This document shows positions 1 to 64,000 of a stretch of 64,000 nt of DNA, piece after piece. Both the position numbers and the translations under genes were made by a program. Below the pieces are notes generated by a model that saw nothing but the letters and a program-made list of their open reading frames with translations, was not told the DNA's origin and did no database searches. Position 1 is the stretch's first letter. Each line of letters starts with the position of its first letter. This DNA comes from Pristionchus mayeri (taxonomy: Eukaryota; Nematoda; Chromadorea; Rhabditida; Neodiplogasteridae). The stretch covers positions 49,097,257 to 49,161,256 of the forward strand of contig BTRK01000006.1 in the NCBI GenBank assembly GCA_036245805.1, read 5' to 3'.

Positions 1-863
1 GTTTTTAAGGTGATGCACTATGAAGCCCCCCTTAATAAAATTCGGCATTTTTTTCTAAGGTAGTATTCGTCAAGGGCAACAACATATCCAAAAATTGGAG
101 AGGGGTTATTTGTTGTATTCGAGAAATATTTTTTTTGTTGAAATTTTATGAAAAATTCAAATTTTCGAATTTGCATAAACCATTGACACAGATCGATTCC
201 GCATGTGAACATTAGTCTGAAACCTAGTTTTCAGCAGGTTTGGACCTGATCTAGGTAAGTTACACCCTAAGATGTTCGAAATACCCTAACTTAGTAAATT
301 CAGTAATTAAGCTAATTATTTTTTTCAGGTAAATTCATATGCAGAAATCAATAGCGGGACTTAAGGGCTATCAAATTTTGTGAAAATCCGAGAAATGGTT
401 TTTTGCCTGTTCCCTCTGGGATGCGATTCTTAGGCGAACGCACTGATATCTCAGTTCAAAATGATCATTTAAATATTTGAAAGAGTGCTAGAGAAAGATC
501 TCGACGAGTACAACAAATTCTTCGAAGTGGACGCTAAAATTAATGATTCTCGAGATATCTAAGCTTCTTTCTGAAATATCTCGAGAAGCAGTCATTTTAG
601 CGTTTCGGTCCACTTCGAAGAATTTGTTGTACTCTTTTCTCTAGCACTCTTTCTAATATTTAAATGATCATTTTGAACTGAGATATGACCAAAAATCGAA
701 TTTCAAAGAAATTTTTAAACGATTTTTTCGGTGGGCCAAAGTTCGCTAACGCTACTTTTGAAAACATATTTGAGCATCCCTCATCTGTGCTAAAAGCCAC
801 ATTAGGATCATTTGCGGAAAAGCCTACGTTGAATTTTGCCGAATCCTTGTAAGAGATAAATTA
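1..863. other. Non-coding left edge, possible missing 3' part of the acyltransferase gene
   Basis: No convincing exon was found on either strand. The acyltransferase gene on the minus strand should need two or more further exons here or beyond the window, because its C-terminal membrane segments are missing, but I could not find them in these 860 bases. The stretch holds an AT-rich inverted repeat, described separately. Confidence 0.5.
440..687. repeat. Inverted repeat, about 250 bp
   Basis: The two arms, of about 100 bases each, are near-perfect reverse complements. The left arm runs from CTCAGTTCAAAATGATCATT to the words around AAGAATTTGTTGTACT, and the right arm repeats them inverted. The short centre contains two copies of CTCGAGATATC-like sequence. 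It is probably a palindromic MITE. No target-site duplication was recognised. Confidence 0.75.
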
Positions 864-3800
864 TCATTGTACCAATTTCGGTCGTCGAATGTCGATGTCC
901 TTCTTTTGGACTTGAATGATGATATAACCGCATAGGATTCCGGTTAGATACGGAATGCATCGAGTCCATGGCTTGACGTAGATGTGGCTCACAAAATCGA
1001 CACTACAATGAAAGATCTTGAAGATATTTAGCGAGTAGTTTTCTCATGAGAATAAAAGCTATCCTGCACAGTTTCTTGGTTCGATTATAGAATTTGTCTC
1101 CCGAAATTATGATAACTTCGATAGGCATACTTTCCTATTTCCTTGATGACGAATGCCGTGGCGGGTAGGTCAAAGTGGGCGGTGAGGAAAACAATGGCGG
1201 CTGTTGATAGAAGAATGCCTCCGAGCACTGCGGCGAAGCCCGTTTTCCCTGAATATTAAATGATTTATTCCTTCAGAGATTCAGAGTCTGAATTTCAGAA
1301 TTTCAGAATAATTTCAACAAATTCAGAATTTCAGATTTTGAATTTCACATCGATATAAAACTTCGGATAATGTGAGTATAATCAATCAATAAATCAATCA
1401 ATGTATCTTATCAGGCGGAAACGCTCAGAAGAGAAGATATGCCAGTATAGGGATGCACATATTCATTTGAGCCATGGTTCGAATATATCCGATCGGTTCC
1501 TAGTGAATACAAGCAGATTTTCCCATTTTCTTGTTATTTGGAAATATGAAAGAGCAAACTTACATGAATAGTAAATCGCGAGGAGGAAGAGGGGCGCAAT
1601 CCAGTACAGTTGCATGTCCACACTCAGGAACCACGAGATGGAATAGCACTGAACGCCATTTATACATTTTTACAATCGTTATTGAAAAACAACGGTAGGA
1701 GATACTCTTCTTTTTTAGTTATTTCCTACACTGTGGACCTCGAGATCGGAGGGCATTGGACACCAATTTTATCTTGCTACTATATTTCGAGCTACACTCT
1801 CGTGTGTATCTGCAGTATATCATCAATCTATCTGCTGAGAAACCGTACGCAGCTAATTTTTCTATTAGAACGATACTTACAATTCACTTAGAAAGCGTAT
1901 GGTTTGTCTATGAACAACTTACCATGTCATTCATACTCTGGAAGTTTTGAATGTAGAGTACATTCATCCACCAGGTGTCTTCGCATCTTTCCACGTAATA
2001 CGAGGTATTCTGGAAATGGAATTTGCTATGATCATTATCTTTAGCACACAAGGCGGGGGTATTCTAAGGAGTTAGTCTAGTAATGTCCACTGGAGAGAAA
2101 TCTCATGAAGTACTTCAACAAGTGCATTCACATTGGTGTGGAGATGAAAATTATGTAGACATTCCTAGACTCTCTTTACAACAAATTGTATGCTCAGGTT
2201 AAGATCATCATCGGCCTACTTGAGATGGTGGCTTTAACCTGAGCTTACAATTAGGACTGTCTTCGCTCTCTAATCTCTCTGACAAGTTAGAATGGGCATA
2301 GTACGAAGGGACCATTGCTCACGAAGTCATTCCTACCTGAGCCGTGCCAATTGCCCACGCGCCGTGCATCCGCGGTGTCCACGTAACGTAGATGCCGATG
2401 AAGAGGAGATAGGCAGGTGTGAGTCTGCAATAACGAGCAATGGTCTGCCTCTCTTCAGTTTGCACTCTCTCTCGCCGGTCAGAGAGATGAGAGAGCGTGC
2501 AAACTGAAGAGAGTCAGACGATTGCTCGCAATAACTATGCATACCTGTTCCATGCGTGCTAAGCGATTGAGACATTATTGTGTCTCTGCATGTATTGCTT
2601 ACCTGAGCCACCGGTGAACGTAGTACAAGATCCAGTTGCGTCGGGAACTCGCATGTTCGGGGTCTTTGTGCACTTTCTAAATTTAAAATATCTGTTCAGA
2701 CTCCAGTTTGTGTATTGTGTAGAGAGAGGGAGTGCATGCGGTGAACGCATTACAACGAATTTCAGTGCAATGTAATATCAATAAATTGTCGAAGAATGGG
2801 ACTGTTGATGACTTCTAAAGAAATGACTCTCAAGACTCAAATATTTATTTTTTAAAACTAATTAATTAATTATGCGTTATGTTACACTATGAATGCAGAA
2901 TCATCGATCTGACTGTCAAACAATGAGATAACGACGCCACCTTGAAGAACATGTATGATACAAGTAGTCCCGAGATGAGGAAGAAAGTGTCTACGGACCA
3001 GACAGCATTGAGGATGATGGAGGAGAAGAAATAGTCCGACTCGCGAAAAACTTGCATCGCGTTGTCTGCGATTCGATTATATTTTATCCGTTTATGATAA
3101 TTACAAATTTTGAAAAATTTAAATTTAAATTTGCATCCCCTGCTTGACGCTATTTTGCAATTGTGTTTGAATACAAACGAATTTGATAAGACCACTATCT
3201 CTGGATAATGTGGACTGACTCTCCTCTGGTTTCTTCCAACCAGTGGTTTACCATTTGGAAGGAGCTCAGTTTGTGCCATCCAGTGGCTAACCAGTAACCA
3301 TTATTTCGGTGTCCAGTATTCAACCACTGCTTTGTACTGGTTGACAACTGGTTGGGATTTGCGGTATATCACCGGCGCGAGCAGAGAGTACTCTGCCTAT
3401 GAGAGATCTCCTTAACAGCTATGACAGTCTGGCTAAGATATATCTACGATCCCTGCGATCGTACTTTGAATGTAGCTATTCCCGAAACACGGTATTTCCG
3501 TGTTAGAGTTGACTACCGTAAGGGACACTCCTCTTTCATGAGAATGAATAACGTATCTGACCCTCTGACCTTGTATATTATATGAGGCCTATAAACCATT
3601 GGTTGACCAGTAGCCATCAAGTTGGTTGGCTACGCGACTTCGGCTCACTCCCGCCTTCGGCGGGAACTCGCCTTTGAACCAAGTTGAGCCAGGGCTCGCA
3701 GCTACGCGGCGAGCCGGGGCTAAATTGCTCCGAAAAATATGTTAACCGTCATTTCCTCATAGCGCTATTTCCCAGTCCGTTCAACCTCTTACCTCCTTTG

Positions 3801-6800
3801 CGCTCTCTCACCTCCACTCCCTCTCTATCCTCCGCTATACCTCTCACTTTCCTTCGGGTTACTAAACTTTTCCGAACGATACGCTCGCCGTCATAACATT
3901 ATTGAACCTCCGCTTTCTTTTGAGAAAATGCAATGTAGACAAACTGAACTGCACAGTTCGAAAGATGTCGAAAAAATGAGCTGAGGTCACTGAACTCCCG
4001 CGCATCCCATTTCGCCGCCACATAACCGCGATATTTAGCGGGGTCCCTAATTGTCCGCAAGCTTGATACATTCACATTTCTGACTCGATTTTTGACTCAA
4101 TTTCTGATCGAAAAACTGCTGAAAGCGTCATCAAATATCGAGATGACTGAGTATAAAGAAGCGAGTGAAGAGAAGGTGACGAATTCTGAAGTCTAGTACG
4201 AAAGAATAAAGCATCGGTAGAGATAGGATGCAAAAAGGGTAGCATCTCTGACTGGCGAGGCACTGGTACTGCCTGCTAGGCCACGCCTACCATTTTTGCC
4301 TCACCGATGCGTCATCCTATCTCCCGACACGGGCGATTATTTCACCTGCTTCAGCAGCGAAGAGCACCGAGTGGAGACTGGCTACCCAAGTGAAGGAGAT
4401 GAATCGGAGTGCATCAAGACATAGCAGGGCATCGGGTTCTCTCTGCAGGGAGAAGACTCTCTGCGAGTTGCGAGGAAGAGAGAAGGCCATCAGCACTTTC
4501 CACCCTGAAATTTTCTCAATTTTTTTATTTATTAGTTATGATTCAATTTGGAAAACAATAAATGAAGATATCCTTGTGGCCGTACTATATATTTTGAGAT
4601 GTGTGAGTGGTGAGAGAGTATATTGAAAGAAGAGAAAATGATATCTTTTTTTTTCAAAATTAAGAGGAAAGTACCAGCTTACCGGCATTCTTACTCAGTT
4701 GTTCGTGCATGCCATTATTCGCGGCCCAATAATCCAGAAAAGACGAAGCGATGGTGATGAAAATGAGAGTCAGGATGAACCCACTGAAAAGAGAATGAAA
4801 TAAATAATGAACGTTGCGTGAATAATTAAAATTTTAATGAAATATAATATTTCTTCATAACATATGAATGACTAAAATAATAATAAAAAAACACCAGCGA
4901 TGATCGTTGATTTTCACGCTTAGAATAAACCGAGATACAGTAGCGAGCAAAACTCTATCACCTTTGAGTTTTTCAAACATAACTTCTCTCAATCTCAATC
5001 AATCTTCACAAATTTTCGGATTCACTAATATTTTATGATTACCAATCGAATCGTCTATCCGGTGGATGTCTCGCGATAGTGTACGGTAGATCACTGAGAA
5101 ATAGATATTTCGCTCAAAATCGTATTTTTCGGTAAAATGTGTGCCAAAAATCGAGAAATAGTGTTATCCAAATATAAATCAGCAGGGTATAAAGTGCATC
5201 TATCGGACTTTCGAATGCGTCTTTTGAATTAATTGAGAATCGATTTTTGAGCGCAGATAGATCAATTCAAACTACAGTACTTTTTAGTACATTTATGGCT
5301 CTAACATTAATTCTAAAGAAGCTATCGAGCTCAAATTGATAGGGTAAGATACTCTAGTGGTCCCTATTCACATTAGGGCGGGGAAAAAGACTCATCGAGT
5401 TGATTCACATGTACAAGTTTGGGGTTGACCGGCCTCGATATCGCCAAAATCGTCACTTTTGGTATGCTTTCCTTTGACGAGCTCTAAGTTCCAGGTAGAT
5501 TTTTTTCGGAACCCAGAAAGTGAAATGGAGATTCTACAATGAATGCCGAACAGATCTGTGAAATTTGGTACATATTGTCCACATTTCCTTATAGATATGA
5601 TACTCTTGCACAATTCGTCAAAAATAGGTAATTTTCGTCAAATTTCGTCCAAAATTACCCGTTTTAAACAAATTTTACAAAATTCAAAGTATCATATCTA
5701 TATGGAAATGTGACCAATAGGTACCAAATTTCACAGATCTTTTCGGCATTCATTGTAAAATCTCCATTTCACTTTCGGATCTCCGAAAAAAAATCTACCC
5801 GTGACTCGTCAAAGGAAAGCATACCAAAAGTGACGATTTTGGTGATATCGAGGCCGGTCAACCCCAAACTTGTACATGTGAATTAGGGCGGCGAAAACGA
5901 TTCTTTGTTTACTCCTCTTTTCGAGTGCTCGAGGGAAGGCGTGTTTACGACCCCTCTCTCGTCGAGTGCTCGTTTTGGCGGAAAGAGAGAGCGAGTGAGT
6001 CGAGTCATTTTCGAGTCGAAATCGAGTCAAGTCGATTTTCTCAGCTCGCAGTAGTCCAAATAATTTAATTTTTGGACAGTTGGATTCCGCTTGACGTGAC
6101 CAGTCGAAAAAGTGTAAACATGAGGGTAGAAATGAGGATTTATTTTTTCCGATTTTTCTTCATGTTTGTGCGGAGAATATCAATATATTCACCGTTTATG
6201 CATAAATACTCTAAAATGTATATGTGTTCGATAGCTCTCATCGAGCTGATTCAAACTGCGCAAAGAATAGGCAATTTGGACCACTCAGAGCAGAGAAAAT
6301 CGCCGACTCGATTTCGACTCGAACCGAATCGACTCACTCGTCCTCTAGGGGGCAATAAAAGGGAGAGCGTCGAGTGCTCGAGAGACTCGATCTCGACTCG
6401 ATCCAACTAGTAAACAAGTCAACTCGATGAGTCTTTTTCCCCGCCCGAATGTGAATAGGGACCATTAGCGTATCTTACCCTATCAATTTGAGCTCGATTG
6501 ATTCTGTAGAATTAATGTTAGAGCCATAAATGTACTAAACAAGTACTGTAGTTTAAATTGATCTACCTGTGCTCAAAAATCGACACCGAAAGATGCACTT
6601 TCTACCCTGCTGATTTATATTTGGATAACGCTATTTCTCGATTTTTGGCACACATACAGAAAAATACGATTTTGAGCGAAATATCGATTTCTCAGTGACC
6701 TACCGTACACTATAGCGAGACATACATCGGATAGATGATTGGATTGGTAATTATAAAATATTAGTGAATCCGAAAATTTGTGAAGATTGATTAAGATTGA

Positions 6801-9769
6801 GGGAAGTTATGTTTGAATAGCTCAAAGGTGATAGAGTTTTGCTCGATACTGTATACAGGACAAATTACCGTCCTGCTCACTTGATCAGATAGAAGAACGC
6901 ATTTGGCTCCTCCTTAGGCCCGTCACAATCGATTTCAGCCACTCGAGCAATATCGTTCGTGATGGTGGCAAGAATCCTACCGATATCCTAAACACTGAAT
7001 GAGTTCGTCTGCCAATTCGTTTCCCTTTCTCGCTACACACTCATCATTCTTTGTCCTGTTCTAATTATAGATATAAAAGACACGAGTTTGGATAAGAATC
7101 AACAGGAGGAGAACCATAATTTGCCCTTAGCATTGTATTAATATGTTGCCACACTTTTTTTTCTATCGATGGGTTTTCACACGACCCGATACCCAAAATA
7201 TTGATTATCGCGTCTTACCGTATCGTCTCTACAGCTGGCCGGCATGCAGAATGCCACCTTCACATTATTCAATGCTAAGGCGTCCTCGATTTCAGGCATT
7301 TTCCCTCCCGGTAAGTGCGAAAGCAGAGACTGTAATGGAAAACCGATGCGATTTGAATTTTTTTTCTTTTTTATGAAATGAAATAATCAGCTGGAACATC
7401 GACTCACCCCCATACCATACTCCTCGGAATTAATTCGTTTCCAGTCCACTTTGACATGCAGAAAACAGTAGTTAGTAGGGAACGGAGCCTGAAATCTCAA
7501 TAACTCATTTCCAGTGTCCTATTTCACTTCTTCCATGAACATAAACAGTGATCGATCACGAGAGAAGGACGAATTGGAGAAAAAAAAGTTACATTCTAAA
7601 GGGGTGCTCCGGGAAATGAATGTTAAGGAGTTCCATCACGACAATTATGTGTTCTCGATGGAAAACTTTGAATGTATGTAAATAGCCTCAGAGGAGTCGG
7701 ACATAGTGACCTATCGGGAGAGTTGCATTAAAAAAGGGTTTCCACGAGTCTCGCCGATAACAAACTGGCACCATGGGGTTATAGAGGGCGTTTTTTAAAA
7801 TAAATGTCTACAAGCTGAACAATTAATTTCTAAAGTATTAGGTTGGTGCATAATTTTCGATACAATGTATTTTGTAAATTTACTGGCGAACACTTCACAG
7901 CTATCAAACCCCGCTTGGGCATTATTTCAGGCAGTGTTAGGTGAAAACAATTATTGGTTTCAACCCGATCGATCCAATGCCAGATCGCCGAAAAACAATG
8001 ATAAGTGAAAATTGGCAAAATTGCCATGTTTTGGGTCTTTCAACAAAATTCATCGCAAAAATTAAACAAATTTAAAGCAAAAATTCCACCCTTCTGAGAA
8101 ACTAATTAGTAAGGGTGGTTGCTTCCATTGAACACGCGAAACCGAAGTTTCGGGCTTCCACAGATTACTGATAATACGAAATATGCTAATTTCGTCGTTC
8201 AAATTTGAGGTTTTAACCCATGACTGCGAATTCTCATGAATGGAATGAGGAATCTTCACCTACTGTCTGTGGTAGCATCTTCATGAGAGGTACTTCAGGT
8301 TATGTTTCATTCGAGACCTCAAGCTCGTTCAGTAAAAACTCATTGTGAAAATAATTGTAATGTGCCATTTTCAACACCCCACAATTTCGGAATACGTGGC
8401 AATTTTGTCAGATCGGTTTCTGGCTGATGCCGATCTCTGTCAATAGTAGAATAGATAATCATCATCCTTCACAATGATGGTGTTGAAGCAGCGCAATTAT
8501 TGCTTCGCCAAGAGTAGTAATCAATCGAAAAGTTTATGAAATTTTTGCAATTCTTAGTCTTTGGAGTATGAATCCACGATAATACTGATTGATGATGTGA
8601 GATGCAATGTGCGCAATGTAGAGTACATATATGTACTAATACTACAAAAGAAAACACATGGGGATTGCTCAAGACCGAAGCAAGATATTGCTCGAAAACC
8701 TTAATCGTGATTTTGTATCGAAAAATATGCACCAACCTGATACATTGAAAATGCAAGCAAATTAAAAATACAGTAGGCATTCAAACCATTGATTGAGAAA
8801 ACGGCCGTTGGATTCGGAAAAGACGGAATTTCGAAATGCACGCTACGTTACACCACGTTGCTTTGCATCGGTTTTCTTCCTTATTATTGAGTTTAATGAA
8901 TTTTTATTGTGAAAACATGGAATGTGCGATCCAGTTTAATGCAATTTACATAATAATATAGTCGAATTAGGCAAATAGTGCTGTACGCAGAATTTAGCAA
9001 AAACCACCGTGCAGTACTCAGCACGCAGTACTGTAATTGTGAGAGTCCATGATTCTGTTTCATGGGAACCCTTTTTTAACAGCACTCCCGGCGACTAAGC
9101 ATTCCCAGGAGCACCCCTTTTAATATGATCGTCGAACTCACTTTAATATTCTTGCACAGTTTGGGATCGCCAGCATATGTGAGCGCTAGTTCATCCAGAT
9201 CCAGTGAATGAGGACGACCCATTGAGGCCATCACTAGAAAAATATTTACAATATTTATTTATTTTTTTTATTTTTTGAAATTATTTATTTGTTTGCGTAA
9301 GCCACAAGGGGAATATTCAGCGAGCGCATAACGTGCATTAATAATTCTTCAAAGAAATGCTTTGGGGACTCACTTTGCAACGCGTATGACGCATTCTTAA
9401 TAGTCTCGTCCTTTAGACAATCAAGGCTTTTACAGTTCTAAATATTATCAGAATTTTGAATGGTCAAATATAGATAATAGTTGAATAATTATTATCCAAA
9501 TGTTACACCCGAGCTGTCAATCCCGCAAGTAGAAGGTCTTCGGACGTCCGTAAGATTTCTTTGAAGCATTGAGTCTCCACTTTCGTTACTTCTGAGTATA
9601 TTTTGAACAAAGGAATGCTAATGAAGGCTGGAATGTCCTGGAAAATTTTCGTTTTATTAATACATTTTAAATCCATATCATTAAAGAATAATGGATTGCA
9701 ACTTACAAATATGTCGAAAGGAAGCTGCGCTGTAATTAGTGGCAAGAACAATATCATCACCGGCCTCAT
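864..9769 (-). CDS. NRF-6-like membrane acyltransferase-3 protein (partial, 3' end missing)
   Basis: Fifteen exons keep phase throughout, in transcription order: 9707-9769, 9509-9637, 9374-9437, 9142-9233, 7408-7488, 7219-7329, 6881-6987, 4683-4783, 2941-3065, 2603-2676, 2337-2424, 1923-2009, 1564-1648, 1131-1248, 864-1002. They give 487 residues. The N-terminus is a signal peptide (MRPVMILFLPLITAQ). About 200 residues of Cys-containing extracellular NRF domain follow, including VAFCMPASCRDD. From about residue 217 come membrane segments of the acyltransferase-3 domain, with hallmarks SVDTFFLISGLLVSY, CEDTWWMNVLYIQNF, SWFLSVDMQLYWIAP and YVKPWTRCIPYLTGILCGY. In C. elegans, nrf-6/ndg-4 family members affect fluoxetine response and intestinal lipid or yolk handling. 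The last segments normally found after the KPW motif are absent. An in-frame TGA at 864-866 may instead lie past a weak donor (GTACAA). Introns 4, 7 and 8 are unusually long and repeat-filled. The exon 9 donor (GTGGCG) is weak. Confidence 0.88.
2435..2527. mobile_element. Palindromic MITE (type B) with 8-bp target duplication
   Basis: This is a 93-bp near-perfect palindrome beginning GAGCAATGGTCTGCCTCTC and ending with its inverse. It is flanked by exact 8-bp direct repeats GCAATAAC at 2427-2434 and 2528-2535, which is hAT-type behaviour. It lies in intron 10 of the acyltransferase gene, so that one copy of the duplication forms part of the 3' splice site of exon 11. A second family member is at 61615-61727. 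Confidence 0.85.
4938..6851. mobile_element. 1.9-kb foldback element with Tc1-type ends, in intron 7
   Basis: The arms of roughly 450 bases (from about 4938 rightward and 6851 leftward) are inverted copies of each other with scattered mismatches. The ends read CAGTAGCGAGCAAAAC and its inverse, flanked by TA on both sides. This matches the TACAGT terminus typical of Tc1/Tc3-like elements. The interior has a second palindrome at about 5375-5890 (arms around TACAAGTTTGGGGTTGACCG), so the element is itself nested or composite. No transposase reading frame was seen. It fills almost the whole intron between exons 7 and 8 of the acyltransferase gene. Confidence 0.85.
7728..9079. mobile_element. TTAA-flanked TIR element, long copy, in intron 4
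   Basis: The ends are inverted (AAAAGGGTTTCC on the left, the inverse of AAAAGGGTTCCCATGA on the right), each bounded by TTAA. The 1.35-kb interior has many stops and no intact transposase. A 473-bp deletion derivative with the same ends lies in opposite orientation at 33522-33994. TTAA flanks suggest a piggyBac-type mechanism, but TA-type integration into an AT-rich site cannot be excluded. Confidence 0.7.
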
Positions 9770-10646
9770 TCTGAATGTGTGACTTTTAGGAGACCTGATC
9801 GGTACGAAGTACTCTTGTTGGAAAAAGAATCGTTATCGGAAGATTCTCCCCTCCCCTCTCATTTTCCAATAACGATTCAAAATGAAGCGGACGAAATGAT
9901 TCATTATTGGAAAAATATTGGACAATGTATTTCCAATAAGACAACAATTGACAAAAGGGTTATTTGTCGTTGATAATTTGCCAATAAGCTATCTAAAAAT
10001 CACAATGGATGATATTGGAAAATGAGAGGGGGTGAGACAGACCGTTGATTCGTTAGTGGAAAATTGGAAAACAAACCAATCAAGATATCTCTAGTGGGAA
10101 CCACCCGGCGGGTATGCTCCGCTATCAACGACAAATAATATAAATTTGAATGTTAAAATTCCTCACAAATGATTCAGTCAAGATGATTCCCGTATCTTAT
10201 GTATCCCTCCCCTCTCTGAGTATACTACGAAACTGAGTGAACGTCAAATTGTCCGTCCGAGTTCTCTGTAGTGTTGCAAATGTGCATGAAACTCTCCTAC
10301 GTCGTATTCTTTCTTAAAGTACCAATATGAGCAAAAAAATTTTTTTTCTGCGCGAAATAAAAGTGCTTTAATTCATTCTGATCTTGAGATAGAGAGAGAG
10401 ATAAAGATAGAAAGACAGAAAGACAGTCCAAACCATTCAAACATTCAAAAATATTAAATGCTATCAGATGAAGAATGGGAGCAAAAAGTGAACAAAGAGA
10501 ACCGCGAAACAGATACATGACGAGTACACATCTGAGACCGGTTGTGTAAAGATCTGACAATGTGTAATAGACACAACAACTTTTCGCAAACTTTGGAAAA
10601 GCGGTACTTGATGATGCTGATCCTCGTGGTAAACTGCATTTTGCAC
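9770..10646. other. Intergenic, upstream of the acyltransferase gene
   Basis: No coding signal was seen. The stretch contains several scattered copies, in both orientations, of the word ATTGGAAA (9820-10070), including paired TTTTCCAATA/TATTGGAAAA, which looks like a decayed small inverted-repeat element. The promoter of the minus-strand acyltransferase gene should lie here; no clear TATA box was identified. Confidence 0.4.
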
Positions 10647-11286
10647 TAGAGTTCGAAATTCGGGTCACGCTCTCTTCATTCTACACACTCTCTAGACCGG
10701 TCAATCGGCGAGAGAGTGAGTAGAATGAAGGGGGGGGGGGGTGACAAAAGAGCAACGGAACTCCATTCGCTGGAGATTCGAGCTAGCCACTTGGGAGTTG
10801 TTGCATTGTAACCAGTATGTGCTACCCTACATTTGCGTGTATAAATCTTGTCACCAGGCGATCATGAGTTTCACTCCATATCTATGTATTCATGGTCCAA
10901 AATTGAGAATTTGAGTGGAAAATCAAGGCTAGATAATTTCGAAATGCCGTAATCAACCGATCTCTTTGTTCTTGATTTAGAGAAGATACTGGGGTACTGG
11001 AATATCGATTGGTTACGGCACATTGTGCCTATCTAACAACGATTTTCCACTCAAATTCTCAATTTTGGACCATGAACCCCTATACATAGATATGGAGTGA
11101 AACTCATGATCGCCTGGTGACAAGATTTATACATGCAAATGTAGGGTAGCACATACTGGTTACAATGAAACAACTCCCAAGTGGCTAGCTCGAATCTCCA
11201 GCGAATGGCGTTCCGTTGCTCTTTTATCGGTTGCTCTTTTGTCACCCCCCGAATGAAGAGATCGTGGTGTCATTTCTCGAACTCTA
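10647..11286. mobile_element. hAT-type MITE (type A) split by a nested MITE
   Basis: Outer palindromic MITE with ends TAGAGTTCG and CGAACTCTA, flanked by exact 8-bp direct repeats TTTTGCAC (10639-10646 and 11287-11294). The outer element itself is only about 110 bp. Its length here comes from an inserted second element at 10731-11250. Other type A copies are at 24884-25016, 38994-39107, 54506-54617, 57583-57695 and 61247-61358. The YAGNG-like terminus and 8-bp duplication fit the hAT superfamily. Confidence 0.9.
10731..11250. mobile_element. Second foldback MITE nested inside the type A MITE
   Basis: A 520-bp element with arms of about 190 bases. It begins with a G run then TGACAAAAGAGCAACGGAA and ends with the inverse. 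It is flanked by exact 8-bp direct repeats GAATGAAG (10723-10730 and 11251-11258), which are part of the outer MITE's own sequence. Removing it with one repeat restores the standard type A palindrome. The arms differ at only a few positions, so the insertion is fairly young. Confidence 0.9.
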
Positions 11287-11294
11287 TTTTGCAC

Positions 11295-11836
11295 CATCTC
11301 GATCGGTTGAGCCAGGGTGCACGTGCGCACTACCTCCTTATCGAGAACCGAGTATTGAAAATACTTAAAAATTGCAAAGTCGTGAGATAAAAGCAGTATA
11401 AATCAGGTAAAATCTAAATTTCAAATTTTGAAATTTTATGCTAATGCAATCTCGAATATAAGGTTCGGGGAAAATGAGAACGATACCAGCATATGCGTCT
11501 TGTTCAGGGGATCATTTTCCGGATACATAGTAGGATATTATAACCATCTTTGAATGCATTACATTGAACCCAGTTCACAAAGATCCAACACTTCGTTGTG
11601 TTTCTTGTGAAGTTCATTTCGAAATAGTTTCTAAGCAGTTCGATGACATCATCGTTGTCTTCTCTCTGTCTTGGAGAAACGGGGAAGATCCCGGTTCTTG
11701 AGTGATCGATGCAATTAGTTCACTCACCCCTTAATATCATCGATGTGATCACACGTTTATCTTTATCCGAAAATAATAAGATGCAAATGCTATAATCGTC
11801 TCACTAATTGAGCCTTGAGAAGGAAGTGCAACGTAC
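11295..11836. other. Intergenic, no feature recognised
   Basis: No exon with consistent splice sites or coding bias was seen on either strand. The words CCCAGTTCACAAAGAT at 11570 recur at about 14268, so some sequence is shared with the region downstream of the STR receptor fragment. Confidence 0.3.
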
Positions 11837-13530
11837 AGTCGCGCCGGTAAGTCATGGGACACTTTTTGAATTTGTTGTATCTTTTTGCCCAGGAAATGCA
11901 TCATTCTGGCACTGAGGTATGATGTACCAAATCGATCGGAGATTTTGATCATGGTATTATGGTATGACATCATCGCATAGTTATTGCGTAGTGATGACGC
12001 AAAAGTGCAATCTGCACTTTTTCAAAACGGCATTATTCTTACATAGATTTTTTCCTGTTCGCCATACTTTCTATGATTGGAGATATGACCGAGACCTACA
12101 GAGAATATTTTTTCAAGGTGCTGCTCGGTCGCACATTTGCTGCAGCGAAGCTGCAAAAACAGGATCCAAAATTCGGAACTCGGCTTCTAGAGTAGCTAGA
12201 GACCCGTTCAAAGCATCAAAATTATGGCCAACATGAGTGCACGTGATCCTGAGAATATGAATACGATATCTCATAATTTGCTCTTAGGGCATGAAAAAAT
12301 TTCTTTTTAGCATTACCATTTTTTGGACATCCATAACTTTACGGAAAAGTTTAGTAAAAATCTGATTTTTATCTCATAATGTTCAATATGTATTGAAGAA
12401 CTGAATTCCAACTTTTTAGGGCGTTTGGATATCTTTCCAGCCCGCGGCGTGGGTTTTTAGGAGGTATACTAGGGTCGGTAAACACCTTGTTTACCGCTAT
12501 GGGAGAGAGAGTGCAGACGACGAGAGTGCGTAAACAGCGTGTTTTCCGACCCTAGTATGCCTCCGATAAGAGATCGCCGCGGGCTGGAAAGATATCCAAT
12601 CGCTCTAAAAAGTTGGAAACCAGTTCTTCAATACATTTTTAACATTACCAGATAAAAACCAGATTTTTACCTAACTTTTCCACAAAGTTATGAATGTCCA
12701 AATAATGGTCATGCAAAAAAAGAGATTTTTTCATGCCCTGAGAGCAAATTATGAGATTTTGTCTTCATATTCTCAGGACCTTCTGGGATCATGATGACGA
12801 TCATTTTGATGTTTTGAACGAGTCCCTAGCTCGTCTAGAATCTGAGTTCCGAATTTCAGATCCTGTTTTTGCAGCTTCGCTGCAAAAACATTTTTTTTTG
12901 TTTTTTCGTTTCGTCATAAATGTGCGACCGAGCAGCACCTTCAAAAATTTATTCTGGGTAGGCCTCGGTCACACCTCCAATCATAGAAAGTATGGCGAAC
13001 AGAAAAAAATCTATGTAAGAATAATGCCGGTTTGAAAAAGTGCAGATTCATTTCGTCATCACTACGCAATAACTATGCGATGACGTCATACCACAATACC
13101 ATGATCATAATCTCCGATGGATTTGGTACATCATACCTCACCAGGAATGGCCTCGAGGGTAGGTTGGAGTTTTGGAACTAGACCTAGCGGAATCGAATGA
13201 GGGTTAAATTCTAAGAAATTTTACGTTTTTCATATCTGCTGAGGGCCTCTGTGGACCGCTGGGTTGTAGTGAGATTTCAGAACATAGCCTGAGAAATTGG
13301 CGGTTTTGCACCTCTCCCCACTATGCGCGCAGACATACACAGAGGCCCTCAGCAGGTATGAAAAACGTAGAAGTTCTTGGAATTTGATTCTCTTTCGATC
13401 CCGCTAGGTCTCGTTCTAAAACTCCAACCTACCCTCGCGGTCATTCCTTGTCAGTGCCAGAATGATGCATTTCCTGGGCAAAAAGATACAACAAATTCAA
13501 AAAGTGTCCCATGACTTACCGGAGCGACTG
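11837..13530. mobile_element. 1.7-kb foldback element with Tc1-type ends
   Basis: The ends read CAGTCGCGCCGGTAAGTC and its near-inverse, with TA on each side, the Tc1/Tc3 TACAGT pattern. The arms are about 650 bases and match closely; for example GCAGCGAAGCTGCAAAAACA at about 12140 has its inverse at about 12870. The centre near 12500 is a further palindrome around GACCCTAGTATGCCTCC. A third element is inserted in the right arm at 13141-13464. The only ORFs in it are palindrome shadows. Confidence 0.88.
13141..13464. mobile_element. Palindromic element nested in the right arm of the 1.7-kb foldback
   Basis: The inverted arms read GAGGGTAGGTTGGAGTTTT and its inverse. The left arm of the host foldback has no counterpart, so this is a later insertion into the right arm. 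The host sequence is interrupted between CCTCA and GTGCC, and TCA precedes the element and ends it, suggesting a short (2-3 bp) duplication. Confidence 0.75.
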
Positions 13531-14337
13531 TATATCTTGCCTTTTCTAGATTTTTTGTTCGCGATGAGACGTTTCGTCATATGCCAGTAGCTCTCTTCAA
13601 TAAGTGCTTCCTTGCTATCCTTGCTATTTCTAGGAAACGCCTAACAAAAAGATATTGCGAAGTCTTTCTTTGTATGATTGAGGAATGATCCGCCATTTTA
13701 CCGTCGCTCGCTCGTTTCCTTGTGGGCAAACGCCTTGCATTCTCTAAACATCCTTCCAATCCCCCTCGCTAAGCCTGCCCTTCTCCATTAGTGATTCACA
13801 GAACTTCTACTTATCGTAAGCACACGCACAACATTATTCATTATTCGCAGTGCAAGGGCCACACCAAAATTGCAAAGGATATGACTACTTAGTGTATCTG
13901 CAATGGACACTACATTTATCGGCTTCTGGATTGCATATCCATTTCATATCCCGTCTTGTAAAAAAGGAGGAAAAAAGCGAAGGGTGGCTCATTTACATTG
14001 TTTTCCGAAACAAACATGGTATTATTCTTTTGGCACATTGTTTTTAATGTTCAGCATATGTTTAATTGATAAAATTCCCCGGAAAGTGAAATCTTCTGTA
14101 CTCTTTCTCAATCGGTACAGTATCTAACAATAGTCTATAATTTGTCATTCGTTAATCATCATTAATTCGTTAATCATCATAATTTTTTCGTAGGTCACAC
14201 AGACTACGAAGTGCATCGTTCTTTATGTTATGGCGAATAAGCTTCCGCTTTTTTTCGAACAACCAAAACCCAGTTCACAAAGATGGCTGCACATTACACC
14301 ACTGGTTGCTTTTGGCGTTTATCAAATACGTAATAAA
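13531..14337. other. Intergenic; 3' flank duplicated with 15870-16080
   Basis: No exon was seen. From about 14110 the sequence is a diverged copy of 15870-16080 (shared words include CTAACAATAGTCTAT and AAGCTTCCGCTTTTTTTCGA), part of the partial tandem duplication described under the STR receptor fragment. Confidence 0.55.
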
Positions 14338-14658
14338 CTAAGATAAGTGCATGGTTCTCTTTACTGAGATAATTTTTACGCTCGAGAAAGCGCTGTCGCC
14401 GAATCCAACGGCGCTGTGAAGCACTGATGCCAATCCGATTCTAAAAATGGAGGGTTCGAGAAATGATTCCATTGTCTATGGATATAATAAATAGTCGATG
14501 AAATCGTTCGCAGGTTAATAATGAATCTATTGTTGAGTAAAATAATGAATAGTATCGTTTATTGAACTCTAAAACAAACCTGTAGTAGGAAGTCATCACC
14601 ACAATGATCACTCCCGCGTCGATCGAGGGGAAGCACAAGTTCAGGATAACCATGAATC
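14338..14658 (-). pseudogene. Duplicated last two exons of an STR-type chemoreceptor
   Basis: Two exons (14580-14658 and 14338-14440) encode the seventh membrane segment and tail of an STR receptor: FMVILNLCFPSIDAGVIIVV, then SYYR, then a tail ending SVKRTMHLS. They match exons 16373-16448 and 16081-16183 of the complete receptor in order, spacing and last-exon length (103 bp in both). The upstream flank to about 14775 also matches the intron of the complete gene. No earlier exons lie upstream, so this is a partial tandem duplication with no start codon. One extra codon (a second Tyr before the final Arg) distinguishes it. It could serve as an alternative 3' end only if transcription reads through tRNA-Arg. 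Confidence 0.85.
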
Positions 14659-15034
14659 CTGAGCAATGAGAGGAGAGAAATCAGGCACTGGGTTGGATGA
14701 GATGTTCTCGTTAAGAACGATTGAGTCATGTCGCTACTGGTATGCATGTGTTCCCATCCTAGTGCCAGAAATCGATAGAACAAGTAAACAAAGGTACATT
14801 ATAATATTATCTTATATGATTTTCGGAGTGGTGCTTCATTAGAAGTATTCGCCGTTTCACTCTCCTTTCCGGAGTGTTGAGAAAAGGCGGTGGCACCATT
14901 TATCGGATTCTAATAACTATCAAGTGTGTCATTTCCATATTGCTCGTTCTTGAAAAGGTTTAGTATCAATTTGATTGATCTAAAGCAATATTTGTTTTGT
15001 AAAATTAATATTTATGTTTTAAAATATTTTCCAG

Positions 15035-15148
15035 GTAGATCAGACGAAGAATTCTGCCTTCCTCTCGCAGCTCTCGCCGATGCTCGAAGATCTCGCCTCT
15101 ATCGAGGAGGAGAACCGACGACTGGAGGAGCTGCTCGAGAACGCCTAG
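15035..15148 (+). CDS. Orphan terminal exon encoding a coiled-coil tail
   Basis: After a good acceptor (TATTTTCCAG) there are 37 codons and a TAG. The sequence reads as a real protein end: polar start VDQTKNSAFLSQLSPMLEDL, then a Glu/Leu heptad-like run IEEENRRLEELLENA. Codon use is GC-rich relative to the flanks, as in the real exons nearby. I found no upstream exon in phase; a possible ATG at 14926 leads only to low-complexity AT-rich sequence. It may be the last exon of a small gene whose first exon is too short to recognise, or a captured exon fragment. The family was not recognised. Confidence 0.45.
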   Translation, partial: VDQTKNSAFLSQLSPMLEDLASIEEENRRLEELLENA

Positions 15149-15628
15149 ATTTGTTCGTAATTCGAGTCACCCTCTGTTTTTATGTAGACATTTTGCTGTT
15201 AGTCGTTGCGGCGCACTGTAAGAGTTGTGTCTGACTCCGTTCTGTAGATTTAGCATATTGCATCAGATTTGTTATTTTGAAGTATCCTTGTTGTACATTC
15301 ACTGCGATAGGTCAATTCGCACAAACTGGTTTAGCTATTTCACTTTTTTTTAAATCTGCCTGTTCCGTGCTGAAATTGGTAAATATTACGCGTATTCAAA
15401 ATAAATGTGATCATGATCAGAAGACTTGCGAATTGTTGGATTGTACATTGGGAATAAAATTAGACTTCATATCGATTTTATGTGGGATGATTCATGTCTA
15501 GGATAAACGAATCCTAAAATTTTATGCCACAACGACCACTTTTTAGTCACAATTGCGTTGCTGTCAGGATGATTCCGTTATTAACATCTGTCTTCAATTT
15601 ATTCCACTTTTACTCCGGTCTAGCACAT

Positions 15629-15701
15629 GGCCGCGTGGCGCAATGGATAACGCGTCTGCCTACGGAGCAGAAGATTGTAGGTTCGATCCCTACCGTGGTC
15701 G
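15629..15701 (+). tRNA. tRNA-Arg (anticodon ACG)
   Basis: A 73-base cloverleaf with acceptor arms GGCCGCG and CGTGGTC (7 pairs including G-T), anticodon stem TCTGC/GCAGA around loop CTACGGA (ACG, decoding CGN Arg), and T arm TGTAG/CTAC with loop GTTCGATCC. No intron. A TTTT terminator follows within a few bases (CAACTTTTGC). Box A and box B are intact, so it is probably functional. Confidence 0.95.
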
Positions 15702-16080
15702 CAACTTTTGCTTATATCGTTTTTCAATTTTGGCGTTTTTTTAGCGAGATCATTTGACTCGAATCTTCATTTTGGTCCATATTTTTTTCTAGAAGCAATC
15801 AAACACAATTCATATGATGGCAGTTGAGTTTACAACCCCCAACAGGTGAAAACACCCGTTCTCGATCTTTATCGGTACAGTCTCTAACAATAGTCTATCC
15901 CTTGTTTTTACTGTAATCTTCATTTATTTTTTCGCATGTCACACATACTACTGCAAGTGCATCATTAATGATGATATGACGAATGAGCTTCCGCTTTTTT
16001 TCGATAATCCTTTGCTATCTATGACTGTGCATATTATACCACTAGTTGTTTCTGTGATTCATGAAAAAAAACTCAATATT

Positions 16081-18195
16081 CTACGACAAATACATCGTTC
16101 TCTTTACTGAGATGACCTTCACGCTCGAGATAGCGCTGTCGCCGACTCCGACTGCGCTGAGAAGCACGGATGTCAGTCCGTTTCTACAAAATAAAGGATT
16201 TTATCGAATTTAAACCAGCCAAAAACTGAAGTTCGAAGTTCGGTAACAGTCTACACGGAATCTATTTTGAACCTTTTATATGCATACGGAATCGTTTCGC
16301 AATCTCTACTGATGAACCTACTGCTTAGTAAACGAGTGAATAGTATCGTTTGTTGAACTCGAAAAACAAAACCGGTAGTCTGTCATCAGCACAATAATCA
16401 CTCCCGCGTCGACCGAGGGAAAGCACGAGTTGAGGATAACCATGAATCCTGAGTAATGAGAAGAGATGAATCAAGCACTGGGTTGGATGAGAAGTTCTCG
16501 TTAAGACAGATTGAGTCATGTCGCTACTGTTATGCATGCCAGCATTTGTGAATAGTGCTAATTTGCTTCAGACAAGTCAACTTACGAGTTAGTTCGTTGA
16601 TGGAAAGTCCGAAAAACGGGCTAGTGAGCACAATGAAGTAGGGAATGTACACGGAAATGACTGGAACCGCCGTCTAAATAGGGTACTTTTTTCTCAGAAA
16701 ATGTGAAATGAAGATCCTACATCCACCATATTGGGCTCGCAGAGAAAACTGCTAGTCCCAGTTATTCGCACGATTGTTTAAAAAATTTATTTTTTGAAAA
16801 ATGTTTGCTTAGAAATACAAGCGATGGCTTGCGATAAATGAAAATATAATTAACTACCTGGGCACACAATGCAATCAGCAGTCGACCCTGTTGCTTCCTT
16901 TTATACCCGGACATCCTGTCAGCGGATCGTATACATCGAAAGATCCAAAGCGCTAGCGAATACGCGATCACTATACACCTGCAGAAATTGTTTCTAGTTG
17001 CTTGGTTGAAAGGATATTAAGGAAATTGTAATGGCAGAATGATACTTTCAACATCTCACCCGATAATCATCGAATCGAGATACAGGAGTACCAATGCAGA
17101 TCGGAGATTGAATTTGCCGTCATTCTACGATCACAAGATAAGTTTTTTTGTCAGGATAATTGTGAATTTACCCAATGCTCCATCAGTACGTAGCCTTCCC
17201 GGGCGATTTCGCCATACTGCTTGCGGTAGGCTAACCGTGCCCTCGTTTTTGAATCACTATCTTCATCCCCAGTGCAACCGAAGAATACAGTAAAATACCT
17301 GAAATTTTGAATTAATTTTAATTAATTATAAATTAAATTTTTAAAAATTGAATTCAAATTCACCAAGAAGCTGCTGCAAGGAAGCAGATAATCGTTAGTA
17401 AGCATCCAAAGGATTTGCTTGAGAATAAGCGAATTCTTTCGGGACTGAATGGAAATTTAATGGAAATTAATGGAAATGGAAATAGAAATTTCGGGATTCT
17501 TATAAGATCTATTTAACCGTTGACGAATAGCTTGAAACTCATCCGTTTTAGACACAATGTTTTTTTTCACAATTCACTCGCTCTCTCTCTCTCACACATT
17601 CTCGAAAAAGACTTGAAGAAGAAGAGACTTTGTGGAAAACTTACTATTGAACTGCCCAGTATCGATACATAAAATTGATAATAACAAGAGCGAAAGGAAC
17701 AGTAGAGAAAGCACAGAAGAACGCGGTGAGCGCCTTAAAAGTGAATAGTTAAATTTGATTATGTAAGCAATCATAATCCTTACCCGTGAAGAACCTCCGA
17801 AAGACTTGGATACCGCGATAAACATGGTGTCTAGTATTATAACGTGCTAAAATGGATTATTAATGACAATTTTGAATCCGGAAAAAAATTTTGAGTGCTT
17901 GTCTTTCAGTAGTAACATCTTGAGCATCACAATGCAATATAAGGTAAACTGCAATCGAACTTACATGATCAATAACTCCATGAACAATGCAGATGAAGAT
18001 ATCGTAAATGGCGAATACGTACAAAAGAATCTTGTAAGTGCTTAGGTTTGGTCGCGAAAACTTGTGAATGAGATACAACAGAAAGCAGTTGAAGACAATT
18101 CCGCAGACTTAATGAAACAAATAAAATAATCGCGAAAAAATTAACATACCAACATTGAATCGTTCAAATGTCTGAACGATCTGAGGATGCACCAT
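16081..18195 (-). CDS. STR-family seven-transmembrane chemoreceptor, complete (333 aa)
   Basis: Eleven exons in phase: 18150-18195, 17965-18107, 17784-17846, 17645-17733, 17364-17444, 17172-17298, 17060-17124, 16858-16978, 16586-16673, 16373-16448, 16081-16183; total 1002 bp with stop. STR hallmarks are visible in order: TM1 GIVFNCFLLYLIHKF, then LSTYKILLYVFAIYDIFICI (TM2), PFALVIINFMYRYWA (TM3), YKRKQQGRLLIALCAQ before TM6, AVPVISVYIPYFIVLTSPF (TM6), and SCFPSVDAGVIIVLMTDYR (TM7). Nematode STR proteins are G-protein-coupled odorant or chemical receptors in ciliated sensory neurons; the ligand is unknown. The start is the ATG 15 codons before the first splice, with exon lengths (46 and 143 bp) identical to the receptor at 56686. 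The last exon is read in the frame conserved with the 14338-14658 duplicate (tail ending SVKRTMYLS). Confidence 0.93.
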
Positions 18196-19520
18196 GCTCT
18201 ATATTACTTTATCTGCGTTCGAGGATACGACGAGATACTGAATCACGTGTTCTCATACGCAACACCTTGACTTTCCTCACTCTGAGCAGGAACGGTGGTA
18301 TGGGGAACGGTTAAACAAGATGAGATGAAATAGACGGTGATTGCTACTGTCTCTTAGCGAACACCGCTGGGAAATCATATATACGTATTCAAAATTACAC
18401 GGCTATTTAGAGCATAAGCTACGTAAGCCGTGATTATGAACGCTTACAGTAGATGACAGGTGCAATTATCGAACTGATAACAATAACATATTTTTATGGT
18501 TAGTGCGAAAACATAAAACGCGCAACGAGAACTATAAAAATATGAAGTACAATAAAAAATACAGCTTCGTATTTCCGCGCCTGACAACACCGAATTAATA
18601 TTATCTCAAACAAGTATTTACGTTAGTTTGTCAGGCGTCGAATACAAGTTACAAATTGTAACTTACAATCTTTATATTGTAGCTAGTAAAGGTAAGGTAC
18701 ATCCCATCTTCTAGCTCGGGGAACGGAGGATAGCACTGCAAGACAACTAACAATCGTAGTCACACTGTAGTTTTTCCATCAGAAAACAGATGGTCGGCTA
18801 CAATGGGAGAGCCGCTTACACAATTCCGTGCTCTAGTAGAGTTCGAGAAACATTGCAACGGTCTCTCCATTCCATGCACGCTCTCACGTCTCAACGGTTG
18901 AGACATTAGAGGAGCGACGTGAGGGTGGCCAATATTTCGAGCCGTATGCTCTAGTCCAACACCACTGGAGCTGCATCGCTATCTCCATTTTCCGTATTAC
19001 ATCATGCATAGAGTTTGAAATGTAACGTTACCCGGGATAGTTGAGACCCGAGAGCGCAGAATGATCGGGAGAGGAGGAATTGAAATTTGTTCAATTACTC
19101 GTCATAGTTGGATGCAAATAGCAATTTCGCATCATTTCTGAACATTTTTGCGATGATGGATAGTCATTGAACTATCCCGGGTAATGGGCCATTTTTTTCA
19201 CTTTCCCGGGAAATTCTCATTCACCGCCATTTTTCTCGATTACCCGATCGGGTCCGAGTTATCCGCCCCGAATTAAAAACTCTAATCATGCATGAGACCT
19301 GTAGGCGTCTCGGGTCGGCTACACTGATCCTAGCCGCCTACACAGTCCCGTGCACTCGCCTTCCTGCTGCTCCAGCCAAACACCATCCGAGCTCCCTCAT
19401 TCTCTCCATTGACTGCACTGCCTCGCATTGAAGCACATGCCTCCAGCTGAGCAAGCATGTCGAACAGCGTTCAAAATGTGCCTTAAAACGAGACGCACCA
19501 AGAGCTGAGGCACATCAACA
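18196..19520. other. Intergenic between divergent genes
   Basis: Upstream region shared by the minus-strand STR receptor and the plus-strand secreted repeat protein. No exons were seen. It includes a degraded type A MITE-like segment at about 18835-18960 (starts GTAGAGTTCGAGAAACATTG) and repeated words CTATCCCGGGTAA and TTACCCGGGATAG facing each other at 19028-19185, a loose inverted pair. No clear TATA box was identified for either gene. Confidence 0.4.
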
Positions 19521-20764
19521 ATGCGAGGATTCGTCTACCTTCTCTCACTGCTAACTATTGCCTCGGCCCAGGATGCGCCACCCATGCTGGATCAGCATCT
19601 GGAGCAGGTGATTCTGTACGTATTTCTTCTATTTGCAAAACTTGAAGAAAATTGGCAGACAAATAATGATGATTTTGAAGCGAGAAGCGTCAAGCTGTCC
19701 CGTTCCCTGGATCGTCCGTTCCTCCTCTTCCTCCCGTAGTTACCGGATCGCAGACAAGTCTGCCTCCTCTTCCTCTCCCATCCTTGAGCTCCCTTCCGCC
19801 ATTCGTTGGCGGACAATCGGCCGTTCCTCCTCGACCTCTTCCTGGAGGATTCTCGTCAGGAACTTCGATCTCTCCAAAGACTGTGAGTATCCCTAGAGCC
19901 TGATTAAAATATCATTTGAGTAACTAAACTCAAGTCGATTTGCAAGGTCACTATTAGATAGATGAAAGTGGTGCACGGCAATGAGTGATAGAACATTTCC
20001 TTTTTTTGGTGGTGAGGTTAGCGATACTACGTCTACACATGATACGGTTGTTACACTGGCTATGATGAAAATTTTCTTTTCAGCGTCAAGCCTTTGGAGG
20101 ATCATCTATTCGCCCACGTCCAGGTACGACTACAGGGACTACCAGAGTCTACGTAGGAGGATCCCAAACTTCCCTCCCACCCCGACCCTATTTCGGTTCG
20201 TCTACCGGAGTATTCGTAGGAGGATCTCAAACTTCCCTACCTCCCCGTCCCAATTTCGGTTCCACTACCGGAGTATTCGTAGGAGGAGGAGGTCAAACTT
20301 CCCTCCCACCCCGTCCCTATTTCGGCTCTTCTACAGGAGTATTCGTAGGAGGAGGTCAATCTTCCCTCCCACCCCGTCCCTATTTCGGCTCTTCTACCGG
20401 AGTATTCGTTGGAGGATCTCAAACGTCCCTTCCTCCCCGCCCCACTTTTGGTTCGACTACAGGATTCTTCGTAGGAGGATCACAAACTTCCCTCCCTCCC
20501 CGTCCTAATTTCGGTTCCACTACCGGAGTCTTCGCAGGAGAATCTCAAACTTCTTTCCCTCCCCGTCTCAATTTCGGTTCCACTACCGGAGTTTTCGTTG
20601 GAGGCTCGCAGACGACTCAGAATCGACTTCCCATCCCCGGTCGTACTTCACTCCCGCCCTTTGTCGGAGGCCCTTCTTCAGTCCCGCCTCGTCCTCTCCC
20701 TCCTCTCACCACCACGGTCCGTGCACTCAGTGGATTCTCATCGACTGTACCCAGACGTGGATAG
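19521..20764 (+). CDS. Secreted Gly/Pro/Ser/Thr-rich tandem-repeat protein (325 aa)
   Basis: Three exons in phase: 19521-19615, 19681-19882, 20084-20764 (TAG stop). The protein starts with a clear signal peptide (MRGFVYLLSLLTIASAQ), has an EKR dibasic site around residue 34, then a Pro/Ser-rich spacer. The third exon carries about eight tandem units of roughly 21 residues, each GGSQTSLPPRP followed by an aromatic-Gly-Ser-Thr-Thr-Gly block (FGSTTGVFV). It has no predicted membrane segment after the signal and almost no Cys. A plain reading is a secreted structural or mucin-like protein (cuticle, eggshell, vulval or pharyngeal matrix), but no known family was recognised. The repeat units also repeat at the DNA level, so unit number may vary between strains. 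An antisense ORF over the repeats is a shadow. Confidence 0.85.
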
Positions 20765-20890
20765 GGAGTTCCGCTATTGGAGTATTCCACATGATACTGC
20801 ATATCGATAAATTCGTTCGCATGCCAGCTATTCGCAGACTCACTATAATTGTTGGAATGCTAGAATACATGCCATCCCGGGTATTATTAA

Positions 20891-22968
20891 AACACGTTCT
20901 CTGTAAGACTCGGACGACCCATTTCAGGGGGTGGCACAAGGCTTCAAAATGGTCGTATCGACTTGCAATTTTCAGGTTGTCATTCCTATGGGTAGGGTAT
21001 GCTCCCACATAATTTTTGTACCCCTACCTCAACATTTTGACCTACCAATTTTGAAAAATTAAACTCAATATCGACGGGCATGCTATATATCATTCGAAAG
21101 AGCATGAAAAGTTATGCATAAATCCATGTTTTCGTAAGAATTGGTGCATGTGCTCACGAGATATCTCATGAAAAGTGCACTTTCAAGCAGTTTTCGTGAT
21201 GGAAGCCAATGATAGGGTAGCTTTCACAGCAATTTTTTTGCATAAGTCGGTGCAGAATTTAATTCTCTATCGGCGTATTAAATACGAAGTTTGTCCCCTA
21301 TTTATGTCATACGGTGGATTTTATATCACGCATTCGTCGATCAGGGTTCAAATCCTGCACGGTGCATGATGTTTTGCCGACTTTTTTTCTCACCGATCAA
21401 ACCTTTGTGAGTGAATTACCTATTTTAAACTACTTCTTGATCGTTATAAACCCACTAATGATTAGAAACTCTATCCCGATCCTACCATTCCACTCCATTT
21501 TGCCATATTTATTTATCGATCAGACATATTACCACTCGTTCGTACTAACACTTAATTGAAATACTAGCTTAATTCTTGTTAGATATTTCGGTGGCCCCAT
21601 ATATCGAATTCATATACATATAAATCATCCATCTTACTATTATTAACACTAACAACGGGGAATGCAATCCCGAGCGATCGAAGATGCCATCGGAATAACT
21701 ATAAGAACCCGTTTGCTAAGAATCGGACAATTTTGAAGAATTTTGGCATCGGCCAAAAACATCAAATCGCTCTATCTCTGCCTTTTGGGGTTATCTGACA
21801 CGCTGATGACGATATGCATATTCATTTTGCTCAAAAATCGATCGTTGGCTCCAGAAGGAGTGGCGTCGAAAACTGACTTTTTCGAATATCTTGATCCCAG
21901 AGGATGCTAAAATTAAGCGCGCATGATGTCCAGGACAGAATTGAATGGCGAACACGTCTGTCTAATTCTTTTTTCATTAACCATTTAAATAAATTAGTAA
22001 AATTTACCTTTTTAGTCTCTCAATTGTACCCTGAGAGACATAGCTCTTATCGAGAGGAACCCAAATCTGTGCTTAAATATAAATAAAAATCGCCCAAGGC
22101 TTATTCCCGCGATATAGTGAACGTTGCTGCATGCTGAATTTGCGATTACATTGTTCCTTCCCTTGATCTACCCGAGTCTGTCTGTCCCGTGACCCCTTCC
22201 CATCTCCCTCCCCTGAGCCTCGCATCCCTCCCCTCCCCGACACTGTGCTTTTTCACTCAAAATTGCTCACTATATCGCGGGCATAAACCTTCGGCGATTT
22301 TTTAAAAATATTTAAGCACAGATTTGGGTTCATCTGACTGATCGATAAATAAATGTGACAAAATGTAGTCGAATGGTAGACTCGGGATAGAGTTTCTAAT
22401 CATTAGTGGGTTTAGAACGAGCAAGATGTTGTTTAAAATAGGTAATACACTCAAAAACGTTTGATTGGTGAGAAATAAAAGTCGGAAAAACATCATGCAC
22501 CGTGCAGGATTTGAACCCTGGGCGACGAATGCGTGATAAAAAATACACCATATGACATAATTAGGGAACAAACTTCGTAAAATGAATTCAATACGCCGAT
22601 AGAGAATTAAATTCTGCACCGACTTATGCAAAAAAATTGCTGTGAAATCTACCCTATCATTGGCGTCCATCACGAAAACTGCTTGAAAATGCACTTTTCA
22701 TGAGATATCTCGTGAGCTCATGCACCAGTTCTTACGAAAACTTAGATTTATGCATAACTTTTCATGCTCTTTCGAATGATATATAGCATGCCAGTCGATA
22801 TTGAGTTTCATTTTTCAAAATTGGTAGGTCAAAATGTTGAGGTTGGGGCACAAAAATTATATGGGAGCATACCCTACTCATAGGAATTACACCCTGAAAA
22901 TTGCAAGTCGATATGACCATTTTGAAATCCTTGTGCCACCTCTCTCCGAGTCTTACAGAGAACGCGTT
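20891..22968. mobile_element. 2.1-kb TTAA-flanked foldback element
   Basis: The ends read AACACGTTCTCTGTAAGACTC and its near-inverse, each bounded by TTAA. The arms of about 670 bases match from both ends (for example TGGGAGCATACCCTAC at about 22860, inverse at 20990). The centre holds a smaller palindrome at about 22050-22340 (CCGCGATATAGTGA/TCACTATATCGCGG). The mirror-image ORFs at 21175 and 22302-22694 are the same sequence read from the two arms, not genes. Confidence 0.85.
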
Positions 22969-23717
22969 TTAATTTTGTAACAAAGTCCAATGGGACCCCA
23001 CATCACAGAGGTAGTCCGCACACTTTTCTAAAATAAACTTGTTTGTGCTCATTTATCGGGTTTGATTCGTGTCTTTCGTAGTTCTTGCATGCACATTTTG
23101 ACCTTGTAAGTTTTTTTGCATTTGACCAATCAACTAATGATTTTAACGAGTATTTGGGCTAATGATTATTTCATACCCCCTCTCAGTATCGAGCATTATA
23201 TTGGGTCGGTTCGATAAATGGAGATATGATAGTTCAATTCGGAAGTAGTCAAACTATACTTTTCAATCTTCCAAAGTTCCATGGAGAACTGAGTTGAGCT
23301 CGACTTTGACGCTAATATAGAGGACTATGATTGGGCATACAAATATAGAGGACTATGATTGGGCATCAAATGTGACACAGTAAGGATATTCAGCTTTTTA
23401 AAATATGGCCCTAATTATCGAATCAAACTCATTTTTTTAAAATTCGGAATTCCCATTAATGAGCTCAGAATCGATACATATGTTTGATCACTTTGACGAA
23501 TTCTTTATTCAATATTTTTTTTCAATTGATTGATGATCCCTCGAGTGTTTTGCTTGCCCGGTGATGTTTACAGTAGCTACTCACCAGGATGTTGTCTATG
23601 AATAGCTCACGACATCATGCGACCAGCCACTGACCACCCACAGTTTATATTCGAGATCGTGAGGGTGATGCAAATCACAGTTTACACTGAGCGGTTGTTG
23701 GTTGCCGATTCGTGCTG
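22969..23717. other. Decayed transposon sequence upstream of the receptor-like gene
   Basis: The sequence at 23115-23280 (GACCAATCAACTAATG, then TCGAGCATTATATTGG and TTCGGAAGTAGTCAAACTA) is a diverged copy of the left part of the element at 25736 (same words near 25800-25920). The short sentence ATAGAGGACTATGATTGGGCAT occurs twice in tandem at 23320-23366. No exon was seen. Confidence 0.5.
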
Positions 23718-25544
23718 ATGGAGGCCGGGCTGCCTGCGGATCTGAGTCTGGAAGTCCCGCCGGGTTACGGTGAGCGCTACCTAGTATTATCGGATTCGGG
23801 TCACCGTCTGTCTCAATTGATCACACTCTGTAAACCGATCGTGTGCCGAGAGATATTAGAAGATACCATGGTATCGTTTCTAAAATTCCTACATCTTTCA
23901 TCTTCTAATTTCCATTACCTTCCACATCTTTTGTCAGGCTCAACCAGCATTTCGTCAATCAATGATACGTATGTGGTGGAAGCACGGGTGAGTGCGAATA
24001 CCGATTCGCTATAAACGCCACCCTAATTCCGATTAACAAGCCATTGATCTTTCTTTCATCTGTTCTCCGCAAAACTTCGCAATGAGCCCTACTTGAAATA
24101 CAATTATTATTTTCTTGATTCTGTTGAGATTCACGCTATCGTCTCACTTCTTGCCGTGATTCCTGCCATTTTTCTCATTCGATCTTCGAATAACAACACT
24201 GAGATCAGTCGAGAAAGGGTGCGAAGCTACATGGACATTTCGAAAATAATATTTACAAAACTTTTGAAGCTGGTTATGTGTCTTTATGATAAGTCTAGAC
24301 AACAATTACTTGTTTTGTAAATATGAGAGATTTGTTCAGTTGTTCTTCGCATTCGTCTACTTCACTATAATTTGTTCTCTGATTCGCACTGTTCAGCATG
24401 CTTACTATCTTGTATCGATCGGGTAAGCTATATTACCATAAATGGATCAATCGTAGTTGTAGAAATTCGATTTCCATTAACCAGTGCACAATCATGGCCC
24501 ATCTTTACTATGTCGCCGAAGTCCTTCCACAGCAGATGATGCTGGTGAGAGCGAACGTTCATAATAACTTTAATGCGTCCAAAAAAAATTGCATATTTTT
24601 TAGATAGTTCTAGTGAATTCTTACATGGAGAAGGTCCACAATCGCGCAATCGATGTTCAGAATCTCTGGGAATGCGCGGCAGCAGTTATTGCCCTAGCGG
24701 TAAGCTAGTATTTTCCAGTTTTCGTTAAAAAAAAACAAAATACAACTTTACGATTTTTTAAAAAATTACAGATACTTCTCAACATTGCACAGTTCTTCAT
24801 AGGCACTGCATCTCCCAATTTCCCGCTCTGCCTGCCCTATAATATAAACTTCGATCTGAACGATGTTCGAGTTCAATTATAAACTGAAATTTTGAATTCG
24901 GGCCACCGTCTCTTCACTTACCATACTCTCTCTCCGATCGACCGATTTAGATTATGCAAAAAGTTCGATCGGTCTAGAGAGTGTGAAAATTTAGGAACGA
25001 TGACCTGATTTTTGAACTCAAATTCCATGATTAACAGGGTAAACAAATTGTTGAGGTCTATCACCACATCGGCTTCGCAATTCTCTTCGTTAATATTGCA
25101 CTGTCTGCTTATCTCTGTTTTGGAGAAACCAAACGAGAAGGTTTCGAAGAATTGTTATGATGAATACTTGAATAATTTTAAATAATGCAGACATAGTTAG
25201 CTTATTTCAATATTCATCAACTATTTGATGATCCGTAAAATTCAGGTGGTGCTTCTGATTCAACTTCGAGCTCTGAAATCCGCTGGGCTGTCCACTTCTC
25301 GCTGTTTGTCTACTCGTTCTGCTGCCTTGCTGTCATACTCCCCCTCTCTTTCTACACCCACATTTATGGTGAGCGTTAATGTAGGACTGACGCCAAACAG
25401 CTGGAGTTGAAGCGCGCAGTTAGGAATGAGAGGGCGCACCCTCACTCCATGGTGTTCGCACACTCGTCCCCCCTCAATTCGTTTCTAGTATTCTCTTATT
25501 GAACAATTTTTGTATCATTTTCAGATATGCTTCGCATACATTAA
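23718..25544 (+). CDS. Multi-pass membrane protein, probable nematode serpentine receptor
   Basis: Ten exons keep phase: 23718-23769, 23938-23987, 24129-24218, 24328-24422, 24463-24544, 24604-24699, 24772-24864, 25038-25140, 25246-25368, 25525-25544; about 267 residues. Six hydrophobic segments are clear, including IHAIVSLLAVIPAIFLI, VQLFFAFVYFTIICSLI, LWECAAAVIALAILLNIAQ, IGFAILFVNIALSAYLC and HFSLFVYSFCCLAVILPLSF. The short polar N-terminus has a likely glycosylation site (NDT). The layout suits a nematode chemoreceptor class, but no STR, SRH or SRI motif is present, so the class is not assigned. Weak points: the donor chosen after exon 7 (GTTCGA), and a very short last exon giving a truncated C-terminus. 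A type A MITE lies in intron 7. Confidence 0.65.
24884..25016. mobile_element. Type A MITE, diverged copy, in an intron
   Basis: Palindrome with ends TTGAATTCG and TTGAACTCA around the family core CTCTCTCCGATCGACCGAT and its inverse. It is older than the other copies: the arms have many mismatches and no clean 8-bp duplication is visible. Boundaries are approximate. Confidence 0.65.
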
Positions 25545-25735
25545 ATATATGGCCCATATAGCGTACATGAAACAGATCTGAAAATGATGCAATAATTTGT
25601 CAATCATAGAACTCTATTCGTTACATGTGATACACATCCAACTTTATTTCTGAAATGGGAACTTCTTAACCTGAATTTTTAAAATGTATTACGGTTTACA
25701 ATTGTATCGGTTTTTCACTATCGGTTTTTATTATA

Positions 25736-27941
25736 AGGCTGTTGCATAAGTTCCTTTCTTTTTTCGTGCATGAATGAACCTCCACTGTTCTTTGCAATCG
25801 ACCAATCAACTAATGGTTTGTTACAGTTGATTGGGGCATGAGTACACTCTATATCGAGCACGATCTTGGTTCGATTATATATGTTAGCATGTGCCAATTT
25901 AGATCGGAAGTCATCGAACTAGTATGTTTGATCCGAGTGTTCAATTATTCACAGCTCCGAGGAGAGCAGTGATATTGCTGAATTTGTCACACTATTCTAA
26001 AGTAATATGATGGGGTACCTCATATGACATATCGCGAGAATTGCTCCTTAAAAACCCTGCATGAAATATGGGCCCGATGAGATATTCACTCTTTTTGAAA
26101 ATTACGGATTTCAAATTATTTGCCACATAATTCACAAACATCGATGAGAAGGGCTGAATTGTGATGGGTTGTGAAGTACCTAACCGTGCATATATGCAAT
26201 CATATTTAGGAAAAGATTGGTCTATCCTTTCACGAGCTAAATTCTTTGAAAAAAAATGTCGAGATTCACACGTTGAAATCAACAGATTTGGGCATCCCCT
26301 GTTTACCACACGCATTTGAATACGGATTTTTTGCACTTAACACAGGTCTTCTGAGAGAATGAATGAAATAGAGACCCCGTTTGACAAAAACTTCAAACAG
26401 CTTGAATCCAAATAGCATTGAAAGGGTGGATACCCCAAAGATCAAGGAACTTTGATTTCAAGTTGCAAAGCCGTAAATTGTAAACAACCTAAAAGCCGGC
26501 TCTCGATATTTCGAAAATTCAAAATGTCAGAAGTTCCTTCAAACATTACGAGAAAGGTCGTTCAAAAAAGCATTTTGTTCGTCTTCACGAGAGGAATAAT
26601 TATTGTGATGGACCAAAAATGATTTGAAAAAGGGATCATGTCGAAAAGTCCACGAAATCGAATTTTAGAAGCAAAAATTTCAATAAAGTTGATGTCCTGT
26701 AAAAAATTAACCCAAATTTCAATGAGATATTTGCATATTCGAATTCCTCATACGTTTTTACACATAATAAGCTGCTTGTTTTAGCTCTCAGACCGTTCCA
26801 TTTTTTGCTCTATAGGTTCAAACACCGAAAATCTGCTGTTTTTCGAAAATTCATAAATTTCAATGATCAGACATTTTATGGCTGATGCGTCAAAAGTGGT
26901 TATATTGGTCGTATGTAGTATATCTAGGTCTGAAAAATGAGTGAATTAAGCGCATTTCATGACGAAAAAAAAACATCGCATTTTTCGTTGGATTCGGAAA
27001 ATCCAGATTTTTTTCAGATTAAAATAGTTTCTCTGGAAATGACTTCAAACCTTTAAAAGTGAGAAAATACTCGGAATTAAGCAAATTGGCGTCCATCGGA
27101 GCGCTGATAAAGGCTGAATATAAAAATTTCAAATCGTTGATATTTATGAATTTTCGAAAAAAAACAGCAGGTTTTCGGTGTTTGAACATATAGAGCAAAA
27201 AATGGAACGGTCTGAGAGCGCATACAAGGAGCTTATTAGGTCTAAAAACGTATGAGGAATTCGAATATGCAAATATCTCATTGAAATGTGGGTTAATTTT
27301 TTACAGGACATCAACTTTATTGAAATTTTTGCTTCTAAAATTCGATTTCGTGGACTTTTCGACATGATCCCTTTTTCAAATCATTTTTGGTCCATCACAA
27401 TAATTATTCCTCTCGTGAAGACGAACAAAATGCTTTTTTGAACGACCTTTCTCGTAATGTTTGAAGGAACTTCTGACATTTTGAATTTTCGAAATATCGA
27501 GAGCCGGCTTTTAGGTTGTTTACAATTTACGGCTTTGCAACTTGAAAAACAAGTTCCTTGACCTTTGGGGTATCCACCACTTCAATGCTTTTTGGATTCA
27601 AGCTGTTTGAAGATTTTGTCAAACGGCACCGGCGATCTTTCAGAAGACCTGTGTTAAGTGAACAATCAACTCTTGTCCTAGTACTGGATGATTGCGAAGA
27701 ATCAGAATGCCACGAATTCTCGGCAACAAGGGTCCAACTCAAAATGCTAGAAATCGCCGTTTTCCGATGCTCATTTTCTGAAACGTGCTAGCCACCCAAG
27801 ATAGTGAGTAGATTCAAAACCATTTCATGGGTGTAATACACAATCAAGACCATATCACAGGGTAATCAGAATATCTCGTCTGTCCACGTACTTCAGCAGA
27901 ATTGTCCAAAAGAAAAAAGAAAGGAACTTATGCAACAGCCT
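25736..27941. mobile_element. Tc1/mariner-type TIR element, degenerate, carrying a nested foldback
   Basis: The terminal inverted repeats AGGCTGTTGCATAAGTTCC and inverse (about 28 bases) are bounded by TA. Removing the 1.3-kb nested foldback leaves about 0.9 kb. The interior reads with many stops in every frame; no DDE/D motif could be recognised. A related diverged fragment lies at 23115-23280. Confidence 0.75.
26341..27653. mobile_element. 1.3-kb TTAA-flanked foldback nested in the TIR element
   Basis: The ends read CACAGGTCTTCTGA and TCAGAAGACCTGTG, bounded by TTAA. The arms of about 550 bases are nearly identical inverted copies (for example GAAGTTCCTTCAAACATTAC at about 26531, inverse at about 27455). 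The centre is near 27000. It shares the word AGCCGGCT with the foldbacks at 29.5-32.7 and 42.7-45.7 kb, a possible distant relationship. ORFs at 25992-26336 and 27144-27365 are not genes. Confidence 0.85.
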
Positions 27942-28728
27942 TATAGTTGTAACTAATAAATGTGCAGGTTTGTTGTTAGCCGTCAAAAGATTTCCATGAT
28001 AACAGAGTCGTCACCATAAATCTACAAATATTTTTACGAATGAATATTGTGTCTTCAACTGACAGTGATTATGCGACTGATAACTTGATTCGCCGAAGAT
28101 GTATAATATTTCAGAGTTCAACGTGCCAACGCTTGTGGTATCCGTCAATTCCTTCGAATTCTTCCACTCGAGTTCTGCTGGAATAATAGCCTCAGTATTC
28201 ATAATCAGAGTTCCCTACCTTCGCACCTCGGTTCTTGATGTTTTCAGAAATATGTTTCAATAAAGTGTGCTCGGAACACCGCTAATATTGGACCAAAAAC
28301 AGTTCTTGATAGGATTAATTCACCAGCAAATTCGGTCCCATTATGTCAATTATATTTCCTCAGGCAATCATATGAACGAAGCATCACTTCTCAAGGTTTA
28401 TTCAACACCTTCTCTTTGAGTAGAAAGGCAACAGAATGTGCATATCGTCGACTTTTGCTATTCAATTTCACCTGCAAACCCTGTTTTATTAGAATGACTA
28501 ACCTTTCCCTCTTCGAACTCAAATTGCGCAGGTGCACCCCAGTGGCAAAAGTCGATGTTGACAAATGTTCCGCACGTTTCAACTTCGTTTAGTTTTAGAA
28601 TTCACTTTATAGCCATTTGCACTTTTTCATTCGAATGTTAATTTGAATTATTAAAAGAGTCAATTTTACAATTTGTAGATATTGCATGAATTCATCTGAA
28701 TTGAGCAGAGAGTTTATTCGTTTCACAG
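27942..28728. other. Intergenic, possible missing first exon of the SRI-like receptor
   Basis: AT-rich with no clear repeat. The first coding exon of the downstream receptor-like gene should be here but was not identified. An ATG at 28686 is in a different frame from the first recognised exon and only 40 bases away, too close for an intron. Confidence 0.35.
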
Positions 28729-29568
28729 TTGTTATGTTCAGGAACTATTACCAGTCTTTTCAATGTGTTCGTATGCTCATTGATAGTTCTTGACAACGAC
28801 TCTCGAGGGAAAACATATCGAAAATACTTGTTCTCACTTCAGGTTGCCTTTTCTTAATCATATAGTTCACTAAATCTTATTTATAAATATAAAATTATAT
28901 TATTTCAGTTTTTCTCTACAATCGCTGATATTGGGCTCAGCGCTTACATTCCATTCTTCCAAGTTAATTGCCGAGTCATATATGCCGACTCCTTTTTCGC
29001 CAACTATTTCGGCATGCTTCTTGCAATGGTTGTTTATGAATAACAATGGTGATACAACTGTTTTTACAGATGGCTTATTTTGTATGTATTTCTGGTATTG
29101 GTTCATCGTATTTCTACTGTGTACTCTTTCGGAGAAAAGTGATTTTTCCAACACTTTATTCGGCAAATCATCCCTACTGAAATACTTTAGAAGTTGCTTC
29201 CTCGGGAATCATTTCTATACATTGATGGCTGGAAATATGTTGTTGTTGTTGTATCAATTTTGTTCTGCGCAGTTTCCGGTGTTTATAATGCATATACAAT
29301 TTATGAACCATTGATGCTTTCAGTTTGGGCTTGCAAGTCGTTTTCATGCTTAATGCACAACTTTTCAGGAGGTTCCTTTGTCATTGGATTGGGCGAGATC
29401 GAAAGCTACACTTGTAATAATTGACGGATTTGATGGAATTACGATGAGCAGGCCTAGACTTATTTGTGAGCTTTTCCGTTGTTATAACTTAAGAATCGGA
29501 CAATTGCTGACAGTATAAAAATGCCAGATCGCTCAAACTGTAGATAGCGAGATTGATTGTTGGATCCT

Positions 29569-30820
29569 TATCACGTGTATCACGAGCCAATGGAGGAGTG
29601 CGGGAACATTTTGAAAAAAGTTGAGCCTAATTTTGTCCATATTATAGTGGTTCAATACTTTAGACATAAAATTTCGAAAAATATGGGTCATTGGTTCCAG
29701 AGCCGGCATTTAGGAATTTTCCGGTTTTGCTTCCGGCTATGCTGAATCTCAGCTCCCAGATGAGCTGGAGAGATGGCGCTGGGCTCAAAATGTGCGGAAA
29801 ATTATTTCCAAAAACATCCATGTTTAGTGCAAAGCGATCCGAGAAAAATGAAAACGAGCCGTGCGAAAAACCACTTTTGGTCACACAATAAAAATATTTT
29901 CCCTATCAAGGAGTAGAGTGATACAGATTTTTAATGCAGATTATGAAAGAAGAAGTGTAAATGTACGATATAAAAATATAAAAACCAAATTCGATCTGCC
30001 TTCAACTTGGCATTTTTTACACAAACATGCAACTATGAAGAAAAAGTCGAAAAAACGAATTTTTGTGAACTCTTATTTTTCTTCTTTAAACGCTCAAATA
30101 TTGTTGTTGGTGAAAAGCATGAGTTGAAAATCGTCTTTTGTAGCAACGTTCTACTCACATTTTTCAATTAAATTTTTTCATTAAAAATTTTGCAAATTTT
30201 CGAAATATATTTGCACGTCACGCTTATCCTCGAAGAACTATGCGCCCAAAAGACTTTCAACTCATACTTTTCACCAACAACAATATTTGAGCGTTTAAGT
30301 AAGAAAAATCAGAGTTCACAAAAATTCGTTTTTTCGACTTTTTTTCATAGTGGCATGTTTATGTAAAAAATGACAAGTTGAAGGCAAATCGAATTTGGTT
30401 TTTATATTTTTATATCGTACACTTACACTTCTTCTTTCATAATCTGCATTAAAAATCTGTATCACTCTATTCCTTGATAGGGAAAATATTTTTATTGTGT
30501 GACCAAAAGTGGTTTTTCGCAAGGCTCGTTTTCCTTTTTTCTCGGATCGCTTTGCACTAAACAGGAAAGTTTTTGGAAATAATTTTCCGCACATTATAAA
30601 CCCAGCGCCATCTCTTCAGCTCATCTAGGAGCTGAGATTCAGCATAGACGGAAGCAAAACCGGAAAATTCCTAAATGCCGGTCCTGGAACCAATGACCCT
30701 TATTTTTCGAAATCTTACATCTGGTGTAACACTATAATAAGAGTCGAATCCGGTACAATTTATTTTAAAATATTCCCGAGGGGTGATTTTTCATCCACTG
30801 GCTCGTGATACACGTGTTAT
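29569..30820. mobile_element. 1.25-kb foldback element (TATCACG family, copy 1)
   Basis: The ends carry TATCACGTGTATCACGAGCC and its inverse. The arms of about 550 bases match closely and include GAGCCGGCATTTAGG and CAGCTCCCAGATGAGCTGGA, words also present in copies 2-4. The centre is near 30190. Mirror ORFs such as 29861-30127 and 30316-30594 are the same arm sequence. It lies inside the SRI-like gene. Confidence 0.85.
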
Positions 30821-32713
30821 ATCACGCATCTTCTGAGAGAATGCACGAAAACTGACCCCTGAGGAACTAGGAGCCGAAAGTTTGAGCAATATCCAAGAGA
30901 TATTTATGCTAGAGTATATCGGACATGAATAAACTTTTGGCGTTGGCCATTTTTCCAAGAACCGGCTTTTAGGCATTTTCCGGTTCCTCACCCGGCCCTG
31001 CCGTATATCGACTCCCAGATGTACTACAATGCTGGCATTGAGCTCAAAATGTGTGGAAAATTATTTCAAACAACTTTCATGTTAGCATCATGTTGGTACG
31101 ACTTTGTTTATGTGATGAAAAACGTGAAAGAGTAGAAACAAAAGTACAAAATAATGTATACTGGATCCGTAACCCCCCTGTTACCCAGATTTTTATTTCA
31201 TATTTGAAATCTGCAACATCGATGTAGTCTAGAAAAAATTTGGTTCGATAGCTGCAGGGGTTGTGTAAGGTTTTATAAGGCTTCGAATTGACGAAATTCA
31301 GAACTTCGTGATAATTCGGATCATACATATTCATATTTAAACCGAAATCAGATCAATTTTGTGCATTTCCCGACTATTCTAATATAAAGGAGTATGAAAA
31401 CGCTGAAAAACACCGAGTTTCACTCATTTCTAAAAATTCGATTTTCACGGTCTCTAAAATGTCAAATTTGCGTGTTGCTAACTTCAAATATTCGAATTCA
31501 TGTTTCAATTTTCGTAGCAAATCGTACAGTATGTACCGCCATGAGTTAGAGAGGTGCCAAAATGAATCACAAATAACAGTATTGGCAGAGATATTAGTGC
31601 CTGAAAACGCCGTTTTAAATGTTTATCCTACGAAATATATTTCACTATGGAATCCTTTTGGCTAAAATTGAGCAAATTTTTTATTGAGTAATGTATTCCC
31701 TGACGAAATCTGTCGATTGGAACTCATTAGAGTTATTCACGATGTTTTTCAAAAATTTCGATTTTCTAAATGGTGAAAATTTTGATTTTTGAGATCATCA
31801 AAATATTAAAGTTTTCATTGTTTTTCTGATCACCCTATATGCGCAGATTCTGCAACATCATGCATTACCCAATATTTTGCCCAAACATGACTTTTTTCTT
31901 AATAATTACATTTTTGTACTCTCAAATCAGCTTTTTTCAGGCACTAATATCCCTGCCAATAATGTTATTTGGGAATCACTGTGGCACCTATCTAACTCAT
32001 GGCGGTACATACTGTACGATTTGGTGCGAAAATTTAAAATTGAATTCTAAGATTTGAAGTTAGCAACACGCAAATTTGACATTTTAGAGACCGTGAAAAT
32101 CGAATTTTTAGAAATGAGTGAAACTCGGTGTTTTTCAGCGTTTTCATACTCCTTTATATTAGAATAGTCGGGAAATGCACAAAATTGATCTGATTTCGCT
32201 TTAAATATGAATATGTATGATCCGAATTATCACGAAGTTCTGAATTTCGTCAATTCGAAGCCTTATAAAACCTTACACAACCCTTGCAGCTATCGAACCA
32301 TATTTTTTCTAGACTACATCAATGTTGCAGATTTCAAATATGAAATAAAAATCTGGGTAACAGGGGGGTTACGGATCCAGTATACATTATTTTGTACTTT
32401 TGTTTCTACTCTTTCACGTTTTTCATCACATAAACAAAGTCGTACTAACATGATGCTAACATGAAAGTTGTTTGAAATAATTTTCCACACATTTTGAGCT
32501 CAATGCCAGCATTGTAGCACATCTGGGAGTCGATATACGGCAGGGCCGGGTGAGGAACCTGAAAATGCCTAAAAGGCGGTTCTTGGAAAAATGGCCAACG
32601 CCAAAAGTTTATTCATGTCCGATATACTCTAGAATAAATATCTCTTGGATATTGCTCAAACTTTCGGCTCCTAGTTCCTCGTGGTCATGCATTCTCTCAG
32701 AATACGCGTGATA
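30818..32713. mobile_element. 1.9-kb foldback element (TATCACG family, copy 2)
   Basis: Begins TATATCACGCATCTTCTGAG immediately after copy 1 and ends with GCGTGATATA. The arms of about 900 bases are nearly identical inverted copies. The two mirror ORFs at 31077-31334 and 32207-32464 differ at only two residues, which shows how similar the arms are. It shares AACCGGCTTTTAGGCATTTT and the AGCTCAAAATGTG word with the other copies, but most of its interior is unrelated to them. Confidence 0.85.
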
Positions 32714-33521
32714 TACTATGAGAGTGTAATTGGCCGTCCGCAGTTGAAGTTGCATTACAATCATTCCTTCCTGTATGATCGCACTCATGATTCTGCAAAT
32801 CGTGAGAGAAATCAGAAATGGAATGAAGACGTCAAGTCAAGCCACGAAAAGGTTCTTGTTATTTGTATTATTATTAGTAAAGGCTACTAATATGTGTTGA
32901 CCCCTTTAATAATAAAATTAATAATTTATCTACGCCCGAGGCGTGACGAAACAGTAAGGTACATGAGTGATCAAATAGCAAGGAAATGGGAATTGACTCT
33001 CAGTAATTATTCAGTGTGAGAGAGTATGGCGATTAAGGGGTGGTTTGTTTTTAATGGGATTTTGCTGTTCAGGTATCAAACTCGGGCCGTTTTCTCCCTG
33101 GTGATGAGGTAAACAAGTACAAAACTGTTTCATTTATGCAAATAGCATTCAAATAGTGTGAAAATACACGATCATATGCAGGGTATCGTACCAACTTCCT
33201 TCCTTCTCATTCCAGCTGCGGCTCTTTTCGTCATTTATGTCCAGGCACAAAACAATCATGCAGGTATGGTTGCTGGTCTGCTTCCGAAATCTTCCGTCAA
33301 CGTGGAGTTCATCATAAAGACGGAGTTCATCAAAATGGAGTTCATCGAGTATAGCATATGAATAGGGTCTGACTGTCCGTGGGGTAGAATTTGCACCACA
33401 TCCAGACCAGCAGGTGCAAGAAGAGTGACTTAATTGTACTAGTGCTAGAACCAGCAAGAATGTTGTGGTGTTTCCCGTTTATGATATCACTCCATTCCTC
33501 GTACTCTTGCTTAATTCGTCT

Positions 33522-33994
33522 TTAAAAAAGGGTTCCCATGAAACAGAATCATGGACTCTCACAACGACTGTACTGCATGCTGAGTACTGTACGGTGGTTT
33601 TCGATAAATTCTGCGCATAACACTATTTGCATAATTCCACTATATTTTTATGAAAATTGCATTAAACTGGATCGCGCATTCCATGTTTTCACAATAAAAA
33701 TCCATTAAACTCAATAATAAGGAAGAAAACCTATGCCAAGAAACGTGGTGTAACGCAGCGTGCATTTCGAAATTCCGTCTTTTCCGAATCCAACGGCCGT
33801 TTTCTCAATCAATCGCATGAATTCCTACAGTATTTTTAATTTGCCTGCATTTTCAATGAACTTTAGAAATTAATTGTGCAGCTTGTAGACATTTATTTAA
33901 CTTGAAACCAAGTGATTTCTGATCGGAAAAGCGCCCTATATAATCCCATGGTGCCAGTTTGTTATCGGCGAGACTCATGGGAACCCTTTTTTAA
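33522..33994. mobile_element. TTAA-flanked element, short deletion derivative
   Basis: A 473-bp internally deleted relative of the 7728-9079 element in opposite orientation. Its left 300 bases match the right end of the long copy and its right 130 bases match the left end, for example GGCACCATGGGGTTATA against its inverse at 33940. Ends AAAAGGGTTCCCATGA and inverse are bounded by TTAA. Confidence 0.8.
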
Positions 33995-35420
33995 AGGAGG
34001 AGCAAAGGCAAAATTAAATGTTTGAAGCTTTCATATGCACGGCCTAGATCTCCCCAACGATAAGAAGCTCCGAAAGTTTCATAATTATATCTCCATTCCC
34101 AACAGAGCTATCGATAGTTGGCCGGGAGCCAAATCAGGGAAAGCTCAGGCAACGAGCGAGAGAGCACGCGACTTGAAGAGAGTTCTCCTCTAATTGAAAC
34201 CTATTTCAACCGGGCGCGCTTTTGTCTTTACTCCTCCTTTAAAGGAGGACTAACAGCAAATCTATCAAGCCGAATTTGCACTTTTAAGACAATCAAAACC
34301 ATAATATGATTTTGAAATTCTGGTTGATAAATCTCTATTACCGTTTTTACCGGAGCGGTTTTGCTGTCAATCCTTCTTTGAGCATCGGCAGCCTCTGTCC
34401 TCTTCGCTACTTCTATGAGCGTGCACGCTTTTGTGCACTCGCTCACAATTCTCGCCTGCTCACCATCTTATCGGTATGGGTTAAACTTGATCGGATGATC
34501 ACCGTCGGATGATTTCTGTAGAACTTTTACAGTAGATTCCACAAATCTCAAAAATGATTCTGTTAAAGTTTTTATTTTCTGTGAAAGTAGGTTCTCATCT
34601 GCCACAAAATGATTCTGTGGCAGATGAGAAACCAGCAAATAGCACGTTGTTTTCACAATGACTGAAAGTAATCGAGCTTGTTGAGAGACAATTCTTGAAA
34701 TGGATTTATGAGTTTTTTTTTGGTTCTCATCCGCAGGTTATCCGACGGTCATTGTGCTGCAAATAGTCTATTGGATTTAGACGCACAAAAATATCAGACT
34801 AGGACGTAGTTGACTAATATGTGAAGATTCTAATGGTATTGTGTTATGTTGAATGGTATATTCAATGGCCATTGAAAAGAACATAGACCAGTTCTGTCCG
34901 ACGATGATTTATATCTGCTTTACACGAAAATTATTAAGGGCGACTATTGTAAGATGGACGCGCCCAATACACAACAGACTTACATGCCGACATAACATCA
35001 GGACAACTGTCTCGATTTAACAACGACACAGTGTTTTCGCACAAATAAATCGACAATCTGTGAGTTTTACTAAGTAATCATTTCTTTTTTAATCATTGCG
35101 TATTTTATGGAATCGTGGCGCGTTGTCGATAAATTAATATTAGTTATTGTTATTTTAAGATATGCACATTTTGTTCGACAGTATTCATTTTCAGAGTACC
35201 GCTCCTTCACACGCCCATTCTCGATGATTCATACGTTGAATGCGATATAGTGTTTGAAGCAAATTTGGTTGAGACGCTCGTTGGAACTACTGTTCTCGTT
35301 CAATAGTTTTTTTAAGATCAAGCCAAGGTACTGTGTAAGCATAAAGGACGCTTAACAACTTGTTTTATCCTGCTGAGTGTATGGGGAGGAGATAAATTGT
35401 CAAAGATGAACTATCACGGA
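33995..35420. other. Intergenic, 3' of secreted protein gene A
   Basis: No exon was recognised. At 34495-34760 a small inverted-repeat unit begins GGATGATCACCGTCGGATGA and has partial inverses near 34730; related words occur at 62205-62350, so it is probably a MITE remnant. A duplicated word ATGATTCTGT...GCAGATGAGAA lies at 34552-34632. Confidence 0.35.
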
Positions 35421-37413
35421 TTACAACGCCTCGAACTCATTCTTGAAGACTTCGCACCTGCAGTGAAATTGATTTTTTTTTCTTTTTTTCTATTAGGTTG
35501 AACAGAAAGTCTTTATAAACTTTTTATTTCAATTCTTCTGACAATAAAGCGCAAGAGCGAAATCAAACGTATGCACCATTGTTATCTACGACAAATCTCC
35601 AACGTTCAGGCAACTTATGGATTCCCTCCTTATAGAACCCATCTCGGCGCGAATCAAAATATTGCTTGAGTGCGGCCTCGATCGCCCCACGGGAAATGAA
35701 GGATCTCTGATCGAGATGACGGGTCAGATCCGAGAACAACCAATCATCCGAAGGGGCCAAGCCAGGAGAATACGGTGTATGAGGGAGAACCATCCAGCCA
35801 TATTTGAACAGCTCCTGCTTGACCTGCCGTACAACATGGGGTCGGGCGTTATCGTGTTGATAGTACACTTTCTTGCCGTTCAGGGCAGATTGTGCGGATT
35901 TCTTCTTGAAATTCCGTAGTTGTTTAGTGTAGACATATCCAGTAATTATCCGCTTCTCGGGTAGGAGCTCCCAGTAAATCGGGCCATCCACTCCCCACCA
36001 GGCAGAGAGCAAGATTTTCATAGGGTGAAGGTCAGGCTTTGCGACGTCCTGTGGGGTCTCATTGGCATCCACCCACTGTGCCTTCCTATGGTGATTCTCA
36101 TAGCAGACCCACTTATCGACCCCTGTTATGAGACGGTCCACCCATCGATGTCCAGCGTGAAGAGTGAGTAGAGAAAGGGAATCGTCGACACGGTGGTCAA
36201 ACTGGTCTTGGGTCAATTTGTGGGGTATGAAACGGCCTAGCTTCTTCTTCTTGCCAATGGAGACCAATCATTTTACGATGGTGCTTTACGATACCCCAAG
36301 TGTGGCTGCCATGTCGCGGGTATTTGGAAAGGATCCAATTCCACTACGATCCGTAGCGCATCCAAATCCAGCTCGGGTGGCCTCCCAGACCGGTCATGAT
36401 CATCCATGGAAAAGTCCCTCTTCTCGAAGAGTTGGTACCAATTGCGCATGGTCTGGTAAGGAGTGGCATATGAATCGTACACTTCAGCCAACTGACGTTC
36501 CTATTCCTTCATTGTAGTGTGAGAGAGGAATACGAATAACAGAACGTTACGGATGTGCAAGGCCGTGTGAACAAACATCGTGATCTTACTAGTAGCAGAA
36601 TGAAAGGCGTGGAATGGGGAGTTGTTGACCACGTAGTCCCTTTGTCATTTGTTATTCACTAGAGGCGAGGGAACACCAAAGGTCTCGTGCACTGAGCAGT
36701 GATCGAGCAAAACAGTTTATAAAGACTTTCTGTTCAACCTAATATATTTAAAATTCAGTAATTACAAAAAAAAACTGACGGTCCGCTCATGTATTCGTCC
36801 ATGAATTTCTGCATTTTCACCTTGTCGAACTTCTTGATCTGGGCCACCATTTCGTCTCGTTTGCCCGACTGGAAACATTCTTCTCCGTTTCATATATCTA
36901 ATGATAATCGACAGCAGGGCGGATAAATAAGTGTACGATGACGGCATGTTCTGTTGCCGTATCATACGATATATATTTTGGTACTGAGTATTTCACGTAA
37001 AAAGCGCAAATTGAGCAGCTTGGAGCACTTAATTCAATTTTTCATAATGTCATCGATTGTACATGGTGTTTCGATCTACTTCTGGCACATTGTTGACAAT
37101 GATAAAATATGCTCACGTTGAGTAGCTTGAAGCACTTCATCACGAACTGCTTCACTTCCTTGTCCTTCTCAGCAGCCAATTGCTTCATCAGAGGAGTCGC
37201 GCAAGCTTCTGAGATGCATTTTCTACTGATATTTACTTAGTTAATTAGGGTGCGTTTGAAAAGACCGGATGCCCGTCGAAGCATAGTAGGTCCTATATTT
37301 TAATATATGAGATTGTTTTTATAGGATAAATTCCAGAACGTTCGCTCACCTTCTTCAGGAGTCATGGCGATAGCGATGATGAAGAGAGAGGAGAGAAGGA
37401 CAAGGAGTCGCAT
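35421..37413 (-). CDS. Small secreted protein, paralog A (93 aa), family not recognised
   Basis: Four exons in phase: 37350-37413, 37117-37208, 36780-36868, 35421-35457. The protein has a signal peptide (MRLLVLLSSLFIIAIA), then a charged, probably helical body with three Cys: one near ACATPLMKQLA, one in VMKCFKLLN, and one in SGPCEVFKNEF at the C-terminus. The last two exons are joined through a GTCAGT donor, which the paralog also uses. The gene is paralogous to 40667-42718, with the same exon structure (64, 92 and 89 bp first exons) and about two thirds identical residues by eye. Intron 3 holds a complete mariner (35493-36741) in the same orientation as the gene. A TATA-like sequence lies about 200 bases upstream (37610-37620). 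I do not recognise the family. Small size, secretion and tandem duplication suggest a lineage-specific secreted family. Confidence 0.85.
35493..36741 (-). mobile_element. Mariner element A, copy 1 (inactive), in intron 3 of paralog A
   Basis: A 1249-bp element with 28-base inverted ends TTAGGTTGAACAGAAAGTCT and TA on both sides. The minus-strand transposase is broken: a stop codon follows shortly after the first ATG, there is a one-base frameshift in the helix-turn-helix region, and a TGA lies just before the main 234-residue frame (35563-36267). That frame retains YYQHDNARPH and LAPSDDW, the second and third DD34D positions. The first catalytic motif, normally TGDEKW, reads TGVDKW. The copy is almost identical to 41257-42506. 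Confidence 0.92.
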
Positions 37414-37609
37414 CGTTCACCTACTGAATTTTTAGTTGCTAAAGGAAGCACTTTTACACAAAACATGCAGAGTATGAATAATTTTTGGAACTGACAATCG
37501 TATAACGCTTTTTACAGGCATGAATGAATTTGGGAGTTGTGGAAACTTTTCTAAAATAGAGCCGAACATTCTAGAAAGCGATGGAGTACCGTATCCCCGT
37601 TTCGACTTC

Positions 37610-37620
37610 CTTTTTATACA
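37610..37620 (-). promoter_or_regulatory. Probable TATA box of secreted protein gene A
   Basis: The minus strand reads TGTATAAAAAG about 200 bases upstream of the ATG. A TATAAAAG motif stands in a similar sequence context (next to GCGAGTACCGTGTCCCC, compared with ATGGAGTACCGTATCCCC here) at 45875, upstream of the paralog. The distance to the ATG is long, so a 5' untranslated exon or trans-splicing is likely. Confidence 0.45.
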
Positions 37621-38435
37621 TCCCAGTCTGGGGAAAAAATAGTAAGAAGATTGCTTTCCCATTCCCGTAACAGTAAGCTATGAACAGTCACTGAATCTCT
37701 TCCAATAATGAGAGGATAATTAGATGCCCAAAGCTCAAGGGGCGTTTTCCATGCAGAGTATTCACTGTTGCGCTAGTAAAAATATAATTTTCTAGATGAG
37801 CTAATCATAAAAAGGTTCATTTTGGAATAGCGTGCAGTCATAATCGAAATAGTAAGCTATTAGAGTTTCGAAAATAGTATTCAGTGTTCACGATGCATTC
37901 ACATCGCCATTCACATTCTCACTCCCATTCGCATTGAAAACCGCGCGAAAAATACAGTAATTATCCATTTTCAGTGATCGCTTAGCAGTGATCATTCCGC
38001 ATTTAGTTACACACTATATTCTCCAGCGGAAAAAAATCTGCAACTTTGCATACTAGTGATCAGAGCTTAAAGAAAAAAGTGATCAAATTAAAGAGCAAAT
38101 GACTATCGATATCTGGAATGGATCACATAAAAAAACGTTTCGGTGTTAAACTATACCATAACCCGCCGGAACAAAGTAATTCCGCAGATTATTTTGTTCG
38201 TTTCGCAAGAGAAGGAAGACGTCAACAAAAATCCGCTTCGATAGATGAAAGCTCACATTCATATGTTAGTTACTAGCGTTAGACATTATTTTATCGAACT
38301 TTAGTACAATTGAAACGTGCCTAATTAATTTAGCTGGTATGAGTCAAACAGGATGATGTATAAGAAAATTATGTGAAAACGAAATATCGCTCGGAATGTT
38401 GCTCAAATACAAGGACACGCTGCAAACATGCATGT
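37621..38435. other. Intergenic, upstream of paralog A
   Basis: No exon was seen. It contains a short run of variants of CATTC(A/G)CATT at 37890-37935 (simple-sequence repeat) and otherwise AT-rich single-copy sequence. Confidence 0.4.
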
Positions 38436-38508
38436 GCTTCCGTGGCGCAATCGGCAGCGCGTTCGGCTGTTAACCGAAAGGTCGGTGGTTCGAAACCACC
38501 CGGGAGCG
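38436..38508 (+). tRNA. tRNA-Asn (anticodon GTT), copy 1
   Basis: A 73-base cloverleaf with acceptor GCTTCCG/CGGGAGC (seven pairs with one T-G), anticodon stem TTCGG/CCGAA around CTGTTAA (GTT, Asn), T stem GGTGG/CCACC with loop TTCGAAA. No intron. A T-run terminator follows (AATTTTTGC). All arms pair, so it is probably functional. Compare the degenerate copy at 50764. Confidence 0.95.
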
Positions 38509-38777
38509 TAATTTTTGCATTTTGATCAACCCCTCACCTCCACTCTCCCATTCCCACTGAGGGCGACTGATGTGAGAAGGTAGACCTACTCAAAGAAATA
38601 TAATTTTAAAATCGTCTCCGAACAAAAAAAAGAAAAAAGAATATACAAACAAAACTAGCGTGTAAATACATAAAAAAAGAATTATCAACAATATGATTTG
38701 AAAATCGAATACATAACAACAGAAAACATCCGGGGAAAGTTATACAATTTGCGCAATTAGAGACGGTATTGATGGGG

Positions 38778-39574
38778 TCAGTGGTGTGCAACAAGTTTCC
38801 CGCATTCATCTTTTATCATGCTCGCACATCTCTTATTGGAATTCGAAATCAGGAGTGCGGGAAACTTTTTGAACACCCCTGGATTACATGGCCGCCTACT
38901 TCTTGTAAAGTATCTCGGCTCGTCCGTGTCTGTAGAGGAGGTGGATCCGTGGAGGAAAGGGCTGTTCGGTTGCTTCGGGGAACTCGTAGTGACTACTATA
39001 GTTCGAGAAACGATACCACGCTCTCTTCACTCTACACACTCTCTCGCCAATCGATCGGTCTAGAGAGTGTGCAGAATGAAGAGAGCGTGGCATCGTTTCT
39101 CGAACTCGTAGTGACGTCCTCCATCCGTAGCAGCATTCCGATCAATGCACTCGATGCGGATCGAAGAGCCTAAGGAAAAATGATATGATGATGAGATAAA
39201 GATTACGTGATTTAGTTATTTAGAGAAGTGTACTGTGCCCATTACAGAAGGCCTTGACTAATGCAGAGATGACGAGATGGGCACACAGAGATGAAGTTGC
39301 CGAATAATCCAAATTAACAATGTTGCTTCTAATTTGATATTTGCTAAAATTCAACAAATAACATCGGAGTTGAGCACGCACGCTACTTTTGGAGATGCAC
39401 TAAAATGATCGACAAGTAAATTCAATTTTGTGTTGTTTTCGTCTAATATAATCTGGTTGAGTGACAAAATCAAAGATATCGTACCTTTCTTTCTCGGGTG
39501 GGGTCGCTAAGCATAAGCTCGAGTTGCGCGACGAGAAACGCAAGGTATAACTCGTAGTCGTCATTGCGAAGCAT
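38778..39574 (-). pseudogene. Two-exon reading frame interrupted by a MITE, product unknown
   Basis: A first exon (39485-39574) begins at an ATG directly after an in-frame stop and encodes a Leu-rich helical stretch including DDYELYLAFLVAQLELML. A good donor (GTACGA) and acceptor (TTCCTTAG) lead in phase to a second exon starting at 39169. If the MITE at 38994-39107 and one copy of its 8-bp duplication are taken out, this exon stays open to a TGA at 38778-38780, about 90 residues of Ser/Thr-rich and then basic, Cys-containing sequence. With the MITE present the frame ends inside it. A different frame of the same MITE-free exon also reads well (ending RHGRAEILYKK), so the true frame is uncertain. 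The family was not recognised. An upstream exon at 39781-39891 may belong to the same locus. Confidence 0.45.
38994..39107. mobile_element. Type A MITE inserted in a coding-like exon
   Basis: A 114-bp palindrome whose inner ends read TAGTTCGAGAAACGATACC and inverse, flanked by exact 8-bp direct repeats GTAGTGAC (38986-38993 and 39108-39115). The two arms differ at few positions, so this is one of the youngest copies in the window. Confidence 0.92.
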
Positions 39575-39780
39575 TCAGAGCATGCCATAGCACTCTTAGA
39601 GTTCCTGCAAATGATGCTTGAACAGGCTCTAGTCGCGGAACGAAACGGATGAGATAGTAAAATCAGAGAGAAAGTGGGAGCGATTCTCCTCGTTCAAATC
39701 TCACTACCACCGTCAGTTAATACAACTCCAAATGGACATATTTTTCTATATTCATGATACCATTCAATATCGCGAGATTT

Positions 39781-39891
39781 CTACGAACTAGCCAGAGTTT
39801 TGCTGAGAAACTCCCGATTAGCCTGATTGTCATACTCGGATACGATGCTTTCGAGGGGATTTGTATCCCCTACCAGAGGAGTTCGACGTAC
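39781..39891 (-). CDS. Possible orphan exon, product unknown
   Basis: After an acceptor TTTTCTTAG there are 36 open codons to a TAG: a basic start (VRRTPLVGDTNP) and an acidic, helical continuation (ESIVSEYDNQANREFL). A donor-like GTAGAA overlaps the stop. It does not join in phase to the exon at 39485-39574. Real coding is plausible from composition only. Confidence 0.3.
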   Translation of the reverse strand, partial: VRRTPLVGDTNPLESIVSEYDNQANREFLSKTLASS

Positions 39892-40490
39892 CTAAGAAAA
39901 GGAATGGCTCATGTTTGACTCAAAACCGTTGGCGAATCTGTATTCGTCTCTGATCAATTATCAACATCTGATCAGTGATCTCAGTGATCAGTAATCATAC
40001 TATCAAGTGAATACACTAATATCTGCACGTGATTACACTAATATCCTCTCTCGCTCAGTCTGACCGATGGGAACATGAAATGACCATTTGAAACGAGGAG
40101 AGCACGTGCCGGTTTGCCTTACATTCCCACTCCCAACTCAACTCCCCCCCCCCCAACTCCCAGTCAACTCCCAGGAACATTTTGGAAATTTTTAAAACGG
40201 TTTTGAGAATTTAGAGAAAAAAGAAGAGATAAATTCCTACCGTGGAATATTGTACATATCACGATATGTGAGTTCCGACCATGTCCATGTTAGTTATTGG
40301 CCGCCATCGGGAGTCTCTCTACCCATGTTCTTGTGATTTATTCGTACAGAATAGAATCATTCGTATGTGGGACAAATCCAAGAAATAAAACACAAATTTT
40401 ATTTCCTGATTCAGTCTGCTCAATGTCCCCAACGTCGTGCTAGAAAGGTATGCAGCAGACGCTAGCAGGGCTCAGCAAACTGCAAAACTT
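39892..40490. other. Intergenic between exon-like sequence and tRNA-Asp
   Basis: No coding signal was seen. Holds a C-run (40144-40155) and short direct repeats of ATCTGATCAGTGATC (39966-39995) and CACTAATATC (40014-40044). Confidence 0.4.
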
Positions 40491-40562
40491 CTCTCTGGCC
40501 GGTTATTGAACCCGGGTCTCGCACGTGACAGGCGCGGATACTAACCACTATACTACCAGAGA
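40491..40562 (-). tRNA. tRNA-Asp (anticodon GTC), T stem imperfect
   Basis: On the minus strand the acceptor TCTCTGG/CCAGAGA pairs perfectly, the D arm is TAGTATAGTGGTTAGTAT, and the anticodon stem CGCGC/GTGCG encloses CTGTCAC (GTC, Asp). The T arm reads CCGGG, TTCAATA, ACCGG, so the loop-closing pair, normally the invariant G53-C61, is G-A. A TTTT terminator follows on the minus strand. It is either a functional gene with one weak pair or an early pseudogene. Confidence 0.82.
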
Positions 40563-40666
40563 CGTGTTAGTTGGGCTTAGCGAAGCATTACATCTCACTG
40601 AACGTGTGCGTTGTTCAAAACATGATAGATTGATCAGCACTTTATTCAGAAATTCATGCACTACTT

Positions 40667-42718
40667 TCACGGAAACAAGGCGTCGAACTCCTTCCTGAAC
40701 ACTTCGCACCTGCAATGAAATTTATTAATTAAAAAAAAAAAAGTTCTTATTTAAAAAAATCAATAATTTAAAAAAAACTGACGGTCCGATCATGTATTCG
40801 TCCATGAACTTCGCAGCTTTCACCTTGTCGAACTTCTTGACCAACTTCTCCACTTCGTCCCTTTTGCCCGCCTGGAAATTCCTGTATTTCTCTGAATTCA
40901 TTAGTAAATTTTTTTGTCAGATTGTTCAGAGTTAGAACATGAAACAAATATCGAAGCTATCCAGAGTGCGGTCCTAATTGTAAGGGCTATACAAATGGGT
41001 TCATCTCATTTTGAGGAATTGTGGATGCGGTGGTTTTTTGGTTTGCTCGGCGTCAAGTGTGATATTATTCGAAATGTGACATGACGATATCACTTCCGTA
41101 CTGGTTCTTGGTCGATCGGGGTCAAATCAAACAAACGTTGAGCAGTTTGAAGCACTTCATGACGAACTGCTTCAGCTCCTTGTCCTTCTCGTTCGCTAAC
41201 TGCTTCATCATAGGAGCCGCGCATGCTTCTGAAATATTAATTTATTTTTGTAAATATTAGGTTGAACAGAAAGTCTTTATAAACTGTTTTGCTCGATCAC
41301 TGCTCAGTGCACGAGACCTTTGGTGTTCCCTCGCCTCTAGTGAATAACAAATGACAAAGGGACTATGTGGTCAACAACTCCCCATTCCACGCCTTTCATT
41401 CTGCTACTAGTAAGATCACGATGTTTGTTCACACGGCCTTGCACATCCGCAACGTTCTGTTATTCGTATTCCTCTCTCACACTACAATGAAGGAATAGGA
41501 ACGTCAGTTGGCTGAAGTGTACGATTCATATGCCACTCCTTACCAGACCATGCGCAATTGGTACCAACTCTTCGAGAAGAGGGACTTTTCCATGGATGAT
41601 CATGACCGGTCTGGGAGGCCACCCGAGCTGGATTTGGATGCGCTACGGATCGTAGTGGAATTGGATCCTTTCCAAATACCCGCGACATGGCAGCCACACT
41701 TGGGGTATCGCAAAGCACCATCGTAAAATGATTGGTCTCCATTGGCAAGAAGAAGAAGCTAGGCCGTTTCATACCCCACAAATTGACCCAAGACCAGTTT
41801 GACCACCGTGTCGACGATTCCCTTTCTCTACTCACTCTTCACGCTGGACATCGATGGGTGGACCGTCTCATAACAGGGGTCGATAAGTGGGTCTGCTATG
41901 AGAATCACCATAGGAAGGCACAGTGGGTGGATGCCAATGAGACCCCACAGGACGTCGCAAAGCCTGACCTTCACCCTATGAAAATCTTGCTCTCTGCCTG
42001 GTGGGGAGTGGATGGCCCGATTTACTGGGAGCTCCTACCCGAGAAGCGGATAATTACTGGATATGTCTACACTAAACAACTACGGAATTTCAAGAAGAAA
42101 TCCGCACAATCTGCCCTGAACGGCAAGAAAGTGTACTATCAACACGATAACGCCCGACCCCATGTTGTACGGCAGGTCAAGCAGGAGCTGTTCAAATATG
42201 GCTGGATGGTTCTCCCTCATACACCGTATTCTCCTGGCTTGGCCCCTTCGGATGATTGGTTGTTCTCGGATCTGACCCGTCATCTCGATCAGAGATCCTT
42301 CATTTCCCGTGGGGCGATCGAGGCCGCACTCAAGCAATATTTTGATTCGCGCCGAGATGGGTTCTATAAGGAGGGAATCCATAAGTTGCCTGAACGTTGG
42401 AGATTTGTCGTAGATAACAATGATGCATACGTTTGATTTCGCTCTTGCGCTTTATTGTCAGAAGAATTGAAATAAAAAGTTTATAAAGACTTTCTGTTCA
42501 ACCTAATATATTAAATTAAATTGTTTATTACGCTAGCGTGCAGCGCACGAGATTTTACTGTGGCTAACAGTCTAGAGGATGTGCATACTCAGCTTGTAGA
42601 ATGGGAAGGAGCGAAATTTCGGGTGCGAGATAAACGTGGAAAATATTAACTGACCTTCCTCGGGTGTCATTGCGATCACTACGATCAGCAAAGAGGAGAG
42701 AACAAGGAGCAGTCGCAT
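40667..42718 (-). CDS. Small secreted protein, paralog B (95 aa), family not recognised
   Basis: Four exons in phase: 42655-42718, 41137-41228, 40783-40871, 40667-40709 (TGA). Signal peptide MRLLLVLSSLLIVVIA, then the same charged helical body as paralog A, with three Cys in ACAAPMMKQLA, VMKCFKLLN and IGPCEVFRKEF. An AATAAA lies on the minus strand about 20 bases past the stop (complement of 40640-40647). Intron 1 contains a mariner (41257-42506) running against the gene. Directly upstream, 17 bases before the ATG, begins a 2.9-kb pair of foldbacks; the sequence beyond them (45670-45990) resembles the upstream region of paralog A. The coding frame is intact, so loss of function, if any, would be regulatory. 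Confidence 0.87.
41257..42506 (+). mobile_element. Mariner element A, copy 2 (inactive), in intron 1 of paralog B
   Basis: A 1250-bp element with the same TTAGGTTGAACAGAAAGTCT ends and TA flanks as copy 1. The transposase carries the same defects: early stop after the first ATG, frameshift near 41670, TGA just before 41732, and TGVDKW in place of TGDEKW. The long frame 41732-42436 differs from copy 1 by one residue (Asp for Gly near the C-terminus). Confidence 0.92.
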
Positions 42719-42734
42719 GATTTACCCGCTTAAT

Positions 42735-43994
42735 TATCACGCGTATCACGAGTCGGTGGATGAAAAATTACCTCCTCAGGAACATTTTCACAAAAGTTGT
42801 GCCGAATATCGTTCATATTACTGTGGTAGAATACCCTAGAAGTAAGATTTCGAATAACATAGGTCATTGGTCCCAGAGCCGGCTTTTAGAAATTTTCCGG
42901 TTTTGCACCTGGCTATCGTGTATGTCAGCTCCCAGATGAGCTACAGATATGGCGTTTAGCTCAAAATGTGCAGAAAAAAGTTTCCTGCAACTTTTATGTT
43001 GTACACGAGACGTTTGGACAACATTTAAAAAAAATATGAGTAAAAAACACATTTTGTCAACAAAATAAAAATATTTTCTCTGGCACGCAGTGGAGCGCAG
43101 CAGAATTTTAATGCAGATTATGAAACAACAAGTCGACGTGTATGATATAAAAATATAAAAGCCAAATTCGAAGTACCTCCAACTTGGTAATTTTCACTCA
43201 AACTTGGCACTCTGAAGAAAATGTCGAAAAATGACATTTTTCAGAACGTTGATTTTTCTTCTTTAACTGTTCACAAATTGTTGATAGAGTTGAGTAAAGT
43301 AGGTAAATCTCATTATTGAGGATACTAATTCGAGAATGAACATTGTAACGCATATGTAGGGCTAGTTACCTCGAAATTAGACAAAATTAATAATTTAGAC
43401 AGCAATATCATTTATAATTAGTTGTGCATACTTCAATTAACTCTAACAACAATTTGTGAACAGTTAAATAAGGAAAATCAACGTTCTGAAAAATGTCATT
43501 TTTCGACTTTTTCTTCAGAGTGCCAAGTTTGAGTGAAAATTACCAAGTTGGAGGTTCTTCGAATTTGGATTTTATATTTTTATATTTTTATATCATACAC
43601 ACCGAGTTGTTGTTTCATAATCTGCATTAAAATTCTGCTGCGCTCCACTGCGTGCCAGAGAAAATATTTTTAATTTGTTGACAAAATGTGTTTTTTACTC
43701 ATAATGTTTTTAATTGTTGTCCAAACGTCTCGTGTACAACATAAAAGTTGCAGGAAATAATTTTCTGCACATTTTGAGCTAAATGCCATATCTGTAGCTC
43801 ATCTGGGAGCTGAAATACACGATAGCCAGGTGCAAAACCGGAAAATTTCTAAAAGCCGGCTCTGGGACCAATGACCTATGTTATTCGAAATCTTACTTCT
43901 AGGGTATCCTACCACAGCAATATGAACGATATTCGGCACAACTTTTTTGAAAATGTTCCCGCACACCTCCTCTGACTCGTGATACGTGTGTTAT
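42735..43994. mobile_element. 1.26-kb foldback element (TATCACG family, copy 3)
   Basis: Starts TATCACGCGTATCACGAGTC and ends with the inverse near 43985. The arms are about 560 bases and nearly identical (for example CCAAACGTCTCGTGTACAAC against its inverse). They share the AGCCGGCTTTTAG and CAGCTCCCAGATGAGCTACA words with copy 1. The centre is near 43350. Confidence 0.85.
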
Positions 43995-44002
43995 ACCACA
44001 GG

Positions 44003-45660
44003 TATCACGAGTCAGTGGAGAAAGCCAGGAACAATTTTTTTTCAAACCTTCTCAAATTCGATCATACTATAAATGTATCTTAGTATAGAGACTAGATTAC
44101 GAAAGAGCCAGGTCATTTGTCCCGCAGCCGGCTTTTAGGCATTTTACGGTTTTTGTTCCGGCTACACTGTATATCAGCTCATTTTTGAGCTACAGACGTG
44201 GGATTGGTCTTAAAATGAGCAGAAAAATATGACGAGAAAATTTCGCGTTGGAAACATCCTGCTCAGACAAAAAATAAAAATGTTAGGTCCTGAAAATCAA
44301 ACTTCAAAGTAGATAAAAAATAATTTCACTGTCACGCAAGTGCGTTGCAGTGAATTTTATTTCATACTATGAAAGAAAAAGTCAATATGTGTCACATAAA
44401 AAAATTGCGTGGGAGGTTTCGGGTATGTTCCGTTTGATATGCTTGACTGAAAATGCGGTGCCGCTCATGCCGAGAACGTAAATATGCATTCTACAAGTTT
44501 TTTAAAGCACTATCTTCTATATTTCAGCATTTCCTAAAGTTTCATACCAGTGCCCAACTGTAAACACTACACTACTCAGAATTGTCGTCATTCCTAAAAA
44601 TTTGATTTTTCGCACTCAATTTTTCTTGAAAATATCACACGGAAATTTGACATTTCCGAAACTAATATCCATATTCTCGAGTATATTATTTTAGTATGCT
44701 TTGTGATGTTGCAGAATATCCTCCGAAAGGGCTCTACTGAGCTTCCCAAGATGTTGTTATAATTGCTCGAAAATCGAAAATGTTGGGTTCGTTTATCAAG
44801 AAAAAAATTATTCATCCGTGATTTTGAGTACACTGGTCTTATTTTACCATTAGTATGTTATATGCTATCTGAGGATATAAATAAGAGTGCATACATGTCT
44901 TATTTAGATGATTTTTAAAATATCATTTTTTTTGAAAAAAATAAAATTTGAAAATTTTTCAAAACAGGCAAACAATGATTTGATTATTATTTCCTAATGA
45001 ATTTGCCGCGGGACATAGTGACTGAGATAAAATTGTGTCATATTTGCCAAAAACACGCCCGAATTTCATGAATCGAATTTTTTTACCTCGAAATTTCACG
45101 TATTCGAGTAATTATAACAACATCTTGGGAAGCTCAATAGAGCCCTTTCGGAGGATATTATACAACATCATAGAGCATACTAAAATAATCATTTTCAGTC
45201 AAGCATATCAAACGGAACATACCCGAAACCTCCCACGCAATTTTTTATGTGACACATATTGACTTGTTCTTTCAAAGTATGAAATAAAATTCACTGCAAC
45301 GCACCTGCGTGATAGTGAAATTATTTTTTATCTACTTTGAAGTTTGATTTTCAGGACGTAACATTTTTATTTTTTGTCTGAGCAGGATGTTTCCAACACG
45401 AAATTTTCTCGTCATATTTTTCTGCTCATTATAAGACCAATCCCACGTCTGTAGCTCAAAAATGAGCTGATATATAGTGTAGCCGGTACAAAAACCGTAA
45501 AATGCATAAAAGCCGGCTGCGGGACAAATGACCTGGCTCTTTCGTAATCTAGTCTCTATACTAAGATACAGTTATAGTATGATCGAATTTGAGAATGTTT
45601 GAAACATATTGTTCCCAAGGTGGTTGTTTTTGCTTCATCGACTCGTGATACATGTGATAC
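44003..45660. mobile_element. 1.66-kb foldback element (TATCACG family, copy 4)
   Basis: Starts TATCACGAGTCAGTGG a few bases after copy 3 ends, and finishes CGACTCGTGATACATGTGATA. The arms of about 650 bases carry GCAGCCGGCTTTTAGGCATT and its inverse. The interior differs from copy 3. The central 200 bases around 44900 are not inverted. Confidence 0.83.
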
Positions 45661-46318
45661 ATTTTTTTTAAAATTATAGGCTCAACGCGCAACGTTGCAC
45701 AACAGTCGAATGGTATTTTCACAGTTGATTTAGCGTTGCATGTCAGACAAATAATATACGAGTTATCGTATAAGTCCTACGGACAATTTGACTCGAATCT
45801 CGGCTTGTATGAGTGATAAATTCTACGAAGCGAGCGAGTACCGTGTCCCCCCCCCCCCCCCGTCACGACTTACCTTTTATAGTGGGAGTTGTTATCGTGA
45901 AGTAGGAAGTAGATTGTTATGCTCCCCCCGTTCCATTAATCTGGGGAATGATCGGATAATGAAATTCCCAGAACTCAAGGGGAAATAATGAGGCGAAATC
46001 CAAGGGGAAAACAAAGAAATTATCCATTATCACCAGTCAGTTAGCAGTTGCTTATCGTATTCTGCACGGAGTCTCCGAGATTGCTCAGTAGTAAGATCAC
46101 AGGAAACGAGATAATTTATGCCAGTTCACGTAGACTAATGACCTCGAAAATATGTTGAATAGAGGGAGAGGGAGTGAAAAATAAAGAGACAATTTCTTAT
46201 TAATCCATATGCTTAATTAATTAGGCTTTGCTTAATTAGTATTGACAGTCACTTTTTAAAAAGATTGTATTGATCTTCGCCTGAGGCATCTTTCTTATCA
46301 TTGGATTGTTGAGATCTA
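45661..46318. other. Displaced upstream region of paralog B
   Basis: No exon was seen. The segment 45820-45990 resembles the upstream region of paralog A (GCGAGTACCGTGTCCCC, the TATA context and the TCCCAGAACTCAAGGGG end, compared with GCCCAAAGCTCAAGGGG at 37730). A C-run at 45847-45861 may be length-variable or misassembled. Confidence 0.45.
45875..45882 (-). promoter_or_regulatory. TATA-like box, probable displaced promoter of paralog B
   Basis: The minus strand reads CTATAAAAGG in the same local context as the TATA box of paralog A. It now lies about 3.2 kb from the ATG of paralog B because two foldbacks separate them. Confidence 0.4.
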
Positions 46319-47547
46319 TTGGGGTGTCCGGAAAGTTCGTATAATGCTTCGGAAAAAGTCAGTTCGCGATCAAATGCAGTGATTGCGCAATCTGTTTGTC
46401 AACAATGTATTGCATCATTCTGACGTTGAGTAGTGAGAGGATTTAATCAGTCTCCTAGTTGCTACATTGATTCTTGTGATGGACTCCCATCTCTACCTCC
46501 GAGCAGTTTTACTTCATTACTACCGTCTTGGCCGATCCGTGAAGGAGGCCCACTCTGCCCTGGCCCAGTCGGAAGGAGCTGACGTCCCCTCCATACCCTT
46601 CTGCTATAAGTGGTTCTCCCGCTTCAAGAAAGGGGAGTTTGGTCTCGATGATCAACCCCGCTCTGGACGCCCTCCCTCCCTCGATCAGCCTCTCGTTCTC
46701 CGCACACTGAAGTGCAAGCCCATGGCCAGTGTGCGTGAGTTGAAGAAGGATACTGGTACTCCCAGATCAACGGTGTCCGATATCCTCCATCGATCTGGGA
46801 AGAAGCCGAAACTCCCACAAGTGATTCCCCATGACCTCTCCCCCGAGCAGCTGAAAGTCTGTCGGGAATTACTCCATCGTAGATCCAATCTTCGATGGGT
46901 CAATTCCATCATCGCTACAGATGAGAAGTGGATCACGTACGATAACCATGTGAGGAGACTGCAATGGGTGGATGCAGATGAGAAGCCCACGCCCGTCCCG
47001 AAGAAGGAAGAAAACGGAAAGAAGGAACTCCTCTGCTTCTTCTTCTCAGTGATCGGTCCCATCTACTGGGAGATCCTCGCCCCTGGCACCAGCATCAATG
47101 CCGACCTTTTCTCTGAACAACTGGAAGATGTCGCGATCAGAGTCCCTCCCAGACTCCTGAACCAGGGCAAAATTCTTCTTCTGATGGACAATGCTCGCCC
47201 ACATCGAGCGAAGATGACCCAGAAGAAAATGGACGAGCTGAAGATCGAGAGGATTCCCCATCCACCGTATTCCCCGGATCTCTCCCCATGCGACTACCAC
47301 TGCTTCCGCTCTCTCTCTGACTTCTGCAAAGGAAAGAAGTTCAAGAATCGAGATGAAGTTGTGAGGGCTTTCGTGAACTGGGCGGTCTCTAAGAAACCCG
47401 CATTCTGGAAGAGAGGAATCGAGACCCTGCCCAATCGCTGGAGGGAGGTAATGAGAAAGAAGGGGGCATGCATTGGTCACTGAGAATTGTAAAGCATTGA
47501 ATAAAAAATAAAAACAAAAAATTATACGAACTTTCCGGACACCCCAA
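46319..47547 (+). mobile_element. Mariner element B, copy 1 (potentially intact)
   Basis: A 1229-bp element with inverted ends TTGGGGTGTCCGGAAAGTTC and TA duplicated on both sides (46317-46318, 47548-47549). It contains one uninterrupted transposase gene. The copy at 59619-60847 has the same length and is nearly identical. Confidence 0.95.
46479..47483 (+). CDS. Mariner transposase, full length (334 aa)
   Basis: The open frame runs from the ATG (MDSHLYLRAVLLHYYRLG) to TGA. The N-terminal half has the two helix-turn-helix regions of mariner proteins (WFSRFKKGEFGLDDQPRSGRP, then STVSDILHRSGKK). The catalytic triad is complete: ATDEKWITYDNH, LLMDNARPH, and SPDLSPCDYH, with 34 residues between the second and third Asp (DD34D). 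The length is usual for mariner transposases (about 330-350). It cuts and pastes the element at TA dinucleotides in the nucleus. No lesion is visible, so this copy could be active or only recently silenced. An antisense ORF over the same region is a shadow. Confidence 0.95.
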   Translation: MDSHLYLRAVLLHYYRLGRSVKEAHSALAQSEGADVPSIPFCYKWFSRFKKGEFGLDDQPRSGRPPSLDQPLVLRTLKCKPMASVRELKKDTGTPRSTVSDILHRSGKKPKLPQVIPHDLSPEQLKVCRELLHRRSNLRWVNSIIATDEKWITYDNHVRRLQWVDADEKPTPVPKKEENGKKELLCFFFSVIGPIYWEILAPGTSINADLFSEQLEDVAIRVPPRLLNQGKILLLMDNARPHRAKMTQKKMDELKIERIPHPPYSPDLSPCDYHCFRSLSDFCKGKKFKNRDEVVRAFVNWAVSKKPAFWKRGIETLPNRWREVMRKKGACIGH

Positions 47548-47776
47548 TAATATTTTCAGTTGCATTACAACGAAATTGCTTGTCAATCGCTCACAGGCGT
47601 TATGACTGTATCATCTGGAGCCTTAAGCCTTAAATATATCACCAGCGAATGCGTCTGAAGCGTCAAGAGGATAGTTGATGTACATATTTTGCACGTTTCA
47701 TCAGTCTTTGGCTGAAGATAAATACGATGATATGCCGGGAAATGATTTGTAAACAAAATAAAAGCTCCGAACGCTC

Positions 47777-48105
47777 GGAACTGAACGAGGCCGTTTACGT
47801 GACTGACCTCACCCAGCTCTCCCAGCTTCGTTCGTCTACCAGGTCGATATCCTGGCTCCACTTCTGACAGGTAGATATCCTGTGAAGTGTGAACAGTCCC
47901 GTGTGACTGTACCTGCACCCTCTTATATCAACCGTACGCTTGGAACTGAACGAGGCCGTTTACGTGACTGACCTCACTCAGCTCTCCCAGCTTCGTTCGT
48001 CTACCAGGTCGATATCCTGGCTCCACTTCTGACAGGTAGATATCCTGTGAAGTGTGAACAGTCGCGTGTGACTGTACCTGCTCCCTCTCATCGATCGAAC
48101 GCTCT
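47777..48105 (+). repeat. Two tandem units of about 164 bp before the gag gene
   Basis: The unit starting GGAACTGAACGAGGCCGTTT and containing GGTCGATATCCTGGCTCC occurs twice head to tail with few mismatches, and a third copy of its first bases leads into the gag start. It is probably part of the 5' untranslated leader of the retroelement. No 5' LTR matching the 3' LTR was found. Confidence 0.85.
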
Positions 48106-48134
48106 GAACTGAGACTGGCATTCTAGACGTGATC

Positions 48135-50087
48135 ATGACCGACTTCAGTGCACCGTTCCGTCGGGTCATCACGACCAAGAGGAACCGTCTTCCTCAGCTG
48201 TACTCGGAGGTGGTGTCGATCACCACAGGTACTTCCACTCTTGGAAATTCGGCCTCGAACAAGCAGTACTTCGATCTCCATTCACAGGCAACGCGCCTCA
48301 GAGGGAAGCTCGTTGGCGCCCTCAAGGTGATCAAAGACACTGCCCAGAAGTGGCAAACAGCTCTGGAGGATTTAGACGATGCTGATGAGAACGAGACTGA
48401 GACTAATGTTCTCGTGACGTACTTCTCTGATACCACCACGGAAAGCAAATCGATTGCTGCAATTGAAGCTGACGTCGAGGAGCAGTTGGCAGATCTGGAT
48501 TCCGAGATCTCGATTCTCGACAGACTGCTCATAGCGAGCTCTTCTACGACTCCTGCTCTGATGGGAAACGCAACGAGTCCGACCTCCGGTGGTGCAGGAA
48601 CTGAAACCCTGACCATACAATCGAACTATTTCGCTTCCACCGCAGTTCCTCTTCCACAACTTCCTACGTTGACACTTCCGAAGTTCGACGGCAAGGAATA
48701 CAAGGACTTCTGGAGCGTGTTCTCCGATCTAATTGATAAGAGGGAGCTCGGAGACGCGACGAAGCTGAGATACTTCGAGAGTGCCCTCGAAGGCAAGGCC
48801 CTCGATCTCTATCGGCATCTCCGAAAGAGAGGCACATCCTACGCAGCGATAATCTCTCGCTTCCAAACTGAATATGGACGGAATGAATTCGCTCGCGAGC
48901 ACCTCTTCGAACAATGGAACCTCTTGGGACCAGAGACTGATTCGTTCGAAGACCAACTCGATGCTATGAATGAATGTGAAACTCTGCAGTATAAGATGAA
49001 GGAGGTCGACGTGGAGATGGACACCAATCCATTCTTCGCCCATGAAGTTATTTTTCCTCTCCCGTCGCAACGAGTTCCGATGATCGTGATTACTGCGACT
49101 CAGCCGCATCAAAAGGACACTCTTCCCAAGGCAGGAAACACGATGAACACGGATTGTGCCTTGAAAAGGGATTGCCTGTTCTGCTTGAATCACAAGAACT
49201 CGTCCCGTTGTACTCTCTCGCGGAAGAAGAAGGGATCAATTCTCAGGAATCAAGGACGCTGCTTCATTTGTTTCCAGCATGGTCACAGAGCTGCTCAATG
49301 TAAGCAGCCCGAGTGCCCAATTTGCGGAGAGATGCACAATCCCACATTGTGTGACGAGTTTCGTCTGGCAGTTCCGTATGACACGGCGCAACCGAATGCT
49401 CGACGCAGATATAGATCTGCAGCTTCCTATCGCACAATCAAGCATTCGAGGCCGGAAAAGCTGAAAGAGGAAACTCCGAATCGTCTACCTCTCCGTCAGA
49501 CTACCACTTCGCCGGACACTAGATCCATGTCGGACGACATCGAAATGACGAGTTCACTGGAGTATCGTGCAATTCAGAGATGGCGATGTGATACAGTGTC
49601 GACGACTTTCTCCGACATCGTCGTCGAGAAAGCAAAGCTGAGCATATCTCTTCCGCATGAGATATCGATTGTACGTGGGATCGATGATGCTCCTCTTCCA
49701 CTGTCATCAGATGCCGAAACGGGAAACATCACACCGCTCGCAATGTGCCCCCGTGACAACGGTCTCACAGAGAATTGGAGTACTAAGCGAGAAGACGAAC
49801 TATCGCATCAGGAAGCTCACCACCATCAGCATTTCGCCATCATGAAGCATTCTGTAGGAATCCTCATTCGATCTGAATCACTTCTCACGTCGTCGGCCGT
49901 TCCTGTCGGTGGTGGGAGTATGCTGGACAGCAGACCGAAGTTGACTAGAAAACGATTCAAGCATCTGACGATGAAGTCGACAAATGATGTCAATTCTCGT
50001 CATGGAAATGTACTTGGGATTGCCAGCTCATGTGCACTCAGAGGAGCCACAAGCCCCCGGAGAACCCGAGAGCCCGGGCGGATGTAG
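48135..50087 (+). CDS. BEL/Pao-type retrotransposon Gag-like protein (650 aa)
   Basis: Uninterrupted frame. The N-terminal 150 residues are helical and Ser/Thr-rich. Around residue 175 comes LPTLTLPKFDGKEYKDFWSV, the DUF1759-like capsid motif typical of BEL/Pao elements, followed by a capsid-like region (YFESALEGKALDLYRHL). A Cys/His cluster follows: CLFC, then CFICFQHGHRAAQC and CPICGEMHNPTLC, the zinc-knuckle region. After about residue 440 the composition turns basic and irregular, and probably derives from the joint left by deletion of pol. No protease, reverse transcriptase or integrase was found, so the element can move only with help. Confidence 0.88.
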   Translation: MTDFSAPFRRVITTKRNRLPQLYSEVVSITTGTSTLGNSASNKQYFDLHSQATRLRGKLVGALKVIKDTAQKWQTALEDLDDADENETETNVLVTYFSDTTTESKSIAAIEADVEEQLADLDSEISILDRLLIASSSTTPALMGNATSPTSGGAGTETLTIQSNYFASTAVPLPQLPTLTLPKFDGKEYKDFWSVFSDLIDKRELGDATKLRYFESALEGKALDLYRHLRKRGTSYAAIISRFQTEYGRNEFAREHLFEQWNLLGPETDSFEDQLDAMNECETLQYKMKEVDVEMDTNPFFAHEVIFPLPSQRVPMIVITATQPHQKDTLPKAGNTMNTDCALKRDCLFCLNHKNSSRCTLSRKKKGSILRNQGRCFICFQHGHRAAQCKQPECPICGEMHNPTLCDEFRLAVPYDTAQPNARRRYRSAASYRTIKHSRPEKLKEETPNRLPLRQTTTSPDTRSMSDDIEMTSSLEYRAIQRWRCDTVSTTFSDIVVEKAKLSISLPHEISIVRGIDDAPLPLSSDAETGNITPLAMCPRDNGLTENWSTKREDELSHQEAHHHQHFAIMKHSVGILIRSESLLTSSAVPVGGGSMLDSRPKLTRKRFKHLTMKSTNDVNSRHGNVLGIASSCALRGATSPRRTREPGRM

Positions 50088-50428
50088 CAAGCTCGACGCA
50101 CTCTGCAGACCCGGCGATTCCAGCGTACTAAGCAGTGCTGCTCTCAATCGAATGCTCCGAGAAGCCAGCTGAACGAGTTCGTCGCAGCAGCCCGGGCAAG
50201 GCTTCTATCGTAAGACAATGATGACGCCCGAGCAATCGAGACGTCCACCAGACCTTCTCTTCTCGCCCTTATCATATATCTTTCTCATGCTTCCCGCTCT
50301 CGCTTCAACTACGGCTGACTTCATCGACGAAGACCTGCGGAAGAGCAGTATCCCATTGACCCCCTCTAGAATTCGTTAGATTTTTTACTGTTGTATATAG
50401 TAACGCCACTTCTCCCGTGTGGGGGGAG
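50088..50428 (+). other. Retroelement 3' remnant and polypurine tract
   Basis: Between the gag stop and the 3' LTR there is GC-rich sequence with short open stretches in other frames, probably the tail of the lost pol region. It ends in GTGTGGGGGGAG immediately before the LTR, a good polypurine tract for plus-strand priming. Confidence 0.6.
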
Positions 50429-50760
50429 TGTCAAGAGTATAACTCTTGTAGTCAGTAGGGCAAAGATCATTCTCTCTGACTCGCTATTCTAGTCCCCTTA
50501 TCTCAGATATCATCTCTCTCCCCCCGCTCCCCCTTTCCCTCACCGTCTGTTCTCTTCGCTCTCCCCGCTGTTCTAGTGGCGCAATGCGCCGAGCCGTGGG
50601 TATAAGAACCCCGGCGATTTCTCATTCATTGCTTCTGATTGCCATGTGTCTCCACTCGATAAAGTTAGACTAAGACTTTGAGATACACAGCACTGACTAT
50701 ACTGACTCGCTATAGTCAGTTTACCATCGCTCAAATACGAGACAACTCTGCTTCGTAGCA
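50429..50760 (+). repeat. 3' LTR of the BEL/Pao element
   Basis: A 332-bp segment beginning TGTCAAGAGTATAACTCTTG and ending GCTTCGTAGCA, i.e. TG...CA, preceded by a polypurine tract. Inside is a TATA-like GGGTATAAGAACC and a C/T-rich upstream region, as in an LTR promoter. The LTR ends three bases before the start of a tRNA-Asn gene. Because no second LTR was seen, its boundaries rest on the TG/CA and polypurine rules. Confidence 0.7.
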
Positions 50761-50763
50761 TCT

Positions 50764-50836
50764 GCTTCCTTGGCGCAATCGGCAGCGCGTTCGGCTGTTA
50801 ACCGAAAGGTCAGTGGTTCGAACCCACCCGGGAGCG
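50764..50836 (+). tRNA. tRNA-Asn (GTT), copy 2, with two mismatched pairs
   Basis: Identical to the 38436 copy except at three positions. The acceptor now has T at position 7 opposite C, and the T stem begins with A opposite C, while the loop change (TTCGAAC) is neutral. Anticodon loop CTGTTAA and both promoter boxes are present, and a T run follows. The two broken pairs suggest decay or a pseudogene. It abuts the LTR at 50760. Confidence 0.85.
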
Positions 50837-51005
50837 TACTTTTGTTTTTGGTCTAATCAGTGAAAAGAATTCCTGGCAAGAATATTATATTTTCTTTTTA
50901 TCAGATATTTGTTATATAAAAACAATTTTTAAAAAACAGCAATTATTTGGTCATCAATTCAATATGATGATGAATGTTGTGCCCCGGAGAGTATGTAGTG
51001 CGATG

Positions 51006-51673
51006 TCACTGGCGCTGGAAGCAATAATTAACGATATTTTTCAGAAGTTCTCTGGATACCATAAGAATATCTCCAATTCCGAGACCTCCGTGTCGGTTCT
51101 GAATGTGAGCAAGCACAGCCTGCTGACTGCTCGCGAATCCGCACTCCCAGCAAAAGTTGGTCCTGCAACGACAACCTTACCGGAACCTAATCGATTTCGT
51201 GTGCTGACCTAAAATCGCTGCCAGACATTTATGGCCAAGCCGACTGAGCTAATTCTTTTTTGAAAATGCAGGCGAAACTTGAAGATACGGCCAGCGTGCC
51301 TCTTACCCGCAGCAGAGACATTGCACCTCCTTGCATCCCACAATCTCCGCTACTAGGATCCCGCATGCGGGACACTTGCGGTCCTCATTCATCGGAAAGC
51401 GTATGTACCCTGGGATAGATCCACTCCCATTATTGTTTTCAAACTCAATCAGTCGAGAGCGACCATAAAATGACGAGACGGGTCGCGAAATTCAAATTTT
51501 AAAATGAGGGAATTGATGAGCTAGTGAGCATTCAGTACCTGCGTGTTCCCTCCTCCACGTTCGCTTCCTTTCCTCTTTTTATTTGTATTATCTTTTATGA
51601 AGAAGAAGTAAAGGGCGGACACGGCGACAACTGCAGCAGTGAGGCGAAAGACGATTGATGAAGTGTCGCCCAT
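51006..51673 (-). CDS. Membrane-anchored RING2/IBR-like zinc-binding protein (142 aa)
   Basis: Three exons in phase: 51539-51673, 51307-51443, 51006-51162. Residues about 9-26 form one N-terminal membrane segment (VFRLTAAVVAVSALYFFF), followed by a Lys/Arg-rich stop-transfer stretch. Residues 68-98 follow the RING2 (Rcat) pattern of RBR E3 ligases: Cys69 and Cys72 (KCPAC), Gly81-Cys82 (position of the catalytic Cys in RBR proteins), Cys87, Cys90, then FCWEC (Cys95, Cys98), with His110 and His115 as a further possible ligand pair. No RING1 or full IBR domain is present, and the length is far below an RBR ligase (over 450 aa). It may be a stand-alone zinc module on a membrane; ligase activity is only a guess. 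A broken copy lies upstream at 52613-52765. Confidence 0.75.
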
Positions 51674-52612
51674 AATTGAAGAGATGATCTGAATCAAATG
51701 GTGCTATAGGTAGGGAGGGTGGTTAGCCGAAATCATCACACAGGCCTAATTCTGTGGTTAATGTGTTCCGCTAGGACTGAATAGGACAATTTTTTTTTTG
51801 AATTAGGCTGATATCTAAGGTTTGAGCCAAGATATGACCCAAAATTGTGTTATTCGAGCATAACGTGAAAGGCCCGGAGATCGAGACGAGAGAAAGAGGG
51901 GTTATAGTTATAGGCGCCTCAAGCAACAAAAATTGAACGTGTGCTTTCCGAACATCGCTTCCAGTCATGTATGGCCACAGCCGCCTGAAATAATGTTTTG
52001 AAAGTGCAGGCGAAACTTAAAGAGACGCAACAATCACAAAACCGAAAGTAAACTAAGAAATTGAGAATTCGAAAATGCTAGTCGGGAGTATTGTAAAATT
52101 GTTACATGTGCAAAGAATAGATGGACAGAAAAGTGACCGGCTGAGTGGCAATAAAGCGCCCGCAGCAGACCGCATAGCTTTTCCTCTCTTTCCCTCGCTG
52201 TTCCCCGCGCTAGTCAATATGCGCCCTCAGTGTTTCCAGCGCTCTCTCCCTATTTCTCTTCATCTCTCTCTCTCTTCTTGGTCCTCCCGTTTGTGAACCT
52301 CACTTCCTGTCGAGCAAAAGCGCACTAATTGTAGTAGGAAAATCGAGTCATGTTGGTTAGTCCTGAAAATTAATGAGTACTGAACGATCGGAACCCATTT
52401 ACAACTGCCAAAGATTGGATGGATGGTTTGGAAGGTGCACCGAAAGTACTAGAGAGGAGACTCCTGATTTCGAGTAACTTACTTGGTTGAAGCTTTATAG
52501 ACGGAAGAAGTCGATGAGCATCTTTTTTATCAGCTTTTTAAGACAATTATATGGTCATGAATTCAATATGATGATAAATGATGTGCCTCTGAGAGCATGT
52601 AGCGCGAAGTCA
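51674..52612. other. Upstream region, partly a tandem duplicate
   Basis: The sequence around 51965-52025 (ATGGCCACAGCCGCCTGA, then GTGCAGGCGAAACTTAAAG) repeats that at 51225-51285, inside intron 2 of the zinc-protein gene. A segmental duplication with later decay therefore spans much of 51.0-52.8 kb. No intact exon was seen. A pyrimidine-rich run lies at 52177-52290. Confidence 0.5.
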
Positions 52613-52765
52613 CTGGCGCTAGAAGAAAAAAAATATCAATGTTAATCGGAAACTACTTGATACCAAAATTATGTCGAAAATTCCGAGTGCTCCGTGCATT
52701 TGCTCTATGTGCGCAACCAATTCCGGCTCACTGCCCACGAGTCCGCACTCCCAGCAAAGTGCGAC
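52613..52765 (-). pseudogene. Decayed copy of the last exon of the zinc-binding protein
   Basis: After the same acceptor context (CCGTTGCAG) the sequence matches exon 51006-51162: it encodes CWECG, a His-containing helix (LVAHIEQMHG) and LGIFDIILVSS. A T is missing from the run before TGCTGGGAG, which puts CWEC out of frame with an upstream exon spliced in the parental phase. The end is replaced by a T-rich, Phe-coding run. No exon 1 or 2 counterpart is intact. Confidence 0.75.
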
Positions 52766-53598
52766 CTGCAACGGTAATTTTGCCGTATCCTGATCGATGC
52801 CTACAATCATTATTTGTATATTTATGAAACCTAATCGATATTACCGTTCACTTGTCGATACGGGCTATCAAATCACGGATATTGCTGTAAGATGATCGAT
52901 GTTACCGCTACCTAATCGATACTTTCATAATTCCTTGTATATTTTCGGAACTTGGCCGTCGGATGATAACCAAAAATTCTACAATTTTATTTTCGCAATA
53001 GGGTAGACTGTCGGGAAGTTTTCTCCGCCCCCCCCCCGACTATTTTAACTATCATCCAGGAATGTGATCATCCCAATCCGCTTGAAAATTTGGTTTTAGA
53101 CCCTTATCGGCATGCTGCATCCGACTATGTTGTTTGTTTATGGAAATTCAAATTTTTATTTGTTTACAAAATTTACTCGAAAACTAAACTGAACACATAG
53201 CTGGATTTGTGATATGTTGTGATCACTGGTGCAAAAAACTGCACCAAAAATGTCAGATTTTGAAAATGTCAGTGAAAGAAGTTACAGCCTCAATACTACT
53301 AAAGTCGATTGAAGAGATTCCTTTCATTCCGACCCACCCTTCTTCACTGGAGCGGCCAGGAATGATGGTTTCTCCATCGAGCATTCTTGGCCAATTCTAG
53401 ATCGTCGTATGGCGTATTCGTGCATAGCGCAGTTGGTATTTCATTTGTATAATGCTTCAGAGTGTCCATTTGCTTTGATGGAAACAAAGAAACTTGTCAA
53501 TTTTACGCTCATTATCTTGCTTTATTAGCTACACAGAAACAATGGACAGAAAGCTTTGTGAAATGGATAAATAATCCTAGGGCGTAAACTGAATCTCT
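52766..53598. other. Intergenic, no feature recognised
   Basis: The segment 52800-52930 has several repeats of CTAATCGAT(A/G). A C run lies at 53028-53037. A plus-strand ORF at 53209-53400 has no splice or composition support. The 3' end and polyadenylation site of the Arg/Ser-rich gene should be just below 53599. Confidence 0.4.
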
Positions 53599-54312
53599 TC
53601 AAGGACGACGTCTTCTGTCGTTTTCCGGAGAACCGCCGGATTCATCGGTCGACGAAGGACATCGATGACGTCTTCTGAATCCTTCTGAATAACGACGGTA
53701 TGGCGAAGGGCTGCCGCTTCTACACATAGGTTCCCCTCGATGATGACGAGGCCCTTCATCTGAGGACGATTCTTCGTCGGTCGTCCCGTAGAAGTCCTGA
53801 TAGCCCCTCGCCCCTCCCATCCAGTCCATATTCCTCGACACCGACCGCCGTCTCCTTGGCCTGATCGCCGATCTGCTCCTGAACAGCCTACGTCCTCTCA
53901 TCGTCGAGGATTCAGAATCTCGACTGGGACGTCGACGAGATTCTGGAGTTAACGGACGTATTAGCTCTCTGGGGTCCAGGCACTCCCCGAGGATCACCGG
54001 GTCGTACTCGTGGAGGCATCTCCAGAGATCGCGATAGAGATCGCGAAAGTCGTCGTTGCGCACTTGGAGGGACGGAGAGCCATCCGAGAACGTCGCTCGG
54101 ATACTGAATCTTTCTAGACGATGACGATCGTGGCGATCAGGCAGCTCGACGACGACGTCCTCGTAAGGGTAGGCGTCATCTTCTGGTCGTCGACAGGGAT
54201 CATCGGGACCAGCATAGCTTCGCAGCCAGAGTCGCCGCATCAGCTGACGATAGGTATCGGCGACAACGGTGTGTCGCGAACCGGGAGAGGAGATGACGAA
54301 GCGAATGGGCAT
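53599..54312 (-). CDS. Arg/Ser-rich protein of unknown function (237 aa)
   Basis: A single open frame from the ATG at 54312. The start was chosen because a strong acceptor (CATTTACCCATTGCAG) ends three bases before it, as in trans-spliced or 5'-UTR-spliced nematode messages; the frame is open further upstream but reads as AT-rich non-coding sequence there. Residues 1-115 look like a compact domain with alternating strands and helices (IRFVISSPGSRHTVV, RFSIRATFSDG, DFRDLYRDLWRCLHEYDPV); the pattern loosely resembles PB1-type ubiquitin folds, but I do not claim membership. The C-terminal half is low complexity, rich in Arg, Ser, Asp and Glu with RS and SR pairs, typical of disordered nuclear or RNA-binding proteins. 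High GC content agrees with real coding sequence. Confidence 0.75.
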   Translation of the reverse strand: MPIRFVISSPGSRHTVVADTYRQLMRRLWLRSYAGPDDPCRRPEDDAYPYEDVVVELPDRHDRHRLERFSIRATFSDGSPSLQVRNDDFRDLYRDLWRCLHEYDPVILGECLDPRELIRPLTPESRRRPSRDSESSTMRGRRLFRSRSAIRPRRRRSVSRNMDWMGGARGYQDFYGTTDEESSSDEGPRHHRGEPMCRSGSPSPYRRYSEGFRRRHRCPSSTDESGGSPENDRRRRP

Positions 54313-54315
54313 TGT

Positions 54316-54331
54316 CTGCAATGGGTAAATG
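54316..54331 (-). promoter_or_regulatory. 3' splice acceptor immediately before the start codon
   Basis: The minus strand reads ATTTACCCATTGCAG followed by ACAATG. Three bases separate the acceptor from the ATG, the usual position of a spliced-leader acceptor in nematodes. Ordinary splicing from a 5'-UTR exon is the alternative. Confidence 0.5.
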
Positions 54332-54505
54332 AGAGAAAAGCGAAGGTAGGGAGTAAAGCAAGGGATAAGATAGGACAATACAATGTAATATGTATTCAAA
54401 CTTCACATGATGAGACACGTAAGACAAAGGAAAAAAAGAGCTATTTCCTCAAAATTTATCCTAGTGGGCGAGTAGTAGATCATAGGAGGAATATGGTATG
54501 GCCTA

Positions 54506-54617
54506 TAGAGTTCGAAATTCGAGTAACGGTCTCTTCATTCTACACACTCTCTAAATCGGTCGAACAGCGAGAGAGTGAGCAGAATGAAGATACCGTGGTT
54601 TCATTTCCCGAACTCTA
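54506..54617. mobile_element. Type A MITE
   Basis: A 112-bp palindrome with ends TAGAGTTCGAAATTCG and CGAACTCTA, flanked by 8-bp direct repeats with one mismatch (ATGGCCTA at 54498, ATGACCTA at 54618). It lies upstream of the Arg/Ser-rich gene. Confidence 0.88.
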
Positions 54618-54625
54618 ATGACCTA

Positions 54626-55179
54626 GTAGGGTGGACGAGTGGAGCAAGAGATCCTGGCAATGTAATGAAGTCGGCTGGAGGAGGTGAAATTGAATAAAGA
54701 TTTGCTCAGTAAAATTATTTATATGCATATATCGGAGAATATGAAGGCCAACCGTGAATTGAGAGACTAATATAGGACCATTTTCGAAATTTTTCACATC
54801 AGGGACTGGATTGTTGGAGATTTTCGAAAGTGATGACGAGATAAGGCGTGAGTCAGATGGTGGACCGATTCTGTGTGCAAATACACGTTTGGGAACGGAA
54901 ATACACCGTTGCATTGATCGACGACATAATTCCTGCTTCCCGTTAACATATCAGATAAATAAGAGTGAAATTTAACGTCTCTTGACTTCCCATCCTTACA
55001 TGTTTATCTGCCTAATAGTCTTGCCTCATTTTCGAAAATCTCTGCGTTTCACCGACCTCGTGTCGTTCCTTGCCATATATCACGCCCCTCACCAGAGAAT
55101 CGAGCTAGAACGACGATTCCTGGGAATGGAGCAAAAAGCGTCAAATTAGTTGCAGCCGGTTTTGGGCATCCTGGGGAAT
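54626..55179. other. Intergenic, no feature recognised
   Basis: AT-rich; a minus-strand ORF of 99 codons (54615-54914) has no supported splice sites, domains or composition bias. Confidence 0.4.
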
Positions 55180-55592
55180 ACAGTTCCATTTTTTCTCAAA
55201 ATTGTGGGCAAAACCGCAGCTGAAACTTTTGCTGTTTGCGTAGTTTATCATGGGCTATCGAATGAGTGGCTTGCCATGAAAATACCGGCGGGAGAACACG
55301 AGTTATGCCAATTTTACTGTTTCCGATCGTGAAGACTTTTCCTTCTACCCCGCACCGCGCGCTTTCGAGCGATTGGAATGGAATGATCCATTGTTCCTTG
55401 AAAGTTTAGCTCGCTCGCTCGAAAAGGGGCGGTGCGAAGTGCAATGAAGAGATTTCAAATGATCAGAAACTGTAAAATTGACATAACTCGTGTTCTCCCC
55501 CAGGTATTTTCATGGCAAGCCACTCATTCGATAGCCCATGAGAAACTAAAGGTTCAGCTGCGGTTTTGCCTACAATTTTGAAAAATGTGGAC
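55180..55592. repeat. Inverted repeat of about 410 bp
   Basis: The arms share CAAAACCGCAGCTGAA, CATGGGCTATCGAATGAGTG, and the words around ACACGAGTTATG, inverted in the right half. The centre holds TCGCTCGCTCGAAAAGGGG. The plus ORF 55150-55332 lies within the left arm and is not a gene. Confidence 0.75.
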
Positions 55593-55867
55593 TGAACTTA
55601 ACATAGTTCAAATTAATCTTCAGAGGAAATGAAACATACATATCGATAGAGCTCTAAAATTAGTGGGAGTCAGTCAGAGGACAGTAAGTAGCTTCCATCG
55701 AAATATTATACCTAGGAAACGTGGAAAAGTGATTAAATGAATTTCAGGTCCCTCTCTCTCCTCAGGCTGTCTCAACAATGGGGACATCAAGTTGACAAGA
55801 AAATAATGTGTGTATGGGTAGCCACGGGCTAATACCATAGGGACCATTCAAGATCAATCATATTACG

Positions 55868-56105
55868 GTTGGCCAAACGATGTTTGCTATTCGTCCGTCA
55901 TCCCGGCGTAGCGATGCCGCTACCTTCAATCGGGCGCGACTAGTTCGCGCGTCGAGAACATCAAGGGGAGATCGCGAGCGTCGGAATCGTAGCGGTGCGC
56001 CACGAGGGTAGCGACATCGCAACCCTCCTGCTCCTCCATTAGAGATGTAGCCATTCGTTACCCCGCCGCACCACGATAGCGAATCGTTAGTATGGTTTGG
56101 CCAAC
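55868..56105. mobile_element. TIR MITE with GTTGGCCAAAC ends
   Basis: A 238-bp unit with terminal inverted repeats of about 30 bases (GTTGGCCAAACGATG on the left, the inverse of GTTGGCCAAACCATACTAAC on the right) and a GC-rich interior with GTAGCG-containing repeats in both directions. No clear target duplication was found. Confidence 0.65.
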
Positions 56106-56685
56106 GCTAATGTTCATGTTGTACTCGGGATCACATCGCGCAGTACAAACGGGAACATCTGGTGCAAAAGGTGCAAAAAGGGCTTGAGTACATACCCACT
56201 CCCTTGGTCGTTGGAGTGCAGAGGCCGCCAGGGAACGTGTGGAGGATCACTTACTAATGAGCAGTTCCCAGTTGCTTCATAATTACAAAATTGCACCCTT
56301 GTCATATTTCTCACGGTGCAATTGCAATGCAAATTGCATGAGAAAAGGGTGTGGGAGAGTATATTGTGCTAATGAAAAATTTTGTAAATTTTCCCACATT
56401 TTTATTTAACCAACTCATAATACAATCGTTTTATCGTGTGAGTTCCCCTCATACTTGACCTTGGCAACATCACGATCATTTGAGGGCAGAGATTGCTTGA
56501 GAAAGGGGTGTGGGATATGAGTTGCTAGTACAATTCTCATGCTCTAATTACTACTAAGTTCGCCAGAGTTCTCACATTTTGATTGAAAAAATGTATATAA
56601 AAAGCGGCGGATCTTATCTCAAAACGCACCTCTTCTATTGGTGTGCATTTCTCGTTAGCACCTTCGAAGTCTCCCTCCTTTGACT
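56106..56685. other. Upstream region of the plus-strand STR receptor
   Basis: No exon was seen. A TATA-like TATATAAAAAG at 56594-56604 stands about 90 bases before the ATG. Two similar segments, GAAAAGGGTGTGGGAGAGTA (56342) and GAAAGGGGTGTGGGATATGA (56502), repeat in this upstream stretch. Confidence 0.45.
56594..56604 (+). promoter_or_regulatory. Probable TATA box of the STR receptor gene
   Basis: TATATAAAAAG lies 82 bases upstream of the start codon at 56686 in an otherwise unremarkable stretch. No second motif supports it. Confidence 0.4.
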
Positions 56686-59434
56686 ATGATCGATCCTACG
56701 TTCTACGCGGTCGTTGAGGAATCGCACATGAGTTAGTTTCCATTTCCGGTTCAGGCAAGGAATAGAAGCAGTCAACTTGAATTCAGTCTGATCCCCGACA
56801 GCCTCTTCATGTAGGCGAAAAAGCAAACATTTAGGATTTTCTTAGGATAAATTTCCAATAAAAACATGAAAAATGGCGTAGAAAAATATTAATAAAAGTT
56901 ATAAATAGCACTATATTCGCTCACCACTTCGTGGCCCGCGTTCACTAACTCTGTGCATTCAGTCTACGGCTTGATCTCCAACTGTCTTCTCATGTACGCG
57001 ATTCTTCGATTCACGCGCAAGTCGCTGGGCGTCTACAAGCATCTGCAGCTCATTTTCGCCGTGTTCGACTTCTTCCTCGTACTCCAGCACATGGTGCTCA
57101 AACCGGTACGTGCTATTTTGGTGCAAAGAGGCCACACGAGCCTTTTGCTACGGTTTAGGCAACATTAGCATCCGACTACAGTAACCACCTTTACATCCAA
57201 CGGATGCGAAGCCTTCACAATTCGAGTAATCGTCGTTTCGGTTTTCACACTTTCGCGAATACCCGAATGTCGAACTCTAGGTTGATAGCACTCTAAATAC
57301 TAAAAAAAACCTCATATTTCAGTAGTAAATAATGATCTGAGTGTGATAATTAGAGTTCTCTTATTGGAAAACGTTTACTTTATTTTCGGTTAAGTTTCAG
57401 GCGTGCTGCATAAACTAACGCTGATCGGGTAGATACCATCTCTGAAACATAACTGAAAGGCCGCAAAAAAATTTCCAATAAGAGAACCCTAGTGATAATA
57501 CTATTTTAGAGAGTAATGGTGGTCAATAAGACGGTGTTCGGCGTGGCGACAGACTGGAACAACCGAGTGAGTAACTGCCAAATAGAGTTCGAGAAACGAT
57601 ACCACGCTCTCTTCATCCTACACACTCTATCGCCGATCGACCATTCTAGAGATAATGTAGAATGAACAGAGCGTGGTATCGTTTCTCGACCTCTATCTTT
57701 GGCAACAGCTGCATGAATCCGTGTTTTTAACTAATGTATTCCTAATTGTCAGTACATCACCGCCTTCTATTGCTGCTGCAACACGGTTCCCTTCGTTCTG
57801 ATGTGCATCGACTTCGTCTATCGCTACTGGAGCATCGCCCATCCTCACCTCATCAGCCTCTTCCGCACCCCGTGGTTCATCGCTGTAATCACAATCGTAC
57901 CCATAGTGGAGTTCTCCATTTGGTGAGGCGCCAATGCAAGCTGTAACTGAATCCGAAAAGATGGATGATGATTAATGCTAAAAAAAGATCAAATGGTTGT
58001 GAGTTAGATGTGAACACCAATGAACTGGAGAATGAGTAGTGCAAAATGATGAATCCAATGAGAACGAACATATGGCACGAGACCGTATGATCGTCAAAAC
58101 AGTATTCAGTAGGATACGCGCAGTATGTTCCCACACTGTCAACTAGTCTGCTGCGAAAATTACTATTTTTGATTAACGTCCGACGGTTGTGTAATGCAGG
58201 TACCTTGTGGCCACAGAGGTGATGATCGGACCCGAATATGCGAGGGCCCTCTTGGCAGAAGAGTCTGGCAGGAGACTCGGAAAGGAGATGACGGATGGAT
58301 GGCTGATCTTGAACCACTGGGTGAGAGTTTAGGAAAATTCACCATCGTGTGTGGTCCGGTTTTTTTCAGTCATAGATATGACCCCGAAATTCACAATCTT
58401 GTAAAGTTTAACAAATTTTAGGAAAATGACGAACTGAACATTCGCGCCCTGTTCGCGCTGATGGTATTCGACGTCGTCATGGCCATTTGCTTCTCGATCG
58501 CACTAACCCTGGGCATTCTCACCTACTACCACATCTACTATCTCAGCTCCATCTCTACCCACTCTGCTCACGCACTCTCCATGCAACGCAAGCTGTTCAT
58601 ATCCGTCTGTTTTCAGGTAAGGGCTAACGAAATGAGGAATACGCTGACAAGTTGTGAGAAACAAAATATGGTCTGATGATCGCCAAGAAATTATCCTTCT
58701 TTATGATTTTCGCAGTTTGTTTCCACACAGTGATCTAGTCTTCTGCGAAAATTAATGCAATTTTCTTGGTTCAATAACAGCGACATTCAGACGCTGATCC
58801 CGTTCGTGTTCGTGTACATGCCGTACGCTACCGTGCTGAATCTGCCCTTCGTCAAATGGAATTCGTACTTCTGGGATGATGGTTGCATGCTGCTCGCTTC
58901 GTGCTTTCCCGCCTGGGATGCGATGATCGTCATTGTGCTCATGCCGGACTATTGGTAAATTTAAATTTAAATTTGTTTTAAAATGTTTGTAGTGGTACTA
59001 ATCCAAGTCTCGTAAAATCGCTTGACGTGGCTGCACCTTTAGCTTTCTTACCTTTTACTAATTCTAGTACAGGAATGAAATCACAAATGAGGAGAGATCA
59101 TTTTATAATTAGGGCGTTACTCAGTTTACTATTTAGTACAACAGCTGATTGTGGAGTTATTTCTCAGAAAAATGCGGATGGAAATGGAAAAATAGTATTA
59201 GTTCTCATCGGTCCAACTCGAAATAACGCAGGGTGAGAACTAACACTCTTTTTCCATTTCCATCCACTTTTCCCCCGATAACCAACGCCACATAAGTGGA
59301 CGTGAAATCAAGCATCAACTGATTTCAGGAAGGGCGTGGTCGGAACGTTCAGGCCGAAGAAGAAGAATCAAACTAGTGTGGAATCAATCTCGGTGCCATC
59401 CCGGCCCACCGTCACGTCACAAACACGAAACTGA
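56686..59434 (+). CDS. STR-family seven-transmembrane chemoreceptor, complete (333 aa)
   Basis: Eight exons in phase: 56686-56731, 56963-57105, 57510-57566, 57753-57922, 58200-58320, 58422-58616, 58791-58954, 59329-59434; 1002 bp with stop, exactly the length of the receptor at 16081. All seven membrane segments and the STR landmarks are visible: GLISNCLLMYAIL, SLGVYKHLQLIFAVFDFFL, VPFVLMCIDFVYRYW with the YRYW motif after TM3, a polar loop ending in ILNHW, MQRKLFISVCFQ before TM6, LIPFVFVYMPYATVLNLPF, and SCFPAWDAMIVIVLMPDYW ending TM7, then a Lys-rich and Ser/Thr-rich tail. The usual DYR is DYW here. Its role would be chemosensory GPCR in sensory neurons. Introns 1 and 2 are the longest; intron 3 carries a type A MITE. 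Acceptor choice for exon 7 (CATTCAG) is fixed by phase. Confidence 0.94.
57583..57695. mobile_element. Type A MITE in intron 3 of the STR receptor
   Basis: A 113-bp palindrome with ends TAGAGTTCGAGAAACGATAC and inverse. The flanks are TGCCAAA and TTTGGCA, i.e. inverted rather than direct, so no target duplication is visible. The arms are well matched. Confidence 0.85.
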
Positions 59435-59618
59435 GCGAATGGTTACGAGAAACTATTCGTAACGTCCTGCTGCATAGTTACCTTTTTTTAACTAAATTAC
59501 TATATGTACCAGTTTCCCCACATGCATACTATTTGTCGCCTACACGCATAATATTTGTTAACTCAATATATTTGTCTTACATGATAAACTCAGGATCACT
59601 CCATGTACAAGGGTAATA

Positions 59619-60847
59619 TTGGGGTGTCCGGAAAGTTCGTATAATGCTTCGGAAAAAGTCAGTTCGCGATCAAATGCAGTGATTGCGCAATCTGTTTGTC
59701 AACAATGTATTGCATCATTCTGACGTTGAGTAGTGAGAGGATTTAATCAGTCTCCTAGTTGCTACATTGATTCTTGTGATGGACTCCCATCTCTACCTCC
59801 GAGCAGTTTTACTTCATTACTACCGTCTTGGACGATCCGTGAAGGAGGCCCACTCTGCCCTGGCCCAGTCGGAAGGAGCTGACGCCCCCTCCATACCCTT
59901 TTGCTATAAGTGGTTCTCCCGCTTCAAGAAAGGGGAGTTTGGTCTCGATGATCAACCCCGCTCTGGACGCCCTCCCTCCCTCGATCAGCCTCTCGTTCTC
60001 CGCACACTGAAGCGCAAGCCCATGGCCAGTGTGCGTGAGTTGAAGAAGGATACTGGTACTCCCAGATCAACGGTGTCCGATATCCTCTATCGATCTGGGA
60101 AGAAGCCGAAACTCCCACAAGTGATTCCCCATGACCTCTCCCCCGAGCAGCTGAAAGTCTGTCGGGAATTACTCCATCGTAGATCCAATCTTCGATGGGT
60201 CAATTCCATCATCGCTACAGATGAGAAGTGGATCACGTACGATAACCATGTGAGGAGACTGCAATGGGTGGATGCAGATGAGAAACCCACGCCCGTCCCG
60301 AAGAAGGAAGAAAACCGAAAGAAGGAACTCCTCTGCTTCTTCTTCTCAGTGCTCGGTCCCATCTACTGAGAGATCCTCGCCCCTGGCACCAGCATCAATG
60401 CCGACCTCTTCTCTGAACAACTGGAAGATGTCGCGATCAGAGTCCCTCCCAGACTCCTGAACCAGGGCAAAATTCTTCTTCTGATGGACAATGCTCGCCC
60501 ACATCGAGCGAAGATGACCCAGAAGAAAATGGACGAGCTGAAGATCGAGAGGATTCCCCATCCACCGTATTCCCCGGATCTCTCCCCATGCGACTACCAC
60601 TGCTTCCGCTCTCTCTCTGACTTCTGCAAAGGAAAGAAGTTCAAGAATCGAGATGAAGTTGTGAGGGCTTTCGTGAACTGGGCGGTCTCGAAGAAACCCG
60701 CATTCTGGAAGAGAGGAATCGAGACCCTGCCCAATCGCTGGAGGGAGGTAGTGAGAAAGAAGGGGGCATACATTGGTCACTGAGAATTGTAAAGCATTGA
60801 ATAAAAAATAAAAACAAAAAATTATACGAACTTTCCGGACACCCCAA
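59619..60847 (+). mobile_element. Mariner element B, copy 2
   Basis: A 1229-bp element with the same ends as copy 1 (TTGGGGTGTCCGGAAAGTTC) and TA on both sides (59617-59618 and 60848-60849). It inserted about 180 bases downstream of the STR receptor stop. Differences from copy 1 are few and scattered. Confidence 0.95.
59779..60783 (+). pseudogene. Mariner transposase with a single nonsense codon
   Basis: Same 334-codon frame as 46479-47483, but a TGG (Trp in GPIYWEI) has become TGA at 60367-60369. The first Asp motif lies before the stop and the other two (LLMDNARPH, SPCDYH) after it. The downstream frame is open to the end. Other differences (for example Asp to Ala near residue 37, Cys to Arg near 77) are substitutions. 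The truncated product lacks two catalytic Asp residues and cannot transpose. Confidence 0.93.
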
Positions 60848-60849
60848 TA

Positions 60850-61246
60850 CATGGCACGCCACGGGATTCTCCAACAAGTATAAACTAGGCGAGCGCAAGC
60901 ATGGTAAAAGGTAGGGGATAGGGAGTGGAGTGGATATTGCCAGAAGCATGGCTGATGATTCGATAGATAATGCCGTTGGCCTACCCGGCCCATCCAAAAA
61001 ATCTCGATTACCTGCTACCGTGCATTTTGGGATTATTGAAGGTGCTGATAACGTCTCATTTTGCGCGTAGTGCCTTTGTTGGTTTCAGACGGCATCACGT
61101 TGAAATCTTTATTTTGCGTATTTCACATCACTGAAAGATGCGAATTTTATGTGACTAATGTTTCCGTGGAAGAATTTGATACAGACGAATATTTCATTTA
61201 TCTTGAATTATACAACGAAGAGTGGAGGAGTGAGTTACGTGGTTAG
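60850..61246. other. Intergenic, no feature recognised
   Basis: Between the second mariner copy and a type A MITE. No exon or repeat was recognised. Confidence 0.4.
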
Positions 61247-61358
61247 TAGAGTTCGAGAAATGACACCACGGTCTCTCTATTTTACATACTCTCTCGCCGT
61301 TCCACCGGTCGAGAGAGTGTGTAAAATGAAGAGACGGTTATCCGAATTATGAACTCGA
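61247..61358. mobile_element. Type A MITE with exact 8-bp duplication
   Basis: A 112-bp palindrome with ends TAGAGTTCGAGAAATGAC and GAACTCGA, flanked by exact GTGGTTAG repeats (61239-61246 and 61359-61366). Confidence 0.9.
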
Positions 61359-61614
61359 GTGGTTAGTACGGGGAAACGGGCTCATATATAGTTACAAGAG
61401 GTGGGCACTACGGCGTAAATATAGTTGCAATAGAATGAGTTGTAGGATGTGTTTTTAGTGAGTTATGACGTTCTCAATACTTTGCTGAAGCTTCTGAATG
61501 GTGGACAACTGATGACATGCCGGAATGCTTAGCTGTTGACACAGTCTTCCACACAGTTGTCGCTTCGGGGGCTTTCTTTCTGCGCACCATCCCGAGCAAG
61601 CCGTCTCTGAAACA

Positions 61615-61727
61615 ATCGTTATTGGAGCAATCGTCTGACTCACTTCAGTTTGCACGCTCTATCGTCTCTCTGACCGGTGAGAGAGCGTGCAAACCGAAGA
61701 GAGTCAGACGATTGCTCCAATAACGAT
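61615..61727. mobile_element. Type B palindromic MITE
   Basis: A near-perfect palindrome, ATCGTTATTGGAGCAATCGT at the left end and its inverse at the right, with the core of the 2435-2527 copy (CAGTTTGCACGCTCT and GTGCAAAC). No 8-bp duplication is visible outside it. Confidence 0.82.
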
Positions 61728-61924
61728 ATGCCATTTTCAAGCACTTTTCGACCGCCAACAAGGGAGAGGCGCGAGGGATGCGCGGATTATGGAAAAGGAC
61801 ATCGTTGAATGGAAATATGAAATAAAAAATGGAAATTCAAATGTTAATCGTGTCGGCTGAACGCGTCGGAGGAACTTCTAGGCTCATAGTGGGGCAGATA
61901 ACATTTGTCAATTCATCGACTGTC

Positions 61925-63940
61925 CCTAAAATCCACAACAGTCCATACGCCCATCGGGGTGTTCGTTCGACCTATGTAGTGTTTTCCCAACCACCATTCG
62001 CTTGGGGGGCACTCACCTGTAGTCCCTCATGAGGATCATGATGATGACGGCATCCCAGAGGGGGAAGCACGAGATCATCGTCGCGCAGACATCGTCGATG
62101 AGGACAATCGGAATATTGAAGAAGGGGAAGTTGAGAATGCAGAAGTAGGGAATGTACACGAAGAGCAGAGGAACTGCCGTCTGCAAATTATCCACTCGGT
62201 CGGACGATCACCGTCGGATGACCTATCGGATGATACACACTAATTGTACCCTTCTGCAGTATTTTCGAGGAAGACTTGAAAGTATGGGAACATTCTGCGA
62301 AAATCCTACAGAAGGATATCATTTTTGGTTATCTTCCGACGGTAATCATCCAAACTAGTGCCACAAATCGTGCTCAAGATTTGGAACTAATTGATGGTTG
62401 TCTATTCAGAAGTAGGTCAAGATAAAATAGCAAGTGTTCCTCCTCCCACTTCCCTAGAACAACAGCGCAACTCGAAATATCTTTTCATACAAAAGCGCAA
62501 CTCGAAATATCTTTTCATAGAGCGTTGATAGACCTTTGTGGTTAGACTCAACTAACAACTAATGATTAACAGCTCTGAGGGCATATTAGCGACATCACTG
62601 AAAAAAGTGACGTCACTATTTTTAGACGGTTCATGGTAAAAAAATCGTGATATAAGTTTGTGTTGGATTTCCAGGTATCAACTTCCACACAATCTGTCAT
62701 ACACCCTCTTCAATTTGTCGGCTACCGTATCTCGAAACAACATAATCTAGATGATATATGACCAAGAAAATATGGTTGCTTTCCATCAATTTGCAACCCT
62801 ACGTTAGCTATATTACGATGTACCGGGATACGGTAGCCGATAAATTGAAGAGGAAGTAGGGTAGGTTGTCTGGACATTGATACCTCGTCTAGATCCAACA
62901 CCAACTTCTATCACGATTTTTTACCATGAACCGTCTAAAAATAGTGACGTCACTTTTTCAGAGACGTCACTAATTAGCCCTCAGGGCAGATACTGCTAAT
63001 CATTAGTAATTAGTTGCCACAAATCACGTAGTTGAATCACCACTCTCGACAGAGATATTTCGAGTTGTGCTTTTGTCGCTTGCGCTTCTGTCATACCTCC
63101 TCTTAGAGGATTCTCATACACCGGAATCTACCCGGATACGGCCAACTATGACTAGAAATCGATAAATCGAAAGCAAACAATTAATGTGCGATTACGATAT
63201 TTTGTAAAACTCACCAAGGTCGGTGAGCTTCCCAAAATACCGTAATCGCACCAAAATATTTTGCATTTGATTTATCGCTTCCTGCCATAATTAACCGAGC
63301 ATATCCGGGCCTATTCCGGCAAATCGACCATGATAAAAATTATGAGCAAAATCACTGCTTCCAAATTTACATATTCGCAATTACTCCGAAAAGTGAAATT
63401 TTTCCGGTGCGGCTCGGTGACCGTTCCGAGTTTGCTAACAGGTACGATATGTGAAAGAATTGGGGGGGGGGGTATCTCTTTTTGGGAGGAGTGAAATTAA
63501 TTCGTGATTCGAAGATTGGTTTCAAGCGCCTCAATTATTGATCCGTAATACGATTCCCTCATACCTGTCCGCACACTGCCAATAGCAACTTGTACTGCAG
63601 ATTTTGCGAGAATTCAGACATTTTGTCCGATCGTTTAATGTGGTAGTAGGAGAGAATGCCGAAGGTAGAGGAAAGCGTGAAAGCTCCGAATATTATCGCA
63701 TCGAAGAACAACAACGAGAAGAACATTTTGGGTTGAAATTCTCCGTTTACCTGAAGATCATCTCTGATTTTTGATTTTTTGATTCTGATTTCTGATTTTC
63801 TGTTTTATATTATCTTCTTTATTACCCAATGAGCCATTACAATCCATCCCTCGGTCTGATTCCGCCCGTATCTTTCGGATAATTCCTTAGCCAGACGAGC
63901 ATTTTCCGAGTCGGTTGTGCCGTACAGCAGTAGATGGTAC
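61925..63940 (-). CDS. STR-family chemoreceptor, 5' part beyond the window
   Basis: Three phase-consistent exons are visible: 63826-63940 (extracellular loop ending GWIVMAHW), 63565-63750 (TM5, LLFFDAIIFGAFTLSSTFGIL, to LQYKLLLAVCGQ) and 62017-62180 (TM6 and TM7, AVPLLFVYIPYFCILNFPFF and SCFPLWDAVIIMILMRDYR). The sizes of the last two are close or equal to those of the 56686 receptor (195 and 164 bp). The first four or so exons lie beyond 64000. The last exon is uncertain: the only good acceptor (GATTTTAG, exon start 61925) gives RDSR and a stop in phase, whereas a neighbouring frame stays open for 28 codons with a Ser/Thr tail like other family members. This hints at a one-base indel. The 1.4-kb intron before TM6 holds a foldback. 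Confidence 0.85.
62490..63085. mobile_element. 0.6-kb foldback in an intron of the STR receptor
   Basis: The left arm from AGCGCAACTCGAAATATCTT is mirrored at the right end (AGATATTTCGAGTTGTGCTT). The arms share GACGGTTCATGGTAAAAAA and AGTGACGTCACTATTTTTAG inverted. The middle has a second inverted pair GGCTACCGTATC and GATACGGTAGCC. The first 24 bases of the left arm also occur once more in direct orientation at 62464. Confidence 0.85.
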
Positions 63941-64000
63941 CTGAGCATTGCTAGCTACATATTAAAAACCAATTATTGTATCTTCGAATCATGCTGTTGA

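What the first reader, a model, noticed from the sequence alone, without database searches (positions are those of the whole stretch)
4938..63085. About a fifth of the window is long, well-matched palindromes from several unrelated families
At least eleven foldbacks of 0.4-2.1 kb lie at 4938-6851, 10731-11250, 11837-13530, 20891-22968, 26341-27653, 29569-30820, 30818-32713, 42735-43994, 44003-45660, 55180-55592 and 62490-63085. Arms within one element match far better than arms between elements of the same family, so either each arose by its own inverted duplication or the arms are kept alike by gene conversion. Several sit in introns in transcribed orientation, so their pre-mRNAs would carry hairpins of several hundred base pairs. 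In nematodes such RNAs are Dicer and ADAR substrates, so these could be a genome-encoded source of small RNAs acting on the matching mobile elements or on host genes. This is the best candidate here for an undescribed system.
Basis: partly seen in the sequence, partly recalled or inferred. Interest (0 to 1): 0.8.

Follow-up and report, generated by a model that had tools for sequence, protein, structure and literature searches.

The report
Palindromic jumping DNA with self-correcting arms
About a fifth of this worm-genome window is old, hairpin-shaped "hitch-hiking" transposons that have copies across the genome; the kind is known, but the two halves of each hairpin seem to rewrite each other, which helps explain why such hairpins stay so well matched.

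Summary
The palindromes are real: eleven foldbacks cover 14,575 bp (22.8%); ten shuffled windows gave none. Contig lengths identify the genome as Pristionchus mayeri. All eleven have dispersed relatives elsewhere in the genome, so they are palindromic non-autonomous DNA transposons (MITE/foldback type), not an undescribed system. In the E5-E9 group, 27 of 30 scorable insertions have exact 4-bp NTAN target duplications (0 of 20,000 shuffles). E1, E3 and E4 carry other repeats inside them. Independent inverted duplication is rejected for the four families tested. E5 has a 259-bp identical tract that differs by at least 9.3% from all seven fetched copies. E1 probably lies in an intron of an NRF-6-like acyltransferase gene; the other ten were not placed. 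Small-RNA and ADAR claims could not be tested.

The parts
4935..6854 (.). E1: palindromic element with TA-flanked CAGT ends (Tc1-like, family recalled); other copies about 1.35 kb; contains a nested repeat; probably in an intron
5884..6450 (.). repeat nested in E1; 33 separate matches of it listed at 88-94%
4784..6880 (-). inferred intron (2097 nt) of an NRF-6-like acyltransferase gene that holds E1; neighbouring exons 7329-7219, 6987-6881, 4783-4683, 4504-4346
   Evidence: (PF01757 E 3.9e-14)
10743..11228 (.). E2: 486-bp palindrome; arms 84%, best other copy 96%
11834..13532 (.). E3: palindrome with TACAGTCGC ends (TA, Tc1-like, family recalled); nested repeat inside
13141..13450 (.). palindromic repeat nested in E3; absent from the 4 other distinct full-length copies examined
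20886..22973 (.). E4: foldback with TTAAAAC at all 12 ends read; nested repeat inside
21702..22335 (.). repeat nested in E4, found separately elsewhere at 82-87%
26334..27660 (.). E5: palindrome, TTAA target duplication (NTAN form); arms 92% (blastn)
26456..26714 (+). left half of a 259-bp perfectly identical tract in E5: recent arm-to-arm conversion (inferred)
27289..27547 (-). right half of the same tract
29569..30819 (.). E6: palindrome, TTAT target duplication
30818..32715 (.). E7: 1.9-kb foldback, arms of about 790 bp at 96%, 326-nt spacer, ATAT target duplication; abuts E6
42735..43994 (.). E8: palindrome, TTAT target duplication
43994..45660 (.). E9: foldback, ATAC target duplication; right arm looks shortened relative to other copies; abuts E8
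55192..55585 (.). E10: palindrome; arms 76%, other copies 75-86%
62489..63076 (.). E11: palindrome; arms 75%, best other copy 81%
35491..36753 (-). mariner copy (not a foldback arm): own ends; inverted relative to 41246-42508 at 99.4%
41246..42508 (+). mariner copy with Transposase_1 (PF01359) ORF 41732-42436

Best explanation
The eleven foldbacks are non-autonomous DNA transposons that are themselves palindromes (palindromic MITE / foldback type), from several families, three of them carrying another repeat inside. Each tested family descends from a palindromic ancestor and spread as a whole unit, presumably by cut-and-paste insertion, making NTAN duplications in the E5-E9 group and probably TA in E1/E3 (duplications shown for the copies tested; the transposase was not found). 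Within a copy, or in the active masters, the two arms later rewrite each other by gene conversion or an equivalent correction of hairpin mismatches. This keeps arm interiors matched, while in the E5, E7 and E8 families the outermost 50 bp escape (pattern shown, molecular mechanism inferred). As transcribed sequence, such as the E1 intron, they would give long hairpins open to ADAR and Dicer; that is an expected side effect, inferred and untested.
For: All eleven queries hit dispersed relatives on several chromosomes. Full-length copies are listed for eight (E2, E4 once, E5, E6, E7, E8, E10, E11) and found for E3 once its insert is left out; E1 and E9 matched only in parts. Target duplications: exact 4-bp match in 27 of 30 scorable insertions (5 of 35 not scorable; L054/L056 are one insertion counted twice), 4.9 expected on re-pairing, 0 of 20,000 shuffles; NTAN form on 29 of 30 on each side. 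E7 copies share a spacer of 296-348 nt at 84-98%. Conversion: without it, own L-R and other-copy L-R identity have the same expectation. Arm interiors give 0.962 vs 0.915 (E7, 9 copies), 0.951 vs 0.935 (E8, 15), 0.935 vs 0.884 (E5, 8), each 0 of 10,000 partner shuffles; E3 (5 copies) 0.930 vs 0.914, 80 of 10,000. The outer 50 bp show no such excess in E5/E7/E8. A left-arm clade is rejected for the E5, E7 and E8 interiors (AU p 1e-6 to 4e-35). Sites where two copies differ while each copy's arms agree: 1002 vs 204 expected (E7), 591 vs 173 (E5), 887 vs 316 (E8), 135 vs 45 (E3); the expectation ignores rate differences among sites. E5's 259-bp identical tract differs by at least 9.3% (mean 12.1%) from the arms of the 7 other copies (0 of 1000 weighted shuffles).
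Against: No transposase was linked to any family. On whole arms the E8 family shows separate left and right clades (100/100), and its own right arm is the best right-arm match of the left arm in only 6 of 16 copies (5 of 8 in E5, 6 of 9 in E7, 4 of 5 in E3), so conversion there is modest. The interior/outer boundaries were chosen after seeing the profile. Only 4 of 11 families were tested for conversion, on 37 copies (one E8 duplicate dropped). Only 5 of 37 copies have a longest identical run that at most 10 of 1000 weighted shuffles reach. E3 shows no spared outer end.
Confidence: 0.86

Rival explanations
1. Each palindrome arose by its own inverted duplication of a single-arm element.
For: Own arms are more alike than arms of other copies in the E5 and E7 families.
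Against: Full-length copies share both ends and, in E7's family, one spacer; NTAN duplications flank the whole unit; whole-arm left/right clades in E8 and left-with-left groups inside E7 lineages.
Confidence: 0.05
2. A host-maintained source of small RNAs against mobile elements or host genes, the palindrome being selected as an RNA hairpin.
For: Very stable predicted hairpins from both strands; E1 is probably in an intron; C. elegans intronic inverted repeats are dsRNA/ADAR substrates (PMC4282642 passages).
Against: Structure, copy number and target duplications are explained by transposition; no expression data; arm matching is explained by conversion without selection on RNA.
Confidence: 0.08
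3. Assembly fold-back artefacts.
For: Nearly identical large inverted repeats exist elsewhere in this assembly (an 8.8-kb palindrome at 99.4%).
Against: Window arms differ by 4-25%; independent full-length copies with different flanks.
Confidence: 0.01
4. Arms are alike because palindromic masters were re-made or homogenised several times and then spread, with no conversion in resident copies.
For: In E7's family, arms cluster by lineage and then by side, as if homogenisation happened in lineage founders.
Against: Window E5 has a tract not shared by any of the 7 other copies examined, though a closer unexamined relative could share it; spared outer ends.
Confidence: 0.25

Closest known systems
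Palindromic MITEs and foldback transposons of C. elegans (Tc4, Tc6; recalled, papers not seen; one look-up by DOI was not held)
   Same: Almost wholly palindromic 1-2 kb non-autonomous elements with long arms, dispersed, in a nematode
   Different: As recalled, Tc4 uses TNA and Tc6 TA target sites; the E5-E9 group has NTAN. Sequence relationship not tested
Tm1 Mutator/foldback family of root-knot nematodes (PMC3169594, passages)
   Same: Nematode elements with long composite inverted repeats and MITE-like members, one with an unrelated inverted-repeat element nested inside
   Different: 9-bp target duplications; composite arms; members encoding a putative transposase were found
CMC/Chapaev transposons (PMC4079192, passages)
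   Same: 3-4 bp target duplications and CAC/GTG termini, as read in E6-E9 and window E5
   Different: No transposase linked here; the Chapaev3 group uses TWA, not NTAN; left ends of four other E5 copies read CAG
Galileo foldback-like element of Drosophila (PMC4168063, passages)
   Same: Very long, dynamic terminal inverted repeats
   Different: P superfamily, 7-8 bp duplications; the term 'gene conversion' does not occur in that main text
Intronic inverted-repeat dsRNA loci of C. elegans (PMC4282642, passages)
   Same: Long inverted repeats and transposons in introns, the RNA context expected for E1
   Different: Measured there by RNA editing and J2 pull-down; no RNA data here

Membership tests
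Palindromic MITE / non-autonomous foldback DNA transposon | Many dispersed copies with the same ends | tested here: met
   11 of 11 elements have dispersed relatives; full-length copies for 9 of 11 (E3 after leaving out its insert), parts only for E1 and E9
Palindromic MITE / non-autonomous foldback DNA transposon | Target site duplication of fixed length | tested here: met
   27 of 30 scorable insertions of the E5-E9 group (5 of 35 not scorable; one insertion counted twice); E1/E3 TA and E4 TTAA only read by eye; E2, E10, E11 not examined
Palindromic MITE / non-autonomous foldback DNA transposon | Whole element folds on itself | tested here: met
   paired fraction 0.78-0.89 in the eleven elements
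Palindromic MITE / non-autonomous foldback DNA transposon | No transposase gene | tested here: inconclusive
   Of the stop-to-stop ORFs of 120 aa or more, only two overlap an element (both E4), and those were not scanned; no other coding test of the elements
CMC/Chapaev | 3-4 bp target duplication | tested here: met
   4 bp, NTAN
CMC/Chapaev | CAC...GTG termini | tested here: inconclusive
   Read in E6, E7, E8, E9 and window E5; left ends of four other E5 copies (L069, L070, L072, L074) read CAG; my scoring patterns assumed such ends
CMC/Chapaev | CMC-type DDE transposase | not tested
   Longer relatives of E9 and E4 were located, but their interiors could not be fetched
Tc1/mariner (E1, E3) | TA target duplication and CAGT-type ends (recalled) | tested here: inconclusive
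   TA next to CAGT at both ends in 5 of 5 E3 copies and in window E1, but this cannot be told from a terminal TA of the element
Tc1/mariner (E1, E3) | DDE transposase mobilising it | not tested
   no search was made for it
Endogenous hairpin siRNA locus | Phased Dicer products from the arms | not testable with these tools
   No RNA data
ADAR substrate | A-to-I edited clusters | not testable with these tools
   No RNA data; a search for the ADAR domain PF02137 in the genome did not complete three times

The most novel reading that the evidence does not exclude
Palindromic transposons are self-repairing: mismatches in an extruded hairpin or cruciform, or exchange between the arms, are corrected continually in resident copies, so hairpin-forming ability (and with it dsRNA output) lasts long after transposition ends. 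The outermost 50 bp escape because they are rarely in the stem or are held apart by transposase-binding constraints.
Probability: 0.3. Interest if true: 0.65.

Novelty: new member of a known kind. Interest (0 to 1): 0.42.

Why it matters
Long inverted repeats and transposons in introns are described sources of dsRNA in C. elegans (PMC4282642, passages). If the arms of palindromic transposons correct each other, arm identity is neither a clock of age nor proof of recent origin, and hairpin potential can persist for long periods. The pattern (homogenised interior, unconverted outer ends) can be tested genome-wide in any species with such elements, and it would be a clean system for studying arm-to-arm conversion in short inverted repeats.

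Tried and rejected
Independent inverted duplications: rejected for four families (shared ends, spacer, target duplications). Assembly artefact for the window elements: rejected by arm divergence. The 35491/41246 inverted pair as a twelfth foldback: rejected, two mariner copies with their own ends. Mirrored flanks as a general property: 2 of 37 E3/E5/E7/E8 copies compared (L008, L051) have them; seven of the 37 (fetched E5 copies) were compared over only 20-63 bp, and the window's E3 was not found by that script. An E4 copy at C3:31105173-31107234 also shows about 25 bp. Pfam scan of E1's host gene from its first four exons found nothing; with ten exons it gave PF01757. Host genes around the other elements: I listed candidate exons and scanned seven ORFs (two of them belong to the E1 gene), none above a curated cut-off; I built no further gene models, so 'intron' is untested for E2-E11. 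Early whole-arm statistics used longer arms that overlap at the centre in the shortest E3 and E8 copies, by up to about 40 bases, with shorter arms, are the ones I rely on. One search read one strand only and was replaced. Rows dropped: E8 copy L056 (near-identical segmental duplicate of L054), not; identical sequences counted once; loci without a near full-length match left out (15 of 30 E7 loci and 24 of 30 E8 loci were full length, 9 and 16 distinct; 5 distinct E3 copies and 8 E5 copies, window included). Paper searches for arm gene conversion in palindromic MITEs or foldbacks (15 of 19 and 5 of 5 papers listed, titles and abstract starts only) showed none about it by title or abstract start; subscription papers are mostly not held, so this does not show that it is unpublished. 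A P. pacificus repeat survey (PMC9297572, passages) has no occurrence of 'palindrom', 'Chapaev' or 'CMC' in its main text; a review of nematode chromosomes (PMC9071541, passages) gave nothing on such elements.
Full report
Self-comparison finds all eleven foldbacks at the stated places, with ends within about 22 bases. They cover 14,575 bp, 22.8% of the window, and ten dinucleotide shuffles of the window give no inverted match at the same threshold. As RNA, each element would fold from either strand into a long stem: energies are roughly two to three and a half times those of four unrelated window stretches at each of three lengths, and the longest uninterrupted helices are 259 bp (E5) and 196 bp (E7).

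The genome is Pristionchus mayeri. A protein search with the host gene beside E1 returned P. mayeri proteins on contigs of 57,250,744, 48,753,889, 50,323,401 and 44,588,995 bp, exactly the lengths of contigs C6, C4, C5 and C2 here (taxonomy).

All eleven are transposon-like repeats. Each element, searched against the whole genome, hits relatives on several chromosomes. These tables score only the best 40 candidates, so copy numbers are lower bounds. Identity of the best other copy against identity between own arms, in percent: E1 86 (half the element; 93 over 439 bp) vs 84-87, E2 96 vs 84, E3 (401-bp piece) 94 vs 82, E4 98 vs 90, E5 87 vs 92, E6 90 vs 85, E7 95 vs 96, E8 95 vs 90, E9 93 over 1196 bp (95 over 779 bp) vs 93, E10 86 vs 76, E11 81 vs 75. 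So the statement that own arms match best holds for E5 and narrowly for E7, and is reversed for seven elements.

Insertion anatomy. For E5, E7 and E8 copies plus E6 and E9 in the window, 30 of 35 insertions could be scored. 27 of the 30 have an identical 4-bp flank on both sides, against 4.9 expected when flanks are re-paired and 0 of 20,000 shuffles reaching it; the form is NTAN on 29 of 30 on each side. L054 and L056 are one insertion counted twice. The elements start CAC and end GTG, apart from four E5 copies whose left end reads CAG; my patterns assumed such ends, so the termini are not an independent test. Three- to four-bp duplications and CAC/GTG ends are given as hallmarks of Chapaev transposons in PMC4079192 (passages). 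E1 and E3 have TA next to CAGT ends, as in Tc1-like elements (family recalled); E4 has TTAAAAC at all 12 ends read. E1, E3 and E4 each contain another repeat; E3's is missing from the four other distinct full-length copies examined. E6/E7 and E8/E9 abut each other.

How the arms stay alike. If a palindromic founder spreads and the arms then evolve apart, the left arm of one copy should be equally distant from its own right arm and from the right arm of any other copy. I tested four families with 9 (E7), 16 (E8), 8 (E5) and 5 (E3) distinct copies. In arm interiors the own partner is closer: 0.962 vs 0.915 (E7), 0.951 vs 0.935 (E8, 15 copies after dropping one duplicate), 0.935 vs 0.884 (E5), each 0 of 10,000 partner shuffles, and 0.930 vs 0.914 in E3 (80 of 10,000). 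Same-arm identity between copies equals opposite-arm identity to three decimals in E5, E7 and E8: the left/right label carries no history there. A left-arm clade is rejected for these three interiors (AU p 1e-6 for E8, 4e-35 for E7 and E5; the smallest values should not be read literally; E3 was tested on whole arms only, p 0.001). In the outermost 50 bp of E5, E7 and E8 the excess vanishes (own 0.844, 0.874, 0.839; other copies 0.883, 0.914, 0.852), and in E5 and E8 the same arm of other copies is clearly closer (0.947, 0.919). E3 has no spared end (own 0.968 vs 0.900, 163 of 10,000). These boundaries were chosen after seeing the profile. Against a strong effect in E8: on whole arms that family shows clean left and right clades (100/100), carried by the arm ends, and the own right arm is the best match of the left arm in only 6 of 16 copies.

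The most direct case is in the window. E5 has 25 arm mismatches in 501 aligned columns, yet 26456-26714 and 27289-27547 are perfectly identical over 259 bp, a stretch that differs from the arms of the seven other copies by at least 9.3% (mean 12.1%; 0 of 1000 site-weighted shuffles). Four of the other 36 copies also have a longest run that at most 10 of 1000 shuffles reach (L010, L042, L003, L007); the remaining 32 do not. In E7's family, arms group by lineage first and by side second, which also fits homogenisation in lineage founders. I therefore hold arm-to-arm conversion, in the wide sense, to be well supported, and leave open whether it happens mostly in resident copies or in active masters, and whether by recombination or by correction of hairpin mismatches.

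Gene context. Four phase-consistent exons on the minus strand (7329-7219, 6987-6881, 4783-4683, 4504-4346), followed by six more that I joined, make an NRF-6-like acyltransferase (PF01757, E 3.9e-14; the first four alone matched no Pfam family). The joined protein aligns across the exon 2-3 junction to arthropod relatives. E1 fills 1,920 of the 2,097 nt of that intron. The P. mayeri protein record P0122 starts downstream of E1 and splices one later junction differently, so the intron is my inference, not an annotation. I did not place the other ten elements in genes.

RNA consequences. A hairpin from the E1 intron is expected if the gene is transcribed. In C. elegans about 25% of expressed genes had inverted repeats in introns over 1 kb, and over 98% of edited regions held inverted repeats and/or overlapped transposons (PMC4282642, passages).

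Verdict: real, well explained as palindromic non-autonomous DNA transposons; the added value is the evidence for arm-to-arm homogenisation that spares the outer ends in three of four families tested.

Noticed in passing
G000:C5:42275500-42284335 (L076, L008, L077): An 8.8-kb palindrome at 99.4% identity with an E3-family copy at its centre and mirrored flanks: either a real recent inverted duplication seeded by the palindrome or an assembly fold-back.
   Followed up: partly
L051; G000:C3:31105143-31107264 (L084, L085): Two more copies (E8 and E4 families) whose flanking DNA is mirrored on the other side, over about 197 bp and about 25 bp.
   Followed up: partly
L045/L046, L054/L056, L060/L062: Pairs of copies about 4-25 kb apart in inverted orientation with flanks over 99.5% identical: larger inverted duplications in the genome or assembly.
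   Followed up: partly
G000:C6:39284389-39289854: A tandem array of ten units of about 349 bp made from a piece of the E8 arm: a satellite-like array grown from a palindromic element.
   Followed up: no
window 29569-32715 and 42735-45660: Two pairs of palindromic elements inserted end to end (E6/E7 and E8/E9), with NTAN sites at the joints.
   Followed up: partly
window 46317-47549 and 59617-60849: Two mariner copies 98.9% identical; one has a 348-aa open transposase frame, in the other the frame is interrupted.
   Followed up: partly
window 48108-50084: A 659-aa frame with DUF1759 (PF03564), as in BEL/Pao gag (family link recalled).
   Followed up: no
window 20138-20614: Tandem-repeat stretch with a repetitive frame rich in GSTTGVFVGGSQTSLPPRP-like units just upstream of E4.
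   Followed up: no
window 1131-7329, minus strand: NRF-6-like acyltransferase gene; the deposited P. mayeri protein P0122 lacks the exons upstream of E1, so the palindrome may have upset the gene model.
   Followed up: yes
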